64,000 nt of DNA, from assembly GCF_002252635.1 (NCBI RefSeq), contig NZ_NQKX01000007.1, forward strand, positions 62,001 through 126,000, read 5' to 3'. Shown piece by piece: positions 1 through 64,000 of the stretch. Source of the stretch: Synechococcus sp. MW101C3 (GTDB taxonomy: Bacteria > Cyanobacteriota > Cyanobacteriia > PCC-6307 > Cyanobiaceae). Made by a program: the position numbers and the translations under genes. Within the stretch, counting starts at the first letter, position 1; the number at the start of each line of letters is the position of its first letter. Under the pieces are notes generated by a model, which worked only from the letters and a program-made list of their open reading frames with translations, was not told the origin of the DNA and did not search any database.

Positions 1-126
1 CCAGGGACGCTTGAACCCCGTTCGCTCCGGCCTTCAGGTTGTCTAAAGGAGTTCAGGCCGCTACTGTCGGCGCGACCCGGGGGGTGGCGGCTTCTCCACC
101 GGGTTTTGTCCAATGGGTGAATTTGC

Positions 127-1209
127 ATGAAGCCTTCGCAACTGATCCTGCCTCTGATGGGAGCCCTCCCGGTTCTCTCTCTGGTGGCTGCTGCGGCCAT
201 CCCTGGCATCGCCGACTCCCGCTCCAGCGGGGTTGATGAGCTGTCTGCCGGCTTCGGGGATGCTCTGGGGCTGACGGCCGAACCCAAAGCGGTCCAGCAG
301 CTCGCCTCGCTCCCCAAGGCCAGCGACAGGGTGTGGATCCAGGTGCGCGCAGAGGTCACCCTGGATGAGCTCGCTCAGCAGCTGCGCATCCAGGAAACGC
401 CCCTGGCCCGCATGAATGATGTGACCGAAGACCACAGGTTCAGCCAGGGCGACTGGCTGGTGATCCCTGGACGTGACACCAACCGGGCCCGCAGCGTGGC
501 CGCCCTCGATCCCGAGCAGATCCGGCGCTCCGCCCCGCTCTCCGAGCTGCCACCCCTGGAATCCACCGGAGTGGTGCGCTTCGGCGACAGCCTGATGAAG
601 CTCGCCAAGCGCTACAACCTCACGATTCAGGAGCTGCTGCGGCTGAACCCCGGCCTAGAGGCCGCCCGGCTCGTGGCCGGTACCCAGGTGCGGCTGGCCC
701 GTTCCGCCCCCGGCCGCACCCGGATGGTGCTCGGGCTCAATCCCGTGGGCAGCGGCGGGCTCAGCTGGCCGGATCTCCCCTCCTTCGGTGGCCGTCCAGA
801 GGTGGAGCAAGGCCCCACCCAGGGCGACGCCACCTGGATCTGGCCCACCAGAGGGGTGTTCAGCTCCGGCTTCGGCTGGCGCTGGGGGCGCATGCACAAA
901 GGCGTCGACATCGCCAACAACGTCGGCACGCCGATCGTGGCCGCCCGATCCGGCCAGGTGGTCTTTGCCGGCTGGCATGACGGGGGCTACGGCTACCTGG
1001 TGGAGATCCAGCACAGCGACGGCAGCAAGTCGCTCTACGCCCACAACAGCCGCCTGATGGTGAGAGTCGGCCAGATGGTGGGCCAGGGAACCGTGATCAG
1101 CTCGATGGGCAGCACCGGACGCAGCACCGGGCCTCACCTCCACTTCGAGATCCATCCCCCCGGCCGTGGTGCCGTGAATCCCCTGGAGTTCCTCCCCGGC
1201 CGCGCCTGA
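127..1209 (+). CDS. LysM / M23 family murein endopeptidase-like protein
   Basis: This 360-residue exported protein probably cuts or binds peptidoglycan cross-links in the periplasm, or activates amidases. An N-terminal hydrophobic signal segment covers about residues 1-25. Two LysM-like segments follow (about 65-115 and 145-190, the second with a NLTIQELLRLNPGL-type repeat). The C-terminal M23 LytM domain has the zinc ligands H257 and D261 in HKGVD and the catalytic HLH at 337-339, so the domain appears intact. The ATG at 127 is chosen because the signal peptide starts there. It is followed by tRNA-Met. M23/LysM architecture is common in cyanobacterial cell-division and envelope proteins (NlpD/EnvC-like). 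The exact cellular role is inferred. Confidence 0.9.
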   Translation: MKPSQLILPLMGALPVLSLVAAAAIPGIADSRSSGVDELSAGFGDALGLTAEPKAVQQLASLPKASDRVWIQVRAEVTLDELAQQLRIQETPLARMNDVTEDHRFSQGDWLVIPGRDTNRARSVAALDPEQIRRSAPLSELPPLESTGVVRFGDSLMKLAKRYNLTIQELLRLNPGLEAARLVAGTQVRLARSAPGRTRMVLGLNPVGSGGLSWPDLPSFGGRPEVEQGPTQGDATWIWPTRGVFSSGFGWRWGRMHKGVDIANNVGTPIVAARSGQVVFAGWHDGGYGYLVEIQHSDGSKSLYAHNSRLMVRVGQMVGQGTVISSMGSTGRSTGPHLHFEIHPPGRGAVNPLEFLPGRA

Positions 1210-1258
1210 GACGCGCCGCACGGGAGGCGTCGGGCCGTCGTTTAAGCTCTCCACACAA

Positions 1259-1332
1259 GGCTCGGTAGCTCAGCTGGTTAGAGCGTGGGATTCATAACCC
1301 CAAGGTCGGGAGTTCAAGTCTCCCCCGAGCCA
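1259..1332 (+). tRNA. tRNA-Met (anticodon CAT)
   Basis: This 74-nt cloverleaf has the acceptor stem GGCTCGG paired with CCGAGCC, a D arm AGCTCAGCTGGTTAGAGC, a CAT anticodon in loop TTCATAA, and a T arm GGGAG-TTCAAGT-CTCCC. The CCA end is not encoded. The paired first acceptor position argues against initiator tRNA. Elongator Met is favoured, but a lysidine-modified tRNA-Ile2(CAT) cannot be excluded by eye. Confidence 0.93.
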
Positions 1333-1384
1333 TTGCCCTGAAAATCGATACAACCCAGTGGTAGATCCAGTGGCACTTCAATTC

Positions 1385-1430
1385 TTTGACATTGATCGTT
1401 TGACATCCTTGTCACCTCAATGGGGTGACA
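1385..1430. repeat. TTTGACAT direct repeats and TGTCACC/GGTGACA inverted repeat
   Basis: Two copies of TTTGACAT (1385-1392 and 1399-1406) lie 14 bp apart. They are followed by a 7-bp inverted repeat, TGTCACC (1410-1416) and GGTGACA (1424-1430), with a 7-nt spacer. The block starts about 50 bp past the 3' end of tRNA-Met. Clustered TGACA/TGTCA boxes next to a tRNA resemble transposase-binding ends of Tn7-like elements, but no transposase gene is present, so this is only a resemblance. Confidence 0.5.
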
Positions 1431-1551
1431 CCTGACGTTGGCGAGACTTTGTTGGCGCCTGAAGCTGGCGAGTTCTGCTGAGCGCTCTGCGCGGCTCGGC
1501 CAATGACTCAATCCCGGCCCTGCGTGCCGGGGCGTACGAATCAGCCAGCAC

Positions 1552-1680
1552 TCAAGTTGGGTCCGCATGAAAACGGGGTGGGTCCCATCCGGGGTTGGTT
1601 CCATCCGCGGTGGATTGACTGTGGGGTGCGTTCAATCCGCGGGGGATCAATGTTGGATGGGTTCCATGCGGGGTGAACGT
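1552..1680. repeat. Degenerate GGGTYCCATSCGSGG repeat cluster
   Basis: About five imperfect copies of a 14-15 bp motif occur here, for example GGGTCCCATCCGGGG (about 1580), GGTTCCATCCGCGG (about 1597), GCGTTCAATCCGCGGGG (about 1628) and GGGTTCCATGCGGGG (about 1660). They are spaced irregularly. No convincing protein is encoded. Multiple short direct repeats like this are typical of ends of some insertion elements, but a decayed non-mobile repeat is equally possible. Confidence 0.5.
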
Positions 1681-1690
1681 GATCGTCTCT

Positions 1691-1770
1691 CTCGCTTCCT
1701 GAATCAACCTGCCGCTTTCTGACTCAGCGTCTCGCTTTCTGATTGAGGCTCTCGCTATCTGAGTCACCAT
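1691..1770. repeat. Four exact-period 20-bp tandem repeats
   Basis: Four consecutive units of exactly 20 bp begin at 1691, 1711, 1731 and 1751. Each follows the pattern CTCGCTTTCTGA followed by a variable TCA/GAG-containing octamer, with first halves CTCGCTTCCTG, GCCGCTTTCTG, CTCGCTTTCTG and CTCGCTATCTG. The array lies just downstream (on the minus strand) of the small gene ending at 1790. Function is unknown. Confidence 0.75.
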
Positions 1771-1789
1771 CGCGCATCGCCGCGTGATC

Positions 1790-2068
1790 TCAGCGCATTT
1801 CGATGGCGTTCAGGCGCTCACGAAAGCTGGGGGCGGAATTGGCTGAAGCGGCTCCGTAATCCGAGGTGGTGTTCGCAGCCTCGCTGGCGCCACCACGGGC
1901 ACCGGAGCGCCTTGAGGAGGATGAGGAACCACGGCCACGGCGTGCCGGGCTGCCATCGGCCTGGGGACGCTGAATCGGGTGGGAGACGATTTCGCTGCGC
2001 AGCTGGCTGAGCAGACGGAAATGCCCGGTGGCGTTGTACTTGCGAAGCAGGACGGGATCCCAGGACAT
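1790..2068 (-). CDS. Small conserved picocyanobacterial protein, function unknown
   Basis: A 92-residue protein starts with MSWDPVLLRKYNATGHFRL and ends with SFRERLNAIEMR. I recognise this head-and-tail arrangement from picocyanobacterial hypothetical proteins: a conserved N-terminal helix-rich part, a Ser/Arg/Gly-rich low-complexity middle (about 45-75), and a conserved C-terminal SFRERLNAI motif. The ATG at 2068 is preferred over an upstream in-frame start because upstream residues do not look conserved. No catalytic motif is visible. The basic Ser/Arg linker could bind nucleic acid, but that is only a guess. Confidence 0.75.
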   Translation of the reverse strand: MSWDPVLLRKYNATGHFRLLSQLRSEIVSHPIQRPQADGSPARRGRGSSSSSRRSGARGGASEAANTTSDYGAASANSAPSFRERLNAIEMR

Positions 2069-2475
2069 CAGGGCAGGCAAAAGAAAAGGACCACCGAAAC
2101 CGGGTGCGCTCCAGGCTGGCGTTCGGTGCTGCGGACAGGAGCTGACGAAGCCGCCTGCCACCTCACCTGCTTACCGCGCCAACGACCCCATTCAGGCATG
2201 CAGCCAGTGTTTTATGACAAAAGTTCTTGACCCGCTGCGCTTGGCCGGCAAGGGCTGCCCTGATCCGTCTGGCTGAGGCCCCTGCTGATCGGCTGCGAGC
2301 GCCGCTGATCCGCGCCACGGCCGCTGCACACAGACAGCGCTGGATACAGTGATAGAGACGGCAGGAACACCGCGGCACACCTCCTTTCGCAGCTGCAATC
2401 TCCGGCTTCCGGCGTGATGCTGTCGCCGGCGGCCATAGCCTCCCCAACCTTCCCGTCCCTGAGCATCTCTCCGCC
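2069..2475. other. Intergenic region between small conserved gene and peroxiredoxin
   Basis: Some 400 bp without a convincing gene. It must hold the divergent promoters of the small minus-strand gene and of the peroxiredoxin. A GGATACAGT sequence near 2342 could be a -10 element for the peroxiredoxin, but I see no matching -35 and do not assign it. No terminator or strong repeat seen. Confidence 0.4.
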
Positions 2476-3078
2476 ATGACGATCAACGCCTCCCTGCGCG
2501 TGGGTCAGCAGGCGCCCGACTTCACCGCCACCGCCGTGGTGGACCAGGACTTCAGCGAAATCCAGTTGTCGCAGTACCGCGGCCGGTATGTGGTGCTGTT
2601 TTTCTATCCGCTCGATTTCACCTTCGTCTGCCCCACGGAGGTGACAGCCTTCAGCGATCGGCACGCAGAGTTCGCCGCACTTGGCGCTGAAGTGCTGGGC
2701 GTCTCAGTCGACAGCCAGTACAGCCACCTGGCCTGGATCCAGACCTCGCGCCAGGACGGTGGTGTCGGCGAAATCGCCTATCCGCTGGTGGCCGATCTCA
2801 GGAAGGAGATCGCCCGCGCCTACGGCGTGCTCGACGAGGAGGTCGGTGTGGCGCTGCGGGGCCTGTTCCTGATCGATCCGGACGGTATCGTGCAGCACGC
2901 CACAATCAACAATCTCTCGGTGGGCCGCAGCGTGGAGGAAACCCTGCGCGTGCTCAAGGCCTTCCAGCACGTGCAGGGGCACCCTGGCGAGGTGTGCCCC
3001 GCCAACTGGATGCCGGGCGCTGCGACCATGAAGCCCGACCCAGTCGGCAGCAAGGAGTACTTCACCGCCCACGGCTGA
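2476..3078 (+). CDS. Typical 2-Cys peroxiredoxin
   Basis: A 200-residue thiol peroxidase of the AhpC/Prx1 group reduces H2O2 and organic peroxides in the cytosol using thioredoxin. The peroxidatic cysteine is C52 in the FVCPTE motif and the resolving cysteine is C174 in EVCPANW. R128 and the PLDFTF segment complete the active site. A GGVG segment (about 95-98) and a C-terminal YF are present; in this family GGLG plus YF mark peroxide-sensitive enzymes, so over-oxidation is likely. Length is normal for the family. It converges with purQ across a 26-bp gap. Confidence 0.95.
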
Positions 3079-3104
3079 GCTACCCCCTGCCACTGCCTTG
3101 GCGG

Positions 3105-3758
3105 TCAGCCCAGCAGCGAGGCCAGCAGGCGGGTGCCGTCGGTGCCGCCGGTGATCGGGTCGCAGGCCCGCTCCGGGTGGGGCATCAGACCCAGCACGTT
3201 GCCTTGGGCGTTGCAGAGGCCGGCGACATTCCCCACCGAACCGTTGGGGTTGGCGGCGTAACGCAGCACCACCCGGCCTTCCCCCTCCAGCTCCGCCAGC
3301 GTGTCAGCGTCGGCCTGGAAGCACCCTTCGCCGTGGGCGATCGGCAGGCTGATCTGCTCACCTTCGCTGTAGTGGCGCAGCCACTGGGAGGCGCCCGGGT
3401 GCACCGTGAGCGGAGCTGCTTCACAGAGAAAGTGCAGCTGGCGGTTGCGCGTGAGCGCTCCGGGCAGCAGGCCCATTTCTGTGAGCACCTGGAAGCCGTT
3501 GCAGATGCCCAGCACCGGGCCGCCACGGGCCGCGAAGCTGGCCACTTCGCTCAACAGCGGCGAGACATGGGCAATGGCGCCGCAACGGAGATAGTCGCCA
3601 TAGCTGAACCCGCCGGGCAGCACCACCGCATCGATGCCCTCCAGGCTCGACTCCTCGTGCCAGAGGAAGCGGGTGGGAATGCCGAGGCATCCTTCCGCCG
3701 CCCAGCGCACATCCCGATCGCAGTTCGAACCGGGAAACACCACCACTCCGATCGTCAT
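3105..3758 (-). CDS. purQ: Phosphoribosylformylglycinamidine synthase, glutaminase subunit PurQ
   Basis: A 217-residue class I glutamine amidotransferase supplies ammonia to PurL in the fourth step of purine synthesis (FGAR to FGAM). It begins [16 protein letters not shown], carries the nucleophile elbow GICNGFQVL and ends with the MPHPER motif holding the catalytic His and Glu. The ATG at 3758 overlaps the purS stop by 4 bp (ATGA), so translational coupling is likely and an upstream in-frame ATG is rejected. PurS, PurQ and a separately encoded small PurL form the complex; purL is not in this window. Confidence 0.96.
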
Positions 3759-4027
3759 GACCCGGCGCCCTCCACGGGCTTGAGCTGCTCGAGGCACCAG
3801 TTCTCGATCACCGGATTGGCCAGCAGGCGATCGCTGAGCCGCTCGATCGTGCTGCGCGCGGCGTCGAGATCCGGCGCATCGAGTTCCACCTCCATCGCCT
3901 TGCCAATGCGCAGACGCGTGATGCCATCGACGCCGAGCCGCTGGGCGGCGGCTCTGGTGGCTTCTCCTGCCGGATCGAGAACCGATGGTCTCAGGGAGAC
4001 CAGCACACGGGCTTGAAAGCGGGGCAC
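3755..4027 (-). CDS. purS: Phosphoribosylformylglycinamidine synthase subunit PurS
   Basis: A 90-residue PurS protein is the small structural subunit that bridges PurQ and PurL in the FGAM synthase complex. It shows the typical [16 protein letters not shown] start, the central [13 protein letters not shown] segment and the conserved C-terminal [10 protein letters not shown]. Length matches the family (about 80-90). It is the first gene of a purS-purQ pair with a 4-bp overlap. Confidence 0.95.
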
Positions 4028-4121
4028 CGGCAGGGATGTCGTTTGTTAAATCTTGGCAGCTTGCCTCCCCCTCGGGACCAGCGCCGAAGCATGGTCAAAA
4101 CAGAGGTGGGCGTTGGAAGCG

Positions 4122-4493
4122 ATGCAAGCGACAGGCGCCAGCCAACCCTGCCTGGGAGCCCGGCTGGCCCGGGCGGGGATGGTGGCAGTGTTGATCGCGA
4201 TGGCAGGTACCGCTCTGCTTGCTCCGGCCCTGGCACAGGTGCAGCGGGTGCCCCTGCGCTGCCGGCTGGCCGATGGCCCCTGGCTTCCCTGCGTGATGTC
4301 GGTGGAAGCGGTGGGTGAGCGCTGGAGGTTGCGCTTCGACAACACACAGCTGAGCTTCCGCCACGACGGCAAGGGCGTGGTGGAGATGCAGCGACCAGCC
4401 GGCAGCTGGGAGACGGTGAAGGCCCGCTGGAGCGAGGATCAGGCCCTCTGCTGGGACGGCATCTGTGCCCAGGGGGACATCCCCCTGGACTGA
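4122..4493 (+). CDS. Exported small conserved cyanobacterial protein, function unknown
   Basis: About 123 residues with an N-terminal hydrophobic segment (MVAVLIAMAGTALLAPALA) that looks like a signal peptide. A compact domain follows with C-x-L-x-D-G-PW and WRLRFDNTQLSFRHDGKGVVEM segments and two late cysteines around LCWDGIC. This pattern resembles unnamed picocyanobacterial secreted proteins. Start is uncertain: ATG 4122 is listed, while ATG 4179 would place the signal peptide at the very N-terminus and may be better. It is divergent from purS with about 90 bp between. Confidence 0.6.
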   Translation: MQATGASQPCLGARLARAGMVAVLIAMAGTALLAPALAQVQRVPLRCRLADGPWLPCVMSVEAVGERWRLRFDNTQLSFRHDGKGVVEMQRPAGSWETVKARWSEDQALCWDGICAQGDIPLD

Positions 4494-4509
4494 ACCGACC
4501 ATCGGATTT

Positions 4510-4613
4510 GGTCGGCTGGAAGATTGGGTCGGCTGGAAGTGGATGGCACACCTGGGAAGGCTGTGAATGGATCACAGACAAGCCGCCATCAAATGGATCG
4601 CAGGCAGGCCGCC
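4510..4613. repeat. Two pairs of short direct repeats
   Basis: GGTCGGCTGGAAG occurs at 4510-4522 and again at 4527-4539 (17-bp period). ATGGATCACAGACAAGCCGCC at 4567-4587 is repeated with three changes at 4593-4613 (26-bp period). Both pairs fill the gap between two convergent genes. No function assigned. Confidence 0.65.
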
Positions 4614-4634
4614 TGAGCTTGGGTGCGAGCCTGC

Positions 4635-5804
4635 TCAGACCCGGCTGGCGCTGACCTGCCTGCGTCGGGTGCCTTCGATCGCCTGCAGCAGCAAGCTGCG
4701 CTCGACACGCAGCCCGAGCGCCACCAGCTCAAGCCGACCCTCGTGGGGGCTGCCAGGGGAGCCAATCTCCCTGGGTGCGGGGGCTATCGGGCCTGCGGGG
4801 GCTGCCCTCTGTGCGTCGTGGTCCTCGTACCAGCAATCGAGCCGCGGACCAACCGCCTGGATCTGCAGAGGCCGTCGTTTGCCGGGCTGAATCAGCCAGC
4901 CCTTGAGGCGCAGCAGGGCCTGGTGCTGGATCTGCTCCAGGAGCGTGACTTCAAGGGCCTCACGATCGAAGGAGCCAGCGAGCTGAATCGCCACCGATTG
5001 CATGGGCACGTGGGTGTGGTCGTGATGCTCGTGGTCGTGATGACCGTGATCGTGATCGTGGTCGTGGGAGGCCTCGCCATGGGGGCCAGGAGCCGGCGCG
5101 ACGGCTGGGCGATCCAGGCCCAGCAGCAGCTCGGGCGGCACCTGACCGCGCTGCATTGGCAACACCTGGGCGCCGGGGCGGCAGGAGGCCTGAAGGCGCC
5201 CGCGCACCCGGTCCAGCTCTGCAGGCGTGAGGCGGTCGCCGCGGCTCACCAGCACCAGATCAGCCGCCCGCAACTGGTCCTCGAACAACTCCTCCAGGTC
5301 GGAGAGGTGATCAAGGCTGGGGTCGGCGGCCCGCTGCCGCTGAAGCGCGGCGGGGTCGGCCACCACACTGCCGCCGGCCAGCGCTTCACCATCCACCACC
5401 GTCACCACGCCGTTGACGCGGGTGCGGGTGCGGATGTCGGGCCACTGGAAGGCCTGCACCAGGGGCTCGGGCAGCGCCAGGCCGCTGGTTTCCACCACGA
5501 TGCCGTCGAGGCGGTCGGCGGACGCCAGCAGCTTCTGCATCGTCGGCAGAAAATCGTCCTGGACGGTGCAGCAGAGGCAGCCATTGGCGAGCTCCACCAG
5601 CCGGCCATCGAGCTCCTCCTCCGGGCAGAAGCCGCAGCTGCGCAGCAGGTCACCGTCGATGCCGACTTCGCCGAATTCATTCACCAGCACCGCCAGGCGC
5701 AGACCGCTGGTGGTGAGCAGATGGCGCAACAAGGTGGTTTTGCCCGCGCCGAGAAAGCCCGTCACCACCGTGACAGGCAGACGCCTTTGCATGGAGGCTG
5801 TCAT
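4635..5804 (-). CDS. CobW-family GTP-dependent metal chaperone (COG0523)
   Basis: A 389-residue G3E GTPase. A Walker A GFLGAGKTT stands at about 14-22, the metal-binding CLCC motif in NGCLCCTVQDD, and the SRGD-type nucleotide specificity motif further on. A histidine/aspartate-rich stretch of repeated HDHDH (about 240-262) can bind divalent metal. A C-terminal CobW domain follows. It lies 1 bp behind hupE and both sit below a cobalamin riboswitch, so cobalt delivery for B12 synthesis is the best guess. Zinc or nickel chaperoning remain possible because family substrate cannot be read from sequence. Confidence 0.9.
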   Translation of the reverse strand: MTASMQRRLPVTVVTGFLGAGKTTLLRHLLTTSGLRLAVLVNEFGEVGIDGDLLRSCGFCPEEELDGRLVELANGCLCCTVQDDFLPTMQKLLASADRLDGIVVETSGLALPEPLVQAFQWPDIRTRTRVNGVVTVVDGEALAGGSVVADPAALQRQRAADPSLDHLSDLEELFEDQLRAADLVLVSRGDRLTPAELDRVRGRLQASCRPGAQVLPMQRGQVPPELLLGLDRPAVAPAPGPHGEASHDHDHDHGHHDHEHHDHTHVPMQSVAIQLAGSFDREALEVTLLEQIQHQALLRLKGWLIQPGKRRPLQIQAVGPRLDCWYEDHDAQRAAPAGPIAPAPREIGSPGSPHEGRLELVALGLRVERSLLLQAIEGTRRRQVSASRV

Positions 5805-5805
5805 C

Positions 5806-6477
5806 TCAGGGCACCAACGCGGACCAGGCGAACGTGGAGCCGACGCCGATCAGCACGCCGGCCGCCAGCATCAACCGCGCCGGAGCGAGGCCCGCGCGCC
5901 AGCGCTGCACCAACGTGAGCGCCAGCCACAGCAGGGCGCCCTGGCTGATCAGCAGGCCCAGCAGGTACCAAACGACGGAGGCCGCCTGCCAGCCACTCAC
6001 GGCATCACTGAGCACATAGCCGTGCAGGGCGAAAGCGGGCAGCAGGGTCCAGACAGGCAACCGTTGGATCACCACCAGCCCCACCACCACCAGCGACAAC
6101 GCCACCAGCGCTTCGGCGCCAGGCAGGGCGGGCAGCATCAGGCCAAGGCCGGTGGCCGTAAGCCCCACGGCCAGCAGAGCGAGCACCCAGCGCAGGCGCT
6201 GCACCAGGCCCACCAGGCCGAGCGCCAGCAGAAACAGCAGGTGATCCGGACCCAGCAGCGGATGACCGATGCCGCTGAGCAGACCCGCCAGCGGGCCCTC
6301 CTTCAGGGCGAAGGTTTCCATCAGGTGGTGGGCAGCTGCGGGGGTGGCCAGCAGTGGCACCAGCAGCAGCGGCACGACCAGGAGTGGCGCGAGCTGCAGG
6401 GCGCCAGACAACAGCAGAGGGCTGGCTGGCTGGGCCGCACGACGGCCTGGGCCAGCAGCCCGGGGTTGAAGAAACAT
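5806..6477 (-). CDS. HupE/UreJ family metal permease, probable cobalt importer
   Basis: About 223 residues with a signal-like N-terminus, a conserved HHLMETF segment after the ATPAAA cleavage region, and about six membrane helices. The family signature is present as HPLLGPDHLLFLLA, whose His and Asp bind metal in HupE/UreJ nickel/cobalt permeases. The ATG at 6477 is chosen because it starts a signal peptide and lies just below the riboswitch. Further upstream in-frame codons would run through the riboswitch. Regulation by B12 argues for cobalt rather than nickel. Confidence 0.88.
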   Translation of the reverse strand: MFLQPRAAGPGRRAAQPASPLLLSGALQLAPLLVVPLLLVPLLATPAAAHHLMETFALKEGPLAGLLSGIGHPLLGPDHLLFLLALGLVGLVQRLRWVLALLAVGLTATGLGLMLPALPGAEALVALSLVVVGLVVIQRLPVWTLLPAFALHGYVLSDAVSGWQAASVVWYLLGLLISQGALLWLALTLVQRWRAGLAPARLMLAAGVLIGVGSTFAWSALVP

Positions 6478-6504
6478 GGCTCGACCGGTCCTCGCCGGAA
6501 CTGG

Positions 6505-6650
6505 ATGGGTTGAAACGCCGGCGGGTGTTCTGACTGGCCCTGCCACGAGGACTCGCGGAACAGGCTTCACAGTTGCGGGACAGCGCCGGAATTGCACCGG
6601 ACTTTCCCCCTTGCCTCCAAGGGATGGATCCCCTGGAACCGGCGAGCCAA
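6505..6650 (-). promoter_or_regulatory. Cobalamin riboswitch upstream of hupE-cobW
   Basis: Read on the minus strand, the leader contains a GGGGGAAAGTCCGGTGC segment, GTCCGGTGCAATTCCGGC (6585-6602), the invariant CCGCAACTGTGAAG (6565-6578), a GAGTC and a GCCAGTC segment, and a closing GCCGGCG arm. These are the hallmark blocks of the adenosyl/aquo-cobalamin riboswitch core. It ends about 30 nt above the hupE start, so control of translation or transcription of hupE-cobW by B12 is expected. Boundaries are approximate. Confidence 0.92.
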
Positions 6651-6651
6651 T

Positions 6652-7182
6652 CTACCGGCAGCCGAGGCTTTCAACCGTGCTGACGCCGGTGCGGGGATTG
6701 ACGCCTGCGGCCCTGGCGCAGAGTGCTTTCTGCTGGGTCAGATCGAGCACGGCGTCGCTGAAATCGGCCCCCTCTATCGTGGCCCCGGTGAAGCGGCTCT
6801 GCATGAGCATGGCGTTGCGGAGCACCGCACCGCTGAGGTCGGCGTTGTCGAAGCGGGTGGCGAAGGCCACGGCGTCTTCGAGGTCGGCGCCGCTGAGATT
6901 GCTGCCCTGCAGATCGCTGGAATTGAACACGGCACCGCGCAGGTTGGTGTCACTGAGGTCGAAGCCCTGCATCGACGCCTTCAGAAACTCCTGCTGCTGC
7001 AGGTTGCGGCCATGCATAGCGGGCTGCAGATCCTTCAGCGCCCGCTGGCCGCGCAGCTCCGGTGCCGTGATCGCCAGGGCCGGCGCCAGGGGGCCCACCA
7101 GACCCAGCCAGGCGACCGTGACCACCAGCAGGGCAAGCAGGGAGCTGAGCCAACCGGGGCGAGTGAAGGGGGGCAAGAACAC
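6652..7182 (-). CDS. Exported pentapeptide-repeat protein
   Basis: A 176-residue protein with an N-terminal signal/anchor helix (about 10-38, ending PLAPALA) and about 14 pentapeptide A(D/N)LXX-type repeats from about residue 60 to 150 (for example SDTNLRGAVF, ADLEDAVAF, ADLSGAVLRN). These form a right-handed quadrilateral beta helix. Such thylakoid-lumen or periplasmic proteins are frequent in cyanobacteria and mostly of unknown role. It starts with GTG. It ends only a few bases before the 5' side of the cobalamin riboswitch, so the riboswitch transcript either reads through from this gene or starts within it. Confidence 0.85.
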   Translation of the reverse strand: MFLPPFTRPGWLSSLLALLVVTVAWLGLVGPLAPALAITAPELRGQRALKDLQPAMHGRNLQQQEFLKASMQGFDLSDTNLRGAVFNSSDLQGSNLSGADLEDAVAFATRFDNADLSGAVLRNAMLMQSRFTGATIEGADFSDAVLDLTQQKALCARAAGVNPRTGVSTVESLGCR

Positions 7183-7233
7183 ACGTACCGTGGGCCCTCA
7201 AGTTATGGCAGCCACGGCCGCGGCGCGATCGAC

Positions 7234-7902
7234 ATGAGCATGTCCCTGCGGGTGGTGGTGCCGCCCCATCCCCTGATCGGTCACTGGTTGACCCTGCTGC
7301 GTGACCAGGACACGCCCCCCTCTCTGTTCGGCACCGCCATGGCCGAGCTGGGCCGCTGGCTCACCTATGAAGCCGTGCGCGACTGGCTACCCCATCAGCG
7401 GGTGACGGTGCAGACACCGCTGGCCAGCACCGAAGGCAGCGTGGTGGACGGCAGCGTGCCCCTGCTGGCGGTGCCGATCCTGCGGGCGGGCCTGGGGCTG
7501 TGGCAGGGGGCCCAGGCCGTGCTGCCCACGGCCCGGGTCGCCCACGTCGGCCTGCGCCGCAATGAAGCTGATGCAAGGGCCTCCTGGTACTACGACGCGC
7601 TGCCCGAAACAATCGGCCCCCAGGTGGGGGTGCTGGTGTTCGATCCGATGGTGGCCACCGCCGGCAGCCTGGTGCAGGTGCTGGAACGGCTCGAGAGCAA
7701 AGGGGTGAGCGGTGACCGGCTGCGGGTGATCACGGCCCTGGCGGCCCGGCCCGGGCTCAACACCCTGGGGCAGCGCTTCCCCCACCTCACCCTCTACACC
7801 GCCTGCATCGACGCTGAGCTGGATGCCGACTTCCGCATCGTCCCGGGCCTCGGCGATGCCGGTGATCGTTTGTTCGGCACCCCGGCGGCGGCCATTCCCT
7901 GA
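7234..7902 (+). CDS. upp: Uracil phosphoribosyltransferase
   Basis: A 222-residue salvage enzyme making UMP from uracil and PRPP. Family motifs are PILRAGLGLW, the PRPP-binding loop VFDPMVATAGS (usual form DPMLATGGS), and the uracil-binding C-terminus IVPGLGDAGDRLFGT. The G-to-A change in the PRPP loop is mild and I expect activity. ATG 7234 is chosen over a much longer upstream in-frame extension because the family starts with this RVVVPPHPLI segment. A second ATG at 7240 is possible. It is divergent from the pentapeptide gene with about 50 bp between. Confidence 0.94.
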   Translation: MSMSLRVVVPPHPLIGHWLTLLRDQDTPPSLFGTAMAELGRWLTYEAVRDWLPHQRVTVQTPLASTEGSVVDGSVPLLAVPILRAGLGLWQGAQAVLPTARVAHVGLRRNEADARASWYYDALPETIGPQVGVLVFDPMVATAGSLVQVLERLESKGVSGDRLRVITALAARPGLNTLGQRFPHLTLYTACIDAELDADFRIVPGLGDAGDRLFGTPAAAIP

Positions 7903-8001
7903 TGCCTGCAGCAGGCGCGGCTCCAGCCCTCCTCTGTCGTGCTCGGCCAGACCGTGGCGCCCAGGCCCAGACCTAGGCTCACGGGCCATTGCTCCCCTGG
8001 C

Positions 8002-9339
8002 ATGGGACTGGCTGTCGCCGCTTCACCGCCCCCGGCCCGTGCCCTCGGGCAGGAAGGTTCGCGTTCGTTGAGCGGCACCGTGCAGGTGCCGGGCGATAAG
8101 TCGATCTCCCACCGCGCGCTGCTGTTCGGGGCAATCGCCACCGGCGAAACCCGCATCGATGGCCTGCTGCCTGCGGAGGATCCGCTCAGCACCGCCGCCT
8201 GCCTGCGCGCCATGGGGGTGACCATCAGCCCGATCGCGGCAGGGCAGCCGGTGATCGTGCAGGGGGTGGGCCTCGAAGGCCTGCGGGAACCCGACGACGT
8301 GCTGGATTGCGGCAATTCCGGGACCACCATGCGGCTGATCATGGGGCTGCTGGCGGGACGCAGCGGCTGCCACTTCGTGCTGAACGGCGATGCGTCCCTG
8401 CGCCAGCGGCCGATGGGAAGGGTGGCCGAACCGCTGGCCGCCATGGGCGCCCAGATCCGCGGCCGCGCCGGCGGCAAGCTGGCGCCGCTCTCGATCCAGG
8501 GAAGCGCGCTGCATGGGGCCGTGCTGGGCACCCCGATCGCCTCGGCCCAGGTGAAGTCGGCGATCCTGCTGGCGGGTCTCACCGCCACCGGTCCCACCAG
8601 CGTGATCGAACCGGCCCGCTCCCGCGATCACAGCGAGCGGATGCTGCGTGGCTTCGGCGCCGACATCGAGATCGGCGGCGACTCCGGCCGGCACGTGCGG
8701 CTGACGCCGGGCCGGGAGCTGGTGGGGCAGCCGGTGGAAGTGCCGGGCGACATCAGCTCGGCGGCCTTCTGGCTGGTGGCCGGGGCGATCACCCCAGGCG
8801 CCGACCTGACCGTGCGCAACGTGGGCCTCAACCCCACCCGCACCGGGGTGCTGGAGGTGCTCGAAGCCATGGGCGCCCGCATCGAGCGGCTGGAGCAGCG
8901 CCTGGTGGCGGGCGAGCCGGTGGGGGATCTGCGGGTGCGCTATGGGCCGTTGCAGGCCTTTGACATCGGCGGCGAGCTGATTCCGCGCCTGGTGGATGAA
9001 ATCCCCGTGCTGGTGGTGGCCGCCTGCCGGGCCGAGGGCACCAGCCGGATCCGCGAAGCAGCTGAGCTGCGCGTCAAGGAAACCGATCGGCTCGCCGTGA
9101 TGTGCCGCCAGCTGGGCGCGATGGGGGCACGGCTGGTGGAGCACCCCGACGGGCTCGACATCACCGGAGGGGTGGAGCTGCACGGCGCCGAGGTGGACAG
9201 CGAAACCGACCACCGGGTGGCGATGAGCCTGGCGGTGGCGGCCCAGGTGGCCATCGGTCCCACGCGGCTGCACCGCAGCGAAGCAGCGGCGGTGTCGTAC
9301 CCCGGCTTCTGGGACGATCTGGCACGTCTGCAGGCCTGA
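8002..9339 (+). CDS. aroA: 3-phosphoshikimate 1-carboxyvinyltransferase (EPSP synthase)
   Basis: A 445-residue EPSP synthase transfers enolpyruvate from PEP to shikimate-3-phosphate in aromatic amino acid synthesis. Near the N-terminus is [12 protein letters not shown] with the PEP/S3P-binding Lys and Ser. GNSGTTMRL follows at about 100, with RVKETDR and DHRVAMS in the C-terminal half. Sequence type resembles class II (bacterial) enzymes. The start at 8002 gives a short non-conserved leader before the first beta strand; an ATG-like start at 7939 is less likely. Followed after 61 bp by glmU in the same direction. Confidence 0.96.
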
Positions 9340-9400
9340 AGCCCACCGGCGAAAGGGCAGCGGGGCGCCGGATAGATTCCCGCCAATTGCCGCCCCCCGC

Positions 9401-10780
9401 ATGCTTGCCGTTGCCGTTCTGGCCGCCGGGAAGGGAACCCGCATGCGCAGCGACCTGCCCAAGGTGCTGCAGCCGCTGGCCGGTGCCACGCTGGTGGAGC
9501 GGGTGCTCCGCTGCTGCGACAGCCTCGAACCCGATCGGCGCCTGCTGATCGTGGGGCACCAGGCCGAGCGGGTGGAGGCGTCGCTGGCGGCCCACCACGG
9601 GCTGGAGTTCGTGCTGCAGCAGCCGCAGAACGGCACCGGCCATGCCGTGCAGCAGCTGCTGGAGCCGCTGCAGGGGTTCACGGGTGATCTCCTGGTGCTC
9701 AATGGAGATGTGCCGCTGCTGCGTCCGCAAACGCTGCGCCAGCTGCTCGACAGCCACCGGCGCGGTGGCGCCGCCGTGACCCTGCTGACAGCCCGGCTGG
9801 AGGATCCGAGCGGCTACGGCCGGGTGTTCGCGGACGAGGATGCACAGGTGAGCGCGATCGTGGAACACCGCGACTGCAATGCCGCCCAGCGGGACAACCC
9901 GCTCGTGAACGCCGGCATCTACTGCTTCGACTGGAGCCGCCTGGCGGCGGTGCTGCCCCAGCTTTCCAGCGACAACGACCAGGGCGAGCTCTACCTGACC
10001 GACACCGTGGCCCTGCTCGGCTCCGCCCAGCACCTGGAGGTGGAGGACAGCGCCGAGACCAACGGCATCAACGACCGCCTGCAGCTGGCCCAGTGCGAGC
10101 AGGTGCTGCAGGAGCGGCTGCGGCGGCACTGGATGGTGGAGGGTGTCACCTTCATCGATCCGGCCAGCTGCACGCTCAGCGACGCCACCCGCTTCGGGCG
10201 CGACGTGGTGGTGGAGCCGCAGACCCACCTGCGCGGCGCCTGCCGGATCGGCGATGGCTGCCGAATCGGGCCAGGCTCCCTGCTGGAGAACGCCACACTC
10301 GGCAACGGAGTGGAGGTGCTGCTTTCGGTGGTACGCGAGGCCAGCGTCGCTGATGGCTGCGCCATCGGGCCCTACGCCCAGCTGCGGCCCGGTACCGAGT
10401 TGGCGGCGGGATGCCGGGTGGGGAACTTCGTGGAGATCAAGCAGAGCAGGCTGGGCGCCGGCTGCAAGGTGAACCACCTCAGCTACATCGGCGATGCGGA
10501 GCTGGGCGAGAACGTGAATGTGGGAGCCGGCACGATCACCGCCAACTACGACGGCGTGCGCAAGCACCGCACCGTGATCGGCGCCGGCAGCAAAACCGGT
10601 GCCAATTCCGTATTGGTGGCCCCGATCCGCCTGGGTGAGGGCGTCACCGTGGGGGCCGGCTCCACCCTTACCCGCGATGTTCCCGCCGGCTCCCTGGCTC
10701 TGGGCCGGGCCCGCCAGCTGGTGCGCGAGAACTGGCCGGGGCCTCAGGCCGGCGCCACGCCGGCGGCGCCGGCCAGCTGA
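9401..10780 (+). CDS. glmU: Bifunctional N-acetylglucosamine-1-phosphate uridyltransferase / glucosamine-1-phosphate acetyltransferase
   Basis: A 459-residue cytosolic enzyme making UDP-GlcNAc for peptidoglycan and cell-surface sugars. The N-terminal pyrophosphorylase domain has [17 protein letters not shown] (5-21) and QNGTGHAV. The C-terminal left-handed beta helix has hexapeptide repeats and the acetyltransferase residues in [21 protein letters not shown] and [11 protein letters not shown]. Length is normal. Its 3' end overlaps the 3' end of convergent murF by 37 bp, so the last residues of both proteins share DNA. Confidence 0.97.
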
Positions 10781-12264
10781 GCCGCCAGCAGCGGGATCGC
10801 CCGCTCCAGGGCCACGCCACGGCTGGCCTTGAGCAGCAACTGATCGCCCGGTTGCAGCCACCCCAGCAGCGCCTCGGCCGCCTCAGCCGGGCTCTGCACG
10901 CGAGCCAGCCGCGGCAGGCCACTGGCCGCCTCCTGCATGGCGGCGCCGATGGCACCACCATCCACGATCACCAGCCCATCCAGCTGCAGATCCGCGGCAC
11001 GGCGTGCCACGGCGCGGTGGAGCGCCTCGCTCTGCTCGCCCAGCTCCAGCATCGTGCCGAGAGCAGCAAAGCGGCGTCCCGGCTGGGCCGCCAGCAGATC
11101 GAGGGCCGCCAGCACCGCTTCGGGGGAGGCGTTATAGGTCTCGTCGAGCACCTGTACAGCGCCGAGCTGCAGACGGCGGCTGCGGCCACCGGGCACCTCC
11201 ACCTGGAGGACCTGCAGCTGATCGGCCCGCACGCCGAGCTCCAGGGCCACCGCCAGGGCAAGCAGCAGGTTGCGGGCATTGTGGCGCCCGGGCAGAGGCA
11301 GCGGCACCCGAAACTCCGTTGGAGAAGGGTCAGTGGAAGCACCCTCAGCTGAAGCAACAGGAGCAGGAGCGGGAGCGGCAGTGCTTGCAGCGGCGCCGGG
11401 GCCGGCAAGCAGCTGCAGCCAGGCGCCGCCGGCCGCGCCGGGATCCCCCTCGATCTGGCCAAGCAGGTCAGGGGCTGGCACGTGCGGGCCCACGGCGGCA
11501 GAACCAGAGCCGGCGACGTCATCGCCTGTGAGCGCCACGCGGCGCACCCGGCCGCTCCACACGGCGCCCAGCGCCTGCTCGAGCAGAGGATCGCCGGCGG
11601 GAATCACCACCAGACCGGCCGGGCTGAGCGCGGCTGTGATCTCACACTTGGCCTGGGCAATGGCTTCACGGCTGCCGAGCCGGCCGATGTGGGCCGTGCC
11701 GATGTTGGTGATCACCACCACATCGGGCAGCGCACAGCGGGAGAGCCGCTCGATCTCCCCCAGACCGCGCATGCCCATTTCCACCACCACGGCCGCCTCA
11801 CTGGGGCTGGCCTTGAGCAGGGTGAGCGGCACGCCCACATCGTTGTTCTCATTGCCGCTGGTGGCCAGCACCGGCCCCAGCGGCGCCAGCACGGCGCGCA
11901 CCAGCTCGCGGGTGGTGGTCTTGCCAGCGGAACCCGTCACGGCGATCACCGGTGCCGCCAGCGTCTGGCGCCAGGCCCGTGCCAGCTGCTGGTAGGCCAG
12001 CTGGGTGTCGTCCACGAGCCAGGCGGGCAGGGAGGCAGGGCGCTCCGCGGCACGCGTGCGCGCGATCAGTGCCGCCAGGGCGCCGGCTTCGGCCGCCTGG
12101 GAGAGGAACCGGTGGCCATCGTGCTGTTCACCCGTGAGCGGCACAAACAGATCACCCGGCTGCAGACGCCGGCTATCGGTGCAGACGCGGGGCAGCGGCA
12201 CAGCGGGATCGAGGGCCGGACCGATGGGGTCGCCCCAGAGCGCCACGAGTTGCTCCAGCCGCAT
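10744..12264 (-). CDS. murF: UDP-N-acetylmuramoyl-tripeptide--D-alanyl-D-alanine ligase
   Basis: A 506-residue Mur ligase that adds D-Ala-D-Ala to the UDP-MurNAc-tripeptide in peptidoglycan synthesis. It begins with the MurF-type [14 protein letters not shown] segment, then the ATP-binding [12 protein letters not shown] and the catalytic NENNDVGVP and EMGMRGLGE motifs, and ends with the ligand-binding [10 protein letters not shown] and a C-terminal [11 protein letters not shown]. An Ala/Pro/Ser-rich insertion lies at about residues 290-320 of the central domain; it is low complexity and probably a surface loop. It sits 4 bp after the upstream membrane-protein gene's region and likely shares its transcript. 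Confidence 0.95.
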
Positions 12265-12268
12265 CCGC

Positions 12269-13165
12269 TCAGCCCCCAGCCTGGTGATCGAGAAGGATCA
12301 TGCCCCCTCCCACCCAGGCAGGCCGGCCCAGCAGCAGCCCGTCGCCATCGCTGAGCTCCAGGTTGTCGTAGCCAAGGGCGCGGGCCCGCTCCAGCCAGAG
12401 GTTCGCCTGCTGCTGGCGCTCCTGAGCGTTGAGCCGATCGAGCCTGGCGTCAAGCTCCAGTTCCAGGGTGCCGCTGGCGGGATGGGGGCGGGCAACGCGG
12501 ATCAGCTGCTGCGGGTCCAGGTCGGCCAACAGCTCCAGCAGCGGTTCGATCGCCGGCGGGGAGGGTTCGCTCAGGACTGAATCAGGCGGGGCGGCCCCAG
12601 GCGGCGCAGATGACGGCGCAGGTGACGGCGCAGAAGGCGACCGCGACGGCGGCGGCGCTGGCGACGGCGAAGGGGTGCCGGCGGAGCGTGCTCTCGTGGA
12701 GGGTGTGGCTGGTGAAGGAGTGGCAGGGGATCGCGCTCCCCGCCGCTCCCCTGCCGGCTCAGAGGCGACGGTCCGGGAGCTCGGGGAGTCTGTTGAGCCA
12801 GCGGCCGGGGAATGCGGGAGACCGGGAGCCTGGCCGGGACTGCCGGCGGGGGTGATGGGCGGCTGCAAAGGGGCCGCTACGGGGGCAGCAGGGGGAACCG
12901 CACGGGGCCCCAGCGCCCTAAGCCCCACCACAACGCCCGTCAGCCCCAGCAATGCCAGCAGGAGCAACACCGGCCAGAACAGCGGCGCCAGCGCGCGTGG
13001 CCAGAAGCCGGGCACGATCAGATCGGCCTGGCGGTTGCGACGCCACAGTTCCTGCGCCTTCAGGCGCAGGCTGGCGAGCACGGCGATCAGATCCCGGCCG
13101 AGGGCACTCCAGGGGCTGGTGTAGAGCGACGGGAGCTGGGAGCGGCCGGGGTCCGGGTCCGTCAT
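12269..13165 (-). CDS. Membrane protein with proline/serine-rich linker, function unknown
   Basis: A 298-residue protein: a cytoplasmic N-terminus (1-55), one strong membrane helix (about 58-85, PLFWPVLLLLALLGLTGVVV), a 100-residue Pro/Ser/Ala-rich linker (about 95-205), and a folded C-terminal domain of about 90 residues (EPLLELLADLDPQQLIRV to LLGRPAWVGGG). The end resembles cyanobacterial hypothetical proteins located next to murF. The linker could span the peptidoglycan layer. It lies between glgA and murF on the same strand with 4 bp to murF. Function unknown. Confidence 0.7.
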   Translation of the reverse strand: MTDPDPGRSQLPSLYTSPWSALGRDLIAVLASLRLKAQELWRRNRQADLIVPGFWPRALAPLFWPVLLLLALLGLTGVVVGLRALGPRAVPPAAPVAAPLQPPITPAGSPGQAPGLPHSPAAGSTDSPSSRTVASEPAGERRGARSPATPSPATPSTRARSAGTPSPSPAPPPSRSPSAPSPAPSSAPPGAAPPDSVLSEPSPPAIEPLLELLADLDPQQLIRVARPHPASGTLELELDARLDRLNAQERQQQANLWLERARALGYDNLELSDGDGLLLGRPAWVGGGMILLDHQAGG

Positions 13166-13231
13166 GGGCCAGGTTCAGAAGCAGACGGTGGGATCAGGGC
13201 GGATCCGCACGGATCAAGGCAGCTCTACCCC

Positions 13232-14776
13232 TCAGCTGTTGCCGCGCCGCAGCAGGGCCGAGAACGGGTTGCGCGACACCACCGGGGTGGGCCGGGGCGC
13301 GACCGGGGGACGCTCCGGGAGGGCCGCACCGTCGGCGAGAGCCGGGTCGGCCTCCTGACCCAACGAGAATTGCTCGACAGCCTCGCGGTTCGGCGAGGGC
13401 TCCTTGACGCCCTTCACTTCGCGGTACATCGCGTCGTATTCCAGGGCGGAGCGGGTCCAGCTGTGATCGGCGCGCATGGCGCGCTGCTGCAGTTCCTGCC
13501 AGCTGGCGGTGTGCCGATAGGCCTCCCACGAGCGCACGATCGCCGTGTAGAAATCGATCGCTTCATAGCGATCGAAGCAGAAGCCGGTGCCGGTGTGGGT
13601 AGCGGGCACGTGGGCCGGCACGGTGTCCACCAGGCCGCCCACCTTGCGCACAACCGGAATGCAGCCGTAGCGCATCGCCAGCAGCTGGCTGATGCCGCAC
13701 GGCTCGAAGCGGCTGGGCATCAGGAAGGCATCGGCGCCGGCATAGATCAGGCGGGAGAGGGCGTCGTCGTAGGTGAGAAACACCGCGAACCGGCCGGGAT
13801 GGGCCAGGGCCATCTGCCAGAGCCCCGCCTCGTAGTTGCGATCACCGGTACCCAGCACCACGATCTGGCTGTCGGTGTAAGCGAGCACGCGATCGGCCAC
13901 CTGCAGCAGCAGGTCCACCCCCTTCTGATCCACCAGGCGGCTCACCATGCCCATCACGTAGGTGTCAGGGTCCACCCGCAGGCCCATGCGTTCCTGCAGC
14001 ATCCGCTTGTTGGTCGCCCGCGGTGCCAGGTCGTCGGCGCTGAACGTGGCAGGCAGGGTCTTGTCGGTGGCGGGATTCCAGTCGGCGATATCAATGCCGT
14101 TGAGGATGCCGCGCAGCTTGCCGCTGATGTAGTTGAGCAGGCCATCGAGGCGCTCGCCATATTCGGGCGTGCGGATCTCCATCGCGTAGGTGGGAGACAC
14201 CGCATTCACCCGATCGGCGTAGAGCAGGGCCGCCGCCATCGTGTGATCCCCCTGCATGTACCAGGGGCACCAGGTCATGCGGTCGAGCTTCCAGCGCCAG
14301 GGGCCCTGATAGCGCAGGTTGTGGATGGTGAAGACCGTGCTGATCTCCGGGTCCTGATGCATCCACACGGGAATCATGCCGGTGTGCCAGTCGTGGCAGT
14401 GCAGCACATCCGGCTTCCAGTGGTTCCAGGCGAACTCGGAGATGGCGTTGGCAAAAAAGGTGAAGCGCCAGTCCTCGTCGTCACCGCCGTAGATGCGCTC
14501 CGGGTCGAACACCGGATGCCCCACCAGATACAGCGGCAGGCCATTGGTGGGATGGGTGGTGGCATAGATCGCAAACTCCGTGCCCATCGCCCAGCCCCGC
14601 CAGATCGGCTCACTGGGAATCGACAGCTGGCTCCAGAGCCGGCCGTAACCAGGAAGAATCAGACGCACGTCGTGGCCGAGTGCGGCAAGGGCCGGGGGAA
14701 GCGATCCCACCACATCACCCATGCCGCCCACCTTCACCATCGGAGCACATTCGGCGGCGGCGAACAGCACACGCAT
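13232..14776 (-). CDS. glgA: Glycogen synthase (ADP-glucose, GT5)
   Basis: A 514-residue bacterial/plant type glycogen synthase adds glucose from ADP-glucose to glycogen. The ADP-binding [16 protein letters not shown] motif (Lys15) is at the N-terminus, with conserved [13 protein letters not shown] and, in the C-terminal lobe, [15 protein letters not shown] plus KVGGLVDTV. It is slightly longer than usual because of a Pro-rich C-terminal tail (about 470-514, ending [12 protein letters not shown]). It is the last recognisable core gene before the accessory region. Confidence 0.96.
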
Positions 14777-14881
14777 CAGAAGATCCGGTCGGCAGGGCCG
14801 AACTCTACGGGGGCTGCCTGACGGTTCTGGCTGATCGGGCTGCCTGAAGGGCCTGCCTGTGTGACCCCGGAGGCATCGGGC

Positions 14882-15517
14882 TCAGGGCAGCACCGTGACC
14901 GAGGTGCCCACCTCCACCAGCTCGAACAGCTCCTGCACGCTTTCGTCGTGAAGGCGCACGCAGCCGTGGGACACGGCCCGGCCCACGGTCCAACGGTGCG
15001 GGGTGCCGTGAAAGCCGGTCATCAGACAACCCTGCAGATCCAGCACCTGATCACCGCTGAAGCCGCGGCGGCCCGCACAATCCTTCTGGAAGCCGATCCA
15101 GCGGCTGCCGAGCGGGTTCGCGGGCCCCGGGCCGATGCGGGTGCCTTTGGCCGGGTGCTCCCACACCGGATTCTTGTGCATGTTCAACACCTCGAAGCGA
15201 CCCAGCGGGGTTTCCCAGCCCGGCATGCCCACCGCCACGGGATAGGTGCGGATCAGCTCGCCCGCCTCCAGCACCAGCAGGCGCCGCTGGCGGCGTTGCA
15301 GCACCAGATGGCGATCGGGCCGCTGCACCAGTGCCACGGGCACACCCGCCAGCAGGCTTTGGCTGGAGGAGGCCCTGCTCGACGCAGCCGGGGCCTCAAG
15401 AGCGGCCGGAGACGGCAACGAGATGGCCGGCAACAGCAAGGCGGCGGCCAGCAGCAAGCCGGCGGCGGGCCGCCAGCGCGACTGGGGCAGGGAGGCGGAG
15501 CGGCGGTCCGGATCCAC
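14882..15517 (-). CDS. L,D-transpeptidase (YkuD domain)
   Basis: About 211 residues with a GTG start and an N-terminal hydrophobic signal segment (15-35). The YkuD catalytic domain follows, with HGTPHRWTVGRAVSHGCVRLHDE. The SHGCVRLH motif carries the catalytic cysteine and the first HG is also conserved. These enzymes form 3-3 cross-links in peptidoglycan or attach proteins to it, in the periplasm. Sequence QRRQRRLLVLEAGELIRTYPVAVG is the typical start of the fold. It lies next to the boundary with the exopolysaccharide island. Confidence 0.92.
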   Translation of the reverse strand: MDPDRRSASLPQSRWRPAAGLLLAAALLLPAISLPSPAALEAPAASSRASSSQSLLAGVPVALVQRPDRHLVLQRRQRRLLVLEAGELIRTYPVAVGMPGWETPLGRFEVLNMHKNPVWEHPAKGTRIGPGPANPLGSRWIGFQKDCAGRRGFSGDQVLDLQGCLMTGFHGTPHRWTVGRAVSHGCVRLHDESVQELFELVEVGTSVTVLP

Positions 15518-15687
15518 GGTCGGAAGGGCGGACGGCGTGGGCAGGCTCTGCAGGCTAGCCAGCGCAAGGGCCCCAGGGCCTTCCAGGAGTGATGGCCACG
15601 CAGAAGGTCAAGCTACGTTGACGCTGGCGATCCGAACGGTGAGGACGGTTGCATCGCATCGCTTCCCTGACGTCTGCCGCTCTGTTC

Positions 15688-16140
15688 ATGGGTCTGGAGA
15701 TCACGGCTGCATCGCTCGGCTCCCCTGAGCACCACCCGGGAGTTCTCTACAGCTACAAGGACAACACAGTGCCGGCCACCTGCTCGAGGAGTTTCTGGTT
15801 CCTGCACAAGAGTAAGAAAGTCTGGTTCAGGTTGGATGACAAGCTCAGGGAGCTGCCGCTGGAGACAGCCTTTTACTACCGAGGCCGGAGGATTCTCTAC
15901 AGCGGTGATCTGGGGAGTCTTCCGAAGGAGAGCCGGAGGTCACTGGAAGCCACCAGCATCATCTGGGGCCAGCACCTGGCCAATGGTTGGGGGCGGGGAC
16001 CGGAGGGAACCAATTACTACCTTCACCTCTGGACGCGGTGGTCGATCTTTCAACCTGCCCGATGCCATCCCGAGTCCTTCAGCATGACCCACCGGCCCCT
16101 GCATCCGCCGTCAGGGGGTGGCTCAGGCACAGGACATTGA
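15688..16140 (+). CDS. Unrecognised small protein, possibly secreted
   Basis: About 150 residues, not recognised. It is rich in aromatic residues (SYKDNTVPATCSRSFWFLHK, TNYYLHLWTRWSIF) and shows no known motif. A TTG at 15649 would add a weak signal-like N-terminus. The 3' end overlaps the convergent RsbW-like gene by about 60 bp and its last 25 residues are Pro/Gly/His-rich, suggesting the true end may have been lost by a frameshift. Its codon use is less GC-rich than the flanks. It could be a decayed accessory gene. Confidence 0.4.
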   Translation: MGLEITAASLGSPEHHPGVLYSYKDNTVPATCSRSFWFLHKSKKVWFRLDDKLRELPLETAFYYRGRRILYSGDLGSLPKESRRSLEATSIIWGQHLANGWGRGPEGTNYYLHLWTRWSIFQPARCHPESFSMTHRPLHPPSGGGSGTGH

Positions 16141-16576
16141 TGCCGTCGTCCTCCCTGCAGTAGCTGATCGTCCAGCCATACTCCTTCTGAAGCTTCAGAA
16201 ACATCACCAGCCCCCAATGGGCCTCCCTGGCCAGGGGGTCCGAACCACTGGCGGCGATCTCGGCTTCCACCCTGACCAGTGCCGACGCCAGATCAAAGGC
16301 TTCGCCGTGGTCGACAATCTGAAGGCGCACCAGGCGGCTGCTCCGCTGCAGCGCGAGCTGCACCTGTGGTGGCGACAACAGGTGGGCATGGGCATGGCGC
16401 ACGGCGTTGGTGAACCCTTCCACAAGAGCCAGCTGGGCCTGCATCCAGACATCGGCGGGCACGTCGGGGTGGCCCAGTCCCTCGAACCAGCTGAGGACAA
16501 GCTCAAGCTGATTGAGATCACTGCTGACCGCAAGCTGCCCATCCGGCACGAAATCTGCCGCCATGGGCAGACTCAT
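16079..16576 (-). CDS. RsbW-like serine kinase / anti-sigma-type ATPase
   Basis: A 165-residue stand-alone HATPase_c_2 (GHKL) domain. The N box is EGFTNAVRHAH (E53, N57, H61), the G1 box is VDHGEAFD (D89), and the G2 region is HWGLVMFLKL. In partner-switching systems such proteins phosphorylate a conserved serine of a STAS partner and bind either the STAS protein or another target. Its ATG overlaps the stop of the STAS-phosphoglycosyl transferase gene by 4 bp, so that fusion protein is the obvious substrate. No sigma factor gene is nearby, which argues against a classical anti-sigma role here. Confidence 0.88.
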   Translation of the reverse strand: MSLPMAADFVPDGQLAVSSDLNQLELVLSWFEGLGHPDVPADVWMQAQLALVEGFTNAVRHAHAHLLSPPQVQLALQRSSRLVRLQIVDHGEAFDLASALVRVEAEIAASGSDPLAREAHWGLVMFLKLQKEYGWTISYCREDDGINVLCLSHPLTADAGAGGSC

Positions 16577-17574
16577 GCTGCCCCCGAATCCTTGCTGAGC
16601 AGCACAAGGAATGTTCTGGCGATCAGTCGGAGGTCGTAGCCCAGACTCCAGTTCTGCTGGTAGCGGAGGTCGAGCTTGATCACATCTTCGAAATCACGGA
16701 TGGAAGAGCGGCCATTCACCTGCCATTCCCCACTCAGCCCGGGGCGCACATCAAACCGCTGCCAACTGGGAATGGCGTAGCGACGCACCTCATCCGGGGT
16801 GGCTGGCCGCGTTCCGATCAGGCTCATGTCGCCGATCAGCACGTTCCAGAACTGGGGCAGTTCATCGAGGCTGGTCTTGCGCAGGATGCGGCCCACTTTG
16901 GTGATCCTGGGGTCATTGTCATTCTTGAAGAAAGCGCCCTGGGCCTGGTTCGCCACACTGCCTTTGAGGGTCTCGGCATCGCTCACCATCGAGCGGAACT
17001 TCCAGATGCGGAAATGACGGCCCATCCAGCCGCAGCGCACCTGACTGAACAGGATTGGCCCCGGGCTGTCCAGGCGGATGGCCACGGCCAGGGGCAGGAA
17101 CAGCAGCGCCGTGATCCCCAGGCCGACGAGTGCGCCACAGATGTCCATGAACCGCTTGATCCCGGAGCGCACCGAAGGGTGGGTGAGGGGGGGGCGCTGG
17201 TCCTCAACGTGGGAGAGCTGGGGGAGCAGGCCCTCGGAATGGGCTGCCATCGGCAACAGCTTCTCCAGCCCCGTCAACTGCAGGGCCAGGAACACCTGCC
17301 GGTGCAGGCTCCAGGCGCAGAGGGGAACGGCCCGCTCCTGGACGGCCTTGATGGCGCCGACCAGGGCACCGATGCCGCTGCTGTCGATGCTGGCCGTCCT
17401 GCCGAAATCCAGGATCACTTCGCGCAGATCCTCCACCTCCTCAAGCCAGCCGCAGAAACCGGCGCGGAAAGCCACGGCCTCAGTGACGGTCAGCCGTGGG
17501 GGCAGCTGGAGAATCAGCACCCCGTTCTGAACGGTTCTGACCACAGCCGCGTTGGGAGAAGGGTGAGCTGTCAT
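16573..17574 (-). CDS. STAS domain fused to an initiating phosphoglycosyl transferase
   Basis: 333 residues with two clear domains. Residues 10-115 form a STAS (anti-sigma antagonist) domain with the phosphorylatable DSSGIGAL motif (S65/S66). Residues 138-333 form a bacterial sugar transferase of the monotopic PGT class (WcaJ/PglC/RfbP-like), with a hydrophobic re-entrant helix (about 145-168), KFRSM, the catalytic Asp-Glu pair in SLDELPQF (D237, E238), GTRPATP and the RPGLSGEWQV segment. Such enzymes attach the first sugar phosphate to undecaprenyl phosphate at the inner membrane. The ATG at 17574 overlaps the upstream stop (ATGA) and is preferred over a codon at 17607. A directly fused regulator on this committed step is unusual. 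Confidence 0.93.
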   Translation of the reverse strand: MTAHPSPNAAVVRTVQNGVLILQLPPRLTVTEAVAFRAGFCGWLEEVEDLREVILDFGRTASIDSSGIGALVGAIKAVQERAVPLCAWSLHRQVFLALQLTGLEKLLPMAAHSEGLLPQLSHVEDQRPPLTHPSVRSGIKRFMDICGALVGLGITALLFLPLAVAIRLDSPGPILFSQVRCGWMGRHFRIWKFRSMVSDAETLKGSVANQAQGAFFKNDNDPRITKVGRILRKTSLDELPQFWNVLIGDMSLIGTRPATPDEVRRYAIPSWQRFDVRPGLSGEWQVNGRSSIRDFEDVIKLDLRYQQNWSLGYDLRLIARTFLVLLSKDSGAA

Positions 17575-18050
17575 GCCGGAGAAAAGTGGCTCTGCAGACT
17601 GCGACACAGGGACTGGGCGGAGCTATCGGTCACGTCGCTGATCGAGGTCTTGAAAGGCGCCAGAAGAAAGCGAACCAGATCGCCCGGGCTCCAGGCGATC
17701 GGCACCCCCATTTCCGTCAGTGCCAGGGCGAGTTCCACCTGATGATCATCCACATGCTCCTGGTAACGCACACTGCGGGGAACAAGAATGAAGGGCTGCT
17801 GCATCTCATCGAGCAACAGCACCGTGCCCTCTCCGCAGTGGGCAATCACCACCCGGGCCCTCTGCACGAGGGCCCGAAACGACTCCTCCTTCAACAGCCG
17901 ATACACGGTGGTGCCACTGGGGAGAAACGTACAGGTGCCGTATTGAACGACGATCTCTTCATCGATGAGCTCTTGTTGGATCAGCAGCTCCACCCACTGC
18001 ATCAGCCGATTGAAGGGGAACTGCTCTGTTCCGACACTGACGAGAATCAT
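17571..18050 (-). CDS. Alg13/EpsF-like glycosyltransferase subunit (GT28 C-terminal domain)
   Basis: A 159-residue protein with the GT28 C-terminal fold: MILVSVGTEQFPFNRLM, VVIAHCGEGTVLLLDE and the nucleotide-sugar-binding ILVPRSVRYQEHVDDHQ. In eukaryotic Alg13 and bacterial PssE/EpsF this is the catalytic half of a split glycosyltransferase that binds the donor and needs an Alg14-like membrane partner. The partner is encoded immediately upstream with a 4-bp overlap. Together they probably add the second sugar to the lipid-linked precursor made by the neighbouring phosphoglycosyl transferase. Confidence 0.9.
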   Translation of the reverse strand: MILVSVGTEQFPFNRLMQWVELLIQQELIDEEIVVQYGTCTFLPSGTTVYRLLKEESFRALVQRARVVIAHCGEGTVLLLDEMQQPFILVPRSVRYQEHVDDHQVELALALTEMGVPIAWSPGDLVRFLLAPFKTSISDVTDSSAQSLCRSLQSHFSPA

Positions 18051-18502
18051 GATCCGAGCTTGCCCTGGACAAGTTCGGCCCGGGGATAGCGACGCTGCAG
18101 CTGGGGCCAGTGCACATAGAGGATGTCCAGGAAGGGTCGCACCAGCCGCGCCGACAGGCTGAGCGTCTCAATGCGGGTCACGGACTCGATGAACACGGTC
18201 TTGCATCGAAACAGCTTACCGAGAAGAAGAAAGGGAACAGCCACACCGGCGCCGGTGGAAAGAATCACGTCTGGCTGCTCTCTGCGGATCACCTGCAACG
18301 CCAGCCCCAGGTTGCGCAGCAGATTCGGCAGGTTGCGATTCGTGGGGCTGTGGGCCCAGAGCACCTGTTCATCGGCCAGGGCCGTTTCCGTCGTGGGCGT
18401 TCGAAACGTGACCCAGAGATGGGGATGGCGCCCCCAGAAATCGGCCAGCTGCTGCAGCGCCTTGAAATGCCCCCCTGAAGAGCAGACCAGGAGGATCTTC
18501 AT
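18047..18502 (-). CDS. Alg14/EpsE-like glycosyltransferase membrane subunit
   Basis: A 151-residue Alg14/PssD family protein starting MKILLVCSSGGHFKALQQL (the GGH segment is conserved), with STGAGVAVPFLLLG in the middle and VFIESVTRIETLSL near residue 110, all family hallmarks. It recruits the Alg13-like catalytic half to the membrane. ATG 18502 overlaps the stop of the preceding GT2 gene by 4 bp, and its stop overlaps the start of the Alg13-like gene by 4 bp. In-frame sequence farther upstream is not conserved. Confidence 0.91.
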   Translation of the reverse strand: MKILLVCSSGGHFKALQQLADFWGRHPHLWVTFRTPTTETALADEQVLWAHSPTNRNLPNLLRNLGLALQVIRREQPDVILSTGAGVAVPFLLLGKLFRCKTVFIESVTRIETLSLSARLVRPFLDILYVHWPQLQRRYPRAELVQGKLGS

Positions 18503-19530
18503 CGGCTCAGTTCCCCACGCAGGCGCCGCTGCTGACTGGCCCCCGTGGAGCGCAGCATCAGACCCTCCAGCCAGCGATAGGGAGCCTCCGGCAACAGCCG
18601 CAGCAGGTAGGCGGCCAGCAGCGTGATCAAGGTACGTCGCGGTTCCTCGAGCAGCACCCTCCAGTCGGTGGCCAGGGATTGGTGCAGCAGACGCACGGCC
18701 AGGGCGCCGTCCCGCTGGCGGGTGGCCCGGCGGGCCAGGTAGCGCAGCTGATAGGCGCGGGCCCTGGAGCCCCATTGGGCGATGAATTCGGGGTGGGTGG
18801 CTTTGGTCTTGAGCAGAACCCGCTCCCAGGAGGCGTACTGCTTCATCAGATTGGCCGAGAGTCCGCCGTCGCTGATGCGGTAGAGCGTCAGTGCCTCGGG
18901 GATTCCCTCGATCCGCCAATGGGTCTGCAGCGCAATCCGCAGCCAGCACTCAATGTCTTCGGACTGTCGAAAGGTGTCGTCAAAGAAGAAGTCTTCCACT
19001 TCGCCATAGAGATTCGCCTCAAAGCGAATGGCGTCAAAGACGTCTCGGCGGATCACCACAGCTGAGCCATTGCCGATCGGATTGCGGCAGAAGACGATCT
19101 CCGGCGTGATGCCCTGCAGCCTCGGCATCTGGTAGATCCCGATCGGCCTGGAGCTCTCATCGATGAATCCGGAGCGAGAAAAGCTGACACCCACCTCCGG
19201 CCGCGCTTGCAGATGGGCCACATGCCGCTCCACCTTGGTGGGAAGCCACAGATCGTCGCTGTCCAGAAATCCGAGGAACTCCCCTTTGGCCTGCCGGATG
19301 CCTGTGTTCCGCGCCCCGGCCAGGCCCCGGTTCTGCTGATGCACCACCCGAACGCGCCCGTCCCCATACCCCTGGCAGATCGCCACCCCGTCATCGGTGG
19401 AGCCATCGTTCACCACCAGGATCTCCAGGTTGGGGTAGGTCTGGCTGAGAACGGATTCCAGGCTTTCCCTCACCGTGGCGGCGGAGTTGTAGAGCGGCAT
19501 CACCACTGAGACCAGGGGGGATTGGCTCAT
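18499..19530 (-). CDS. GT2 family glycosyltransferase
   Basis: A 343-residue GT-A fold glycosyltransferase: SVVMPLYNSAATVRESLESV, VNDGSTDDG, the GARNTGI segment and the metal-binding DSDD (DxD) at about 96-99. Domain covers about 1-230; the C-terminal 110 residues are helical and basic and are shared with the next gene (YLARRATRQRDG and DWRVLLEEPRRTL). Cytosolic or membrane-associated; it should add a sugar to the growing repeat unit. Start at the ATG 19530 is at the usual distance from the first strand. Donor and acceptor unknown. Confidence 0.93.
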   Translation of the reverse strand: MSQSPLVSVVMPLYNSAATVRESLESVLSQTYPNLEILVVNDGSTDDGVAICQGYGDGRVRVVHQQNRGLAGARNTGIRQAKGEFLGFLDSDDLWLPTKVERHVAHLQARPEVGVSFSRSGFIDESSRPIGIYQMPRLQGITPEIVFCRNPIGNGSAVVIRRDVFDAIRFEANLYGEVEDFFFDDTFRQSEDIECWLRIALQTHWRIEGIPEALTLYRISDGGLSANLMKQYASWERVLLKTKATHPEFIAQWGSRARAYQLRYLARRATRQRDGALAVRLLHQSLATDWRVLLEEPRRTLITLLAAYLLRLLPEAPYRWLEGLMLRSTGASQQRRLRGELSR

Positions 19531-19570
19531 GTCAGTGCGCTCACAGGCAGAGGGGCATTGGCGAAGGTCA

Positions 19571-20581
19571 TCATGGCCGTGCCTCGTCGTGGCGGCCACC
19601 CAGGCGGCGGAAGGGGGCCAGCAGCTGTCGGGCGAAGACGGCGAGGGCCGTGAGCACGGTACGGCGCGGCTCCCGCAGCAGGATCCGCCAATCCGAGCGC
19701 AGGGAGCGCAGCATGAAATCGGTGCCGATGGCGGGGGCTCCTCCGAGGCGCAGGGAGCGCCGGGCCAGGTAGCGCAGGTGGATGGCCTGGGCCGTGGCGA
19801 AGTGGTTCGCCACCAGCTCGGGCGCATAGCCACGGGCTTCGCTGATCAGCCGCAGCCAGCCCTGTTCCATGCGTTGCAGGCTCGAGGAGAGCCCACCGGC
19901 CGAGGTGCGGTAGTAGGTGAGCACCTGGGGCAAGCCGGCGATCTGCCAGCGGCCATCGCAGGCCACCCGCAGCAGCCATTCCAGATCCTCCGAATAACTC
20001 ATGTCGGTGACGAATCCGCCCACTGCGTCGAACACCTGCCGCCGCAGCACCCAGTTCGACGTGGTGTTGGTGGGGTTCTCACAGAGAAAATCCACCGGCC
20101 GATGCGATTCCCGGGGCAGGGCCGCCAGCAGGCCGGTGGGTGTTCCCCCAGGGGACAGGAACGCGATGCGGGCGAAACTCACGCCGACATCAGGATGGTT
20201 GGCGTGGTAGGCCACATGTAGGCGCAGTTTGTCGGCATGCCAGAGGTCATCGGCATCGAGAAAGGCGATCAGGGGCGCACGGCTGAGGGCCACCCCGCGA
20301 TTGCGGGCGATCGAGACTCCCGCGTTGGGCTGGCTTACCAGGTGCACCCGGGGATCGTCCCCAAACAGGCGCGACACGATCGCGAGGCTGTCGTCAGTGG
20401 ATCCGTCATCAACAGCGATCAGTTCCCAGTTGCTCAGGCTCTGGTTCTGCACGGAGCGCAGGGTTTGCTCGATGTGTGGCGCCGCGTTGTAGATCGGTAC
20501 CACCACGGAAATGGCCGGGTCGTCCAGTTGTTCAGGGTCAGGAACCACCGCAGCTGTCCCGTGGTGATGAAGGTTCACCAT
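19571..20581 (-). CDS. GT2 family glycosyltransferase, paralogue of the downstream gene
   Basis: A 336-residue GT2 enzyme with ISVVVPIYNAAPHIEQTL, VDDGSTDDS, SIARNRG and the DADD metal motif. Its C-terminal extension repeats features of the downstream GT2 gene (HLRYLARRSLRLGG, SDWRILLREPRRTVLTAL), so the two arose by tandem duplication and diverged in the acceptor-binding part. ATG 20581 gives a 20-residue leader. Function in repeat-unit assembly is inferred from position only. Confidence 0.93.
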   Translation of the reverse strand: MVNLHHHGTAAVVPDPEQLDDPAISVVVPIYNAAPHIEQTLRSVQNQSLSNWELIAVDDGSTDDSLAIVSRLFGDDPRVHLVSQPNAGVSIARNRGVALSRAPLIAFLDADDLWHADKLRLHVAYHANHPDVGVSFARIAFLSPGGTPTGLLAALPRESHRPVDFLCENPTNTTSNWVLRRQVFDAVGGFVTDMSYSEDLEWLLRVACDGRWQIAGLPQVLTYYRTSAGGLSSSLQRMEQGWLRLISEARGYAPELVANHFATAQAIHLRYLARRSLRLGGAPAIGTDFMLRSLRSDWRILLREPRRTVLTALAVFARQLLAPFRRLGGRHDEARP

Positions 20582-20589
20582 CGTGGTGG

Positions 20590-21483
20590 CTACGACGTAT
20601 GGCTGGAGCGGTGGCCACCCAGAAGACGACGCAGGACGGCCCTGATGCGTCCCATCAGGGTGATCCGGATCATCCGCAGGCGTTTGGCGTAGTAATCGAA
20701 CTGGTTGATGATGGGCGGCTGACCCTCCTGGAAGTGGTTCAGTTGGCGCGCAGGCAGCAACTTGGATGTCCAGTCGACGGAGTCGATATGGCGAAACTGT
20801 TCGTGGCCGTAGCGGGCCTGAAGCTTCTCCTTGATCTGGTCAGGCGTGCGGTAGGGGTAGTGGCGATTGTAGAGACGCTGCGAGCAGGCTTTGGTGAGTC
20901 CGTTGGGCCACTGTGGGGCCACCGCTACGTTCCAGGGCTGATGGGGTTGGTTGCGGAAGAAGCGGTACTCTCGCCAATTGGCCGAGTAGTACAAGCGCCG
21001 TTCGGTGATGGGACGGTGGGGTTCAAGCTTCTCAGCCGCCCAATTCTTGTAATCGGCATCCGTGTAGTAGAACTGCAGATTCCAGGCCGTCACGAAATCG
21101 GCTTTCTCACGGTTGGCCGTGGCCAGCACCTCTCTGGGGTCCCCTTCGAGGAACTCATCCCCATCGAGCCGTAGCCACCAATCCTGATCAGCCAGTTCGT
21201 GGTTGTGTTTGTTGTAGACGATCGAGCGCATCCCATCGCGGAATGGGATCAGGAGCTGGTCCTCGATCACAATCGCCGGATAGTGCTGTGCCAGGGCATT
21301 CACGGTTTCCCAGGTTCCATCGGTGCTGCCGTTATCGAGAACGAAAATGCGATCACAGAACGTCAGCGCATGAATCAGACAATCCGCAATGACGTCGCCC
21401 TCATTCTTGATCAGACAGATGGCGTAGATCTTCACGCGTGAATCGGGCGGGAGGACGGTACGGCCTGCTCCGATGGCACCCAT
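20590..21483 (-). CDS. GT2-like glycosyltransferase of the IKNEGD type
   Basis: A 297-residue glycosyltransferase-like protein. YAICLIKNEGDVI and DNGSTDGTWE mark the GT-A nucleotide-binding part and LDGDEFL the DxD motif (about residues 93-98). The family (often called glycosyl transferase family 2 / LgtF-like) is frequent in cyanobacterial polysaccharide clusters. The start may lie 16 codons later at a GTG (21435), just before KIYAICLIKNEG; the ATG 21483 is kept. It is 8 bp upstream of the next GT2 gene, so one transcript is likely. Acceptor unknown. Confidence 0.88.
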   Translation of the reverse strand: MGAIGAGRTVLPPDSRVKIYAICLIKNEGDVIADCLIHALTFCDRIFVLDNGSTDGTWETVNALAQHYPAIVIEDQLLIPFRDGMRSIVYNKHNHELADQDWWLRLDGDEFLEGDPREVLATANREKADFVTAWNLQFYYTDADYKNWAAEKLEPHRPITERRLYYSANWREYRFFRNQPHQPWNVAVAPQWPNGLTKACSQRLYNRHYPYRTPDQIKEKLQARYGHEQFRHIDSVDWTSKLLPARQLNHFQEGQPPIINQFDYYAKRLRMIRITLMGRIRAVLRRLLGGHRSSHTS

Positions 21484-21610
21484 GGCACCACCGATGTGAC
21501 CCGGGACTGGGGCGGGGCCAGTGAGGCTTGAAACATTTCCATCACCCTAACCGCGCGCTGGCAGCGGCCTCCATGGGAAAGGACTTGGGCCTCAGGCTTG
21601 CGACGGTGCG

Positions 21611-22891
21611 TCAAAGGCTGGCCGGCTGGGCCACCTGAATCCTTCGCAGCAGCCGTTGCCCCATCATCAGGTAGATCGGCTGAAGCGTGAGATGGGCCGC
21701 TGCCACGGACACGGCCACACCCAGGGATCCCCAGGACGTGCCGATCAGGATGGCGACGGTAAGGGCCACCGTGAAGGCCAGGTTCCAGAGCAGATCCACC
21801 TGGGGCATGCCTACGGCGCGGAACAGCATCGAGGAGGCGTTGGCGAAGGGTCGGGACAGGGCCGACAGGCAGATCAGCATCAAGATCGGCACGGCACCCT
21901 CCGTCACCCACTTCTGACCAAAAACGATCGGTACATAGAGAGGGGCCAGGCTGCATTGCAACGCCACAACGGGCACGATCACCTTGGTGATAGTGAGCAA
22001 GTTCTTGCTGAAGCGCTGCTTGAGTTCGGCGGGTTGGCTTCTGACGTCACAGAAGTCGGAGTAGATGGAGACGGACAGGGCATTGATCACACTCAGGCTC
22101 AGACCCAATCCAGCGTTGAAGGCGAAGTAGTACACCCCAAGTGCTTTGACACCGATGAAGCGACCGATCAAAAGATAATCAACATTCTCGCGGAACGTGT
22201 TGAGCATCTCCACACCCAGGATGCGACTGCCGAATCCCAGCACGGATTTCCAACGTTTGAGGGTGAACGTCATGACGGGGCGCCAGGGTTCAAACCGCAG
22301 CATCATCGCGACCCAGACCGGAGCCACCAGCAACTTGGGCAGTACAATCGCCCACATGCCCATCCCAAACAGCGCAAAGATTCCGGTCAGCAGATTGTCG
22401 GTGACGACCGCCGTGAGATTGGTCAAGCTGTAGAACTTGAGCCTGTTTTGCCTGCGTACCAAGGCCGTCTGGACCATGGCGAGTGGGTAGATCAGATAGC
22501 TGAAACTCACCACAATGATTGGCAGGATCAGTGCGTTGTCGCTGTAAACGCGGGCAAAGATAAACGAACCAATGATCTGCACGACAAAGAGGCTAAAGCC
22601 GATCAGCCAGTTCAGGCTCCATGCCGTCTGGCAGATCTCTTGGACATCCTCCGCATCGGCCTGCACGATCTTGTCCCCGATGCCGTTGCGTGTGAAGACC
22701 TTGACAAGCTCGCCGGACGTCAACACGATGGCGGCCAGGCCATAGTCCCTGGGGCTCAGCAGCCTGGCCAACAGCACTGTGGCCACGAGACGCGAGACGC
22801 GAATCCCCACCTCCCCCACCCCCATCCAGCCGATGTTGCGGATGAATCGATCCTTCGGGATGAAACTCTTCAGCTGGCTGAGCAGACGCAT
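21611..22891 (-). CDS. Wzx-like oligosaccharide flippase (MOP superfamily)
   Basis: About 426 residues with about 12 predicted membrane helices, the RNIGWMGVGEVGIRVSRLVATVLLARLLSPRDYGL opening region typical of polysaccharide biosynthesis transporters (shown here by its LARLLSPRDYGLAA core), and LVRRQNRLKFY in a cytoplasmic loop. It would flip the lipid-linked repeat unit across the inner membrane. ATG 22891 is chosen over a preceding TTG. Sequence stretches here are less GC-rich than the core genes. Confidence 0.9.
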   Translation of the reverse strand: MRLLSQLKSFIPKDRFIRNIGWMGVGEVGIRVSRLVATVLLARLLSPRDYGLAAIVLTSGELVKVFTRNGIGDKIVQADAEDVQEICQTAWSLNWLIGFSLFVVQIIGSFIFARVYSDNALILPIIVVSFSYLIYPLAMVQTALVRRQNRLKFYSLTNLTAVVTDNLLTGIFALFGMGMWAIVLPKLLVAPVWVAMMLRFEPWRPVMTFTLKRWKSVLGFGSRILGVEMLNTFRENVDYLLIGRFIGVKALGVYYFAFNAGLGLSLSVINALSVSIYSDFCDVRSQPAELKQRFSKNLLTITKVIVPVVALQCSLAPLYVPIVFGQKWVTEGAVPILMLICLSALSRPFANASSMLFRAVGMPQVDLLWNLAFTVALTVAILIGTSWGSLGVAVSVAAAHLTLQPIYLMMGQRLLRRIQVAQPASL

Positions 22892-23058
22892 CAAAGGTCT
22901 ACCCCACGGTTAAGACTCAAGTGGCAAAGCAACGGCCACAGAGTGTGTCCCCACAGGCAGAGCGGTCGAGACCGCAACAACACTACTGGCCATGCTGTTG
23001 CCTTCAGAATGCTCGTCATGGCATCAAGGTGTCTCACGGCTGGCGGATTGGGTGTGAA

Positions 23059-24390
23059 TCACGGTACGGGAAGTATTTCTGACTGGAGCGGGCCTTTGCT
23101 CTCCTGTAGAGCCATTCCCATGATAAGCATTCCAGGCCAAAAAAGGTAGACTAGAATCTCCAGATTCTCGCCAAATGTATACATGAACAAGAGAATAATG
23201 ATTCCCAGCCCGGCTGAGCCAAGTTGATAGCGGGGACTGGCTGCACGGCGCAATAGATCAAGCGCTGTAACCAACATGGGAACAGCCAGAGCGACGAAGC
23301 CAACAATACCCTTCACAAAAAGCACTCCGGCCCAGGTGTGATGGGAACCAATGGCCATGTACTCAACGAGATGGGGGCCGCCCTCTACGACACCATGTCC
23401 CCAAATCGGAGCCTCTGTCTCCCAGCGATGGAAGGCGATGCGCTTTAAGGCAAAGCGAACACGCGTAGAGCCAGCCCGAGCACCTTTGAACCCTTCCCAG
23501 TAGTCGCTGATGGCGGTAAGAATAGACGTAGCAAAGATTCCTCCAAGATAGGAAACAACCCCAAGAGAAATCAGCATGAATGGTTGACGCAGCCTGGATA
23601 CCACTGCCGTAACGGCTGGAATCAGGATGATGCAGAGCTGGGCAAGACGCGACTTGCAGACGAAGCACATGAGGATCGAGCCAATGATGCCCAGAACCTT
23701 CCATTTCCGATCTTTTTCCAGCAGACAGATCATGAAGTTGATATTGCCGACAAACCCAAGAGCAGGCCCCCATGGAGCGAAGAGCCGCCAGCGAAGGTCA
23801 CCGGTGCTACCGTCAATCTCGTAGAGTGGAACGTCAAAGAATTCATTTCCTGGACCACCGACGGCTCTCAATGGCGAAACATAGAGCACTTCTGGCAGGC
23901 CCAGATGCGGGGTTAGCAGAAGGAGCGGCATGATGAGGAGCGTATGAAAGCCCACGATGCAAATGGCACGCGTGGGGATGCTGCTCCGAATCGGCAGAGC
24001 TCCTGCTAACGGATAGAGCGCTAGGGCGGCCCACCCTTTGGCCCAACCAATCGTGGACTTGATGATAGCTCCAGTCCCGAGGTTGAAGTTCACATGTCCT
24101 GCAATTAAGGCAACTTCCATGATGATCATGCCGATGATCCAAAGCCAAATCACGGGTGATATGGAAATTTCTTCATTTTCCTCTGGGTGATCGATTCGGG
24201 CCAGAATCTTAATCAATAGGCAGCCCAGAAGCAGCCAGCAGAGAATAGACCCCACAACATAAAGGCCACCGAATAGCCAGATGGGGTAGGTGCAAACAAT
24301 CGACCACCAGACCAAACGCTCTGGCCAATTTCTCGGCTGAAGATCATCCTCAGACTGGAAGGCCCTTGAAAGAAGCGTTTTAAGTCCCAA
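23059..24390 (-). CDS. Wzy-like O-antigen polymerase / ligase family membrane protein
   Basis: A 443-residue polytopic protein with about 10-12 membrane helices and a large loop around residues 185-235, followed by CKSRLAQL and the conserved-type GHGVVEGG and GSHHTWAGVLF segments typical of O-antigen ligase/polymerase domains. It should join repeat units on the periplasmic side. The start appears to be TTG 24390, which lies about 7 nt after AAGGGG, a good ribosome site; no in-frame ATG lies nearby. It starts 14 bp before the end of the co-polymerase gene region. Polymerase versus ligase cannot be told from sequence. Confidence 0.82.
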   Translation of the reverse strand: MGLKTLLSRAFQSEDDLQPRNWPERLVWWSIVCTYPIWLFGGLYVVGSILCWLLLGCLLIKILARIDHPEENEEISISPVIWLWIIGMIIMEVALIAGHVNFNLGTGAIIKSTIGWAKGWAALALYPLAGALPIRSSIPTRAICIVGFHTLLIMPLLLLTPHLGLPEVLYVSPLRAVGGPGNEFFDVPLYEIDGSTGDLRWRLFAPWGPALGFVGNINFMICLLEKDRKWKVLGIIGSILMCFVCKSRLAQLCIILIPAVTAVVSRLRQPFMLISLGVVSYLGGIFATSILTAISDYWEGFKGARAGSTRVRFALKRIAFHRWETEAPIWGHGVVEGGPHLVEYMAIGSHHTWAGVLFVKGIVGFVALAVPMLVTALDLLRRAASPRYQLGSAGLGIIILLFMYTFGENLEILVYLFWPGMLIMGMALQESKGPLQSEILPVP

Positions 24391-24403
24391 TGAAGACCCC
24401 TTG

Positions 24404-25915
24404 TTATGTAGAAATCCAATTGGCGACCCGTTTGATCCAGGGCTTGCGGATCCATAGGATCCAAAGACCTACAGTCGTCAGGATGGAACCAAATGCTGAG
24501 CCAGCAAGCACCAATGTTCGCTTTGGTGACGTAGCTGTTTCTGGCAAGGATGGCTCCACAGCTATTTGAATCAGTGGGAATGCTGCAAAGATATTGGCCT
24601 GGCCAAGATCCAGTTTGGCCAATGTGGATGCAAAGACAGCTTCTGCTATCTGTTCATTTCGCTTAAGGTTCTCCAAAGAAGACTGTTTCTGGGACATCAA
24701 CCTGAGGCGCCCCTCCAAGGAGCTGATCTGTTGATCAAGCTTGCGAACCTGTGCTGCTGCACCTGAAGCATCTGACTGGTAATTCACCAAGTTCTGGAAG
24801 AGTGAATCGCGACCAGAACTGGCACCAGTCAACGCCAGTCTGGTGAGAGTCTGGGCCGATGGAGAGCGACCGAGCAACTCGTTGGCACGCTGATTCAATG
24901 CCTGCCTAGCAGCCTCTTGCCGCTTGATCTCTTTGAGAATGCGAGGATTATTCCGACCGAACTTAGACAGTTGGACCTTGAGTATAGACGTGGCCTCGCT
25001 GTAGTCCTTCACATTCTGCTGGAAGATCTGATCAACCTGCAACTTGAACGCATCTGTTGCCTCTGAAGGAGACAGCCCCAGGCTACGACTCAACTTCTGC
25101 AATCGACTCTCTGCCTGCGATTGCAGCGCAGCCAGCTCGGCTCTCTGTTTGCGTAGCTGTTCAATGTTAGCCGAAAGGATTTCAACCTGTTCAATAGAGG
25201 TGAGGCCAGACTTGCGCTTGTATGCGGAAACTTGCTTTTGTGCAGTTTCAAGCTTCTGCTGCGTTTCCAGCAGAATCTCCTGTGCTGGGCCTTGCCGTTG
25301 CTCGATCTCGCTGACACGCAGCTCATTGAGACGCTCTACCATGGCGTCATGCAACGCATAGGCACGGTTTCGTGCATCTACAGGCGATGGACCGGTGGTA
25401 TCAATCTGCATCAGCGTTGTGTTATCAATGTTCTTAATGCGTGGCTTGGCGAAATCTGCCTTAGGAATATTGGCAATCTTGGCAGCCCGCGCGATGACTT
25501 GCTCGCTAACGAAGATGTATTCATAGTTTGCACGAGGATCAAACGTAGCCAGGCCGAGTGATTCGTTTGATGCCGTGGCTTGACCAATTTCAGGCAGGCT
25601 TAAATTAACAGCATTAGCGCTTCCAGGCAGAACCAAAGCCCAAGAGCTTGTATAGACAGGCTTTGCAAGTGCAAGATAGAGAATACTGGTGCTCCATATC
25701 AATCCGTTCGTACAAGTGGATACGAATAGATAGCGACTCCAGCGAAGCTTGTCGGTTCGACTAAGTTTTTTCCACCATCCCTTTGGATCGGGTGCCTTCA
25801 ACCCAGGAATATTTCGAAACTGTTCGGCAAACAATCGCGCCGCCTTTCCCAAGGGTTCTCGCACGGCCTGTACCTTAGGCCTGAGTCGTCCGATGATCGG
25901 CGGAGAGTCTTTCAC
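24404..25915 (-). CDS. Wzc-like polysaccharide co-polymerase without tyrosine kinase domain
   Basis: A 503-residue chain-length determinant (PCP-2 type). First membrane helix at about 62-85, a long periplasmic coiled-coil region (about 190-440, with ILLETQQKLETAQKQVSAYK), the family's proline-containing segment near SLPETATSPKR, and a second helix at about 470-490 ending near the C-terminus. No Walker A kinase or tyrosine-rich tail follows, so the BY-kinase is missing or encoded elsewhere. It starts with GTG, 6 bp after the OPX gene stop. It controls chain length and links Wzy to the outer-membrane exporter. Confidence 0.88.
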   Translation of the reverse strand: MKDSPPIIGRLRPKVQAVREPLGKAARLFAEQFRNIPGLKAPDPKGWWKKLSRTDKLRWSRYLFVSTCTNGLIWSTSILYLALAKPVYTSSWALVLPGSANAVNLSLPEIGQATASNESLGLATFDPRANYEYIFVSEQVIARAAKIANIPKADFAKPRIKNIDNTTLMQIDTTGPSPVDARNRAYALHDAMVERLNELRVSEIEQRQGPAQEILLETQQKLETAQKQVSAYKRKSGLTSIEQVEILSANIEQLRKQRAELAALQSQAESRLQKLSRSLGLSPSEATDAFKLQVDQIFQQNVKDYSEATSILKVQLSKFGRNNPRILKEIKRQEAARQALNQRANELLGRSPSAQTLTRLALTGASSGRDSLFQNLVNYQSDASGAAAQVRKLDQQISSLEGRLRLMSQKQSSLENLKRNEQIAEAVFASTLAKLDLGQANIFAAFPLIQIAVEPSLPETATSPKRTLVLAGSAFGSILTTVGLWILWIRKPWIKRVANWIST

Positions 25916-25921
25916 TAGATT

Positions 25922-26965
25922 CTACGGAATACTGCGATCATAAATCAAAACGGACGGATTCAGAAACTGAGTAAAGATGCTAAGAACAGCCTGGAAGTTG
26001 GTCATCTTCGAATCATAACAGGCAACACCATCGTCTGCCATGAGATAGGGGTTGTTGGCGTTGCTTGTAGACGCGCGAAGAAGATCTTCTACTCCTCGTT
26101 CGTAGACAGTCGTCTTCCCCGAGATCCTTTCAGTTCTCACCAGGATGGCTCGGCGTCGCGCATTGGTGACCATGGTTCCACCAGCACAGTTGGCCGAGAC
26201 AACCGCATGGGACAAGCGAGATCCATAGGGAAAGTTCCTAGCCTGAGAGCCAATCCCAGCAACAGAGTTTCCAGCCGCAGGAACAGTAAGATTTGAAATG
26301 TTAATCTCAACTTCAGCGGGCGTAATCTGAGAAGGGCGCACGATTAGTGGATTAACGGTACCAGTGTCCGGAACAATGACTTGATCACCAGCAATGAGTG
26401 GGATGTCGTTAAAAGGTTCTCCCGTAAAAGCACCGGACATGTCAATCACTTGCCTTTTTGAACCTCGTTTCACCTGTATCGCGGCGACATCGGCCGTGGG
26501 AGTAATGCCTCCTGCACGACGGAGCGCCGTTGTGAGCATACGATTGAGCGGAGCTTGTCCAGAAAGTTGAACAGGCGTCTGTGTCTGTTCAACGTCACTT
26601 AACTCGTTGATTAATAACCGTCCAGGCTGAAAAGCAGATCCAATGACAAAGACCGGTACAGGTGCCCATTGAATGACACTCAGACTGACCCTGAGAAAAG
26701 ATGGCTGAAAAAAGCCTTGTTGCACCAGGGCTTGATAGACCCGCTTCTGAAGCTGTTCCGGCTCAAGACCCACAGCGTAGATTCCCTTGGAAAAGGGAAT
26801 TTCAAGCTCTCCGTTCAGATTGATTTCAAAGATGCCACTGAATTCTTCCCCTTCAGGGATTGTCACCTTGACTCGATCTCCTGGGGAGATCGGTAATGCC
26901 AAGGACGATCCTGGAGTGCCAACAAAGCAAGCGAGCCCAACAAGCCAAAAAAGAAGTTTCGACAT
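25922..26965 (-). CDS. OPX outer-membrane polysaccharide export protein (Wza-like)
   Basis: A 347-residue exported protein: a signal peptide (1-23), a polysaccharide export (Poly_export) domain starting LPISPGDRVKVTIPEGEEF at about 24-110, and two SLBB-type beta-grasp segments (about 105-155 and 175-230, the latter ending IPLIAGDQVIVPDTG). C-terminal part is less conserved with three cysteines. No clear lipobox is seen, unlike E. coli Wza. It forms the periplasm/outer-membrane channel. It is the first gene of the minus-strand transcription block, with a long intergenic region in front. Confidence 0.9.
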   Translation of the reverse strand: MSKLLFWLVGLACFVGTPGSSLALPISPGDRVKVTIPEGEEFSGIFEINLNGELEIPFSKGIYAVGLEPEQLQKRVYQALVQQGFFQPSFLRVSLSVIQWAPVPVFVIGSAFQPGRLLINELSDVEQTQTPVQLSGQAPLNRMLTTALRRAGGITPTADVAAIQVKRGSKRQVIDMSGAFTGEPFNDIPLIAGDQVIVPDTGTVNPLIVRPSQITPAEVEINISNLTVPAAGNSVAGIGSQARNFPYGSRLSHAVVSANCAGGTMVTNARRRAILVRTERISGKTTVYERGVEDLLRASTSNANNPYLMADDGVACYDSKMTNFQAVLSIFTQFLNPSVLIYDRSIP

Positions 26966-27314
26966 CTGTGTCGATCTGGGAGAGTTCGCTTTTCGGCTTG
27001 CTCAGACAATCTTAGCGTATCCGTAGACTGCGGGCTACCGGCTTTCAGCCTGGGCGAGTTTGACGAGTGATCACTCAATCGCCTGATGATTCCCGTCACC
27101 TGGAGGCAGGTCCGGTGCAACGTGTGTCTGTATTGCCCCTGGCTTGCCTATCCGTCTTCGGCTGGGTCGGTGTATCGCTCTGCTCCCGACCGCGAAGACT
27201 AGCCCTGCGCAGCCAATTAGTGCGTGCCGGCTAATCTATTGAGCTACCGCAAGGCACTTCCAAATGGTCGCTGCCGGCGCGGAGTGCTGTCTCCGCCAGT
27301 GTTGCGGCTAGTAG

Positions 27315-27409
27315 TCGCGAGGCTGAGGCTCGCGAGAACCGGTCGTCCCCCAGGAACCGGTACAGCCTGGGGCTTTGGCGCCGTCCTGGTCCACCAGGCC
27401 TTGTCAAGG
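27315..27409. repeat. Run of four adjacent inverted repeats
   Basis: TCGCGAG (27315-27321) pairs with CTCGCGA (27329-27335); CCCCAGG (27348-27354) with CCTGGGG (27366-27372); CCTGG (27385-27389) with CCAGG (27394-27398); and CCTTGTCAAGG (27399-27409) is self-complementary. AACCGGT also occurs twice between them. The spacing suggests a folded RNA or DNA structure. No known RNA family recognised. Confidence 0.6.
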
Positions 27410-27566
27410 AGCGCCCATTCCCCCACCGGTGAGCTGCGCACCACCTCAGACGTCGTTCCTACTGGAAGGGGCCTGCTGGAGCATGCAGGCGGGAACTGGA
27501 TCCATGCCCCTCACTGCCGTTGGGATGCTCACAGCTGCTGGGGCAATGGAGCTGGGGAGAAGGCCA

Positions 27567-27614
27567 CCCTGCCAGGTCTCAATCACAAAGCTGAGCTAAA
27601 TTCGTGTGGCAGGG
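27567..27614 (+). promoter_or_regulatory. Inverted repeat just above the GT8 start codon
   Basis: CCCTGCCA (27567-27574) and TGGCAGGG (27607-27614) form a perfect 8-bp inverted repeat with a 32-nt spacer, 11 bp before the start codon at 27626. It could be a leader hairpin that affects ribosome access (the AAGG site lies at 27621) or an operator. No T run follows, so it is not a standard terminator. Confidence 0.45.
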
Positions 27615-27625
27615 TCCCTGAAGGT

Positions 27626-28519
27626 ATGATGGTTAACATTGTAATTGTGGCAACAGCTAACTATCTTTGCGGTGCGGCGGTCACCGTTCGTTCTGCTTTG
27701 GAAGCCTGTAGCACAACCCTAAATGTCTATGCCATTTGCGTCGATCTATCGCAGGACGATAAGCAGCAGCTCACTAATTCCTGGCAAGCTGCCAACATCG
27801 GCGAAATCAGCTTTATTGATTTCAATCTTGAGCGGGTCAATAGCTTCCGCAGCACTCTGCTTGTCAAGAGCAAATCCCCTTATGCGCGCTTCTTTATACC
27901 CGAATATTTGGCGGGTGTATCTCGCTGTATCTATTTAGATACGGACTTAATCGTTTGCTCGGATCTAACTGAACTGCAGCTTCTGGATCTGCATGGCAAA
28001 TCCAGTGCTTGTGTTATTGATGGTGGCATAGACACCCCACAGCAGCAGCAGCGACTGCGCGAAAAGCTGAAACTAGACAATCCTCGCCAGTACTTTAATT
28101 CAGGAGTGATTGTGATGGATCTGGATGCGTGGAGGCATCATGAGATCCAATCGAAGGCTCTAGCGGTTGCACAGGACAACTATGATTTGCTTGACCAAAT
28201 GGATCAAGATGCTCTGAATATCGTCTTGGCAGGCGATTGGCTGGTGCTCGATCCGAAATGGAATACATCCAAAGGCAAGGCCGATGCTGATTTTTCAGAT
28301 GGCATTATTCATTTCTTAGGCAAAGTCAAGCCCTGGCACGCAGATTATGCCGCAAATTTTCAAGATCGATGGTTTGCACTACTGGATCGAACCGCCTTTG
28401 CCGGTCAGCGTCCTGTTAAACTACTCGGTATAGCAGCCGCCTATCGCAAGTTTGTCCGTACTGTTCCTACCTTGGAGATGGTCAAAGGTAAACTGCGGCG
28501 ACTCATTCGGTCTACTTGA
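27626..28519 (+). CDS. GT8 family glycosyltransferase
   Basis: A 297-residue retaining glycosyltransferase of the GT8 (glycogenin/LgtC) family: NIVIVATANYLCGAAVTVRS at the start, IYLDTDLIVCSDL with the DxD metal motif (about 101-103), YFNSGVIVMDLDAW, DQMDQDALN and HFLGKVKPWH near the end. GT8 enzymes usually transfer galactose or glucose from UDP donors. Start at tandem ATGs 27626/27629; the second has better spacing to AAGG. A sampled line of its DNA is about 42% GC, far below the core genes, which suggests transfer. Opposite in direction to the rest of the cluster. Confidence 0.92.
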   Translation: MMVNIVIVATANYLCGAAVTVRSALEACSTTLNVYAICVDLSQDDKQQLTNSWQAANIGEISFIDFNLERVNSFRSTLLVKSKSPYARFFIPEYLAGVSRCIYLDTDLIVCSDLTELQLLDLHGKSSACVIDGGIDTPQQQQRLREKLKLDNPRQYFNSGVIVMDLDAWRHHEIQSKALAVAQDNYDLLDQMDQDALNIVLAGDWLVLDPKWNTSKGKADADFSDGIIHFLGKVKPWHADYAANFQDRWFALLDRTAFAGQRPVKLLGIAAAYRKFVRTVPTLEMVKGKLRRLIRST

Positions 28520-28819
28520 TTCTATCGTTGCCGCCAGAATAGAAGTGTTCTGCGCTGATGGCCTGGCTCACACGGCCTGCCAGACCAGCTAAGGCGAGAA
28601 GCAGCCTGGGCATAGGGATCTGGACAAGCCATCTGATTGGTCGGCAGGTCTGGCTCAGGTCGTTGCACAAGCCACCCGACCCACCACGTGGTTACCTTCT
28701 GGCCAGGGCTGATAGGATAAGAACCAGTGGCTTGCTCCTGCTTCACTCTGGATTCATGCGTAACGCGTTAGTCGTTTCTGCGCCGTTTCCATCACTGTTC
28801 TCCGCTTCTGCCCTCTCCC
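28520..28819. other. Intergenic region before the pyruvyl transferase gene
   Basis: About 300 bp with no supported gene, terminator or clear promoter. It must hold the start signals of the pyruvyl transferase gene. Confidence 0.4.
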
Positions 28820-29881
28820 GTGCGCATTGGCCTGATCAACGCCTACAGCACCCTGAATCTGGGGGATGCAGCGATCTACAGCGCCTTTCGTCAGTTGCTG
28901 CCTGATGTGGAGCTGGTGGGTTGCGTTCAGGATGAACGGCCCGATGCCACCCTTGGGGTCACGTTCTTGTCCGAACGGCCCAGGAATTGCGACGCTTACG
29001 TGAGCGTGGGGGGGGACATCTTCAACAATTCCCGTGAATGGTTTGTCACCAAAGCCTTCCTCAAGAACCTGGCTGAACTGAGGCACAGTCCGAACCGCAC
29101 CATCCTGTTCGGCCAGTCGATTCCTCGCTCCTGCCACGGCCTAAGCTTTCTCCTGTTGCAGCGGTATTTCAAGCGCCTGGCGGCTGTCTGTGTACGGGAT
29201 GCCGAAAGTCACCAGCGCCTCTGCGCCGCAGGGGTTCAAGCACGGTTGTCCTACGACATTGCCTTTGTGCTGGAGAGCTCCCCCCTGGCGGAGGCCACGG
29301 CGCGGCAATGCCTGGAGCGGCTAGGGATTGATCCATCCCAGGCAGCCGTCCTGTCTGTGCGTGGTTTCGACAGCATGTACGGCCACGACAATGAGGCCTT
29401 CGTTTCCAGAATGGCCCAGCTCAGCGTTGAACTCACCGAGGCCGGACTCAGGCCCGTCATTTTGATCCAATCGGGCGCCTATGGCTCCGATAATGATCTC
29501 GAAGTGGCCGCCGCCATCCAGGAACGGGCCCCCAGCACCGCCATCCTCAACCCGTTCGTCGCCGATCCAGCCGTGCCGAGTTGGCAGTTGGCCATGGCCC
29601 TGTTCGCTCTGGTCGACAGCGTGATTGCTGTACGTTTTCACACGGCCGTTCTTTCGCTGGCGGCCGGGCGGGTTCCGTACCATCTCCACTATTCCAACAA
29701 GGGCAGGGACCTCTGCCGGCGACTCGATCTACCCGGCTGTGATCTGGCCAGCCTGGTTCCTTCGTCGGCGCTGGAAGCGATTCTGGCCAGCCGCGGGCGC
29801 CGGTTCGATCATCAGCACGTGCGTGAACAGGTGCGCCGCGATTTCCGGTGGTGCCTCGATCAACTCCCCGCTGTGATCTGA
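28820..29881 (+). CDS. Polysaccharide pyruvyl transferase family protein
   Basis: A 353-residue protein of the CsaB/WcaK family, which adds pyruvyl ketals from PEP to sugars of exopolysaccharides. Family features: IGLINAYSTLNLGDAAIYSAF at the N-terminus (N-x-GD-A), VSVGGDIFNNS, FGQSIPR, CVRDAESHQRL, SYDIAFVL, and AVRFHTAVLSLAAGRVPYHLHY (H-x-AVL) in the C-terminal half. It starts with GTG. It is followed after 59 bp by the H-NOX gene in the same direction, which ties the polysaccharide and signalling loci. Pyruvylation would add negative charge to the polymer. Confidence 0.9.
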   Translation: MRIGLINAYSTLNLGDAAIYSAFRQLLPDVELVGCVQDERPDATLGVTFLSERPRNCDAYVSVGGDIFNNSREWFVTKAFLKNLAELRHSPNRTILFGQSIPRSCHGLSFLLLQRYFKRLAAVCVRDAESHQRLCAAGVQARLSYDIAFVLESSPLAEATARQCLERLGIDPSQAAVLSVRGFDSMYGHDNEAFVSRMAQLSVELTEAGLRPVILIQSGAYGSDNDLEVAAAIQERAPSTAILNPFVADPAVPSWQLAMALFALVDSVIAVRFHTAVLSLAAGRVPYHLHYSNKGRDLCRRLDLPGCDLASLVPSSALEAILASRGRRFDHQHVREQVRRDFRWCLDQLPAVI

Positions 29882-29940
29882 CGGTCGTCGTCTGGCCCCT
29901 TGGTTCCCTGAGCTAGATTCATCTATCTGGCCGTTCAACG

Positions 29941-30540
29941 ATGTACGGGCTTGTCAACCGGGCCATTCAGCAGATGGTCACCACCCACCATGGTGAGGAG
30001 GTGTGGCAGCGCATCAAGGAGCGGGCCGATCTCCAGGATCTGGATTTCTTTTCCACGTACCAGGCCTATCCCGACGACGTGACCCATCGGCTGGTGGCAG
30101 CGGCCACGGAGGAACTTGGCCTCACGGGTGATCAGATCATGCAGGCGTTTGGTGAGTACTGGATCACCTACACAGCCACGGAAGGTTACGAGCAGTTGCT
30201 CGAAAGCACGGGGGACACCTTGCCAGAATTCCTGGATCATCTCGATAATCTCCACGCCCGCGCCGCCCTGGCCTTTCCTGAGCTGCAGCCTCCCTCCTTC
30301 CGTTGCGAGCACAGTGCTGACGCCTCCATGCAACTGGAGTACCGTTCAAAGCGGCGCGGCCTTGCCCCCATGGTGACCGGCCTGCTTCATGGCCTGGGCA
30401 AGCGTTTTCGTACTCCACTGGCGGTCGATCAGGTCGCCTCACGCGACAGGGGCGATGCCACGGACCTGTTCCACGTTCGCCTTTCTCCGCCTTCCGAATC
30501 TGTCGCAGGTCGGCCGGATGACGGCATGACGAGCGAGTGA
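29941..30540 (+). CDS. H-NOX heme-based gas sensor protein
   Basis: A 199-residue stand-alone H-NOX (heme nitric oxide/oxygen binding) domain, starting [13 protein letters not shown]. The proximal heme ligand is H105 in LDNLHAR, followed by P117/P118 in PPSF, and the heme propionate-binding Y-x-S-x-R motif is Y134, S136, R138. The distal tyrosine that stabilises O2 in Thermoanaerobacter H-NOX would lie five residues after this Arg; here that position is Pro, so NO (not O2) is the expected ligand. A 40-residue tail follows the domain. The kinase gene 28 bp downstream has the matching HNOBA domain. Confidence 0.94.
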
Positions 30541-30568
30541 AGGTTCGTCGTTTCTGAAGGTGCCTTCC

Positions 30569-33076
30569 GTGCCGTTACCTGACCACCTTCTCGATCCCCT
30601 GTTCCCTTTCCATTTCGTCGTCGACCGAGAGCTACGTATCCAGTCCGTCGGCTCTGTTCTGCGTCGCATCCTTTCTGTCCCGGAGCTGTTGGGGCAGCCC
30701 CTCGATGAGCACTTCCTGCTCCTGCGACCGGATGTCCCCATGAACTTCGCCAGTCTGAGTGACTGCACAGACCGGCACGTGATTTTCAAGTCCGCCGCGA
30801 TTCCATTGCAACTGAAGGGCCAGATCTGTTGCCTTGACGAAAGGGAACAGCTGTTGTTTGTTGGTACGCCCTGTTTGCTGCAACTGGAGGATCTTAAGAC
30901 CCTCAGTCTAAAGATCAATGACTTTCCTTTGCATGACTCCCTGGTTGACTTTCTTTTCCTGCTGCAGGCCAGGAATGTGGCGCTCACAGAAAGCCAGAAG
31001 CTCAATGAGATTCTCATCACGCAGCGTGGGGAGTTGCGCGAGTCAACCCAGCGTCTGTCGACGCTCAATGCGGAGCTGCAGGCGGCCAAGCAGGCCGCTG
31101 AAGCCGCCAATGCCGCCAAGGATACGTTTCTGGCCACGATGAGCCATGAGATCAGAACTCCGATGAACGCCATCATCGGCATGGCCGGTTTACTTCAGGA
31201 CTCCCAGCTGGAGCCCATGGAGCGGGAGTATGTCGAGATCATCAACAGCAGCACCGATTCCCTGCTGACGATCATCAATGACATTCTCGACTTCTCGAAA
31301 ATCGAATCCGGTGCCATGCAGCTGGATGAGCAGCGCTTCAACCTCCGCATCTGCATCGAAGAGGCCCTCGATCTGAGCGTGTCCCGCCTCTTGGACAAGC
31401 AGCTGGAAATGATCCTCGACATCGAGCCCGGCCTGCCCACGGCTGTCATCGGCGACCTCACCCGTCTGCGCCAGATCCTCTGGAACCTGCTGAGCAATGC
31501 GGTCAAATTCACCCCCCAGGGCGAGATCGTCGTCACGGTGTCAGCGGAGCCCCAGGCCGCTGAGGCCGGTCAGCCGACCCCGTGCCAGTTCACGTTTCAG
31601 ATCCGCGACACCGGCATCGGTGTGTCCAACGCGCTGATTCCCCAGTTGTTCGAGCCCTTCCGCCAGGCCGATCCCTCCACCGCCCGGCGCTACGGCGGCA
31701 CGGGCCTTGGTCTGGCGATCACACGGCGCCTATGTGAGTTGATGGGGGGCTCGATCAACCTGGCCAGCCAGGAAGGCAAAGGCAGTGTCTTCACCTTCAA
31801 CGTGCTGCTGCATCTTGATCCGGCCCCCCAGGCCAGCAACAGCCCGGAGCCCCTGGTGCCGCCGGCGTCCGCCATCCTGCTGCTGGTCGGCAATCCCACC
31901 CTGCGCGCCGTGCTCCAGAAGCAGCTGAGCTGGATGGGGCTGTCGGTGATCGCCCCCGATCTCTGCCAGATCCCCATGCCGACCGCCCAGTCCCAGGTCG
32001 GCGACCTCGGCCCTGGCGTGGTGGTCATCGATGGGCGGCTGCTGTGCTCCGAAGGGGGGGCAACCCCGTCAGCCTTTCTGCAGGACCCCTTGCTTCAGCT
32101 GCGCCCCTGGATCGTCCTGGCTGACAGGTGCAAGGTGTCAGAGCTGGCAGCGCTGGCCAAGACGCCGGCTGTGATGCTCTCCAAGCCTGTGCGACTCGAA
32201 CAGCTCCGCCTGGCCCTGATTCAGCAAGGGCAGAGCCCTTTGGAGCGGCGGCTGGCCGGGCCGCCAACGCTGACGCGCGAATCTGCCCCCCAGGGCGGCC
32301 CCCATCGCCTCGCTGACCGGCTGCCGCTGCGGCTGCTCGTCGTCGATGACATCCCCGTGAACCGCCAGTTGGCGCTTCAGTTGCTGCAGCGGCTGGGTTA
32401 CCGGGCCGAGGCCGTGGCTTCGGGCTCCGAGGCGCTTGCGGCCGTGCAGGAGACCCCCTTCGACGTGCTGTTCATGGACGTGCAGATGCCGGAGCTTGAT
32501 GGTTACGCGACAACACGGGCGATCCGCTGTCTGCCGGCTCCCTTCGTGCAGCCCTGGATCATTGCCATGACGGCCCATGGCCGTCCGGAGGATCGCCAGG
32601 CCTGCCTCCAGGCCGGCATGGACGACTTTCTGGCCAAGCCGATCGTGCCTGCCCAGCTCACCTACGCCCTGGAGCACTACCAGCCGCGCGACCAACCCCA
32701 AGCGCCAACGGGTGGAGGGGCCGACCCGATCGACGCGGCCGCCTGGGAGGAATTGGAGCAAGCCATGGGAGACGGGGCGGCGGCCGTGCTCCAGGAGCTC
32801 ATCGACCTCTACCTCGAGGACGCGATGCGACTCGTTTCGGCGGTGGTGATGGCCCACCAGTACCACGATCCCCCGGCGATGATCGCCGCTGCCCATTCGC
32901 TGCGCTCCCCCAGTGCCAGCCTGGGGGCCCTGCGGTTGGCCACGCTGTGCGGCCAGGTTGAGGAGTCCCTGCGCTCCGATTCGGAGCTGTGGCCCCAGGT
33001 CAGAATCGATCAGCTGCTTGTCGAGGCTGGACGGGTGACCGAAGCGCTGCGCCAGCGGCGTCCAATGGACGCCTGA
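30569..33076 (+). CDS. Hybrid histidine kinase with HNOBA sensor domain, pseudo-receiver, receiver and Hpt
   Basis: About 835 residues. Residues 8-127 form an HNOBA (H-NOX-associated) domain, the same domain that follows H-NOX in guanylate cyclase: [37 protein letters not shown] coiled coil leads to HisKA (H193 in MSHEIRT) and HATPase_c (N-box [24 protein letters not shown]). Then comes a degenerate receiver (about 435-550; acidic pair replaced by VGN), a complete receiver (D637 in LFMDVQMP), and an Hpt domain (H776 in [14 protein letters not shown]). GTG 30569 is favoured because GAAGG lies 8 nt before it; GTG 30560 is the alternative. It should relay NO signals from H-NOX to response regulators. 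Confidence 0.93.
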
Positions 33077-33081
33077 CGCCG

Positions 33082-34254
33082 ATGGAAGGTTGTCCCGCCC
33101 CGATTTCGATCCTGCTGGTGGATGACGATCGCATCCATTCCCGCATCCTCGAGGTCCGTCTACGCGCCCAGGGCTACCAGATTGTTGTGGCGGATTCGGG
33201 TGACAGTGCCCTGGTGCAGGCCCGTCTATGCCCCCCCACGGTCGTCGTCTGCGACTGGCTGATGGACGGCATGAATGGGCTGGACGTCTGCCGGGCGTTC
33301 AAGGCGGAACCGGCCCTGGAATCGGCCCACTTCATCCTGCTGACCTCACGCTCCCGGGTGGAAGACCGGGTGGAGGGGCTCGACTGCGGCGCCGATGATT
33401 TCCTCAGCAAGCCGGTGGATCCGGAGGAGCTGCTGGCCCGGGTCCGCTCCGGCATCCGCCTGCACCAGGCCAATGAACGGCTGAAGCTCCTGGCGAGTGA
33501 GTTGCATCAGCAGAAGTTGCGGCTGGATCAGGAGCTGGAGGAGGCGGCCAGTTATGTGCGATCCCTGCTGCCTGAGCCCATCGCTGGTGCCGTGCGGGCG
33601 GACTCCCGTTTCGAGCCCTGCCATGAACTGGGTGGTGATTCGTTTGATTTCTTCTGGCTTGATGACGACCACTTCGTCCTCTACCTCGCCGATGGCTCCG
33701 GCCATGGCCTGGCGGCGGCCTTCCCCTCGATTTCCGTCCACAACCAGCTGCGCTCCCGCTCGCTGCCCGTTGATCTGCGTGATCAGGGCGCTGTGCTGCA
33801 CACCCTGAACTCCGGGTTTCCGATGGAGCGTCACCAGGGGCGGTATCTGACGCTTTGGTATGGGGTTTATCAGCCCTCCAGCCGAACCCTGAGTTTTGCC
33901 AGCGCGGGCCATCCCCCAGCCTTTCTCTGGAGCCGCACCAGTGCCTTTCCCTGCCATTGGCTCAAAGGTCAGGGCATGGCCGTGGGCCTGTTCGACGACG
34001 CGACCTATGGCACCGAGAGCCTGGAGGTGGGCGAAGGGGCCTGTCTTCTCATCTACAGCGATGGCCTCTATGAAGTGCCGAGGCCCGGTGGCTTGATGGG
34101 GACACTGCCCGACTTCATGCAACTGGTGGAGCAGTGCCAAGACGTGCTCGCTGATGACGATGGCCTGGATCGGTTGCTGTCCCAGATCCTCCACGTCTCG
34201 GACAATGCGCCATTCACCGATGACTACTCGCTGATCCGGGCGCTGCTGTCGTGA
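33082..34254 (+). CDS. Response regulator with PP2C-type Ser phosphatase output (RsbU/SpoIIE-like)
   Basis: 390 residues. An N-terminal receiver (about 8-125) has DDD at 14-16, phospho-acceptor D58 in VVCDWLMDGMNG and K in FLSKPVD. A helical linker follows (130-165, ELHQQKLRLDQELEEAASYVRSLLP). The PP2C-like SpoIIE domain (about 165-390) keeps the metal ligands: GGDSFDFF, LADGSGHG, YSDGLYE and FTDDYSL. It lies 5 bp behind the hybrid kinase, so it is the likely phospho-acceptor of that kinase's Hpt. In partner switching it would dephosphorylate STAS-domain proteins. It converges with a free STAS gene. Confidence 0.94.
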   Translation: MEGCPAPISILLVDDDRIHSRILEVRLRAQGYQIVVADSGDSALVQARLCPPTVVVCDWLMDGMNGLDVCRAFKAEPALESAHFILLTSRSRVEDRVEGLDCGADDFLSKPVDPEELLARVRSGIRLHQANERLKLLASELHQQKLRLDQELEEAASYVRSLLPEPIAGAVRADSRFEPCHELGGDSFDFFWLDDDHFVLYLADGSGHGLAAAFPSISVHNQLRSRSLPVDLRDQGAVLHTLNSGFPMERHQGRYLTLWYGVYQPSSRTLSFASAGHPPAFLWSRTSAFPCHWLKGQGMAVGLFDDATYGTESLEVGEGACLLIYSDGLYEVPRPGGLMGTLPDFMQLVEQCQDVLADDDGLDRLLSQILHVSDNAPFTDDYSLIRALLS

Positions 34255-34276
34255 TCGTTACGGGCCTTCTGGTTGT

Positions 34277-34621
34277 TCAGGTGTCGGTTGAGCCGCCCGA
34301 TTGATCGGCAGCCAATGCGGCGAAGCATGCCTCACTGTTCGGAAACGTGGTGAACACTTTTTCGGTGCCGGTGAGGTCCAGCACGATGCGGACCTGGCTG
34401 CACAGACCGCAAAGAAACAGTTGCTGACCTTGCTCCTTGACCCGTTTGAGCACGGAAACCAGAGCGCCGAATCCGCTGCTGTCCATAAAGTCGACGCCCT
34501 GGCAATCAATCAGGATGTCCCTGGGTTGCTCTGCAAGAACTGAACCGACAGACTGCCGCAACTCAGCGCCACTCTGGGCGTCGAGCAGGCCCATGGGTTT
34601 CAGGATGTACAGATTATCCAC
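34277..34621 (-). CDS. Stand-alone STAS domain protein (anti-sigma factor antagonist type)
   Basis: A 114-residue STAS domain with the conserved phosphorylation motif DSSGFGAL (S48/S49) after the DILIDCQGVDFM strand. Such proteins (SpoIIAA/RsbV) are phosphorylated by RsbW-type kinases and dephosphorylated by SpoIIE/RsbU-type phosphatases. It is convergent with the receiver-PP2C gene (22-bp gap), which is its likely phosphatase. It is also related in motif to the STAS half of the phosphoglycosyl transferase fusion at 16.6 kb. Its own downstream partner is unknown. Confidence 0.93.
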   Translation of the reverse strand: MDNLYILKPMGLLDAQSGAELRQSVGSVLAEQPRDILIDCQGVDFMDSSGFGALVSVLKRVKEQGQQLFLCGLCSQVRIVLDLTGTEKVFTTFPNSEACFAALAADQSGGSTDT

Positions 34622-34693
34622 ACATTGAAACGCAAATTGCTAAGAGTTTACCACTCATCGCCGAAAGCCCATTCGTCTGGGCCTGGGGTGTTG

Positions 34694-34732
34694 AGACCCG
34701 CCCGCCCGCTGGTGGCGAGCGGGTGTGGGTCT
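34694..34732. other. Stem-loop in the region between the STAS and PAS genes
   Basis: AGACCC (34694-34699) pairs with GGGTCT (34727-34732), and inside it CCCGCT (34705-34710) pairs with AGCGGG (34718-34723) around a GGTGGCG loop. No T run follows on either strand. It sits in the divergent region between the STAS gene and the PAS gene and may be a leader or operator structure. Confidence 0.45.
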
Positions 34733-34829
34733 GACCACAAGCCACCATTCGACAAAGGGGGTAGGAGGGAGCCAATGGAGCACAGCGCTACAGTTCGTAA
34801 CCAGGTAGGCCGCTTCAGCCGCGAGGTTC

Positions 34830-35177
34830 ATGGTCACGATCGAAGAGTTACGACGCCAATCTCTTCCCTTTGTCGCTGCCGACCAGGAAGGTTTGATTGT
34901 AGAGATCAACGATCTATTTGAGGCGACCTATGGATGGACATTGGACGATCTCAAGGGCCATTCTCTTTCCATGATCCTGCCGGCTGCTTATCAAGACGCC
35001 CACCATCTCGGCTTCTCCCGTTTCCAGATCGTTGGTGAATCGCAGATTCTCAACCATCCCCTGCAATTGATGACCATCTGCAAAGACAACCAGGCCATCA
35101 ACTCGGAGCATTTCATTGTGGCCGAACGCCGTGGCGATAGCTTGGTGTTCGCGGCAACCCTGCGTCCGTTGACCTGA
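34830..35177 (+). CDS. Single PAS domain protein
   Basis: A 115-residue protein made of one PAS domain: ADQEGLIVEINDLFEATYGW, DLKGHSLSMILP and a later RRGDSLVFAATLRPL strand. No output domain. It is followed after 7 bp by a PAS-containing hybrid kinase in the same direction, so it may act as a sensor subunit or scaffold for that kinase, much as H-NOX serves the first kinase. Ligand unknown. Confidence 0.85.
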   Translation: MVTIEELRRQSLPFVAADQEGLIVEINDLFEATYGWTLDDLKGHSLSMILPAAYQDAHHLGFSRFQIVGESQILNHPLQLMTICKDNQAINSEHFIVAERRGDSLVFAATLRPLT

Positions 35178-35184
35178 GGCGTGC

Positions 35185-36813
35185 ATGCCGGACCAGACCC
35201 TTGTCGGCCAGCTTCGCAGCACTCTCGGGAGGCTGGAGGCGGCCCTGGGAGCCGTTGACGAGGCCCTTGCCTTCACCGATCTCAACGGAATCGTGGAATG
35301 GACGAATGCATCGTTTGATCGGTTCGTGGGTTTGTCCCGCTTGCAGAGCCTTGGCCAATGCGTGAGCCAGATCCTCCCGAGGCCCTATCTCCACGAGCTC
35401 AGCGACAGCCAATCAGGCCTGCCGTTCTGGAGCTCGGGATCAGAAGGATCCAGCACCTGGGAACTGCTGGGTGCACCTCTCCGCCAGGTGATTGAGGTGT
35501 CCTGGGCGACTGTCGATCTCCCTGGTAAGCCGTCTTTGGTGTTCACCTTCAGGGACAAAAGCGCGATTGTTCAGGCCCAGGACAAGTTGATCGATGCCCG
35601 TGACCAGCTGGAGGTGCAGGTGGTCGAGCGCACCCGCGCGTTGCAGCTGGCGCGCGATGAGGCCCTGGCAGCCAGCCAATCCAAAACCCGGTTTCTGGCC
35701 AACATGAGCCATGAAATCCGCACCCCATTGAACGCTGTGATCGGGATGACGGATGTGCTGCTCAGCAGCCCAATGGAGGGGCAGCAACGGGAGATGCTCG
35801 AAACGATTCACCAAAACGGCGAGTATCTGCTAAGCCTGATCAACGACATTCTGGACATCTCGCAGATTGAAACCGGGCGACTTGCACTCAACTCCAGAAC
35901 CTTCGACCTTCATAGTTTACTCAATGACATCATTCATCTTTTTCAGTATCAAGCCTCTGTAAGACACCTCGGCTTGCACCTCAGCATGCCATCGGATACG
36001 CCGAGATGGCTCTTTGGTGATGATCTCAAGCTGCGCCAGATTCTGTTCAACCTGCTGGGGAATGCTTGCAAGTACACCAATCAGGGGGAGATTCGTCTCA
36101 GCGTTGATACCTTGGCGGCCACGGCTAACCTGAGATCCTTAATGTTCCATGTTTCCGACACGGGTATTGGCATCTCCAGGGAGGCTCTACCGCTTATCTT
36201 TGAGGAGTTCATTGGCCATTCCAATCCTGCCCAGACGCAGCAAAGTGCCGGCCTCGGCCTCGCCATCTGTTCGAGATTGTGCCAATTGATGGGGGGCGAC
36301 ATTTCCGTTGATTCGAGTCTCGGATCCGGCAGTTGCTTTACGGTCAGTCTGCCGTTCACGCTGGCTTCGCAGGAGCAGGGTGAGATTGTCAGGGACAATC
36401 CCGAAGAAAGCTTAGAGCCTGGAATCAGAATTCTCGTTGCTGATGATAACCGCGTCAACCGCAGGGTGCTTGAGTTGATGCTGGCCAGATTACATCTAAG
36501 CGCAGATGCGGTGGGAGACGGCAATGCGGCCATTCAATCCGTCAGGAAGGGGAACGTGGATCTCATCTTCATGGATGTGGCCATGCCAGGTCTGGATGGC
36601 ATGGCCGCCTCACGCCAACTGCGCAGCGAAGGTTACTCGGATCTCTATATCATTGCACTGACAGCCTATTCATTCGACTCCCACCGGCAGGAGTGTGCAG
36701 CGGCTGGGATGAACGACTTTCTCTCCAAACCACTTCGATTGGCGGATCTTCGGGTGGCCTTGGGCAGGTATCGCGATTGGCGCCGAGCCACAGAGTCGGC
36801 TACGTCCGAATGA
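35185..36813 (+). CDS. PAS-containing hybrid histidine kinase
   Basis: 542 residues: a PAS domain (about 20-125, DEALAFTDLNGIVEWTNASF), a coiled coil (127-165), HisKA with phospho-accepting H176 in MSHEIRT, HATPase_c (NLLGNACKYT, DTGIG, GLGLAI) and a C-terminal receiver (about 412-535, acidic DD in VADDNRVN, phospho-acceptor in LIFMDVAMPG, K in FLSKPLR). No membrane segments, so cytosolic. It has no Hpt and may use the Hpt on the HNOBA kinase or an unlinked one. Its stop overlaps the next kinase's ATG by 4 bp. Confidence 0.93.
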   Translation: MPDQTLVGQLRSTLGRLEAALGAVDEALAFTDLNGIVEWTNASFDRFVGLSRLQSLGQCVSQILPRPYLHELSDSQSGLPFWSSGSEGSSTWELLGAPLRQVIEVSWATVDLPGKPSLVFTFRDKSAIVQAQDKLIDARDQLEVQVVERTRALQLARDEALAASQSKTRFLANMSHEIRTPLNAVIGMTDVLLSSPMEGQQREMLETIHQNGEYLLSLINDILDISQIETGRLALNSRTFDLHSLLNDIIHLFQYQASVRHLGLHLSMPSDTPRWLFGDDLKLRQILFNLLGNACKYTNQGEIRLSVDTLAATANLRSLMFHVSDTGIGISREALPLIFEEFIGHSNPAQTQQSAGLGLAICSRLCQLMGGDISVDSSLGSGSCFTVSLPFTLASQEQGEIVRDNPEESLEPGIRILVADDNRVNRRVLELMLARLHLSADAVGDGNAAIQSVRKGNVDLIFMDVAMPGLDGMAASRQLRSEGYSDLYIIALTAYSFDSHRQECAAAGMNDFLSKPLRLADLRVALGRYRDWRRATESATSE

Positions 36814-38732
36814 TACTGATTGATGCGATGAGGGGCCGCATTGGCACAATTGATGTTCCCTCGGGAGAAAGGTGCAGGCTCTCCCGGGCTTCCATCCTGC
36901 TGGCATTGGGAATCTTTTCCATTACCAGTTCTGCCCTGATTGTTACCTACTGGGTAGCTGAACGGACTCTCTTCAGGTCTGTCCAGCAGCGGCTGCTGGA
37001 TCTGGCCATGGTCACGGCGGCGGAGATGAATGGGGATCTGCACAGCCAGATCCGCCGTCCTGATCAGATGGGCAGCCAGCTCTATCGCCAGGCCTCCAAG
37101 CCCTTGATCCAGCTCAGGAGATCGGTGCCGGCGATCTTTTACGCCTACACCCTGAGGGGTCGATCAAAACCCCTGCGATTTGGTCTGGACAGCACGGTCT
37201 TCTTCAAGAATCCGGGAGACGATTTCAGCGCCCCCATCGTTGGTCAGCTCTATGCAGACGCCCCGACCGAGGCCCTGATCGCAGCCAGGCTTGTCAAGCC
37301 CAGGGTCAGTTCCGATCCCTATACCGATCAATGGGGCACCTTCCTGTCGGCCTATGCCCCATTCCAGGACGGCAAGGAGACGGCCATTGTGGGTATCGAT
37401 CTCTCCCTGGCCAGGCTCAATCAGCAACTGTTTCCCCTGCGCCTGAGTCTGGGTCTCTCTCTGGCAGGCAGTGCCCTGCTTTCGGCCTTTGCCGGCTTCC
37501 TGCACTGCCGTTACCTGCGATCCACGGCTTCGGCCCTGGAATCCAGCCTGGAAGCGGCTGATCTGGCCCGCCAAGCGGCAGCTGAATCACAGCAGGCCAA
37601 CCTCGCCAAGAGCACCTTCCTGGCCACCATGGGCCATGAGCTGCGCACGCCGCTGAATGGGGTGATTGGCCTCACCAACATTCTGCTCAGCACTAGCCTG
37701 ACCCCCCACCAACAATCCTGCCTGCAGACGGTCAGGAACTCTGGGGAATCCCTGCTGCTGTTGCTCAACCAACTGCTCGACGTCTCAGCGATCGACAGCG
37801 GCCATCTGGTGATCGACTCCGCTCCCTGCCAGCTTCGGCCTCTGTTCGCCGAGGTGATGGCCTTGTTCGCTGAACAAGCGCAGACCAAAGGACTGGTGTT
37901 ATCCCTCTCCCTCGACCCCGGCCTACCCGATGTCGTGCTGTCAGATCCTCTCCACCTGCGTCAGATCGTGGTGAATCTGGTCAGCAATGCAATCAAGTAC
38001 ACGGTGAGCGGAGAGGTGTCCATCACCGTTTCATCTCAGGCTTTCCAGCCCGATGGCAGGGTTCCGTTGGTCTTGCGCGTCCGTGACACCGGGCCCGGAA
38101 TCTCCGACTCCGCCCGAGAGTCCTTGTTCCAGCCTTTTTCGCAGGCTGATTCCACCACCACCCGCGTCCATGGCGGCGCAGGGCTGGGCTTGGCCATCTG
38201 CCATCACCTTGTCGTCGCCATGGACGGCGCGATTGAGGTGGAGAGCGAACCGGGTCAAGGCAGCCATTTCACGGTGATCCTGCCGGTGGGGATCCCTGAA
38301 TCACCTGCAGCGCCAGAGGTACCGACAACAGCCAGCTTCGCCGAAGACCACCCGCTACGGATTCTTCTGGCGGAAGACAATGTCGTCAATGCCCGTGTCT
38401 GCGAATTGATGCTCCAGCGTCTCGGCTACGGCGTCAGCGTGGCGCGCGATGGGGAAGAGGCCCTGAGCCAGTATCGCCAGCTGGATCCGGACATCATCCT
38501 GATGGATCTGCGCATGCCCAAGATTGATGGCTTTGAGGCCACCCGCAGGATTCGTGAGCAGGCCGGCAACCCGGTGCGGCCCTGGATCGTCGCGGTCACC
38601 GCCAACATTCGTGACTGCGACCGTGACGAGGCCCTGGCCAGCGGCATGAATGATTTCATTGGTAAGCCCATCAGGGTCGAGTCCCTGCAAGCCGCCCTGT
38701 CCCGGGCCCACGCGGCTGTACTGGCCAAGTGA
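36810..38732 (+). CDS. Membrane-bound hybrid histidine kinase
   Basis: 640 residues. Two membrane helices (about 28-48 and 212-231) flank a 160-residue extracytoplasmic sensor region that ends in FLSAYAPFQDGKETAIVGIDLSL, a Cache-like finish. A coiled coil, HisKA (H276 in MGHELRT), HATPase_c (NLVSNAIKYT, DTGPG, GAGLGLAI) and a receiver (LLAEDNVVN, ILMDLRMPK, FIGKPIR) follow. ATG 36810 overlaps the preceding kinase's stop (ATGA) and is preferred over farther upstream codons. With the cytosolic PAS kinase it forms a coupled kinase pair that could sense internal and external cues together. Confidence 0.92.
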   Translation: MILIDAMRGRIGTIDVPSGERCRLSRASILLALGIFSITSSALIVTYWVAERTLFRSVQQRLLDLAMVTAAEMNGDLHSQIRRPDQMGSQLYRQASKPLIQLRRSVPAIFYAYTLRGRSKPLRFGLDSTVFFKNPGDDFSAPIVGQLYADAPTEALIAARLVKPRVSSDPYTDQWGTFLSAYAPFQDGKETAIVGIDLSLARLNQQLFPLRLSLGLSLAGSALLSAFAGFLHCRYLRSTASALESSLEAADLARQAAAESQQANLAKSTFLATMGHELRTPLNGVIGLTNILLSTSLTPHQQSCLQTVRNSGESLLLLLNQLLDVSAIDSGHLVIDSAPCQLRPLFAEVMALFAEQAQTKGLVLSLSLDPGLPDVVLSDPLHLRQIVVNLVSNAIKYTVSGEVSITVSSQAFQPDGRVPLVLRVRDTGPGISDSARESLFQPFSQADSTTTRVHGGAGLGLAICHHLVVAMDGAIEVESEPGQGSHFTVILPVGIPESPAAPEVPTTASFAEDHPLRILLAEDNVVNARVCELMLQRLGYGVSVARDGEEALSQYRQLDPDIILMDLRMPKIDGFEATRRIREQAGNPVRPWIVAVTANIRDCDRDEALASGMNDFIGKPIRVESLQAALSRAHAAVLAK

Positions 38733-38744
38733 GTGTGGCTCGGT

Positions 38745-39716
38745 TCAGCCCGGCAGGCTTGTTCCGGACAGCCTGGCCTGCTTCAGGGCCGCTTCAGCCC
38801 GTTGGAACAGGTCCTTGAAGCTGGTGTCGTCGCTGCTGGCGCAAGCCGTGCCCAGGCTGACGGGAAGAGGATGGCGGACTCCCCCCACCAGCCAGCCCTG
38901 GAGAGCCAGGCCGGAACGGAAGTCCTCCGCCTGGGCTACCGCCTCCTGCCCCACCAAGACTGTCTGCAACACGGCGAACTCGTCATCACTCACACGCCCG
39001 TAGAGGGCGCTCTCCCCAAAGTCCGATTGCAGTTGTCTGGCCAGCTCCTGAAGCAACCGATCGCCCTGTTGTTGGCCGAATCGTGTGCAGAAGTCATGGA
39101 AGTCATCCAGACCGAAGATCATCAGGGTCAACGGTTCTTGTTTCTCCCTTTGCCGCCGGAACTCGTTCAGACCTGCATCGAAGAAGGGTCTTCGGTTCTT
39201 GAGGCCCGTGAGGGGGCAGAGGTAACTGTTGCGCCGCGATTCCATGTGCTGGATCACCATCCCAGCAAGGTCCTGCAGCAGTTGTTGTTCGTTGCCGGCG
39301 AGTTGCCTCGGCTGGGGGCTGATCACGCACAGGGTGCCGAGGTTGAAGCCGGAGTGGGTCCGCAACGGCACCCCGGCATAGAAGCGGATGTTGGGGTTCC
39401 CCGTCACCAGGGGATTGTCCTTGAAACGCTCGTCCGCACTGGCGTCATTGACGACCAGGACGTCATTGCCGCAGATGGCGTGGGCACAGAAGGCCACATC
39501 CCTGGGCGTTTCACTCGCCTCCAGACCCACCCGGGAGAGAAACCACTGCCGCTGGCGATCGACCAGGGAAATCAGGGCCGTCGGCACGCCCAGCATCTGG
39601 CTGGCCAGCCGTGTGATGCGATTGAAGTCCTCATCGGACTCCGCATCCAGAATGTGTTGCTCGTCGAGGGCCGCCTGGCGCTCAGCCTCGTTGTCCGGTA
39701 CGGGGTAGGCGGTCAT
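38745..39716 (-). CDS. GAF-GGDEF protein with degenerate diguanylate cyclase site
   Basis: 323 residues: an N-terminal GAF domain (about 25-165, RITRLASQMLGVPTALISLV, RFYAGVPLRT, LGTLCVIS) and a C-terminal GGDEF fold (about 168-320, CPLTGLKNRR start). The signature GGDEF is replaced by SDDEF (in GRVSDDEFAVL), and the first metal aspartate of the usual DxD/F segment is Gly (FGLDDFHDF). Cyclic-di-GMP synthesis is therefore unlikely; it may bind nucleotide or a partner instead. Convergent with the membrane kinase (12-bp gap). Confidence 0.88.
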   Translation of the reverse strand: MTAYPVPDNEAERQAALDEQHILDAESDEDFNRITRLASQMLGVPTALISLVDRQRQWFLSRVGLEASETPRDVAFCAHAICGNDVLVVNDASADERFKDNPLVTGNPNIRFYAGVPLRTHSGFNLGTLCVISPQPRQLAGNEQQLLQDLAGMVIQHMESRRNSYLCPLTGLKNRRPFFDAGLNEFRRQREKQEPLTLMIFGLDDFHDFCTRFGQQQGDRLLQELARQLQSDFGESALYGRVSDDEFAVLQTVLVGQEAVAQAEDFRSGLALQGWLVGGVRHPLPVSLGTACASSDDTSFKDLFQRAEAALKQARLSGTSLPG

Positions 39717-39830
39717 CGCGGAGAGCAGGACGCAGGGGGGACCGGGACGCCGCCGTTCGGCCGTCTATCCCACAACTTGCAGTATGTCCTTTCCTGGTGA
39801 GGTCCCGTCCCGGGCTGGTGGCGCGGCGCT

Positions 39831-40790
39831 TCAGGGAAGCCACGGCGCCTCGCTGAAATCCGGCTCGCGCTTTTCAAGAAAGGCGTTGCGCCCTTCCTGC
39901 CCTTCTTCCGTGCGATAAAACAGATGGGTGGCCTGGCCCGCCAGCTCCTGAATGCCGGCCATGCCGTCGGTTTCGGCATTGAAGGCTGCCTTGAGGCAGC
40001 GAATCGCTGTGGGACTGTGCTGCAGGATCTCCAGGCCCCAGCGCACTCCTTCCGCCTCCAGCTCCTCCAACGGCACCACCGCATTGACGAGCCCCATGGC
40101 CAGGGCCTGGCTGGCGTCGTAGCGGCGGCAGAGAAACCAGATTTCGCGTGCCTTGCGCTGCCCCACCACGCGGGCGAGGTAGCCGGCGCCGAAGCCGCCA
40201 TCGAAGCTGCCCACCCGTGGGCCCGTCTGGCCGAACACCGCGTTCTCCGCCGCCAGGCTGAGATCACAGAGCAGGTGAAGCACCTGCCCGCCACCGATCG
40301 CATAGCCCGCCACCAGGGCGATCACCACCTTGGGCAGCGAACGGATCAGCCGCTGCAGGTCGAGCACATTGAGCCGCGGCAGGCCGCTGGCATCGAGGTA
40401 GCCGCCATCGCCGCGCACGCTCTGGTCGCCACCGGAGCAGAAGGCGTAGCCGCCGTCGGCGGCCGGCCCGACACCGGTGAACAGCACCACGCCGATGCGG
40501 GGATCGTCGCGCACACGCGAGAAGGCATCGCACAGCTCCTGCACCGTGAGCGGTCGGAAGGCATTGCGCTTGGCCGGCCGGTTGATCGCAATGCGGGCCA
40601 TCCCCTGCGCGCAGGTATCGAAGCGGATGTCGGTGTAGGTGGCGGCCGGCGTCCAGAGCACCGGAGCTGTGCCGGGCAGCACGGGATCTGCCGGCGCGGG
40701 CTGGGAGGGAGGTGCGGCGGAATCGGGGCGCATCAGGCCTGACAACGGCAGCGGCTTCGGCTCATTCTGCGGAGCCGTGGGCCGGCTCAT
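39831..40790 (-). CDS. menB: 1,4-dihydroxy-2-naphthoyl-CoA synthase MenB
   Basis: A 319-residue crotonase-fold enzyme that closes the second ring in phylloquinone (photosystem I quinone) synthesis. Conserved: [65 protein letters not shown] and the C-terminal RREPDF-like [13 protein letters not shown]. About 40 N-terminal residues rich in Pro are extra compared with the usual ~275-residue enzymes; a second Met at residue 20 is possible. ATG 40790 overlaps the menD stop by 4 bp. Confidence 0.96.
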
Positions 40791-42610
40791 GCTGGGGAGC
40801 CAGGCGCCAGCGCGGCCCGCAGCTGCTGGCGCAGGCGGGCATCCGCCTGGCGATCGGTGCGCAACTCCAGCAGGGCCAGGGGCTGGGGCAGCGCCCAGGC
40901 CAGTGCCTCCTCCAGCTCCTCCAGCTGAGCCACGCGCCGCACGGGCACGCCATGCAACGCCGCCAGGGCGGCCTGATCGAGGCTCTGCGGCATGGCGAAC
41001 AGGCGCTCAAAATCGAAGGGCGCGGCAACCTCCGGCGGAACGGGCGAGGCGCCGGAGGTGCGAATTGGCAGCTGCTCAAAAATGCCGCCACCGCCGTTGT
41101 CGATCAGCACCACGGTGAGGCGCCCGCGCAGCTGCTGGCGCCAGAGCCAGCCGTTGCTGTCGTGCAGGAGGGCGAGGTCGCCGCAGAGGAGCAGCAGGGA
41201 TCCGGCGCTTTCCGCCAGGCCGGCCGCCAGCGAGAGGCTGCCGTCGATGCCGGAGGCTCCGCGGAAGCCGAACAGCGGCCGGGGCGCGCCCGCCTGCGGA
41301 GCAAAGCTTTCCCAGTCGCGCACGGGGCTGCTGCTGGCCAGCATCACCGGCAGCTGCGGCGGCAACAGCTGGCTCAGGGCCCGGGCGACGGCGGGTTCAT
41401 TGGCAGCACCCTTGGCCGGCAGGGCCTGACTGAGCCCGGCCTGCACCGTGTGCTCCAGCTCCATCCAGCGCCGTTGCCAGGCGCGGTTGGCCGCGGGCGG
41501 CTCCCCCGCCCAGAGCGCCGCAGGCAGCGCCCGGCACCAGGCCGCCAGCCCATGGCCGAAGCGATGGCTGGCAGTGCCAAGCGGATCGAGATCGCGCGGG
41601 TCGCCCTCGCTGATCACCAGCTGGCAACCGCACTGGCGCCCGATCCAGTGCTGCAGCCGGCGGCTGGCGGGCAGGGGCCCGAGCCGCAGCAACTGGGACA
41701 CCTGCAACGGCTCCGTGGGCTCCTCCAGCAGCAGGTCGTAGCCCGCCACCAGCTCCAGCAGCGGCTGACCCCGCAGGCCCGAAAGGCCATCAGCGAGCAG
41801 GGGCCAGCCGCTGCGCCGCTGCCAGCGTTGCAGGGCCTGCAGGTGGGCCGGCCACTGCTCCGGGGCACCGCGCCAGGGCCCGGCCACGATCACGCCGGGC
41901 TGATCGGGATCCAGCAGCGGCAAGCCTTCCGAGGTCACGGACGGCTCCGGCTGAACACCCACCACCCTGTCGCTGGGCGTGCGGGCCATCAACGACGCGA
42001 TGGCGGCGGCCGAGGGATGGAGCGGCTCCTCGAAGGCCAGGTTGAGGTGCACAGGGCCGGCCGGGTGGCCGATGGCCTCCTGCCAGGCCCGCTGCGCGAG
42101 CGCCTGCAGGCTGGCGGGCGTCATCACGGCCAGTCCCTCGGCAGCGCCAGCACCGGCCCAGCGGCAGCTGCAGCGCAGAAAGTCCTCCTGGTTCACCGTC
42201 TGGTTGGCGCCGCGCCCCTTCAACCGCTGGGGCCGGTCGGCGCTGAGCAGCAGCAGCGGAATCGCGCCATGGTCGGCTTCCACCGCCGCCGGCAGCAGGT
42301 TGGCCACCGCCGTGCCGGACGTGGTGATCACCGCCGCCGGCAGGCCATCGGCGCGGCTCAGCCCCAGCGCGAAGAACGCAGCGGAGCGCTCATCGATCGC
42401 GGTGTACAGCCGCAGGCCTTCGTCTTCGGCCTCCAGCAGGCCGGCCGCTATCGCCAGCGGCGCCGAGCGGCTGCCGGGGCAGAGCACGAGCCGCCCCAGC
42501 CCCAGCTGCCGGAAGGCGAGCAGCAGCGCATGGGCCGCGCCCAGATTCGCCGCCGCGTGAGCGTCGGTGCCCGCTGGGGCATGGCTGCCGAGGCCGTCGT
42601 TGCCGCTCAC
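40787..42610 (-). CDS. menD: 2-succinyl-5-enolpyruvyl-6-hydroxy-3-cyclohexene-1-carboxylate synthase MenD
   Basis: A 607-residue thiamine diphosphate enzyme that makes SEPHCHC from isochorismate and 2-oxoglutarate, early in phylloquinone synthesis. [15 protein letters not shown] and [11 protein letters not shown] lie near the N-terminus, with [14 protein letters not shown] and the NQTVNQEDF segment, and the C-terminal ThDP motif [12 protein letters not shown] with [11 protein letters not shown]. It starts with GTG and forms a menD-menB operon. Divergent from lepB with 57 bp between. Confidence 0.96.
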
Positions 42611-42667
42611 CGGGGCCCATGACTGTTCAGGATGGCCTGATCATGCCCACGACCGGAGCCCCCCGAC

Positions 42668-43261
42668 ATGAGCGTCACTCCCACCGGCGGCAGCTCTCCG
42701 GACGGAGGCCGCGCCGGGCTGCTGCGCCAGGTCGGCCTGCTGCTGCTGTGGGTGGGCGTGGCGCTGCTGCTGCGCTGGGCGGTGATCGAACCCCGCTGGA
42801 TCCCCTCCGGCTCCATGCTGCCCACCCTTCAGCTCAACGACCGGGTGCTGGTGGAGAAACTGCGGGCTCGCCTGCACCGGCCCCTGCCGGTGGGCACGAT
42901 CGTGGTGTTCCACCCTCCCGACGCCTTGCTGGCGGCCGGCTACGACCCCGATGCCGCCCTGATCAAGCGGGTGGTGGGAGCGGCGGGGGATCGGATCGCC
43001 GTCCATGACGGCCAGCTGATCCGCAACGGCCAGCCGGTGCCGGAGCCGTGGCGGGCCGAGCCGATCGCCTATGAACTGGCGCCGCTCGCCGTGCCGCCTG
43101 ATTGCCTGCTGGTCATGGGCGACAACCGCAATGCCAGCCTCGATTCGCACCTCTGGGGCCCCCTGCCGGCCGACCATGTGATCGGCACCGCCGTGTTCCG
43201 CTACTGGCCCTGGAACAAACTCGGACCCATACGGTTCTCCCCCTCTGCGGCCATGGGTTGA
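42668..43261 (+). CDS. lepB: Signal peptidase I
   Basis: A 197-residue membrane protease that removes signal peptides. One N-terminal membrane helix (about 18-42), the catalytic serine S49 in PSGSMLPTL, the general-base lysine K100 in LIKRVVGAAGD, and the box E motif MGDNRNASLDS. Size matches type I peptidases of cyanobacteria. It is divergent from menD and closely followed by the DUF760 gene. Confidence 0.95.
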   Translation: MSVTPTGGSSPDGGRAGLLRQVGLLLLWVGVALLLRWAVIEPRWIPSGSMLPTLQLNDRVLVEKLRARLHRPLPVGTIVVFHPPDALLAAGYDPDAALIKRVVGAAGDRIAVHDGQLIRNGQPVPEPWRAEPIAYELAPLAVPPDCLLVMGDNRNASLDSHLWGPLPADHVIGTAVFRYWPWNKLGPIRFSPSAAMG

Positions 43262-43277
43262 CCCGGAGAGCTGCGTT

Positions 43278-43658
43278 ATGGTGCAGGCCGTGACGCAGAG
43301 CACACCGGAGATGTTCAACCCGGAGTTCCTGACGACCGACAGCGAATCAATCAGCGGCAACTCGCTGATCCAGTACCTGCAGGAGCAATCTCCGGACGTT
43401 TTGCAGCGTGTGGCCCGATCCGCCAGCGGCGACATTCAGGACATCATCCGCCACAACGTTCAGGGCCTGCTGGGCATGCTGCCGGGCGAGCAGTTTGAAG
43501 TGAAGATCCAGGCCAGTCGCGACAATCTCGCTGGCCTGCTGGCCTCCGCGATGATGACGGGTTACTTCCTGCGCCAGATGGAGCAGCGCATGGAGCTGGA
43601 GAGCAGCCTGTTCGGCGAAGGCACCCTCGATGCCGACCCCGGCGAGCTGAGCCTCTGA
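43278..43658 (+). CDS. DUF760 family protein
   Basis: A 126-residue conserved cyanobacterial/plastid protein: SLIQYLQEQSPDVLQRVARSASGDIQDIIRHNVQGLLGMLP and FEVKIQASRDNLAGLLASAMMTGYFLRQMEQRMELE (conserved parts only, helical) match DUF760. No signal peptide, all-helical. Function unknown; plant homologues are plastid-targeted. It begins 16 bp after lepB and is convergent with the DUF4336 gene. Confidence 0.88.
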   Translation: MVQAVTQSTPEMFNPEFLTTDSESISGNSLIQYLQEQSPDVLQRVARSASGDIQDIIRHNVQGLLGMLPGEQFEVKIQASRDNLAGLLASAMMTGYFLRQMEQRMELESSLFGEGTLDADPGELSL

Positions 43659-43662
43659 GCCC

Positions 43663-43680
43663 AGAGCCCCGCTGGGCTCT
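43663..43680. terminator. Possible bidirectional hairpin between convergent genes
   Basis: AGAGCCC (43663-43669) pairs with GGGCTCT (43674-43680) around a CGCT loop, 5 bp past the DUF760 stop and just before the end of the convergent DUF4336 gene. There is no U tract on either side, so it is a weak terminator candidate at best. Confidence 0.4.
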
Positions 43681-43695
43681 CCAGATCCGGGCTGA

Positions 43696-44907
43696 TCAGC
43701 CCTTTCCGGCGGCTTGAGGCTCCCCTGCCGGCACCTCCGGCACCACGCCCCAACGCACAAGGGCGCTGTCGATACCGGCAAGGAATTCCCATGATCCGCT
43801 GGAGGGCGCCCACGGGCGCTGCTCCAGGGCATCGGCGAGACGCTGGAGATCCTCTTGGGTGGACGCCACAGGTGCCGCGTAGTGGGCAGGCACTACCTGG
43901 CGAATGCTTGGCAGTTGGGCGAGCCGCCGCAGCCAAGCCACCAGGGCGGTGCGGGCCCTGGGAAACACCAGCCGCTCCAACACCGGCGCCACCTGCAGAG
44001 GATGGGCATCACCGCCCAGCAGCGCCTCGAATTCAGCCTCCCAACCGGGCTGCCAGCGAAAGGGGTAGAGGCCGAAGTAGGCCTTTGCGGCGCGCAGCCC
44101 CGGCCGGAAGCTGCCGGCGATCACCTCTGGCCAGGGTCGCACCTCCAGCGCGGACGGCCGCAGGTAGGAGGCGAACAGCACCAGCCGCATCCAGCCGCGC
44201 CGCCGTTGCTCCTGGCCATCGCTGAGCGGCTCGGCGCCCTGCTCGCGGGCATGGAACAGCAGGGGCGTGGGATCGGTGCTGAAGATCTCCGGCGGTTCGC
44301 TGGAGATGGCCACCAGCGCATCGGTGACGAGCAGGCTGCCGCTGGCCCGGTGCAGGCAGGCCACTTCCACGAAGGTGCCGAGGCCCAGGTCCAGCGGGCC
44401 AAGCATCTCCCATTGCAGCTGCTCGGCGTGGGGCAGGCCCTGCTCGAACAGCACCCGGGTGCGGCCAGCGGGAAATCCGAGCCAGGGCAGGGGCAGCGGC
44501 AGCGGAAAGCTCCACTGGCACGGGCTCACCCACACGGTGGCGGCAGGAAAGGCCCGGGCCATCGCCGGCACCGGCAGCTTGTGCTCCAGCCCTGAGCTGG
44601 TGGGCAGCACGATCGTGCGCACCGGCCCATAGCGGGCTTCGAGCTCGCGCAGGCTGTGCAGCAGCTCCTGGGTGGGCGCCACTGGCGCGTAGAGCAGCAG
44701 CCCATCGGTGAGGCGTGCCACGGTCATGCGGATCGGCACCGCCACGTAGAGCACGCCCTGCAGTTGCTCGAAACTCCAGATCTGGCCAGGCACAAGCTCG
44801 CGCACCAGGGTGCGGCGACGGCCATAGGGATAGAGCGGCAGCAGCGGCCACCAGGGCCACCCCTGCCGCAGCCTCGGCGTGGGGGGCAGGCCGTTGGAGG
44901 CTCTCAC
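43696..44907 (-). CDS. DUF4336 family protein
   Basis: A 403-residue DUF4336 protein with a metallo-beta-lactamase-like outline: TDGLLLYAPVAPTQELLHSL, IVLPTSSGLEHKLPVPAMA, VTDALVAIS and VVPAHYAAP. The H and D ligands of true metallo-hydrolases appear only partly kept, so activity is uncertain. It starts with GTG overlapping the mntB stop by 4 bp, so it is the last gene of the manganese transporter transcript. A role linked to metal supply is inference from position. Confidence 0.8.
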   Translation of the reverse strand: MRASNGLPPTPRLRQGWPWWPLLPLYPYGRRRTLVRELVPGQIWSFEQLQGVLYVAVPIRMTVARLTDGLLLYAPVAPTQELLHSLRELEARYGPVRTIVLPTSSGLEHKLPVPAMARAFPAATVWVSPCQWSFPLPLPLPWLGFPAGRTRVLFEQGLPHAEQLQWEMLGPLDLGLGTFVEVACLHRASGSLLVTDALVAISSEPPEIFSTDPTPLLFHAREQGAEPLSDGQEQRRRGWMRLVLFASYLRPSALEVRPWPEVIAGSFRPGLRAAKAYFGLYPFRWQPGWEAEFEALLGGDAHPLQVAPVLERLVFPRARTALVAWLRRLAQLPSIRQVVPAHYAAPVASTQEDLQRLADALEQRPWAPSSGSWEFLAGIDSALVRWGVVPEVPAGEPQAAGKG

Positions 44908-45746
44908 TGCCGCAGCTGCGCCATCAGCCCATGGCGGGGCGCGAACAGGAAGCTGGCCAGGAAGAGGCAGGTCTGGACCACCACGATGCAGCCGCCGGTG
45001 GAGGCATCCAGCCAGTAGCTCCAGTAGATGCCGACCACACTGGAGAGCATGGCGGAGCCGACGGCGATCCAGGTCATCCTGTCGAAGCGATCGGTGAGCA
45101 GGTGAGCCGTGGCCCCCGGGGTGACCAGCATGGCCACCACCAGGATGATGCCCACGGTCTGCAGGCCGGCCACCGCCGCCAATGACAGCACCGCCAGCAG
45201 CAGGTAATGCAGCACGCCGGTGTGGATGCCGATCGAACGGGCGTGGGTGGGATCGAAGCAGAACAGAATCAGGTCACGGCGCAGCAGCAGCAGCACCGCC
45301 AGCACCAGGCCGCAGATCCAGAGCGTCTGCTGGATGTCAGCGGGGCTGATGCCCAGCACATTGCCGAACAGGATGTGGGTGAGATCGATGCTGCTGCGCA
45401 CCTTCGACACCAGGATCAGGCCGAAGGCGAAGAATCCGGTGAACACCAGCCCGATCACGGTGTCCTCCTTGATGCGCGTCATCTGCTTGATGTAGCCGAT
45501 CACCGCCACCGATCCCACGCCGAACACGAAGGCGCCGAGGGCGAAGGGCAGGTTGAGGGCATAGGCGATCACCACGCCGGGCATCACCGCATGGGACACC
45601 GCATCACCCATCAGCGCCCAGCCTTTGAGGGTCATGTAGCAGGAGAGCAGGCCGCAGACGGAGGCCACGAGCATGCTCACCAGCAGGGCCCGCTGCATGA
45701 AGGCATGCTGCAACGGTTCGGTGAGCCAGGGAAGCGCGTCCATCAC
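44904..45746 (-). CDS. mntB: Manganese/zinc ABC-3 family permease MntB
   Basis: A 280-residue ABC-3 type permease with about eight membrane helices (LLVSMLVASVCGLLSCYMTLKGWALMGDAVSHAVMPGV is the family opening, given here as its GDAVSHAVMPG core). It transports divalent metal from periplasm to cytosol. Start is GTG 45746 or ATG 45743, both overlapping the mntA stop. Substrate Mn2+ is inferred from the whole operon. Confidence 0.9.
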   Translation of the reverse strand: MMDALPWLTEPLQHAFMQRALLVSMLVASVCGLLSCYMTLKGWALMGDAVSHAVMPGVVIAYALNLPFALGAFVFGVGSVAVIGYIKQMTRIKEDTVIGLVFTGFFAFGLILVSKVRSSIDLTHILFGNVLGISPADIQQTLWICGLVLAVLLLLRRDLILFCFDPTHARSIGIHTGVLHYLLLAVLSLAAVAGLQTVGIILVVAMLVTPGATAHLLTDRFDRMTWIAVGSAMLSSVVGIYWSYWLDASTGGCIVVVQTCLFLASFLFAPRHGLMAQLRQ

Positions 45747-46552
45747 AGGTCGCCCTCACCGGACGGATCCGGCGGGGTGATCGTGAGCGAATCGAGCGGT
45801 CCGCCGCCGAAGGTGCGGGCCACGTTCTCCTGCGTGAACACCTCAGAGGTGTCGCCGTAAGCGAGCACGGTCTTATTGATCAGCACCACGTCGTCACAGA
45901 AGCCGGTGACGTGGCTCAGATCGTGGGTGGAGATCAGCAGCGTGCGGCCTTCCTGGCGGAACTGCTGGAACAGCTGGATCAGCAGCTTCTCGGTGCGGAT
46001 GTCCACGCCGGCGAAGGGTTCATCGAGCAGCATCACTGACGCCTCCTGGGCAAGGGCTCGGGCGACGAAAGCCCGCTTGCGCTGGCCCCCCGAGAGCTGA
46101 CCGATCTGGCGGTGGCGCAACGGCCAGAGCTCCACCCGCTCCAGGCTCTCACGCACGGCCTGGTGGTCGCTCCGACGAGGAATGCGCAGCAGGTTCATGG
46201 TGCCGTAGCGGCCCATCATCACCACGTTCGCCACGCTCACCGGGAAGTTCCAGTCGACGCTTTCGGTCTGCGGCACATAGGCCACCGCCTGCTGTCGCAG
46301 GGCTTCACGCAGGGGCACGCCGTTGATGGCGATGGTGCCGCGCGAAGGGTTCACGAACCCCATCAGCGCCTTGAACAGGGTGGATTTGCCGGCGCCGTTC
46401 ATGCCCACGAGGGCGCAGATGCTGCCGGCGTAGGCCCGCAGCGACACGTCATGCAGAGCCACCACGCCGTTGTAGGCGTAGCAGAGGTTGTCGACGACGA
46501 TGCGCTCCTGGGCCGGACGGTGCTGAGGCGGGCGGGGCGGGCGGTGTTGCAT
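45743..46552 (-). CDS. mntA: Manganese ABC transporter ATP-binding protein MntA
   Basis: A 269-residue ATPase: Walker A GMNGAGKST, Q-loop PQTESVDW, signature LSGGQRKR, Walker B VMLLDEPFAGVD and switch H in STHDLSHV. The QTESVDWNFPVSV segment is typical of Mn/Zn transporters (MntA/ZnuC). Energises the permease. The gene lies between mntC (4-bp gap) and mntB (overlap). Confidence 0.92.
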   Translation of the reverse strand: MQHRPPRPPQHRPAQERIVVDNLCYAYNGVVALHDVSLRAYAGSICALVGMNGAGKSTLFKALMGFVNPSRGTIAINGVPLREALRQQAVAYVPQTESVDWNFPVSVANVVMMGRYGTMNLLRIPRRSDHQAVRESLERVELWPLRHRQIGQLSGGQRKRAFVARALAQEASVMLLDEPFAGVDIRTEKLLIQLFQQFRQEGRTLLISTHDLSHVTGFCDDVVLINKTVLAYGDTSEVFTQENVARTFGGGPLDSLTITPPDPSGEGDL

Positions 46553-46556
46553 CGGC

Positions 46557-47543
46557 TCAGCGCCCCTTGAGTCCGTTGATCAGTGTGGATACATTGTGCC
46601 GCTGCAGCTCCAGCAGGGAGGAGGCCGGGCCACCTTCAGGCGACAGGGAATCCACGAAGAAAACACCGGCAAAGCGGCTGCCGCTCTCCGCCGCCACCTG
46701 CTTCTGCGCCTCTGCCGACACTGTGCTTTCGCAGAACACCGCCGGCACCTGGCGCTCTCGGACCGTGGCGATCAGGCGGGCCATGCGCTGCGGGGTGACC
46801 TGGGATTCAGCATTGACAGGCCAGAGGTAGGCCTCGGTGAGGCCGTAATCGCGGGCGAGGTAGGAGAAGGCGCCTTCGCAGGTGGCCAGCAGGCGGTGCT
46901 GGGGCGGCAGGGTGGCCAGATCGCGGCGCAGGTCCCTGTCGAGGGCGCGCAGCTCAGCGCGGTAGGCCTCGGCGTTGCGCTTGAAATCGGCCGCATGGGC
47001 GGGGGCGAGCTGGGTGAAGGCCTTGCGCATGTTCTCCACATAAACCTCCGCCAGCCAGGGCGACATCCAGGCGTGCGGATTGGGCTTGCCGGCGTAGGCA
47101 TCCCCGGCGATCGGCAAGGGCTCGATGCCGTCGGTGAGCACCACCCGCGGCACGTCCGGCAGGCCGGAGAGAAACCGATCGGCCCAGCGCTCGAGGCCGA
47201 AGCCGTTGACCAGCACCAGCTGGGCCCCCTCAGCCCGCCGCAGATCGCTGGGAGTCGGTTCGTAGCCGTGGATCTCGGCGCCCGGCCGGGTGATCGACTC
47301 CACCTGCAGGTGGTCGCCGGCCACCTGGCGGGCCATGTCGGCCAGGATTGTGAACGTGGTGAGCACGCGCGGTTTCCCTTGCGTCGCTGCGGCCCCTGGC
47401 GTGCCAGCCGCGGAGGTGCCGGGGGCCGGTGTCTGCTCGGCCGGACGCGGCGACGGCGTGCAACCCAGCAGGGCGCCACTGGTGAGCATCAGCACGCCAC
47501 AAAGGGCCAGGGCAGGACGCCTGAGAATCGAGCGGGCCGCCAT
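46557..47543 (-). CDS. mntC: Manganese-binding lipoprotein of ABC transporter MntC
   Basis: A 328-residue periplasmic metal-binding lipoprotein (cluster A-I). Lipobox SGALLGC at about 20-26 with the acylated Cys, then a short Pro/Ala/Thr linker. The four metal ligands expected in MntC are seen: H in IHGYEPTPSD, H in NPHAWMSP, E in FCESTVS and D in VDSLS. ATG 47543 gives a proper lipoprotein signal; GTG 47564 would add seven residues. Two cysteines near C-terminus (ATCEGAF, FCEST) could form the disulphide reported for cyanobacterial MntC. Supplies Mn for photosystem II. Confidence 0.92.
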   Translation of the reverse strand: MAARSILRRPALALCGVLMLTSGALLGCTPSPRPAEQTPAPGTSAAGTPGAAATQGKPRVLTTFTILADMARQVAGDHLQVESITRPGAEIHGYEPTPSDLRRAEGAQLVLVNGFGLERWADRFLSGLPDVPRVVLTDGIEPLPIAGDAYAGKPNPHAWMSPWLAEVYVENMRKAFTQLAPAHAADFKRNAEAYRAELRALDRDLRRDLATLPPQHRLLATCEGAFSYLARDYGLTEAYLWPVNAESQVTPQRMARLIATVRERQVPAVFCESTVSAEAQKQVAAESGSRFAGVFFVDSLSPEGGPASSLLELQRHNVSTLINGLKGR

Positions 47544-47653
47544 CAACGGCGCAACGTCAAACACGAAAATGGTCTAAGAGAACACAAGCGGCGCTGACGT
47601 AACCGTTGCTGGTGCGGCACGTGCCTGCGGCAGCGGAGGCGCTGCCGGGCCAG

Positions 47654-47684
47654 AAGAAAAGGCCCCCGCCGCAGCGGAGGCCTT
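47654..47684 (-). terminator. Rho-independent terminator of psbA
   Basis: On the minus strand, GGCCTCCGC pairs with GCGGGGGCC around a TGCG loop, followed by TTTTCTTC. It lies about 45 bp past the psbA stop, in the right place to end the psbA transcript. Confidence 0.85.
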
Positions 47685-47726
47685 CAGGGGTGCAGGTGCC
47701 AGGGGAGGTGGCCCCCGGCGGCTGGC

Positions 47727-48803
47727 TCAGCCGATCGCCGGAGCCTGCAGCGCCACCGGCACCGACTCCAGCAGGGCCAGGTCGAGCGGGAAGTTGTGGG
47801 CATTGCGCTCGTGCATCACCTCAAAGCCGAGGTTGCCGCGGTTGAGCACATCGGCCCAGGTGTTGATCACCCGGCCCTGGGCATCCAGCACCGACTGGTT
47901 GAAGTTGAACCCGTTGAGGTTGAAGGCCATCGTGCTCACGCCCAGGGCGGTGAACCAGATGCCCACCACCGGCCAGGCGGCCAGGAAGAAGTGCAGGCTG
48001 CGGCTGTTGTTGAAGGAGGCGTACTGGAAGATCAGGCGACCGAAGTAGCCGTGAGCAGCCACGATGTTGTAGGTCTCTTCTTCTTGGCCGAACTTGTAGC
48101 CGTAGTTCTGGCTCTCGCTTTCGGTCGTCTCACGCACCAGCGAGCTGGTGACGAGCGAACCGTGCATGGCCGAGAACAGGGAGCCGCCGAACACACCAGC
48201 CACACCCAGCATGTGGAAGGGGTGCATCAGGATGTTGTGCTCCGCTTGGAACACCAGCATGAAGTTGAAGGTGCCGGAGATGCCGAGGGGCATGCCGTCA
48301 GAGAAGGAACCCTGACCGAAGGGGTAGATCAGGAACACCGCGAAAGCGGCCGAGAGCGGCGCGCTGTAGGCGACGCAGATCCAGGGGCGCATGCCGAGGC
48401 GGTAGGAGAGTTCCCACTGCCGGCCCATGTAGCAGGAGATGCCGATCAGGAAGTGGAACACCACCAACTGATAGGGGCCGCCGTTGTAGAGCCACTCATC
48501 GAGGCTCACGGCTTGCCAGATGGGATAGAAGTGCAGGCCGATGGCGTTGCTGGAAGGAACAACGGCGCCGGAGATGATGTTGTTGCCGTACAGGAAGGAA
48601 CCGGCAACGGGCTCCCGGATGCCGTCGATGTCGACGGGAGGAGCGGCGATGAAGGCGATGATGAAGCAGATCGTGGCTGCCAGGAGGCAGGGGATCATCA
48701 GCACACCGAACCAACCGATGTAAATCCGGTTGTCGGTGGAGGTGACCCACTGACAGAAGCTCTCCCAGGAGCTGAGACGTCCGCTGCGAACAGCCGTGGC
48801 CAT
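47727..48803 (-). CDS. psbA: Photosystem II D1 protein
   Basis: A 358-residue D1 reaction-centre protein, nearly identical in pattern to other cyanobacterial D1: [74 protein letters not shown] and the C-terminal AHNFPLDLA processing site before a 16-residue tail. The position that separates low-light and high-light forms (130 in the standard numbering) is Gln, as in D1:1. ATG 48803 gives the canonical start MATAV; the upstream in-frame GTG/ATG codons are rejected. The leader lacks a Shine-Dalgarno and is pyrimidine-rich. Confidence 0.98.
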
Positions 48804-49061
48804 TGGAGGTAAGAGGACGGAAGGAAACGGCTTCTTCACCCTCCACTCGCCTCAGGCAGCAACGGAAAATCCGCCAGCATCCGCAGCGAGAGAGCAGCAA
48901 AAGGCACCGTACAAAAACGCTAAGGAAGAGCTGCCGAAGCGAGGCACGCGGCCTCCATCTCTTCGCAGATGTTCAACAGAAGCGTTCCGAACTTCACGCA
49001 ACTACATCATTCAGTAGATCAAACGCAACAATCCCCAGGCCTAAGCCCTTAGCCAAAATCC

Positions 49062-50426
49062 TTAGGCCGTGGCCTGGCGCAGCACCCACTGACGGCCCTG
49101 GTGGAGGAACGCCGGCCAGTCGAGCCGTTCGCTCTCGGCGGCCCGTGCCACCAGCAGGGGGGCCTGCAGACGGATCGCCTGCAGATCCGCCTCCGCCACG
49201 CCGCTGCTGAGGGCCAGCACATCGGCCATCGCCCGGGCCACCACCCGGGTGAGGTAGGCACCGCTGAGCGCCTGCAGGCTGCTGCCCACCAGCCAGGCGC
49301 TGCCCTCCAGCCGCATCACGCTGGCGAGGGCCTGGCCGGTCCACTCCACCACCCCCAGCGCCAGGGCAGCACGGGCCAGTTCGGTGGCCGCCGCCCGCAG
49401 CTGCTCCATCCCCCAGGGGCAATCCCACAGCCGGGCCATCTCCTGCAGCATCAGCCCGTTGGCCACGGCCAGCACCAGCAGATCCACGCTGGGCAGCGGT
49501 GCGGCGAACACGCCGGTGGCCACCAGCCACTGGGTGCGTTGCACGAGAGCCTTGCAGCGCTCACGCCGCAGGCGCTCCAGTAAACCCTGCCATTCGCCGT
49601 GCAACCGCTCGAGCTGGCGCTGCTCGGTGCGGTGCAGCAGCGCGTGGCCCTGCTGGCGGAGCTCCTGGGCCAAGGGCGTCAGGGCAGCAGGCAGGGCCTC
49701 GGGCTGGCCGCTCCAGGGCAGCAGCCGCTCCCGCAGAGGCGCCGGCAGCTGGGCCTGCAGATCGGCCACCAGCTGCGGCTCCTCACCCACCACCAGCAGC
49801 CAGACGGGCTGGCCGGCAGGCAGCGTCTCCAGCCAGCGCAGATCGGCGGCCTGCAGCGGCGGGTGCACCGCATGAAGCAGCAGGTCGCAGCGGGGGAAGG
49901 GGGCCGGCCAGCTCCAATCGGGGCTGTGGGACGCCAGCGGATGGCCCCAGTGCAGGGTGATCGGCAGGGGCGCGCGCACGCCCTGCACCAGCGGGCCCTC
50001 CAGGGCACGCTCCAGCGGACGCAGGCCCACCAGCCCCAGATCGAGGGCCTGGCGGTGCTGGCGGCCACGCAGCTGCTGGAGCTGGTCGCGGCGCTGCTGC
50101 TGGGCCGCCTGGAAGGTGTCGGAGGCGGTCGTGCTGGCGCTCTCCAGCTGCTCGAACTGGGGCAACAGCCCCTCACAGCGTTCGATCCAGCCGTTCCAGG
50201 AGCTGGGCAGCTGGGGCGTGATCGGGCCGCGTGGGCGCCGCCACCACCACCAGGCACCGGCTGCCGCAAGCAGGGGGAGGCCGCCCGAGAGGGGGGTGTG
50301 CAGGCTGTCGAGCAGCAGCCAACCGCCGAGCACGGCCGCGGCAGGGGCCGCCACCGGCAGGAAGGGAATCAGGCCGCGCCAGGAAGCGGCCTCCAGGGGG
50401 CGAGCGGAAGAAGGCAAGGAGAGCAA
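49062..50426 (-). CDS. DUF697-like membrane protein
   Basis: A 454-residue protein with a hydrophobic N-terminal region (about 15-60), a coiled-coil/glutamine-rich middle (QQQRRDQLQQLRGRQHRQ) and a C-terminal domain (about 300-440) with KALVQRTQWLVATGVFAAPLPSVDLL core segments (VFAAPLPSVDLL) that match DUF697 (YcjF-type, often next to GTPases). No GTPase motif in this protein. Function unknown. It lies in opposite direction to the CDF gene, with 103 bp between. Confidence 0.75.
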   Translation of the reverse strand: MLSLPSSARPLEAASWRGLIPFLPVAAPAAAVLGGWLLLDSLHTPLSGGLPLLAAAGAWWWWRRPRGPITPQLPSSWNGWIERCEGLLPQFEQLESASTTASDTFQAAQQQRRDQLQQLRGRQHRQALDLGLVGLRPLERALEGPLVQGVRAPLPITLHWGHPLASHSPDWSWPAPFPRCDLLLHAVHPPLQAADLRWLETLPAGQPVWLLVVGEEPQLVADLQAQLPAPLRERLLPWSGQPEALPAALTPLAQELRQQGHALLHRTEQRQLERLHGEWQGLLERLRRERCKALVQRTQWLVATGVFAAPLPSVDLLVLAVANGLMLQEMARLWDCPWGMEQLRAAATELARAALALGVVEWTGQALASVMRLEGSAWLVGSSLQALSGAYLTRVVARAMADVLALSSGVAEADLQAIRLQAPLLVARAAESERLDWPAFLHQGRQWVLRQATA

Positions 50427-50529
50427 CGCCCGCTGCGAACGAACGTCAGCATCTTTAGCTCAGCTCCTCTCCCCTGCCCAGGGGCTCAATAGGTTGGGGG
50501 CAACCGAGCCAGGCCCGGGGGCCTCTCCG

Positions 50530-51543
50530 ATGACGGCTGAGCGGATCCGTCCCGACACGGGCGCCCAGGCCCCGAAGGACGTGGCCGACGGGGGGCTGGC
50601 CCGTGAAGGCGCCGCCCATGGAGACGCGCCCCGCTCGGCCGTGGCCGACAACCGCGAAGCGGTGAACACGGTGCTGCTGATCGCCTTGAGCGTGAACGTG
50701 GCGATGAGCTTCCTGAAACTGTTCGTGGGGCTGTGGAGCGGTTCGCTGGCGGTGCTGGCCGATGCGATGCACAGCGCCACCGATGGCCTCTCCAGCCTGC
50801 TGGGGGTGATCACCAACAGCCTTTCCGATCCACTCCCCGACCGCGACCACCCCTACGGGCACCACAAATACGAAGGCATCGGCGCCCTGGCGATCGCGGT
50901 GTTCATCCTGTTCGCCTGCATCGAGATCCTGCAGTCGGCGGCGCAACGGGTGCTGGGCGGGCTGGAACCGCTGCGGCTGGAGAACGGCGCCTTCGTGCTG
51001 CTGGTGGTGTCGCTGCTGGGCAATATCCTGCTGGCCCGCTACGAACGGCAGCAGGGGCTGCGGCTCAAGAGCGCCCTGCTGCTGGCGGATGCCCACCACA
51101 CCACCAGTGACATCTGGACCACCTTGATGGTGCTGGCCGGCCTCGCCGGCGCCAGGATGTTTGGGCTCAACTGGCTGGATGTGGCGGTGGCGGCGCCCCT
51201 GGCCCTGCTGCTGGTGCGCTCCTGCTGGCAGGTGGTGCGCACCAACCTGCCCTGGTTGGTGGATCACATCGCCATCGCCCCCGAGGCGATCCACACGGTG
51301 GCCATGGCGGTGCCGGGGGTGTTGAACTGCCACGACATCGCCAGCCGCGGGGTGCTCGGCCAGCAGGTGTTCATCGACATGCACATGGTGGTGGACGCCG
51401 ACGACCTGCCCACCGCCCACCGCATCACCGAACGGGTGGAGGAACGGCTGGAGGAACGCTTCGGGCCAGTGCGCTGCACGATTCACCTGGAACCGCGCGA
51501 ATATGCGCGTTCGGAGATCACCTTTCGCGGAGCCCATGGCTGA
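50530..51543 (+). CDS. Cation diffusion facilitator (CDF) transporter
   Basis: A 337-residue CDF family metal exporter. Six membrane helices begin at about residue 45; the metal sites are seen as DAMHSATDGLSS in helix 2 and DAHHTTSDIWTT in helix 5, and HPYGHHKYE in the cytoplasmic loop. A C-terminal CDF domain (QVFIDMHMVVDADDLP) follows. Substrate cannot be read from sequence; the second site's DAHHTTSD favours Zn or Mn/Fe. ATG 50530 is chosen. Its end overlaps the next gene's start by 8 bp. Confidence 0.92.
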   Translation: MTAERIRPDTGAQAPKDVADGGLAREGAAHGDAPRSAVADNREAVNTVLLIALSVNVAMSFLKLFVGLWSGSLAVLADAMHSATDGLSSLLGVITNSLSDPLPDRDHPYGHHKYEGIGALAIAVFILFACIEILQSAAQRVLGGLEPLRLENGAFVLLVVSLLGNILLARYERQQGLRLKSALLLADAHHTTSDIWTTLMVLAGLAGARMFGLNWLDVAVAAPLALLLVRSCWQVVRTNLPWLVDHIAIAPEAIHTVAMAVPGVLNCHDIASRGVLGQQVFIDMHMVVDADDLPTAHRITERVEERLEERFGPVRCTIHLEPREYARSEITFRGAHG

Positions 51544-52066
51544 TCGCAACCGTGAGCTGATCGCACTGCTCACGCCCCGCCAGCAGGTGCGCGTGCGCCA
51601 GTTGCTGCTGGAGCAGCAGGGCCATGCCAGCTGGCACGGCGGCGTGCCGGTGCTGCTGCTCGATCGCTGCTGGCTGCGGCTGCGGGTCACACCGGTGGAA
51701 CACCTGGCCCGGCTGTTGCCGCCCGACAGCACGGCGGAGGCGCCGGAACTCGTGCGTTTCCGCGAACTGCGCCAGCAGGGGTTCAGCGAAGGCGCCGCCC
51801 AGGCCCGCTGCTGGGAGGAGTTCGGACCCGCGGCCTGCCAGCTCGCCCTGCACCGCCACTGGCAGGCCTTGGAGGGCCCTCATCACGGCTGGACGCTGGC
51901 CGCCTACCTGGCCTTCCTGCGTACCTACCGCGAGCTGTTCGCGGCCGGCCAGGAGCGGCCGCTGCCGCTGGTGGTGCTGGGCCGGCGCGGCAGCCAGGAG
52001 CCGCACCGCATCCACTGGCTGGTGGAGACCGGAGCCCTTGATGCGGCACACTTGCCCCCTGATTGA
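51536..52066 (+). CDS. Conserved cyanobacterial protein, function unknown
   Basis: A 176-residue protein: LIALLTPRQQVRVRQLLLEQQGH, then RFRELRQQGFSEGAAQARCWEEFG and LAAYLAFLRTYRELFAAG near residues 120-150, all helical. Unrecognised, but the open frame, coupling to the CDF gene (8-bp overlap) and close spacing to the next gene support it. No signal peptide. Function unknown. Confidence 0.7.
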   Translation: MADRNRELIALLTPRQQVRVRQLLLEQQGHASWHGGVPVLLLDRCWLRLRVTPVEHLARLLPPDSTAEAPELVRFRELRQQGFSEGAAQARCWEEFGPAACQLALHRHWQALEGPHHGWTLAAYLAFLRTYRELFAAGQERPLPLVVLGRRGSQEPHRIHWLVETGALDAAHLPPD

Positions 52067-52078
52067 AGGCTTGCGGCC

Positions 52079-52762
52079 ATGGCCGACCTGGAGAACGCAT
52101 CGGTGCCCACAGACGCGATGCCCACCGACTCTGTGACCACCGAAGCGGTGACCACAGACGTGGTGACCACCGACGTGGTGCCCGTTGAGGCTGGGCAACA
52201 GGTGCAACGCCGGGGCGGTGGTCGCCCGCCGGGCGGTGGCAGGGAAGCCGGCAGCCACCGCGAGAGTGGCGGCCTGCGCATCCGCCTGAGCGAGAACGAG
52301 CAACGGGCCGCCAAGGTGGTGCAGGAGGCCTTCCAGCTGCGTTCCACGATCGCGGCGCTGGGCTTTTCGATCCGCACCGTGGCCCAGCTGCTGGAGCAGG
52401 GTGCGCTCGATGCACTGGTGGCCGAGATGCGCGCCCAGGCGGGCAACCGGCCGGAACGCAGCCGCCCCGAAGGCGGGCGCTCAGAATCGGGCCGCAATGG
52501 CGAAGGCGGCGAAGGCCGGCGTGGCCGGCGCGAGGGCTCCGGAGAAGGACGTCCGGAGGGGCGCGGCGAGCGCCGCGTGATCAGCCGGCCCGATCCCTTC
52601 GCCCGCCCGAGCCGGCCGGAGCCGGTGCGTGAACCAGAGCCAGTGGCCGAAGCCAGCGCCCCCGTTGAGGAACCCACCCTGGCCGACGACGCTGCAGACA
52701 CCAGCAGCCCACACACCAGCGACGCCGAGGCGCTGCCCACCGACGCCGAGACGCAGCTGTGA
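52079..52762 (+). CDS. Conserved protein with disordered Gly/Arg-rich tail
   Basis: A 227-residue protein with an N-terminal VTTEA/VTTDV repeat region (three near-exact 15-bp units, about residues 19-33), a helical core (about 65-120, RLSENEQRAAKVVQEAFQLR and SIRTVAQLLEQGALDAL), and a disordered Gly/Arg/Glu-rich tail. Core matches unnamed picocyanobacterial proteins. Its TGA overlaps the trpS GTG (4 bp). Function unknown; the Arg/Gly tail may bind RNA, which is only a guess. Confidence 0.7.
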   Translation: MADLENASVPTDAMPTDSVTTEAVTTDVVTTDVVPVEAGQQVQRRGGGRPPGGGREAGSHRESGGLRIRLSENEQRAAKVVQEAFQLRSTIAALGFSIRTVAQLLEQGALDALVAEMRAQAGNRPERSRPEGGRSESGRNGEGGEGRRGRREGSGEGRPEGRGERRVISRPDPFARPSRPEPVREPEPVAEASAPVEEPTLADDAADTSSPHTSDAEALPTDAETQL

Positions 52763-53775
52763 CGCTTCGGCCACGTGTGCTCTCGGGCGTGCAACCCACC
52801 GGATCGCTGCACCTGGGCAACTGGCTGGGGGCGATCCGCAACTGGGTGCAACTGCAGGACAGCCACGACACATTTTTCTGTGTGGTGGATCTGCACGCGA
52901 TCACGGTGCCGCACGATCCCGCCCTGCTGGCGGAGGCCACACGCCGCACCGCCGCCCTCTACCTGGCCTGCGGCATTGATCCACAGCGCTCCACGGTGTT
53001 CGTGCAGAGCCAGGTTCCGGCGCACAGTGAGCTCACCTGGCTGCTGAACTGCGTCACGCCGCTGAACTGGCTGGAGCGCATGATCCAGTTCAAGGAGAAG
53101 GCACGCAAGCAGGGCGACAACGTGTCGGTGGGGCTGCTCGATTACCCCGTGCTGATGGCTGCCGACATCCTTCTTTATGACGCCGATCTGGTGCCGGTAG
53201 GCGAAGACCAGAAGCAGCATCTGGAGCTCGCCCGCGACATCGCCCAGCAGCGCATCAATGCCCGCTTCGCGCCGGAAGACCAGCCGCTGCTGAAGGTGCC
53301 CGAGCCGTTGATCCTTGCGGAGGGTGCGCGGGTGATGAGCCTGATCGACGGCCGCAGCAAGATGAGCAAGAGCGAACCGAATGAGGGCTCACGCCTGCAC
53401 CTGCTCGATCCGCCCGAGCTGATCACCAGAAAGATCAAACGCGCCAAGACCGATCCGGTGATGGGGCTGGAATTCGGCAACCCCGAACGCCCCGAAGCCG
53501 ACAACCTGCTCGGGCTCTTCGCCCTGCTCAGCGGCAAGACACGGGACACCGCTGCCGCCGAATGCGCCGCGATGGGCTGGGGACAGTTCAAGCCATTGCT
53601 GGCAGAAGCCGCTGTGGCCGCCCTGCAGCCGCTGCAGGAGCGTTATGCCGAGATCCGCCGCGACGAGGCCTACCTGAGCGAAGTGCTGCGCGAGGGCAAG
53701 GAGCGGGCGGCAGCCGTGGCCACTGCCACGCTGGAGCGTGTGAAGGCAGCCCTGGGCTTCTTGCCGGCGGCCTGA
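52759..53775 (+). CDS. trpS: Tryptophanyl-tRNA synthetase
   Basis: A 338-residue class Ic aminoacyl-tRNA synthetase that charges tRNA-Trp. The HIGH-type motif is GSLHLGNWLG near the N-terminus, the tryptophan-binding DYPVLMAADIL and GEDQKQHLELARD segments are present, and the KMSKS motif is KMSKSE. Length is normal. The GTG start overlaps the previous stop by 4 bp (GTGA). Confidence 0.96.
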   Translation: MTLRPRVLSGVQPTGSLHLGNWLGAIRNWVQLQDSHDTFFCVVDLHAITVPHDPALLAEATRRTAALYLACGIDPQRSTVFVQSQVPAHSELTWLLNCVTPLNWLERMIQFKEKARKQGDNVSVGLLDYPVLMAADILLYDADLVPVGEDQKQHLELARDIAQQRINARFAPEDQPLLKVPEPLILAEGARVMSLIDGRSKMSKSEPNEGSRLHLLDPPELITRKIKRAKTDPVMGLEFGNPERPEADNLLGLFALLSGKTRDTAAAECAAMGWGQFKPLLAEAAVAALQPLQERYAEIRRDEAYLSEVLREGKERAAAVATATLERVKAALGFLPAA

Positions 53776-53786
53776 TCAGGAGGGCG

Positions 53787-53942
53787 ATGCCGCGTTCCTT
53801 GAAGACTGACGTTGCTTTTCCCCAAGCCGATGCAGACATAGCCCCTGGCGTGACTGCTTGGCTGAGCAGTGAGTGGCACGATGCGACTGATAAACCTTTC
53901 GCCATGATTAACACAACGAAGCCGAACGGGAAATCGTGCTGA
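53787..53942 (+). CDS. Possible small protein of 51 residues
   Basis: An open frame right after trpS preceded by AGGAGGG (53778-53784), a strong ribosome site although close to the ATG. Product begins MPRSLKTDVAFPQADADI and has no recognisable motif or membrane segment. It could be real or chance. Listed with low confidence because of the ribosome site. Confidence 0.25.
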   Translation: MPRSLKTDVAFPQADADIAPGVTAWLSSEWHDATDKPFAMINTTKPNGKSC

Positions 53943-54018
53943 TTGAGTGGGGCAACCTATGGCTTCACGCTCCTCTTCGCCTTGGTCGCGCGTGAGCAGT
54001 CAGGCTGCGGTACGCCGC

Positions 54019-54477
54019 TCAAGGCTCCCGGTACACCACGCGACCACGTTCATCATTGCCCACATCGAGCAGATGCTCATGCAGCAGCTCTTCGATTTCG
54101 GTGCGCACGGCGTCGTGGTCGGTGCCGGCAGGCAGTGTTACAGCGAGGATCGCGTCATTGAGGGTGAAGCCAACACTGCCGGAACTGCGGGCCAACACGA
54201 GCAACTGGCGCGCCAACGGCTCCGGGCGGTTGGTGTCGGCTTTGGCGAGGGCTTCCTGCAACACCAGCGGTTGGTTGGCCTGCTCGATCATCGAGCTGAT
54301 CAGCAGCGCATCAATCAGTTGGCCGATGCCGCAGAAGCCAAAGGTGAGCAGCCACAACACCCCGCTCAGCGGCTTGCGGGCGTAAAAGCGATGCAGACCG
54401 CACAGGCCGACGAAGCCGCATGCCCAGAACAGATAGCCGAGTGCCACGTGGCGTCGCTCGATCAGGGGGCTCGCCAT
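54019..54477 (-). CDS. TM2 domain membrane protein
   Basis: A 152-residue protein: a TM2 domain at about 10-65 (ALGYLFWACGFVGLCGLHRFYARKPLSG core with the GLHRFY motif, and LTFGFCGIGQLIDAL), i.e. two membrane helices, then a soluble domain (about 75-150) that ends VGNDERGRVVYREP. ATG 54477 is chosen over an upstream TTG. Such small membrane proteins are frequent in cyanobacteria. Function unknown. Confidence 0.85.
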   Translation of the reverse strand: MASPLIERRHVALGYLFWACGFVGLCGLHRFYARKPLSGVLWLLTFGFCGIGQLIDALLISSMIEQANQPLVLQEALAKADTNRPEPLARQLLVLARSSGSVGFTLNDAILAVTLPAGTDHDAVRTEIEELLHEHLLDVGNDERGRVVYREP

Positions 54478-54552
54478 GCTCAAAACCAGCGATGCTCACA
54501 GCGGATCCCCGATGCTATCGGGGCTCTGGCTGGGCTCCGGCCTGGCGTGGTG

Positions 54553-55101
54553 TCATCCGTCTCCAGGGGGCGGCGGGGGGAACAGGGCCGGTTTCTGGCG
54601 GTCCGGGGGCAGGGTCACCCCCGCCTCCCGCAAGGCTGCCGACAAACCCCACACCTTCATCACAAGGCGGTGCCACGGGGCCATTGCCTGCATGTCGAGG
54701 GCGAGGGTTTCACTCATGGCGCCGCGCAGTGCTCGTGCCGCCATCAACTCCTGCAACGAGCGCGTAAGCATGGCATCAAAATCCCGCTGCTCCGTGGGCC
54801 CCAGCACCGTTTCCGGGCAATAGGCCAGCAGATCTTGGCCCCGCTCGAACCAACGCTGAAAATCATCCAGCAACGAATCGAGCACTTGATTGAGCAGCGG
54901 GCCAGCTCCCGCAGGCTGCGAAAACGGTGAGGAAGAGTCGGGAATCGGTGTGCTCCAGCTCGTGGACAGCCTAGGAACACAGCCCGCTTTCGGCAGAGCG
55001 GCGGCTGGCGTACTGGCGCAAACTGTGGTGCGCCGGACCCACGCTTGCAGGTGCAACGCAGGATCAGCCAAGGCGGCGGCCACATCCGTGCGGGATCGCA
55101 C
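54553..55101 (-). CDS. DUF2605 family protein (N-terminus uncertain)
   Basis: Up to 182 residues; the last ~115 match DUF2605: LLNQVLDSLLDDFQRWFERG, YCPETVLGPTEQRDFDAML, MAPWHRLVMKVWGLSAALREAG. The first ~65 residues (from GTG 55101) look unlike the family and rich in Ser/Arg; the true start is probably within them but I see no good ATG. It is in the same direction as, and 75 bp before, the TM2 gene. Cyanobacteria-specific protein of unknown function. Confidence 0.75.
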   Translation of the reverse strand: MRSRTDVAAALADPALHLQAWVRRTTVCASTPAAALPKAGCVPRLSTSWSTPIPDSSSPFSQPAGAGPLLNQVLDSLLDDFQRWFERGQDLLAYCPETVLGPTEQRDFDAMLTRSLQELMAARALRGAMSETLALDMQAMAPWHRLVMKVWGLSAALREAGVTLPPDRQKPALFPPPPPGDG

Positions 55102-55213
55102 GGCTCCGGGCGGAGTGGCTCGGATGGGAGACCGAGGCGGGGCCTTAGGCCGTGCATGCTCTGCCGCAGTCCGGCGCTTGATTCTGTGGCTCCAGCCAAC
55201 GCCGCTACAGCTT

Positions 55214-55931
55214 TCAACCGCGGCTGGGGAACAGAACGGGCATGGGGCCGCTTCGGCTGATCTCCCGCGTCAGCGTCACATCAGAACGATCGAAGAAAAC
55301 CAGTTGTGTGCTCCATGAGGGCACATCTGTGGCAGCGCATGTGTTGTTGGCAAGCTGGATGCTGACCCAATACCATTGGTCAGAATTGCTGGATACGCCG
55401 TAGAGAACGTTCTTGTCTGAATACTGGGAAAGTTGATGATTGCCAGGTCTGTAACAGCTGCAGATCGGGATGGCGTGGATCGTTCCGGTCAAACGTAATG
55501 GTTCCCTCCGGCACCATGCTCCAATCCAGCGAAGAATAGGCTCCTACCCTGCGCAGCCGATTGTCGCTGTCAAGCATGGAGGTGGCAGCGATCTCCAGCG
55601 CGTCGGTGCCATCACGCAAAGTCCGAAGATTATTGACGCGATCCCTTACCAACAGATTGAACCTGTGGGGATGCACAGCAAGGCCATGGCCCAAGAGGGT
55701 GGTGGGATCCAGAGAATGAGAAAGCACCTGTTCCTTCTGCCTAGAACGAGTGATCCAGTAGAGGCGATTACACGAGCTCACCCCAAAGAGCAATGCATTC
55801 GCCGGCGCGGCAGCGGCCACGCCACTGACCACGGTCCTGGACGCCGCTGTGTCCCTGGATCCAGCCACCTTGTCGCTGCATCGGGTTCTCCGCATCCAGC
55901 CCTGCCTGGCAGTGCCCGCAGATTCGGTCAC
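55214..55931 (-). pseudogene. Possible frameshifted secreted or pilin-like gene
   Basis: Two overlapping minus-strand frames read like one broken protein: 55380-55931 gives AYSSLDWSMVPEGTITFD and 55214-55492 continues with NVLYGVSSNSDQWYWVSIQLAN and VFFDRSDVTLTREI. The junction lies near 55440-55490. The composition (Ser/Asn/Tyr-rich, D-x-R-x-R) recalls extracellular pseudopilin-type proteins, but I recognise no family and no clear start. It fills an otherwise gene-less stretch before thrS. Confidence 0.35.
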
Positions 55932-56124
55932 TCGTCCAGCAGTACAGACACTTCTCAGGTTTTTAGCATTCTCTCAACGTCCCACCTGAGACAGGCCTCC
56001 TGGCGCCAGGGGCTCCGAAGCGGCCGGCCAGCGGCAACCGCCGGACCCAGGGGATGGCAGCGTTCCTATCAATAGGAGGATCAACAGCCGATGCTTAGAG
56101 TTGAGGGTCTTCTGGCCCGTTGCC

Positions 56125-57960
56125 GTGCCTACCGCTTCCCCTGCCGCCGAGCCCGCCAGCCGCTCTGGGGAAACGGTCACCACCCCGGTGCTGCTGCCCA
56201 AAACGAGCGAAAGCCCCCAGCTGCTCAAAATTCGCCACTCGATGAGCCACGTGCTGGCCATGGCGGTCCAAAAGCTGTTTCCCCGGGCGCAGGTCACGAT
56301 CGGCCCCTGGACCGAATCCGGCTTCTATTACGACTTCGACCATCCCGAACCCTTCACCGAAGCCGATCTCAAGGCGATCAAGAAGGAGATGGGCAAGATC
56401 ATCGGCCGCCGCTTGCCGCTGGAGCGCATCGAGGTGAGCCGCGCTGAAGCGGAGGCGCGCATCTCGGCCCAGAACGAGCCCTACAAGCTGGAAATTCTCG
56501 CGGGCCTCATCGAGCCGATCACCCTCTACACGCTCGGCGAGGAGTGGTGGGATCTCTGCGCCGGGCCCCACGTGGCCAACACCAGCGAGTTGAATCCCAA
56601 GGCCTTCGAGCTGGAAAGCGTGGCCGGCGCCTACTGGCGCGGCGATGAGAAACGTGCCCAGCTGCAGCGCATCTATGGCACCGCCTGGGAAACAGCCGAG
56701 CAGCTGGCGGAGCACCAGCGCCGCAAGCAGGAGGCTCTGCGCCGCGATCACCGCCGGCTCGGCATCGACCTCGACCTCTTCTCCATCGAAGACGAGGCCG
56801 GTGCCGGCCTGGTGTTCTGGCATCCGCGCGGCGCCCGCATGCGGCTGTTGATCGAGGATTTCTGGCGGCAGGCGCACTTCGCCTCCGGCTATGAGCTGCT
56901 TTACACGCCCCATGTGGCCGATCTGAGCCTCTGGAAAACCTCCGGGCACCTGGATTTCTACCGGGAGAGCATGTTCGGCCCGATGGATGTGGATGAGCGG
57001 CAGTTCCAGCTCAAGCCGATGAACTGCCCCTTCCACGTGCTCACCTACGCCAACACCCTGCGCTCCTACAAGGAACTGCCGATCCGCTGGGCGGAGCTGG
57101 GCACGGTGTACCGCTACGAGCGGCCAGGAGTGATGCACGGTCTGATGCGCGTGCGCGGCTTCACCCAGGACGACGCCCACATCTTCTGTCTGCCCGAGCA
57201 GATCGGCGATGAAATCCTCGGTGTGCTCAACCTCACCGAAACCATCCTCTCCACCTTCGATTTCCAGAACTACGAGGTTCATCTCTCCACCCGGCCAGAG
57301 AAATCGATCGGGGAGGATGCTGTGTGGGAGCTGGCCACCGCCGGCCTGGTGGAGGCGCTCGATCGCAAGGGCTGGGCCTACAAGATCGATGAAGGGGGCG
57401 GCGCGTTCTACGGCCCCAAGATCGACATCAAGATCGAGGATGCGATCGGCCGGTTATGGCAATGCTCCACGATTCAGCTGGATTTCAACCTGCCCGAACG
57501 CTTCGATCTGCACTACGTGGCCGCCGATGGCCAGCGGGCGCGGCCGATCATGATTCACCGCGCCATCTTCGGCTCGCTGGAGCGCTTCTTCGGCATCCTG
57601 GTGGAAAACTACGCCGGTGATTTCCCCTTCTGGCTGGCACCGGAGCAGATCCGTCTGCTGCCGGTCACCGATGAGGTGCTGCCCCATGCCCACACCGTGC
57701 TCGCCCAGCTCAACGCCGCTGGAGTGAGAGCCACGCTGGATCGCAGCGGAGAACGGCTCGGCAAGCTGATCCGTAAGGGCGAGCAGATGAAGATTCCGCT
57801 GCTGGGCGTGATCGGCACCCAGGAAGCCGAGCAGGGCAGCGTCAACCTGCGCAGCCGCCGCAACGGTGATCTTGGCGCGGTGGCCCTGGCCGAGCTGCTG
57901 GCCGCAGCCGCCCAGGCCAACAGCGTGCGTGCGGCGGGTCTGGAGTTGCCGGTCGGCTGA
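56125..57960 (+). CDS. thrS: Threonyl-tRNA synthetase lacking the TGS domain
   Basis: About 611 residues. It starts directly with the editing (N2/tRNA_SAD) domain (HSMSHVLAMAVQKLFP, FYYDFD, DLCAGPHVANT with the editing Cys/His) and has no TGS domain, unlike the 640-residue E. coli enzyme. Catalytic core: MNCPFHVLTY, RYERPGVMHGLMRVRGFTQDD with motif 2, and HRAIFGSLERFFGIL with motif 3, then an anticodon-binding domain with GEQMKIPLLGVIG. GTG 56125 is proposed as start; TTG 56101 is also open. Confidence 0.93.
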   Translation: MPTASPAAEPASRSGETVTTPVLLPKTSESPQLLKIRHSMSHVLAMAVQKLFPRAQVTIGPWTESGFYYDFDHPEPFTEADLKAIKKEMGKIIGRRLPLERIEVSRAEAEARISAQNEPYKLEILAGLIEPITLYTLGEEWWDLCAGPHVANTSELNPKAFELESVAGAYWRGDEKRAQLQRIYGTAWETAEQLAEHQRRKQEALRRDHRRLGIDLDLFSIEDEAGAGLVFWHPRGARMRLLIEDFWRQAHFASGYELLYTPHVADLSLWKTSGHLDFYRESMFGPMDVDERQFQLKPMNCPFHVLTYANTLRSYKELPIRWAELGTVYRYERPGVMHGLMRVRGFTQDDAHIFCLPEQIGDEILGVLNLTETILSTFDFQNYEVHLSTRPEKSIGEDAVWELATAGLVEALDRKGWAYKIDEGGGAFYGPKIDIKIEDAIGRLWQCSTIQLDFNLPERFDLHYVAADGQRARPIMIHRAIFGSLERFFGILVENYAGDFPFWLAPEQIRLLPVTDEVLPHAHTVLAQLNAAGVRATLDRSGERLGKLIRKGEQMKIPLLGVIGTQEAEQGSVNLRSRRNGDLGAVALAELLAAAAQANSVRAAGLELPVG

Positions 57961-58024
57961 GCCCTGGGCCCTGCGGCGCGTCGTCACCGGGCCTGGCAGC
58001 ATCCCACCACGGCGCACCTTCCCC

Positions 58025-59077
58025 ATGCCCATCCTGCTGGCCGGCGATATCGGCGGCACCAAAACCCTGCTCGCCACCTATGCCGTGCGGGAGGGTCAGC
58101 TGGTGCAGCTGCGCTCGGCCCGCTATGCCTCGGCCGCCTGGAGCGATTTCAGCGCCATGGTGCGTCACTTCCTGGCCGAAGGTGCCCAGGGCACAGAGAC
58201 AGGTCCGCCCCGCCAGGCCTGCTTCGCGGTAGCGGGGCCGGTGCAGAACGGCCAGGTGAAGCTCACCAACCTCGCCTGGCATCTCGATGCCGGCGCCCTG
58301 GCCAAGGCCTGCGCGTTCGAGGCCGTGGAGCTGGTGAACGACTTCGCCGTGCTGATCCATGGCCTGCCCCATCTTTCGCCCGAGCAGCAGCAACCGCTGC
58401 GCGGCAACGCCCACCCGGCTGCCGCCGCTGCCACGGGGCCGGTGGCCGTGCTCGGCGCCGGCACCGGCCTGGGGGTGGCGATCGGCGTGCCCGGCCCGCA
58501 CGGCCCGATCGCCCTGGCCAGCGAAGCGGCCCATGCCGCCTTTGCGCCGCGCCAGGAGCAGGAATGGCGCCTGCGCCAATGGCTGCTCAACGAGCTGGAA
58601 CTGGAGCGTGTCTCGATCGAGCGGGTGGTGAGCGGCACCGGGCTCGGCCATGTGGCGCGCTGGATGCTGCGGGAGCGCGATCCGGGCGGCAGCCACCCGT
58701 TGCACGCCCCGGCCGAGGCCTGGTGGCAGGCGGAGAGGCAGGGGCTGGCGGAGCGGCCGGATCTGCCGGCCCTGGTGGCCCAGGCGGCCCTGGCCGGCGA
58801 GGCGCTCGCTGCAGCGGCGCTCGATCTCTGGCTTGGGGCCTACGGCAGCGCCGCCGGCGACCTGGCCCTGCAGACGCTCTGCAGCGGCGGCCTGTGGGTG
58901 GGCGGCGGCACGGCCGCCAAGCTGCTGCCCCAGCTGCGTTCTCCCGTCTTCCTGGAGGCCTTCGGGGCGAAGGGGCGGCTCTCGCCGGTGCTGAAGACGA
59001 TTCCGCTGCGGGCGCTGGTGGATCCGGGGGCTGGCCTGTTCAGCGCCGCCTGCCGCGCCCGCACCTTGATGGGCTGA
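58025..59077 (+). CDS. glk: Glucokinase
   Basis: A 350-residue ROK-unrelated, E. coli-type glucokinase (Glk). ILLAGDIGGTKTLLA is the ATP phosphate-binding start; AVAGPVQNGQVKLTNLAW and VELVNDFAVLIHGLP (catalytic Asp), GAGTGLGVA, and SEAAHAAFAP follow. It phosphorylates glucose to glucose-6-phosphate in cytosol. The ATG 58025 fits the family start. It follows thrS by 64 bp. Confidence 0.94.
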   Translation: MPILLAGDIGGTKTLLATYAVREGQLVQLRSARYASAAWSDFSAMVRHFLAEGAQGTETGPPRQACFAVAGPVQNGQVKLTNLAWHLDAGALAKACAFEAVELVNDFAVLIHGLPHLSPEQQQPLRGNAHPAAAAATGPVAVLGAGTGLGVAIGVPGPHGPIALASEAAHAAFAPRQEQEWRLRQWLLNELELERVSIERVVSGTGLGHVARWMLRERDPGGSHPLHAPAEAWWQAERQGLAERPDLPALVAQAALAGEALAAAALDLWLGAYGSAAGDLALQTLCSGGLWVGGGTAAKLLPQLRSPVFLEAFGAKGRLSPVLKTIPLRALVDPGAGLFSAACRARTLMG

Positions 59078-59180
59078 GCGCAGGGCCGGAATGGCGGGCG
59101 TGGAGCAGCGGGCCTGTATCGGCGCGCACCGGCGAATGGGACACTGAACCCATCACGGTCAGCAGGAAGGGAAGGAACGC

Positions 59181-60131
59181 ATGGTTAGGCCCCGCATCGG
59201 GCAGGGAGTGGCGGTGGATGTCCCCGCCACCACCGCCAACCTGGGGCCGGGGTTCGATTGTCTCGGCGCCGCCCTCGATCTCAACAACCACTTCCAGCTC
59301 ACCTGCATCGAGGGGGATGGTGAGCGCTTCGAGCTGATCATCGAAGGCAGCGAGGGCGCCCACCTGCGCGGCGGCCCCGACAACCTCATGTACCGCTCGG
59401 CACAGCGGGTGTGGAAAGAGGCGGGCGAACAGCCGGTGGCGCTCGAAGCGCGGGTGCGGTTGGCGGTGCCGCCGGCGCGAGGCCTGGGCAGCAGTGCCAC
59501 CGCAATCGTGGCCGGCCTGATCGGCGCCAATGCGCTGGTGGGAGAACCGCTCAGCCGCGAGAAGCTGCTGGAGCTGGCGATCGACATCGAAGGCCACCCC
59601 GACAACGTGGTGCCCTCCCTGCTCGGCGGCCTCTGCATGACGGCCAAGGCGGCGTCGCACCGCTGGCGCGTTGTGCGCTGTGAATGGCATGAAGCGGTGA
59701 AGGCCGTGGTGGCGATCCCGGCGATACGGCTTTCCACCAGCGAGGCGCGCCGGGCCATGCCGCGGGTGGTGCCGATCCCCGATGCGGTGGTGAACCTCGG
59801 CTCGCTCACCCTGCTGCTGCAGGGTCTGCGCACCGGCAGCGGCGATCTGATCGCCGATGGCATGCACGACCGTCTGCATGAGCCCTACCGCTGGGGCCTG
59901 ATCCAGGGCGGCCGGCAGGTGCGGGAGGCGGCGCTGAACGCAGGGGCGTGGGGGTGTGTGATCAGCGGTGCCGGTCCGACGCTGCTGGCGCTCAGCAACC
60001 GCGACCAGGCCGCAGCGGTGGGCCGGGCGATGACCCAGGCCTGGGAACGGGAAGGGGTGGCCTCGCGCTTTCAGGTGCTGGATCTGCATCTGGGCGGCAG
60101 CCGCTGGGAGCCCTTGCCCGACCGCAACTGA
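59181..60131 (+). CDS. thrB: Homoserine kinase
   Basis: A 316-residue GHMP-family kinase that phosphorylates homoserine on the way to threonine. Substrate motif VPATTANLGPGFDCLG at about 14-29, the ATP loop RGLGSSATAIVAGL at about 95-108, and C-terminal GAWGCVISGAGPTLLAL. GAAGG lies 6-10 bp before the ATG 59181, a good ribosome site. Full length. Confidence 0.96.
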   Translation: MVRPRIGQGVAVDVPATTANLGPGFDCLGAALDLNNHFQLTCIEGDGERFELIIEGSEGAHLRGGPDNLMYRSAQRVWKEAGEQPVALEARVRLAVPPARGLGSSATAIVAGLIGANALVGEPLSREKLLELAIDIEGHPDNVVPSLLGGLCMTAKAASHRWRVVRCEWHEAVKAVVAIPAIRLSTSEARRAMPRVVPIPDAVVNLGSLTLLLQGLRTGSGDLIADGMHDRLHEPYRWGLIQGGRQVREAALNAGAWGCVISGAGPTLLALSNRDQAAAVGRAMTQAWEREGVASRFQVLDLHLGGSRWEPLPDRN

Positions 60132-60202
60132 ACCCGGAGTTCGCCACAATTCCCGCCGACGCCACGGCGGATCCCTGCTGCGATCCGTGTCCACAGCCCT
60201 GT

Positions 60203-60218
60203 TGAGTAGAACTACTCA
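60203..60218. promoter_or_regulatory. Palindrome TGAGTA-N4-TACTCA upstream of ndhD
   Basis: A 6-bp inverted repeat with a 4-nt spacer, 78 bp before the ndhD ATG, in a short AT-richer patch (GATAAATT nearby at about 60235). Spacing and symmetry fit a repressor or activator site, but no known consensus is matched. Weak hairpin is the alternative. Confidence 0.35.
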
Positions 60219-60296
60219 GCACCGTGCGTGTAACTGATAAATTCTCCGGGTTGCACCGCCCCAGCGGCGGCCCGAACGTTCCCCTCGCAGGCTGAA

Positions 60297-61871
60297 ATGG
60301 ACGCCAATCTGCCCCTGACGGCCGCGTCCTCTCTCCCTGCAGACTTTCCCTGGCTCACGCTGATCGCCCTGATCCCGGCGGCGGGGGCCCTGTTGATGCC
60401 CCTGGTGCCCGGCGATGGCACCGATCCGCGCGCTCCCCGCACCATCGCCCTCGGGGTGCTGCTCGTCGACCTCCTGCTGATCCTTTGGGTGTTCAGCCAG
60501 GGCTTCGACAGCAGCCTCAGCGGCCTGCAACTGGTGGAGCGGGTGCCCTGGCTGCCCGCCCTCGGCCTGGAATGGTCGCTGGCCGCCGATGGCCTCTCGG
60601 CACCGCTCGTGGTGCTCAGCGGCCTGGTCACCCTGCTGGCGGTGGCCGCCAGCTGGAACCTCAACCGCAAGTGCCAGCTTTATTTCGGCTTGCTCCTGCT
60701 GCAGGCCTCCGCCCAATCGCTGGTGTTCCTCTCGCAGGATTTCCTGCTCTTCTTCCTGGCCTGGGAACTGGAGCTGGTGCCGGTGTACCTGCTGATCGCC
60801 ATCTGGGGCGGCGCCCAGCGCCAGTACGCGGCCACTAAGTTCATCCTCTACACCGCCACAGCCTCACTGTTGATCCTTATCAGCGGACTGGCCCTGGCCC
60901 TCGGCGGTGACGGTTTCACCCTCAACCTGCAGGAACTCAGTGAGCGCTCCTACGGCGGCAGCTTCGCCCTGCTCTGTTACCTCGGCTTCCTGATCGGCTT
61001 CGGCGTGAAGTTGCCGATGTTCCCGCTGCACACCTGGCTGCCCGATGCCCACGGCGAAGCCAACGCGCCGGTGTCGATGCTGCTGGCCGGCGTGTTGCTC
61101 AAGATGGGCGGCTACGCCCTGCTGCGCTTCAACGTGCAGATGCTTCCCGACGCCCATCTGCGCCTGGCACCGGCGTTGATCGTGCTGGGCATTGTCAACA
61201 TCGTGTATGGCGCGCTCAATGCCTTCGCCCAGGACAACGTCAAACGGAGGATCGCCTGCAGCTCGGTGAGCCACATGGGCTTCGTGCTGCTCGGCATCGG
61301 CGCCATCGACACCCTCGGGCTGAGCGGGGCCATGCTGCAGATGATCAGCCACGGCCTGATCGCCGCTTCGATGTTCTTCGTCACCGGTGTGTTCTACGAG
61401 CGCACCAAAACCCTGTCGATCCCCAACATGGGCGGCCTGGCCAAGGTGCTGCCGATCACCTTCGCCTTCTTCCTGGCCAGCTCCCTGGCCTCGCTGGCCC
61501 TGCCTGGAATGAGCGGCTTCATCAGTGAAATCACCGTGTTCCTGGGGGTCACCAGCAACGACAGCTTCACGATCGGCTTCCGTGTGATCACCATCATCCT
61601 TGCCGCCATCGGCCTGGTGCTCACCCCCGTCTATCTCCTGTCGATGAGTCGGCGGGTGTTCTTCGGCCCCAGGATTCCGGCCCTGGCCGTGGTGGGCGAC
61701 ATGAAGCCCCGCGAACTGGTGATCGGCCTGGTGCTGCTGGTCCCCACCCTGGCGATCGGCTTCTGGCCCCGCCTGGCCATTGATCTCTATGGCGCCAGCA
61801 CCAACGCCCTGGCCGAGAAGCTCAGCGCCCACGCCCAGCTGGCCCTTGGCCGGCTTCCCGTCCTGGGCTGA
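60297..61871 (+). CDS. ndhD: NAD(P)H-quinone oxidoreductase subunit NdhD
   Basis: A 524-residue membrane subunit of the cyanobacterial NDH-1 complex (respiration and cyclic electron flow). About 14 membrane helices; antiporter-like signature seen as [38 protein letters not shown], and [18 protein letters not shown]. Which NdhD paralogue (D1/D2 for respiration or D3/D4 for CO2 uptake) cannot be fixed by eye; overall pattern favours D1/D2. Confidence 0.94.
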
Positions 61872-61932
61872 GCCGCCGGCGGCTGCACCGCTGGGGTGAA
61901 ATGGGTCCACACCACCCCAACGCTCCCCGGCG

Positions 61933-64000
61933 ATGCCATCCACCCTCGAAGCTCCTGTGGCCCTGCTGGTCGGCGAGGGCCTGCCTGACTACGCAGCGAT
62001 CACTCCCGAGCAGGTCAGCGCGCACATGCCCGGCCTGCTGGCCGAGCTCGATCAGCAGCTCGACCGGCTGGAAGCAGAGCTCTCGGCAGCCCTCGAGGCC
62101 GAAGCTCCGCTGAATTGGCAGCAGGTGATGGGGCCGCTGCAGCGGCTGGGCGAGCGGCTGCGCTGGAGCTGGGGGGTGGTCAGCCACCTCAACGGCGTCT
62201 GCAACGGGCCGGAGCTGCGCACCGCCCATGCCGGCCAGCAGGCCGCCGTGGTGGCCTTCGGCAATCGCGTCGGCCAGAGCAGGGTGCTCTACCGGGCGCT
62301 GGAAACCCTCCAGGCCAGCAACGACCTCGATGACACCCAGCAGCGCATCCTCGCGGCCGAACGGCGCGACATGGAGCTGCGCGGCGTGGGGCTGGAAGGC
62401 GACGACCAGGCCGCCTTCAACGCCACCAGCCAGGAGCTGGCCGAACTCTCCACCCGCTTCGGCAACCAACTGCTCGATGCCACCAACGGCTGGAGCCTTC
62501 TGCTCACAGAAGCGGCCGAGGTGGAAGGGTTGCCCGAAAGCCTGCGCGGGCAGCTGGCTCAGGCGGCACGCCAGGCCGATCACCCCGAGGCCAGCGCCGC
62601 CGAGGGCCCCTGGTTGCTGGGCCTCGACATGCCCCGCTATGCCCCTTTTCTCAAATACAGCCGCCGCCGTGATCTGCGCGAGCGCCTCTACAAGGCCCAT
62701 GTGAGCCGGGCCTCCGGCGAAGACGGCGGCAACGGGCCGCTGATCGAGCGGATCCTCACCTTGCGGCGCGAGCAGGCCCAGCGCCTGGGCTACGCCCACT
62801 GGGCCGATGTGAGCCTGGCCGCCAAGATGGCCGGCTCGGTGGAGGAGGTGGAGCGGCTGCTGGAGGATCTGCGTGCCGCCGCCCATCCCGTTGCCCTGCA
62901 GGAACTGGCCGAACTGCGCGCCTGTGCTGTCCGCGCCGGCGCCACTGAAGCCGAGGACCTCCAGGCCTGGGATGTGAGCTTCTGGGCGGAAGTCCGCCGG
63001 CAGGAAGCCTTCGCGCTCGACAGCGAGGCGCTGCGCCCCTGGTTCCCGCTGCCGCGCGTGCTGGATGGTCTGTTCGGCCTCTGCAACCGCCTGTTCGGCA
63101 TCCGCATCAACGCCGCCGATGGCGAGGCGCCGGTGTGGCACCCCGATGTGCGCTACTTCCGCGTCGACGACGCCGGCAGCGGCGAAGCCATTGCAGCGTT
63201 CTATCTCGACCCCTACAGCCGTCCCGGCAGCAAAAGGGGCGGTGCCTGGATGGATGAATGCCTGGTGCGCAGCGTGGCGGACGACGGCCGGCCGGTGCTG
63301 CCGGTGGCCTACCTCGTGTGCAACCAGAGCCCGCCGGTGGGCGACACGCCCAGCCTGATGACCTTCGAGGAAGTGGAGACCCTCTTCCACGAATTCGGCC
63401 ATGGTCTGCAGCACATGCTCACCACGGTGGAGCGGCCTCAGGCGGCAGGCATCAACAACGTGGAGTGGGATGCGGTAGAGCTGCCCAGCCAGTTCATGGA
63501 GAACTGGTGCTACGACCGCGCCACCCTGCTGGGCATGGCCCGCCACTGGCAGAGCGGCGAGCCCCTGCCCGAAGCGGAGTTCGCCAAGCTGCAGGCGGCC
63601 CGCACCTTCATGACCGGCGCCGCCACCCTGCGCCAGGTGCACCTGGCGCTCACCGATCTGCGCCTGCACAGCCAGTGGACCCCTGAGGACGGCCGCTCAC
63701 CAGAGGCGCTGCGCCGTGAGATCGCTTCCACCACCACCGTGATCGCCCCGATCCCTGAAGACGCGCTGCTCTGCTCCTTCGGCCACATCTTCGCCGGCGG
63801 CTACGCAGCCGGCTACTACTCCTACAAATGGGCTGAGGTGCTCAGCGCCGATGCTTTCAGCGCCTTCGAGGATGTGGGTCTCGAGAACGAGGAGGCCATC
63901 CAGGCCACCGGTCGCCGCTTCCGCGCCACGGTGCTGGGGCTGGGGGGCAGCCGCCATCCGGCCGAGGTGTTCGAATCCTTCCGCGGCCGGCAGCCCTCGC
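61933..64000 (+). CDS. M3 family oligopeptidase (oligopeptidase A type), cut by window end
   Basis: At least 689 residues; the 3' end lies outside the window. An M3 zinc metallopeptidase with HEFGHGLQHML (HExxH motif) near residue 490 and the third ligand Glu in NVEWDAVELPSQFMENW. N-terminal helical lobe starts MPSTLEAPVALLVGEGLP. PrlC/OpdA-type enzymes break down short peptides, including signal-peptide remnants, in the cytosol. ATG 61933 follows ndhD by 61 bp. Confidence 0.93.
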   Translation, partial: MPSTLEAPVALLVGEGLPDYAAITPEQVSAHMPGLLAELDQQLDRLEAELSAALEAEAPLNWQQVMGPLQRLGERLRWSWGVVSHLNGVCNGPELRTAHAGQQAAVVAFGNRVGQSRVLYRALETLQASNDLDDTQQRILAAERRDMELRGVGLEGDDQAAFNATSQELAELSTRFGNQLLDATNGWSLLLTEAAEVEGLPESLRGQLAQAARQADHPEASAAEGPWLLGLDMPRYAPFLKYSRRRDLRERLYKAHVSRASGEDGGNGPLIERILTLRREQAQRLGYAHWADVSLAAKMAGSVEEVERLLEDLRAAAHPVALQELAELRACAVRAGATEAEDLQAWDVSFWAEVRRQEAFALDSEALRPWFPLPRVLDGLFGLCNRLFGIRINAADGEAPVWHPDVRYFRVDDAGSGEAIAAFYLDPYSRPGSKRGGAWMDECLVRSVADDGRPVLPVAYLVCNQSPPVGDTPSLMTFEEVETLFHEFGHGLQHMLTTVERPQAAGINNVEWDAVELPSQFMENWCYDRATLLGMARHWQSGEPLPEAEFAKLQAARTFMTGAATLRQVHLALTDLRLHSQWTPEDGRSPEALRREIASTTTVIAPIPEDALLCSFGHIFAGGYAAGYYSYKWAEVLSADAFSAFEDVGLENEEAIQATGRRFRATVLGLGGSRHPAEVFESFRGRQPS

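Follow-up and report, generated by a model that had tools for sequence, protein, structure and literature searches.

A candidate partner switch aimed at the initiating phosphoglycosyl transferase of a cyanobacterial polysaccharide cluster

The textbook role of partner switches is the control of sigma factors and gene expression; for several STAS proteins from biofilm or polysaccharide loci no target is known to us. Here we ask what such a switch might control in a 64,000-nucleotide stretch of Synechococcus sp. MW101C3 (the window), where its parts lie around a polysaccharide cluster. A preliminary description had picked out an RsbW-like kinase, a STAS domain fused to a phosphoglycosyl transferase (PGT), a receiver-PP2C phosphatase and a free STAS protein, with the phosphatase behind an H-NOX and an HNOBA-domain kinase. 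Pfam searches find all four parts where it had placed them and bear out that arrangement, the sensor kinase being an HNOBA-kinase-receiver-Hpt hybrid. The reading that we favour, and hold to be moderately probable, is a partner switch that is fed by a phosphorelay and has as its output the initiating PGT of a Wzx/Wzy-type pathway rather than a sigma factor. The features on which the argument draws are as follows.

16079..16576, minus strand: RsbW/SpoIIAB-like serine kinase (Pfam HATPase_c_2, E 5e-13)
16573..17607, minus strand: STAS fused to an initiating monotopic PGT (Pfam STAS, E 4e-11; Bac_transf, E 4e-63)
17239..17535, minus strand: STAS domain of the fusion, residues 25-123 (Pfam)
17380..17382, minus strand: Ser76 codon of the fusion, predicted phospho-acceptor (DSSG; conservation and helix start in the model)
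16597..17157, minus strand: Bac_transf catalytic domain of the fusion, residues 151-337 (Pfam)
17571..26965, minus strand: remaining Wzx/Wzy-type polysaccharide cluster, with PssE-like, PssD-like, GT2, flippase, polymerase, Wzz-like and Wza-like genes (ORFs)
28820..29881, plus strand: polysaccharide pyruvyl transferase-like gene between both blocks (ORF; homologues in relatives' clusters)
29941..30540, plus strand: H-NOX haem sensor (Pfam HNOB, E 4e-52)
30560..33076, plus strand: HNOBA-histidine kinase-receiver-Hpt hybrid (Pfam HNOBA, HisKA, HATPase_c, Response_reg, Hpt)
33082..34254, plus strand: receiver-PP2C (SpoIIE/RsbU-type) phosphatase (Pfam Response_reg, E 2e-23; SpoIIE, E 6e-34)
34277..34621, minus strand: RsbV-like free STAS protein, its gene convergent with that of the PP2C (Pfam STAS, E 1e-20)
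34478..34480, minus strand: Ser48 codon of the free STAS, predicted phospho-acceptor (D47 and S48 invariant, 16/16 aligned)
38745..39716, minus strand: GAF-GGDEF diguanylate cyclase, a neighbour conserved in the family (Pfam)

The kinase and fusion genes, both on the minus strand, are joined by an ATGA start/stop overlap, the fusion beginning at either GTG 17607 or ATG 17574. The H-NOX, HNOBA kinase and PP2C genes all run on the plus strand, separated by 19 and 5 bases, and the free STAS gene lies outside this operon because it is on the minus strand and convergent with PP2C. Genes of the polysaccharide cluster have homologues in relatives; within it the PssE-like gene has a family match, the PssD match stands above its cut-off and the Wza-like gene matches an export protein weakly, while the Wzy- and Wzz-like ORFs gave no family match in the scan of the family library. 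The names Wzx, Wzy, Wzz and GT2 are putative readings from sequence and gene order, as that of the pyruvyl transferase is from its sequence. Sigma-70 region 2 had no match in the window, which thus lacks the linked sigma factor of a sigma-output partner switch; eight matches lie elsewhere in the genome, making an unlinked sigma factor possible.

Each protein retains the residues that such a switch would need. The kinase is a HATPase_c_2 serine kinase with an N-box, as in RsbU/V/W-type switches; its residues E53 and N57 are present in the window copy and invariant in 16/16 aligned sequences, and the DxG motif is lost in the most divergent kinase (G054, L081). Its profile finds RsbW as best PDB match (6m36, E 1.8e-9), with histidine kinases and SpoIIAB weaker (E 2e-5 to 6e-4), and both kinase and STAS match chains of the RsbW:RsbV and SpoIIAB:SpoIIAA complexes (PDB profile search and Foldseek). 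The phosphatase is a SpoIIE-type PP2C with intact metal-binding aspartates (D186, D204, D327 and D380/381), invariant in 13/13 aligned copies (alignment A3, without the interrupted G005 copy, L061), and its receiver keeps D15, D58 and K110. The free STAS retains its D-S acceptor at D47 and S48 (alignment A4, without L081:8117 and a fused domain of L061).

In the fusion, a profile search of the PDB matches WbaP, PglC and, weakly, SpoIIAA, and an AlphaFold2 model (pLDDT 86) matches PglC, WbaP, SpoIIAA and RsbV in Foldseek. With its Bac_transf catalytic domain and PglC/WbaP fold the protein belongs among the monotopic PGTs and is, from its sequence and model, a candidate transferase on undecaprenyl phosphate. 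Ser76 is the first residue of the model's helix 76-91, a position that we take to be that of the phospho-acceptor in SpoIIAA, and both fused and free STAS thus carry a phosphorylatable residue at a helix start, as in partner switches. D75 and S76 are invariant in 51/51 aligned fusions (alignment A5, using 50 of 59 loci and leaving out L114 and L121 (both broken), L142 (cut), L115 (second STAS copy upstream), L124, L127, L133, L141 and L147; alignment A1 holds 11 of 13 relatives' fusion ORFs, not L070 and L085, and A2 omits L077 and L085 (cut)). The acceptor reads DS in 57 fusions and DT in one, L141, in a count covering 58 of the 59 fusion loci (L121 left out). We also asked whether DSSG is kept only where a kinase is present, which is not so: most fusions with no recognised kinase nearby keep it, and DSSG alone is therefore no proof of phosphorylation by the RsbW-like kinase.

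The preliminary description had further proposed that the two blocks belong together, and comparison between genomes upholds this. Across 181 genomes of the family (PP2C cut-off E <= 1e-30, kinase E <= 1e-6), the kinase occurs in 17 and the PP2C in 14; all 14 carry both, and no PP2C without kinase was found among the 181. This co-occurrence has a hypergeometric probability of 2e-18, or 2e-8 at genus level, both figures ignoring kinship. The parts are genetically linked, as in known partner switches: both blocks fall within 43 kb in 13 of the 14, G054 having them 526 kb apart, and the free STAS adjoins the PP2C in all 14, the window genome included. Against this strong correlation, either locus standing alone is confined to three of the 17 kinase genomes, G077 (88% complete), G023 and G154, which lack the PP2C; the latter two, being near complete, are real exceptions. 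STAS and PGT sequence lies beside the kinase in 15/17, intact in 12, frameshifted in G005, with an in-frame stop in G048 and internally deleted in G077; in G154 only the PGT end is seen and in G023 none. In G005, a metagenome-assembled genome, fusion and PP2C are both interrupted.

In the wider genome collection, 59 of the 80 best loci are STAS-PGT fusions. In these fusion stretches the kinase is found in 40, and PP2C (14) or H-NOX (10) never occurs without it. Eleven Nostocales loci hold both blocks, with fusion and kinase followed by the free STAS in 11/11, PP2C within 10 kb in 11/11, an HNOBA kinase in nine and H-NOX in eight; in two, L098 and L103, all six genes are colinear. In five kinase-bearing loci outside both main groups (L115, L122, L124, L127 and L129), neither PP2C nor free STAS was seen within 10 kb. 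Kinase-bearing fusions from Nostocales/Acaryochloris group with those from Cyanobium/Synechococcus in a single clade (34/34, support 100/99), and the free STAS proteins do likewise (26 rows, support 96/85; the tree also swept in fused domains, and this clade alone was used). The PP2C tree had very long branches and no inference was drawn from it. Nor did we retain an argument pairing kinase and phosphatase by elimination. The window genome (99.99% complete) has few of each, with two stand-alone RsbW-like ORFs above the Pfam cut-off, one 458-aa ORF barely above it and three matches below, two SpoIIE phosphatases, and five STAS domains, two of them within ORFs (586 and 647 aa) about as long as SulP permeases. 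Five Nostocales circuit genomes carry 12-20 HATPase_c_2 matches each (E <= 0.001, histidine kinases included), so the pairing rests on adjacency.

Taken together, the circuit may be a modular partner switch aimed at polysaccharide initiation, phosphorelay-fed in most relatives. We infer its phosphotransfers, the competition for binding, how the PGT is affected and the sign of each step. The RsbW-like kinase would bind and/or phosphorylate the N-terminal STAS of the PGT, restraining (or releasing) the enzyme, and the free STAS would compete for the same kinase. Phosphate from a sensor kinase would, via Hpt, tune the receiver-PP2C, which would dephosphorylate the free STAS and possibly its fused counterpart too. 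The sensor would be the H-NOX/HNOBA pair in the window genome and other histidine kinases, standing before the same phosphatase, in relatives. The switching of polysaccharide production may in this way act directly on its first step, here and in distant relatives in which the genes lie close together.

An alternative that we consider unlikely is direct phosphorylation of Ser76 in the STAS-PGT by the kinase and its reversal by the receiver-PP2C, with the free STAS as a buffer or phosphatase regulator and no obligatory relay. Ser76 is conserved, and in G285 (L192) fusion, kinase and PP2C are present and a free STAS was not found in the 19 kb read. Coevolution within the family also fits: kinase, fused STAS, PssD and GT2 form one block and free STAS, PP2C and receiver another, with mirror-tree correlations of 0.81-0.93 inside blocks and 0.34-0.53 across them (-0.03 to 0.31 when partial on the PGT; 0.34-0.73 across blocks with Nostocales added). 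The cross-block correlation being weak, mirror-tree gives no support for specificity between blocks. However, the free STAS is a constant neighbour of the PP2C in the family and adjoins the kinase in all 11 Nostocales loci, the order expected if the kinase is shared.

The same weak correlation would suit two separate outputs, a reading to which we give rather little credence, in which the PP2C/free STAS block mainly controls another target (either transcription or the GAF-GGDEF cyclase, cf. SiaC-SiaD), with the kinase/fusion block standing apart. The GAF-GGDEF gene lies at the cluster edge in 13/14 family circuits, and this cyclase is a possible second output. Against separation, PP2C was never found without kinase in the family, both blocks meet in the 11 Nostocales loci, where no GAF-GGDEF-type cyclase was matched, and sigma-70 region 2 has no match in the window. 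That the fused STAS instead takes the place of the N-terminal part found in large PGTs, as a domain for scaffolding or dimerisation, free of phospho-control and co-occurring through inheritance of one polysaccharide cluster, seems improbable: 19/59 fusions have no recognised kinase nearby and dimer formation can matter for PGT activity (EpsZ/WbaP, in the excerpts of PMC12802240), but the D-S or D-T is kept in 58/58 fusions, an RsbW-type kinase accompanies every member of the 34-member clade, and G054 keeps both blocks despite their distance.

The favoured partner switch on the PGT resembles RsbU-RsbV-RsbW-sigB and SpoIIE-SpoIIAA-SpoIIAB-sigF of Bacillus in its PP2C, STAS protein, HATPase_c_2 kinase and conserved D-S acceptor, and, in Nostocales, in the consecutive order of presumed target gene, kinase and free STAS; unlike these, the window has no sigma factor gene and the presumed target is a membrane enzyme with its own STAS. 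SypE-SypA of Vibrio fischeri is likewise a STAS switch at a polysaccharide locus. In the excerpts available, SypE is both kinase and phosphatase and SypA a free protein (PMC4517449), whereas kinase and phosphatase are separate genes here and the STAS is fused to the PGT; SypA acts below transcription via a still unnamed protein target, and the downstream target of HmpU-HmpV-HmpW is also given as unknown (PMC10120452). The latter is a cyanobacterial partner switch of Nostoc punctiforme, lying in a locus for hormogonium motility and polysaccharide, for which the excerpts mention no STAS-PGT fusion (PMC8256260). In Myxococcus xanthus an initiating PGT, EpsZ, is under post-translational control, as proposed here, by the phosphorylation-dependent small protein EpsW; unlike our circuit, EpsW is a single-domain response regulator acting in trans on a large PGT, and STAS goes unmentioned in the available text (PMC12802240). 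The STAS-glycosyltransferase fusion as such is already in print: Anabaena all4160 has an N-terminal STAS and a glycosyltransferase (PMC8256260, citing Wang 2007) and expression tied to heterocyst envelope polysaccharide genes (PMC4390870), with no kinase or switch mentioned for it in these excerpts. Among the matches listed from the open full-text literature (e.g. the best 12 of 1,988 and best 20 of 136; subscription papers lie mostly outside, and this is no proof of absence), none describes a phosphoglycosyl transferase under the control of a partner switch.

If the favoured reading is true, a STAS joined to the enzyme by which undecaprenyl phosphate is committed to polysaccharide would directly reveal one target of the STAS proteins at polysaccharide loci, and phosphoserine-based control would reach a pathway whose lipid carrier is common to other glycoconjugates. 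SypR acts as the PGT in V. fischeri. In the excerpts available, its deletion is described as abolishing SYP-dependent biofilm. More tentatively, and with some doubt, partner switching could be a reversible post-translational gate on an enzyme, an RsbW-type kinase holding or phosphorylating the STAS handle of the initiating PGT while various sensors, NO included, toggle lipid-linked sugar synthesis without transcription; by the logic of the natural fusions, free STAS proteins of polysaccharide loci with no known target (e.g. SypA, on SypR) might likewise act on the initiating PGT. This would give a named hypothesis for the SypA target.

As for the input, the preliminary description had put the circuit under NO control, which has partial support, being likely for the window and faltering in relatives. 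The window H-NOX keeps H105 and YxSxR, the haem site of an H-NOX NO sensor, and with its HNOBA partner makes NO the likely signal in this genome. NO-bound H-NOX usually inhibits its kinase, from which we would expect NO to lower PP2C activity, leaving the free STAS phosphorylated and the kinase on the STAS-PGT, so that polysaccharide falls. Among the 14 family circuits, however, H-NOX is absent from six, broken in two and without its proximal His in two (His105 is replaced in G005 and G174). Where H-NOX is missing, its place before the phosphatase is taken by other histidine kinases; the sensor kinase varies and phosphatase and switch are kept. With H-NOX defective or absent in 10/14, NO can be no more than one interchangeable input.

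We therefore rejected the idea that H-NOX defines the system, against which it also counts that, in the phylum sample, 17 of the 24 genomes with H-NOX have no circuit-type kinase (a line of 195 bits, set by eye) and that circuit H-NOX genes do not form one clade against the others (2 changes on the tree), an earlier 100/100 H-NOX clade having been tested against three cyclase-linked copies only. An H-NOX beside an HNOBA-bearing protein is familiar from the Nostoc Alr2278 family and HnoX of V. fischeri. Because the window H-NOX is so like Alr2278 (103/181 residues identical), we considered the latter as part of the circuit and do not claim it. Away from the circuit, 13 of 16 H-NOX genes adjoin a shorter HNOBA protein (476-497 aa), with no PP2C or STAS match in any of the 16 stretches around them; in the window, unlike at those loci, the gene before the PP2C encodes a hybrid kinase that includes a receiver and an Hpt domain, an arrangement that would place a cyanobacterial haem NO sensor in a concrete, testable circuit.

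Comparative genomics strongly supports the view that the RsbW-like kinase, the fusion of a STAS domain to an initiating phosphoglycosyl transferase (PGT), the receiver-PP2C phosphatase and the free STAS protein act as one circuit, whose biochemical steps we infer throughout. Translation and Pfam searches of the window recovered every domain named in the preliminary description:

16079-16576, minus strand: RsbW-like kinase (translation and Pfam)
16573-17607, minus strand: STAS-PGT fusion (translation and Pfam)
34277-34621, minus strand: free STAS, convergent with the PP2C gene

The kinase and fusion genes share an ATGA overlap on the minus strand, and H-NOX, HNOBA kinase-receiver-Hpt and receiver-PP2C form a plus-strand run with intergenic gaps of 19 and 5 bases. 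Judging from ORF reading with partial family support, a single Wzx/Wzy-type polysaccharide cluster probably fills the space between the kinase/fusion block and the sensor/PP2C/free STAS block; the two blocks would therefore be the two ends of one cluster. Further genes lie downstream, one for a small PAS-like protein (34830-35177) and two for hybrid histidine kinases (35185-36813 and 36693-38732); in three family genomes (G035, G090 and G051), homologues of the PAS-like protein and the first hybrid kinase replace the H-NOX/HNOBA pair before PP2C.

The proposal that the two blocks belong to one system was borne out, both by loci of the Nostocales that hold the two together and by a sample of 181 Cyanobiaceae genomes, evenly drawn out of a larger group. 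Here the kinase (E <= 1e-6) is present in 17 genomes and PP2C (E <= 1e-30) in 14, all 14 carrying both on one contig, 5.9-42.8 kb apart in 13 and 526 kb apart in the remaining one (hypergeometric 2e-18 counting genomes and 2e-8 counting genera, without correction for kinship). The free STAS gene adjoins PP2C, convergently, in 14/14 circuits. STAS and PGT sequence adjoins the kinase in 15 of 17 genomes, intact in 12 and damaged in three by a frameshift (G005), an in-frame stop (G048) or an internal deletion (G077); in G005, a MAG, PP2C is also interrupted by an in-frame stop. The kinase occurs without PP2C in G077 (88% complete) and in G023 and G154 (99-100% complete), and the latter two are real exceptions to the pairing. 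In G154 the kinase lies near the contig start and the PGT end alone is visible; G023 has no STAS-PGT sequence beside the kinase, and the surrounding 36 kb showed, apart from a GAF-GGDEF gene fragment, none of the other parts.

Beyond the family, scanning the genome collection with the fusion alignment and keeping the best 80 of 251 relatives yielded 59 STAS-PGT fusions, with cyanobacterial record titles in all but one (L141, labelled Gracilibacteria, which may be mis-binned). Of the 59 stretches, 40 contain the kinase. Counting up to 10 kb from the fusion, we found PP2C in 14, free STAS in 15 and H-NOX in 10, and none of the 59 has PP2C or H-NOX without the kinase. PP2C of the Cyanobium/Synechococcus group lies mostly more than 10 kb from the fusion, and five loci (L115, L122, L124, L127 and L129) have the kinase with neither PP2C nor free STAS within 10 kb. 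All 11 kinase-bearing Nostocales loci show the order fusion, kinase, free STAS, and the same locus holds PP2C in 11/11, the HNOBA kinase in 9/11 and H-NOX in 8/11: L105 ends inside the next kinase, L100 lacks a sensor kinase over the last 2.8 kb of its contig, and in L108 the HNOBA kinase stands without an adjoining H-NOX. A further fusion in the Nostocales, the twelfth (L123, Scytonema), stands without a kinase in its vicinity. The six circuit genes lie on one strand within ~8 kb in Trichormus sp. NMC-1 (L098) and Anabaena sp. UHCC 0204 (L103). Among cultured strains, Calothrix sp. PCC 7103 carries every part at its locus (L101), and fusion and kinase were observed in Synechococcus sp. WH 5701 (L107). 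In the fusion tree, the proteins accompanied by a kinase from Nostocales/Acaryochloris (12) and from the Cyanobium/Synechococcus group (22) fall into a single clade (support 100/99), and free STAS proteins from the two lineages likewise group as a clade (96/85).

Variant architectures were also seen. A Microcoleus vaginatus MAG (L126 9989-14789) has fusion, kinase, GAF-PAS-PAS-PP2C and free STAS, so that the sensor is part of the phosphatase itself, and no histidine kinase was matched in the stretch. Two loci carry two free-STAS domains in a single open frame after the kinase (L111 11539-12222 and L118 11522-12205), and an Acaryochloris MAG has an extra STAS copy directly upstream of the fusion (L115 9947-11355).

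The circuit parts look active from their conserved residues. Kinase N-box E53/N57 and free STAS D47-S48 are unchanged in 16/16 aligned sequences, the aspartates of receiver and PP2C in 13/13, and fused STAS D75-S76 in 51/51; a wider set of 58 fusions has D-S in 57 and D-T in one. Against the PDB, the top match of the kinase profile is RsbW (6m36, E 1.8e-9), with histidine kinases and SpoIIAB weaker and lower-ranked, while matches for the fusion are WbaP and PglC, plus a weak one to SpoIIAA over its first part. Foldseek with the AlphaFold2 model of the fusion (pLDDT 86.4, pTM 0.78) returned PglC, WbaP and STAS proteins, among them the partners of SpoIIAB and RsbW in co-crystal structures. Ser76 starts a helix in this model, a place we take to be equivalent to the phospho-acceptor position of SpoIIAA.

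A classical partner switch comprises target, kinase, STAS and phosphatase; here the target position is occupied by the STAS-PGT fusion. The kinase would engage the STAS handle of the PGT, free STAS would compete for the same kinase, and the phosphorelay would set PP2C, which would in turn determine the amount of unphosphorylated free STAS. The main rival is that phosphate is removed directly from the fused STAS. Family sequence distances fall into two sets, tight inside and loose across: kinase, fused STAS, PssD and GT2 in one, free STAS, PP2C and receiver in the other. This pattern fits PP2C acting on free STAS and fits an exchangeable input module, but is no proof of contact between the modules. 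A GAF-GGDEF diguanylate cyclase may be a second output of the circuit, its gene (window 38745-39716) standing at the cluster edge in 13/14 family circuits and having no match in the 11 Nostocales loci. Across the whole genome (G000), two RsbW-like ORFs that stand alone exceed the cut-off (a further 458-aa ORF being barely over), alongside two SpoIIE phosphatases and five STAS domains; the eight sigma-70 region 2 matches of this genome all fall outside the window.

Among the literature matches listed, none describes a partner switch on a PGT. Anabaena all4160, a glycosyltransferase with an N-terminal STAS, is named in a review (PMC8256260). In EpsW-EpsZ a phosphorylated response regulator is reported to control the initiating PGT directly; STAS goes unmentioned there (PMC12802240). 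In V. fischeri, SypA is described as working below transcription via an unknown protein target (PMC10120452) and biofilm formation as reduced by NO (PMC11112999).

Control by NO, as originally proposed, is plausible in this genome; it is not a general feature of the circuit. H-NOX and the HNOBA kinase are present in 8/14 family circuits; of the eight H-NOX genes, that of G048 is truncated and that of G131 split in the assembly, and two more have lost proximal His105 while keeping YxSxR (His to Asp in G005, L054 1483-2082; His to Tyr in G174, L066 7662-8345). The other four, the window copy included, look functional. It seems that the haem sensor decays or changes role, the rest of the circuit staying. 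The remaining six circuits have other histidine kinases near PP2C; of the four searched with Pfam, three gave weak PAS or GAF matches below curated cut-offs and the fourth no assigned sensor domain. The sensor of the circuit is thus interchangeable.

Across 339 genomes sampled from the phylum, 24 carry H-NOX and eight a circuit-type kinase (>195 bits, a line drawn by eye); seven of these eight also have H-NOX, linked in four. HNOBA kinases stand in the circuits of G218 and G236, with H-NOX elsewhere in the genome. G285 has H-NOX and a hybrid HNOBA kinase elsewhere; its circuit (L192 8572-11703) comprises fusion, kinase and receiver-PP2C, and the 19 kb spanning the fusion gave no match to a free STAS or a sensor kinase. 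Away from the circuit, none of 16 stretches around H-NOX gave a match to PP2C or STAS, and 13 of the 16 H-NOX genes adjoin a 476-497-aa HNOBA protein that matches the kinase profile weakly at best. A second H-NOX type in the family, from genomes without circuit kinase or PP2C (G062, G139 and G149; loci L086, L087 and L088), adjoins HNOBA-bearing proteins, two of them HNOBA-GGDEF.
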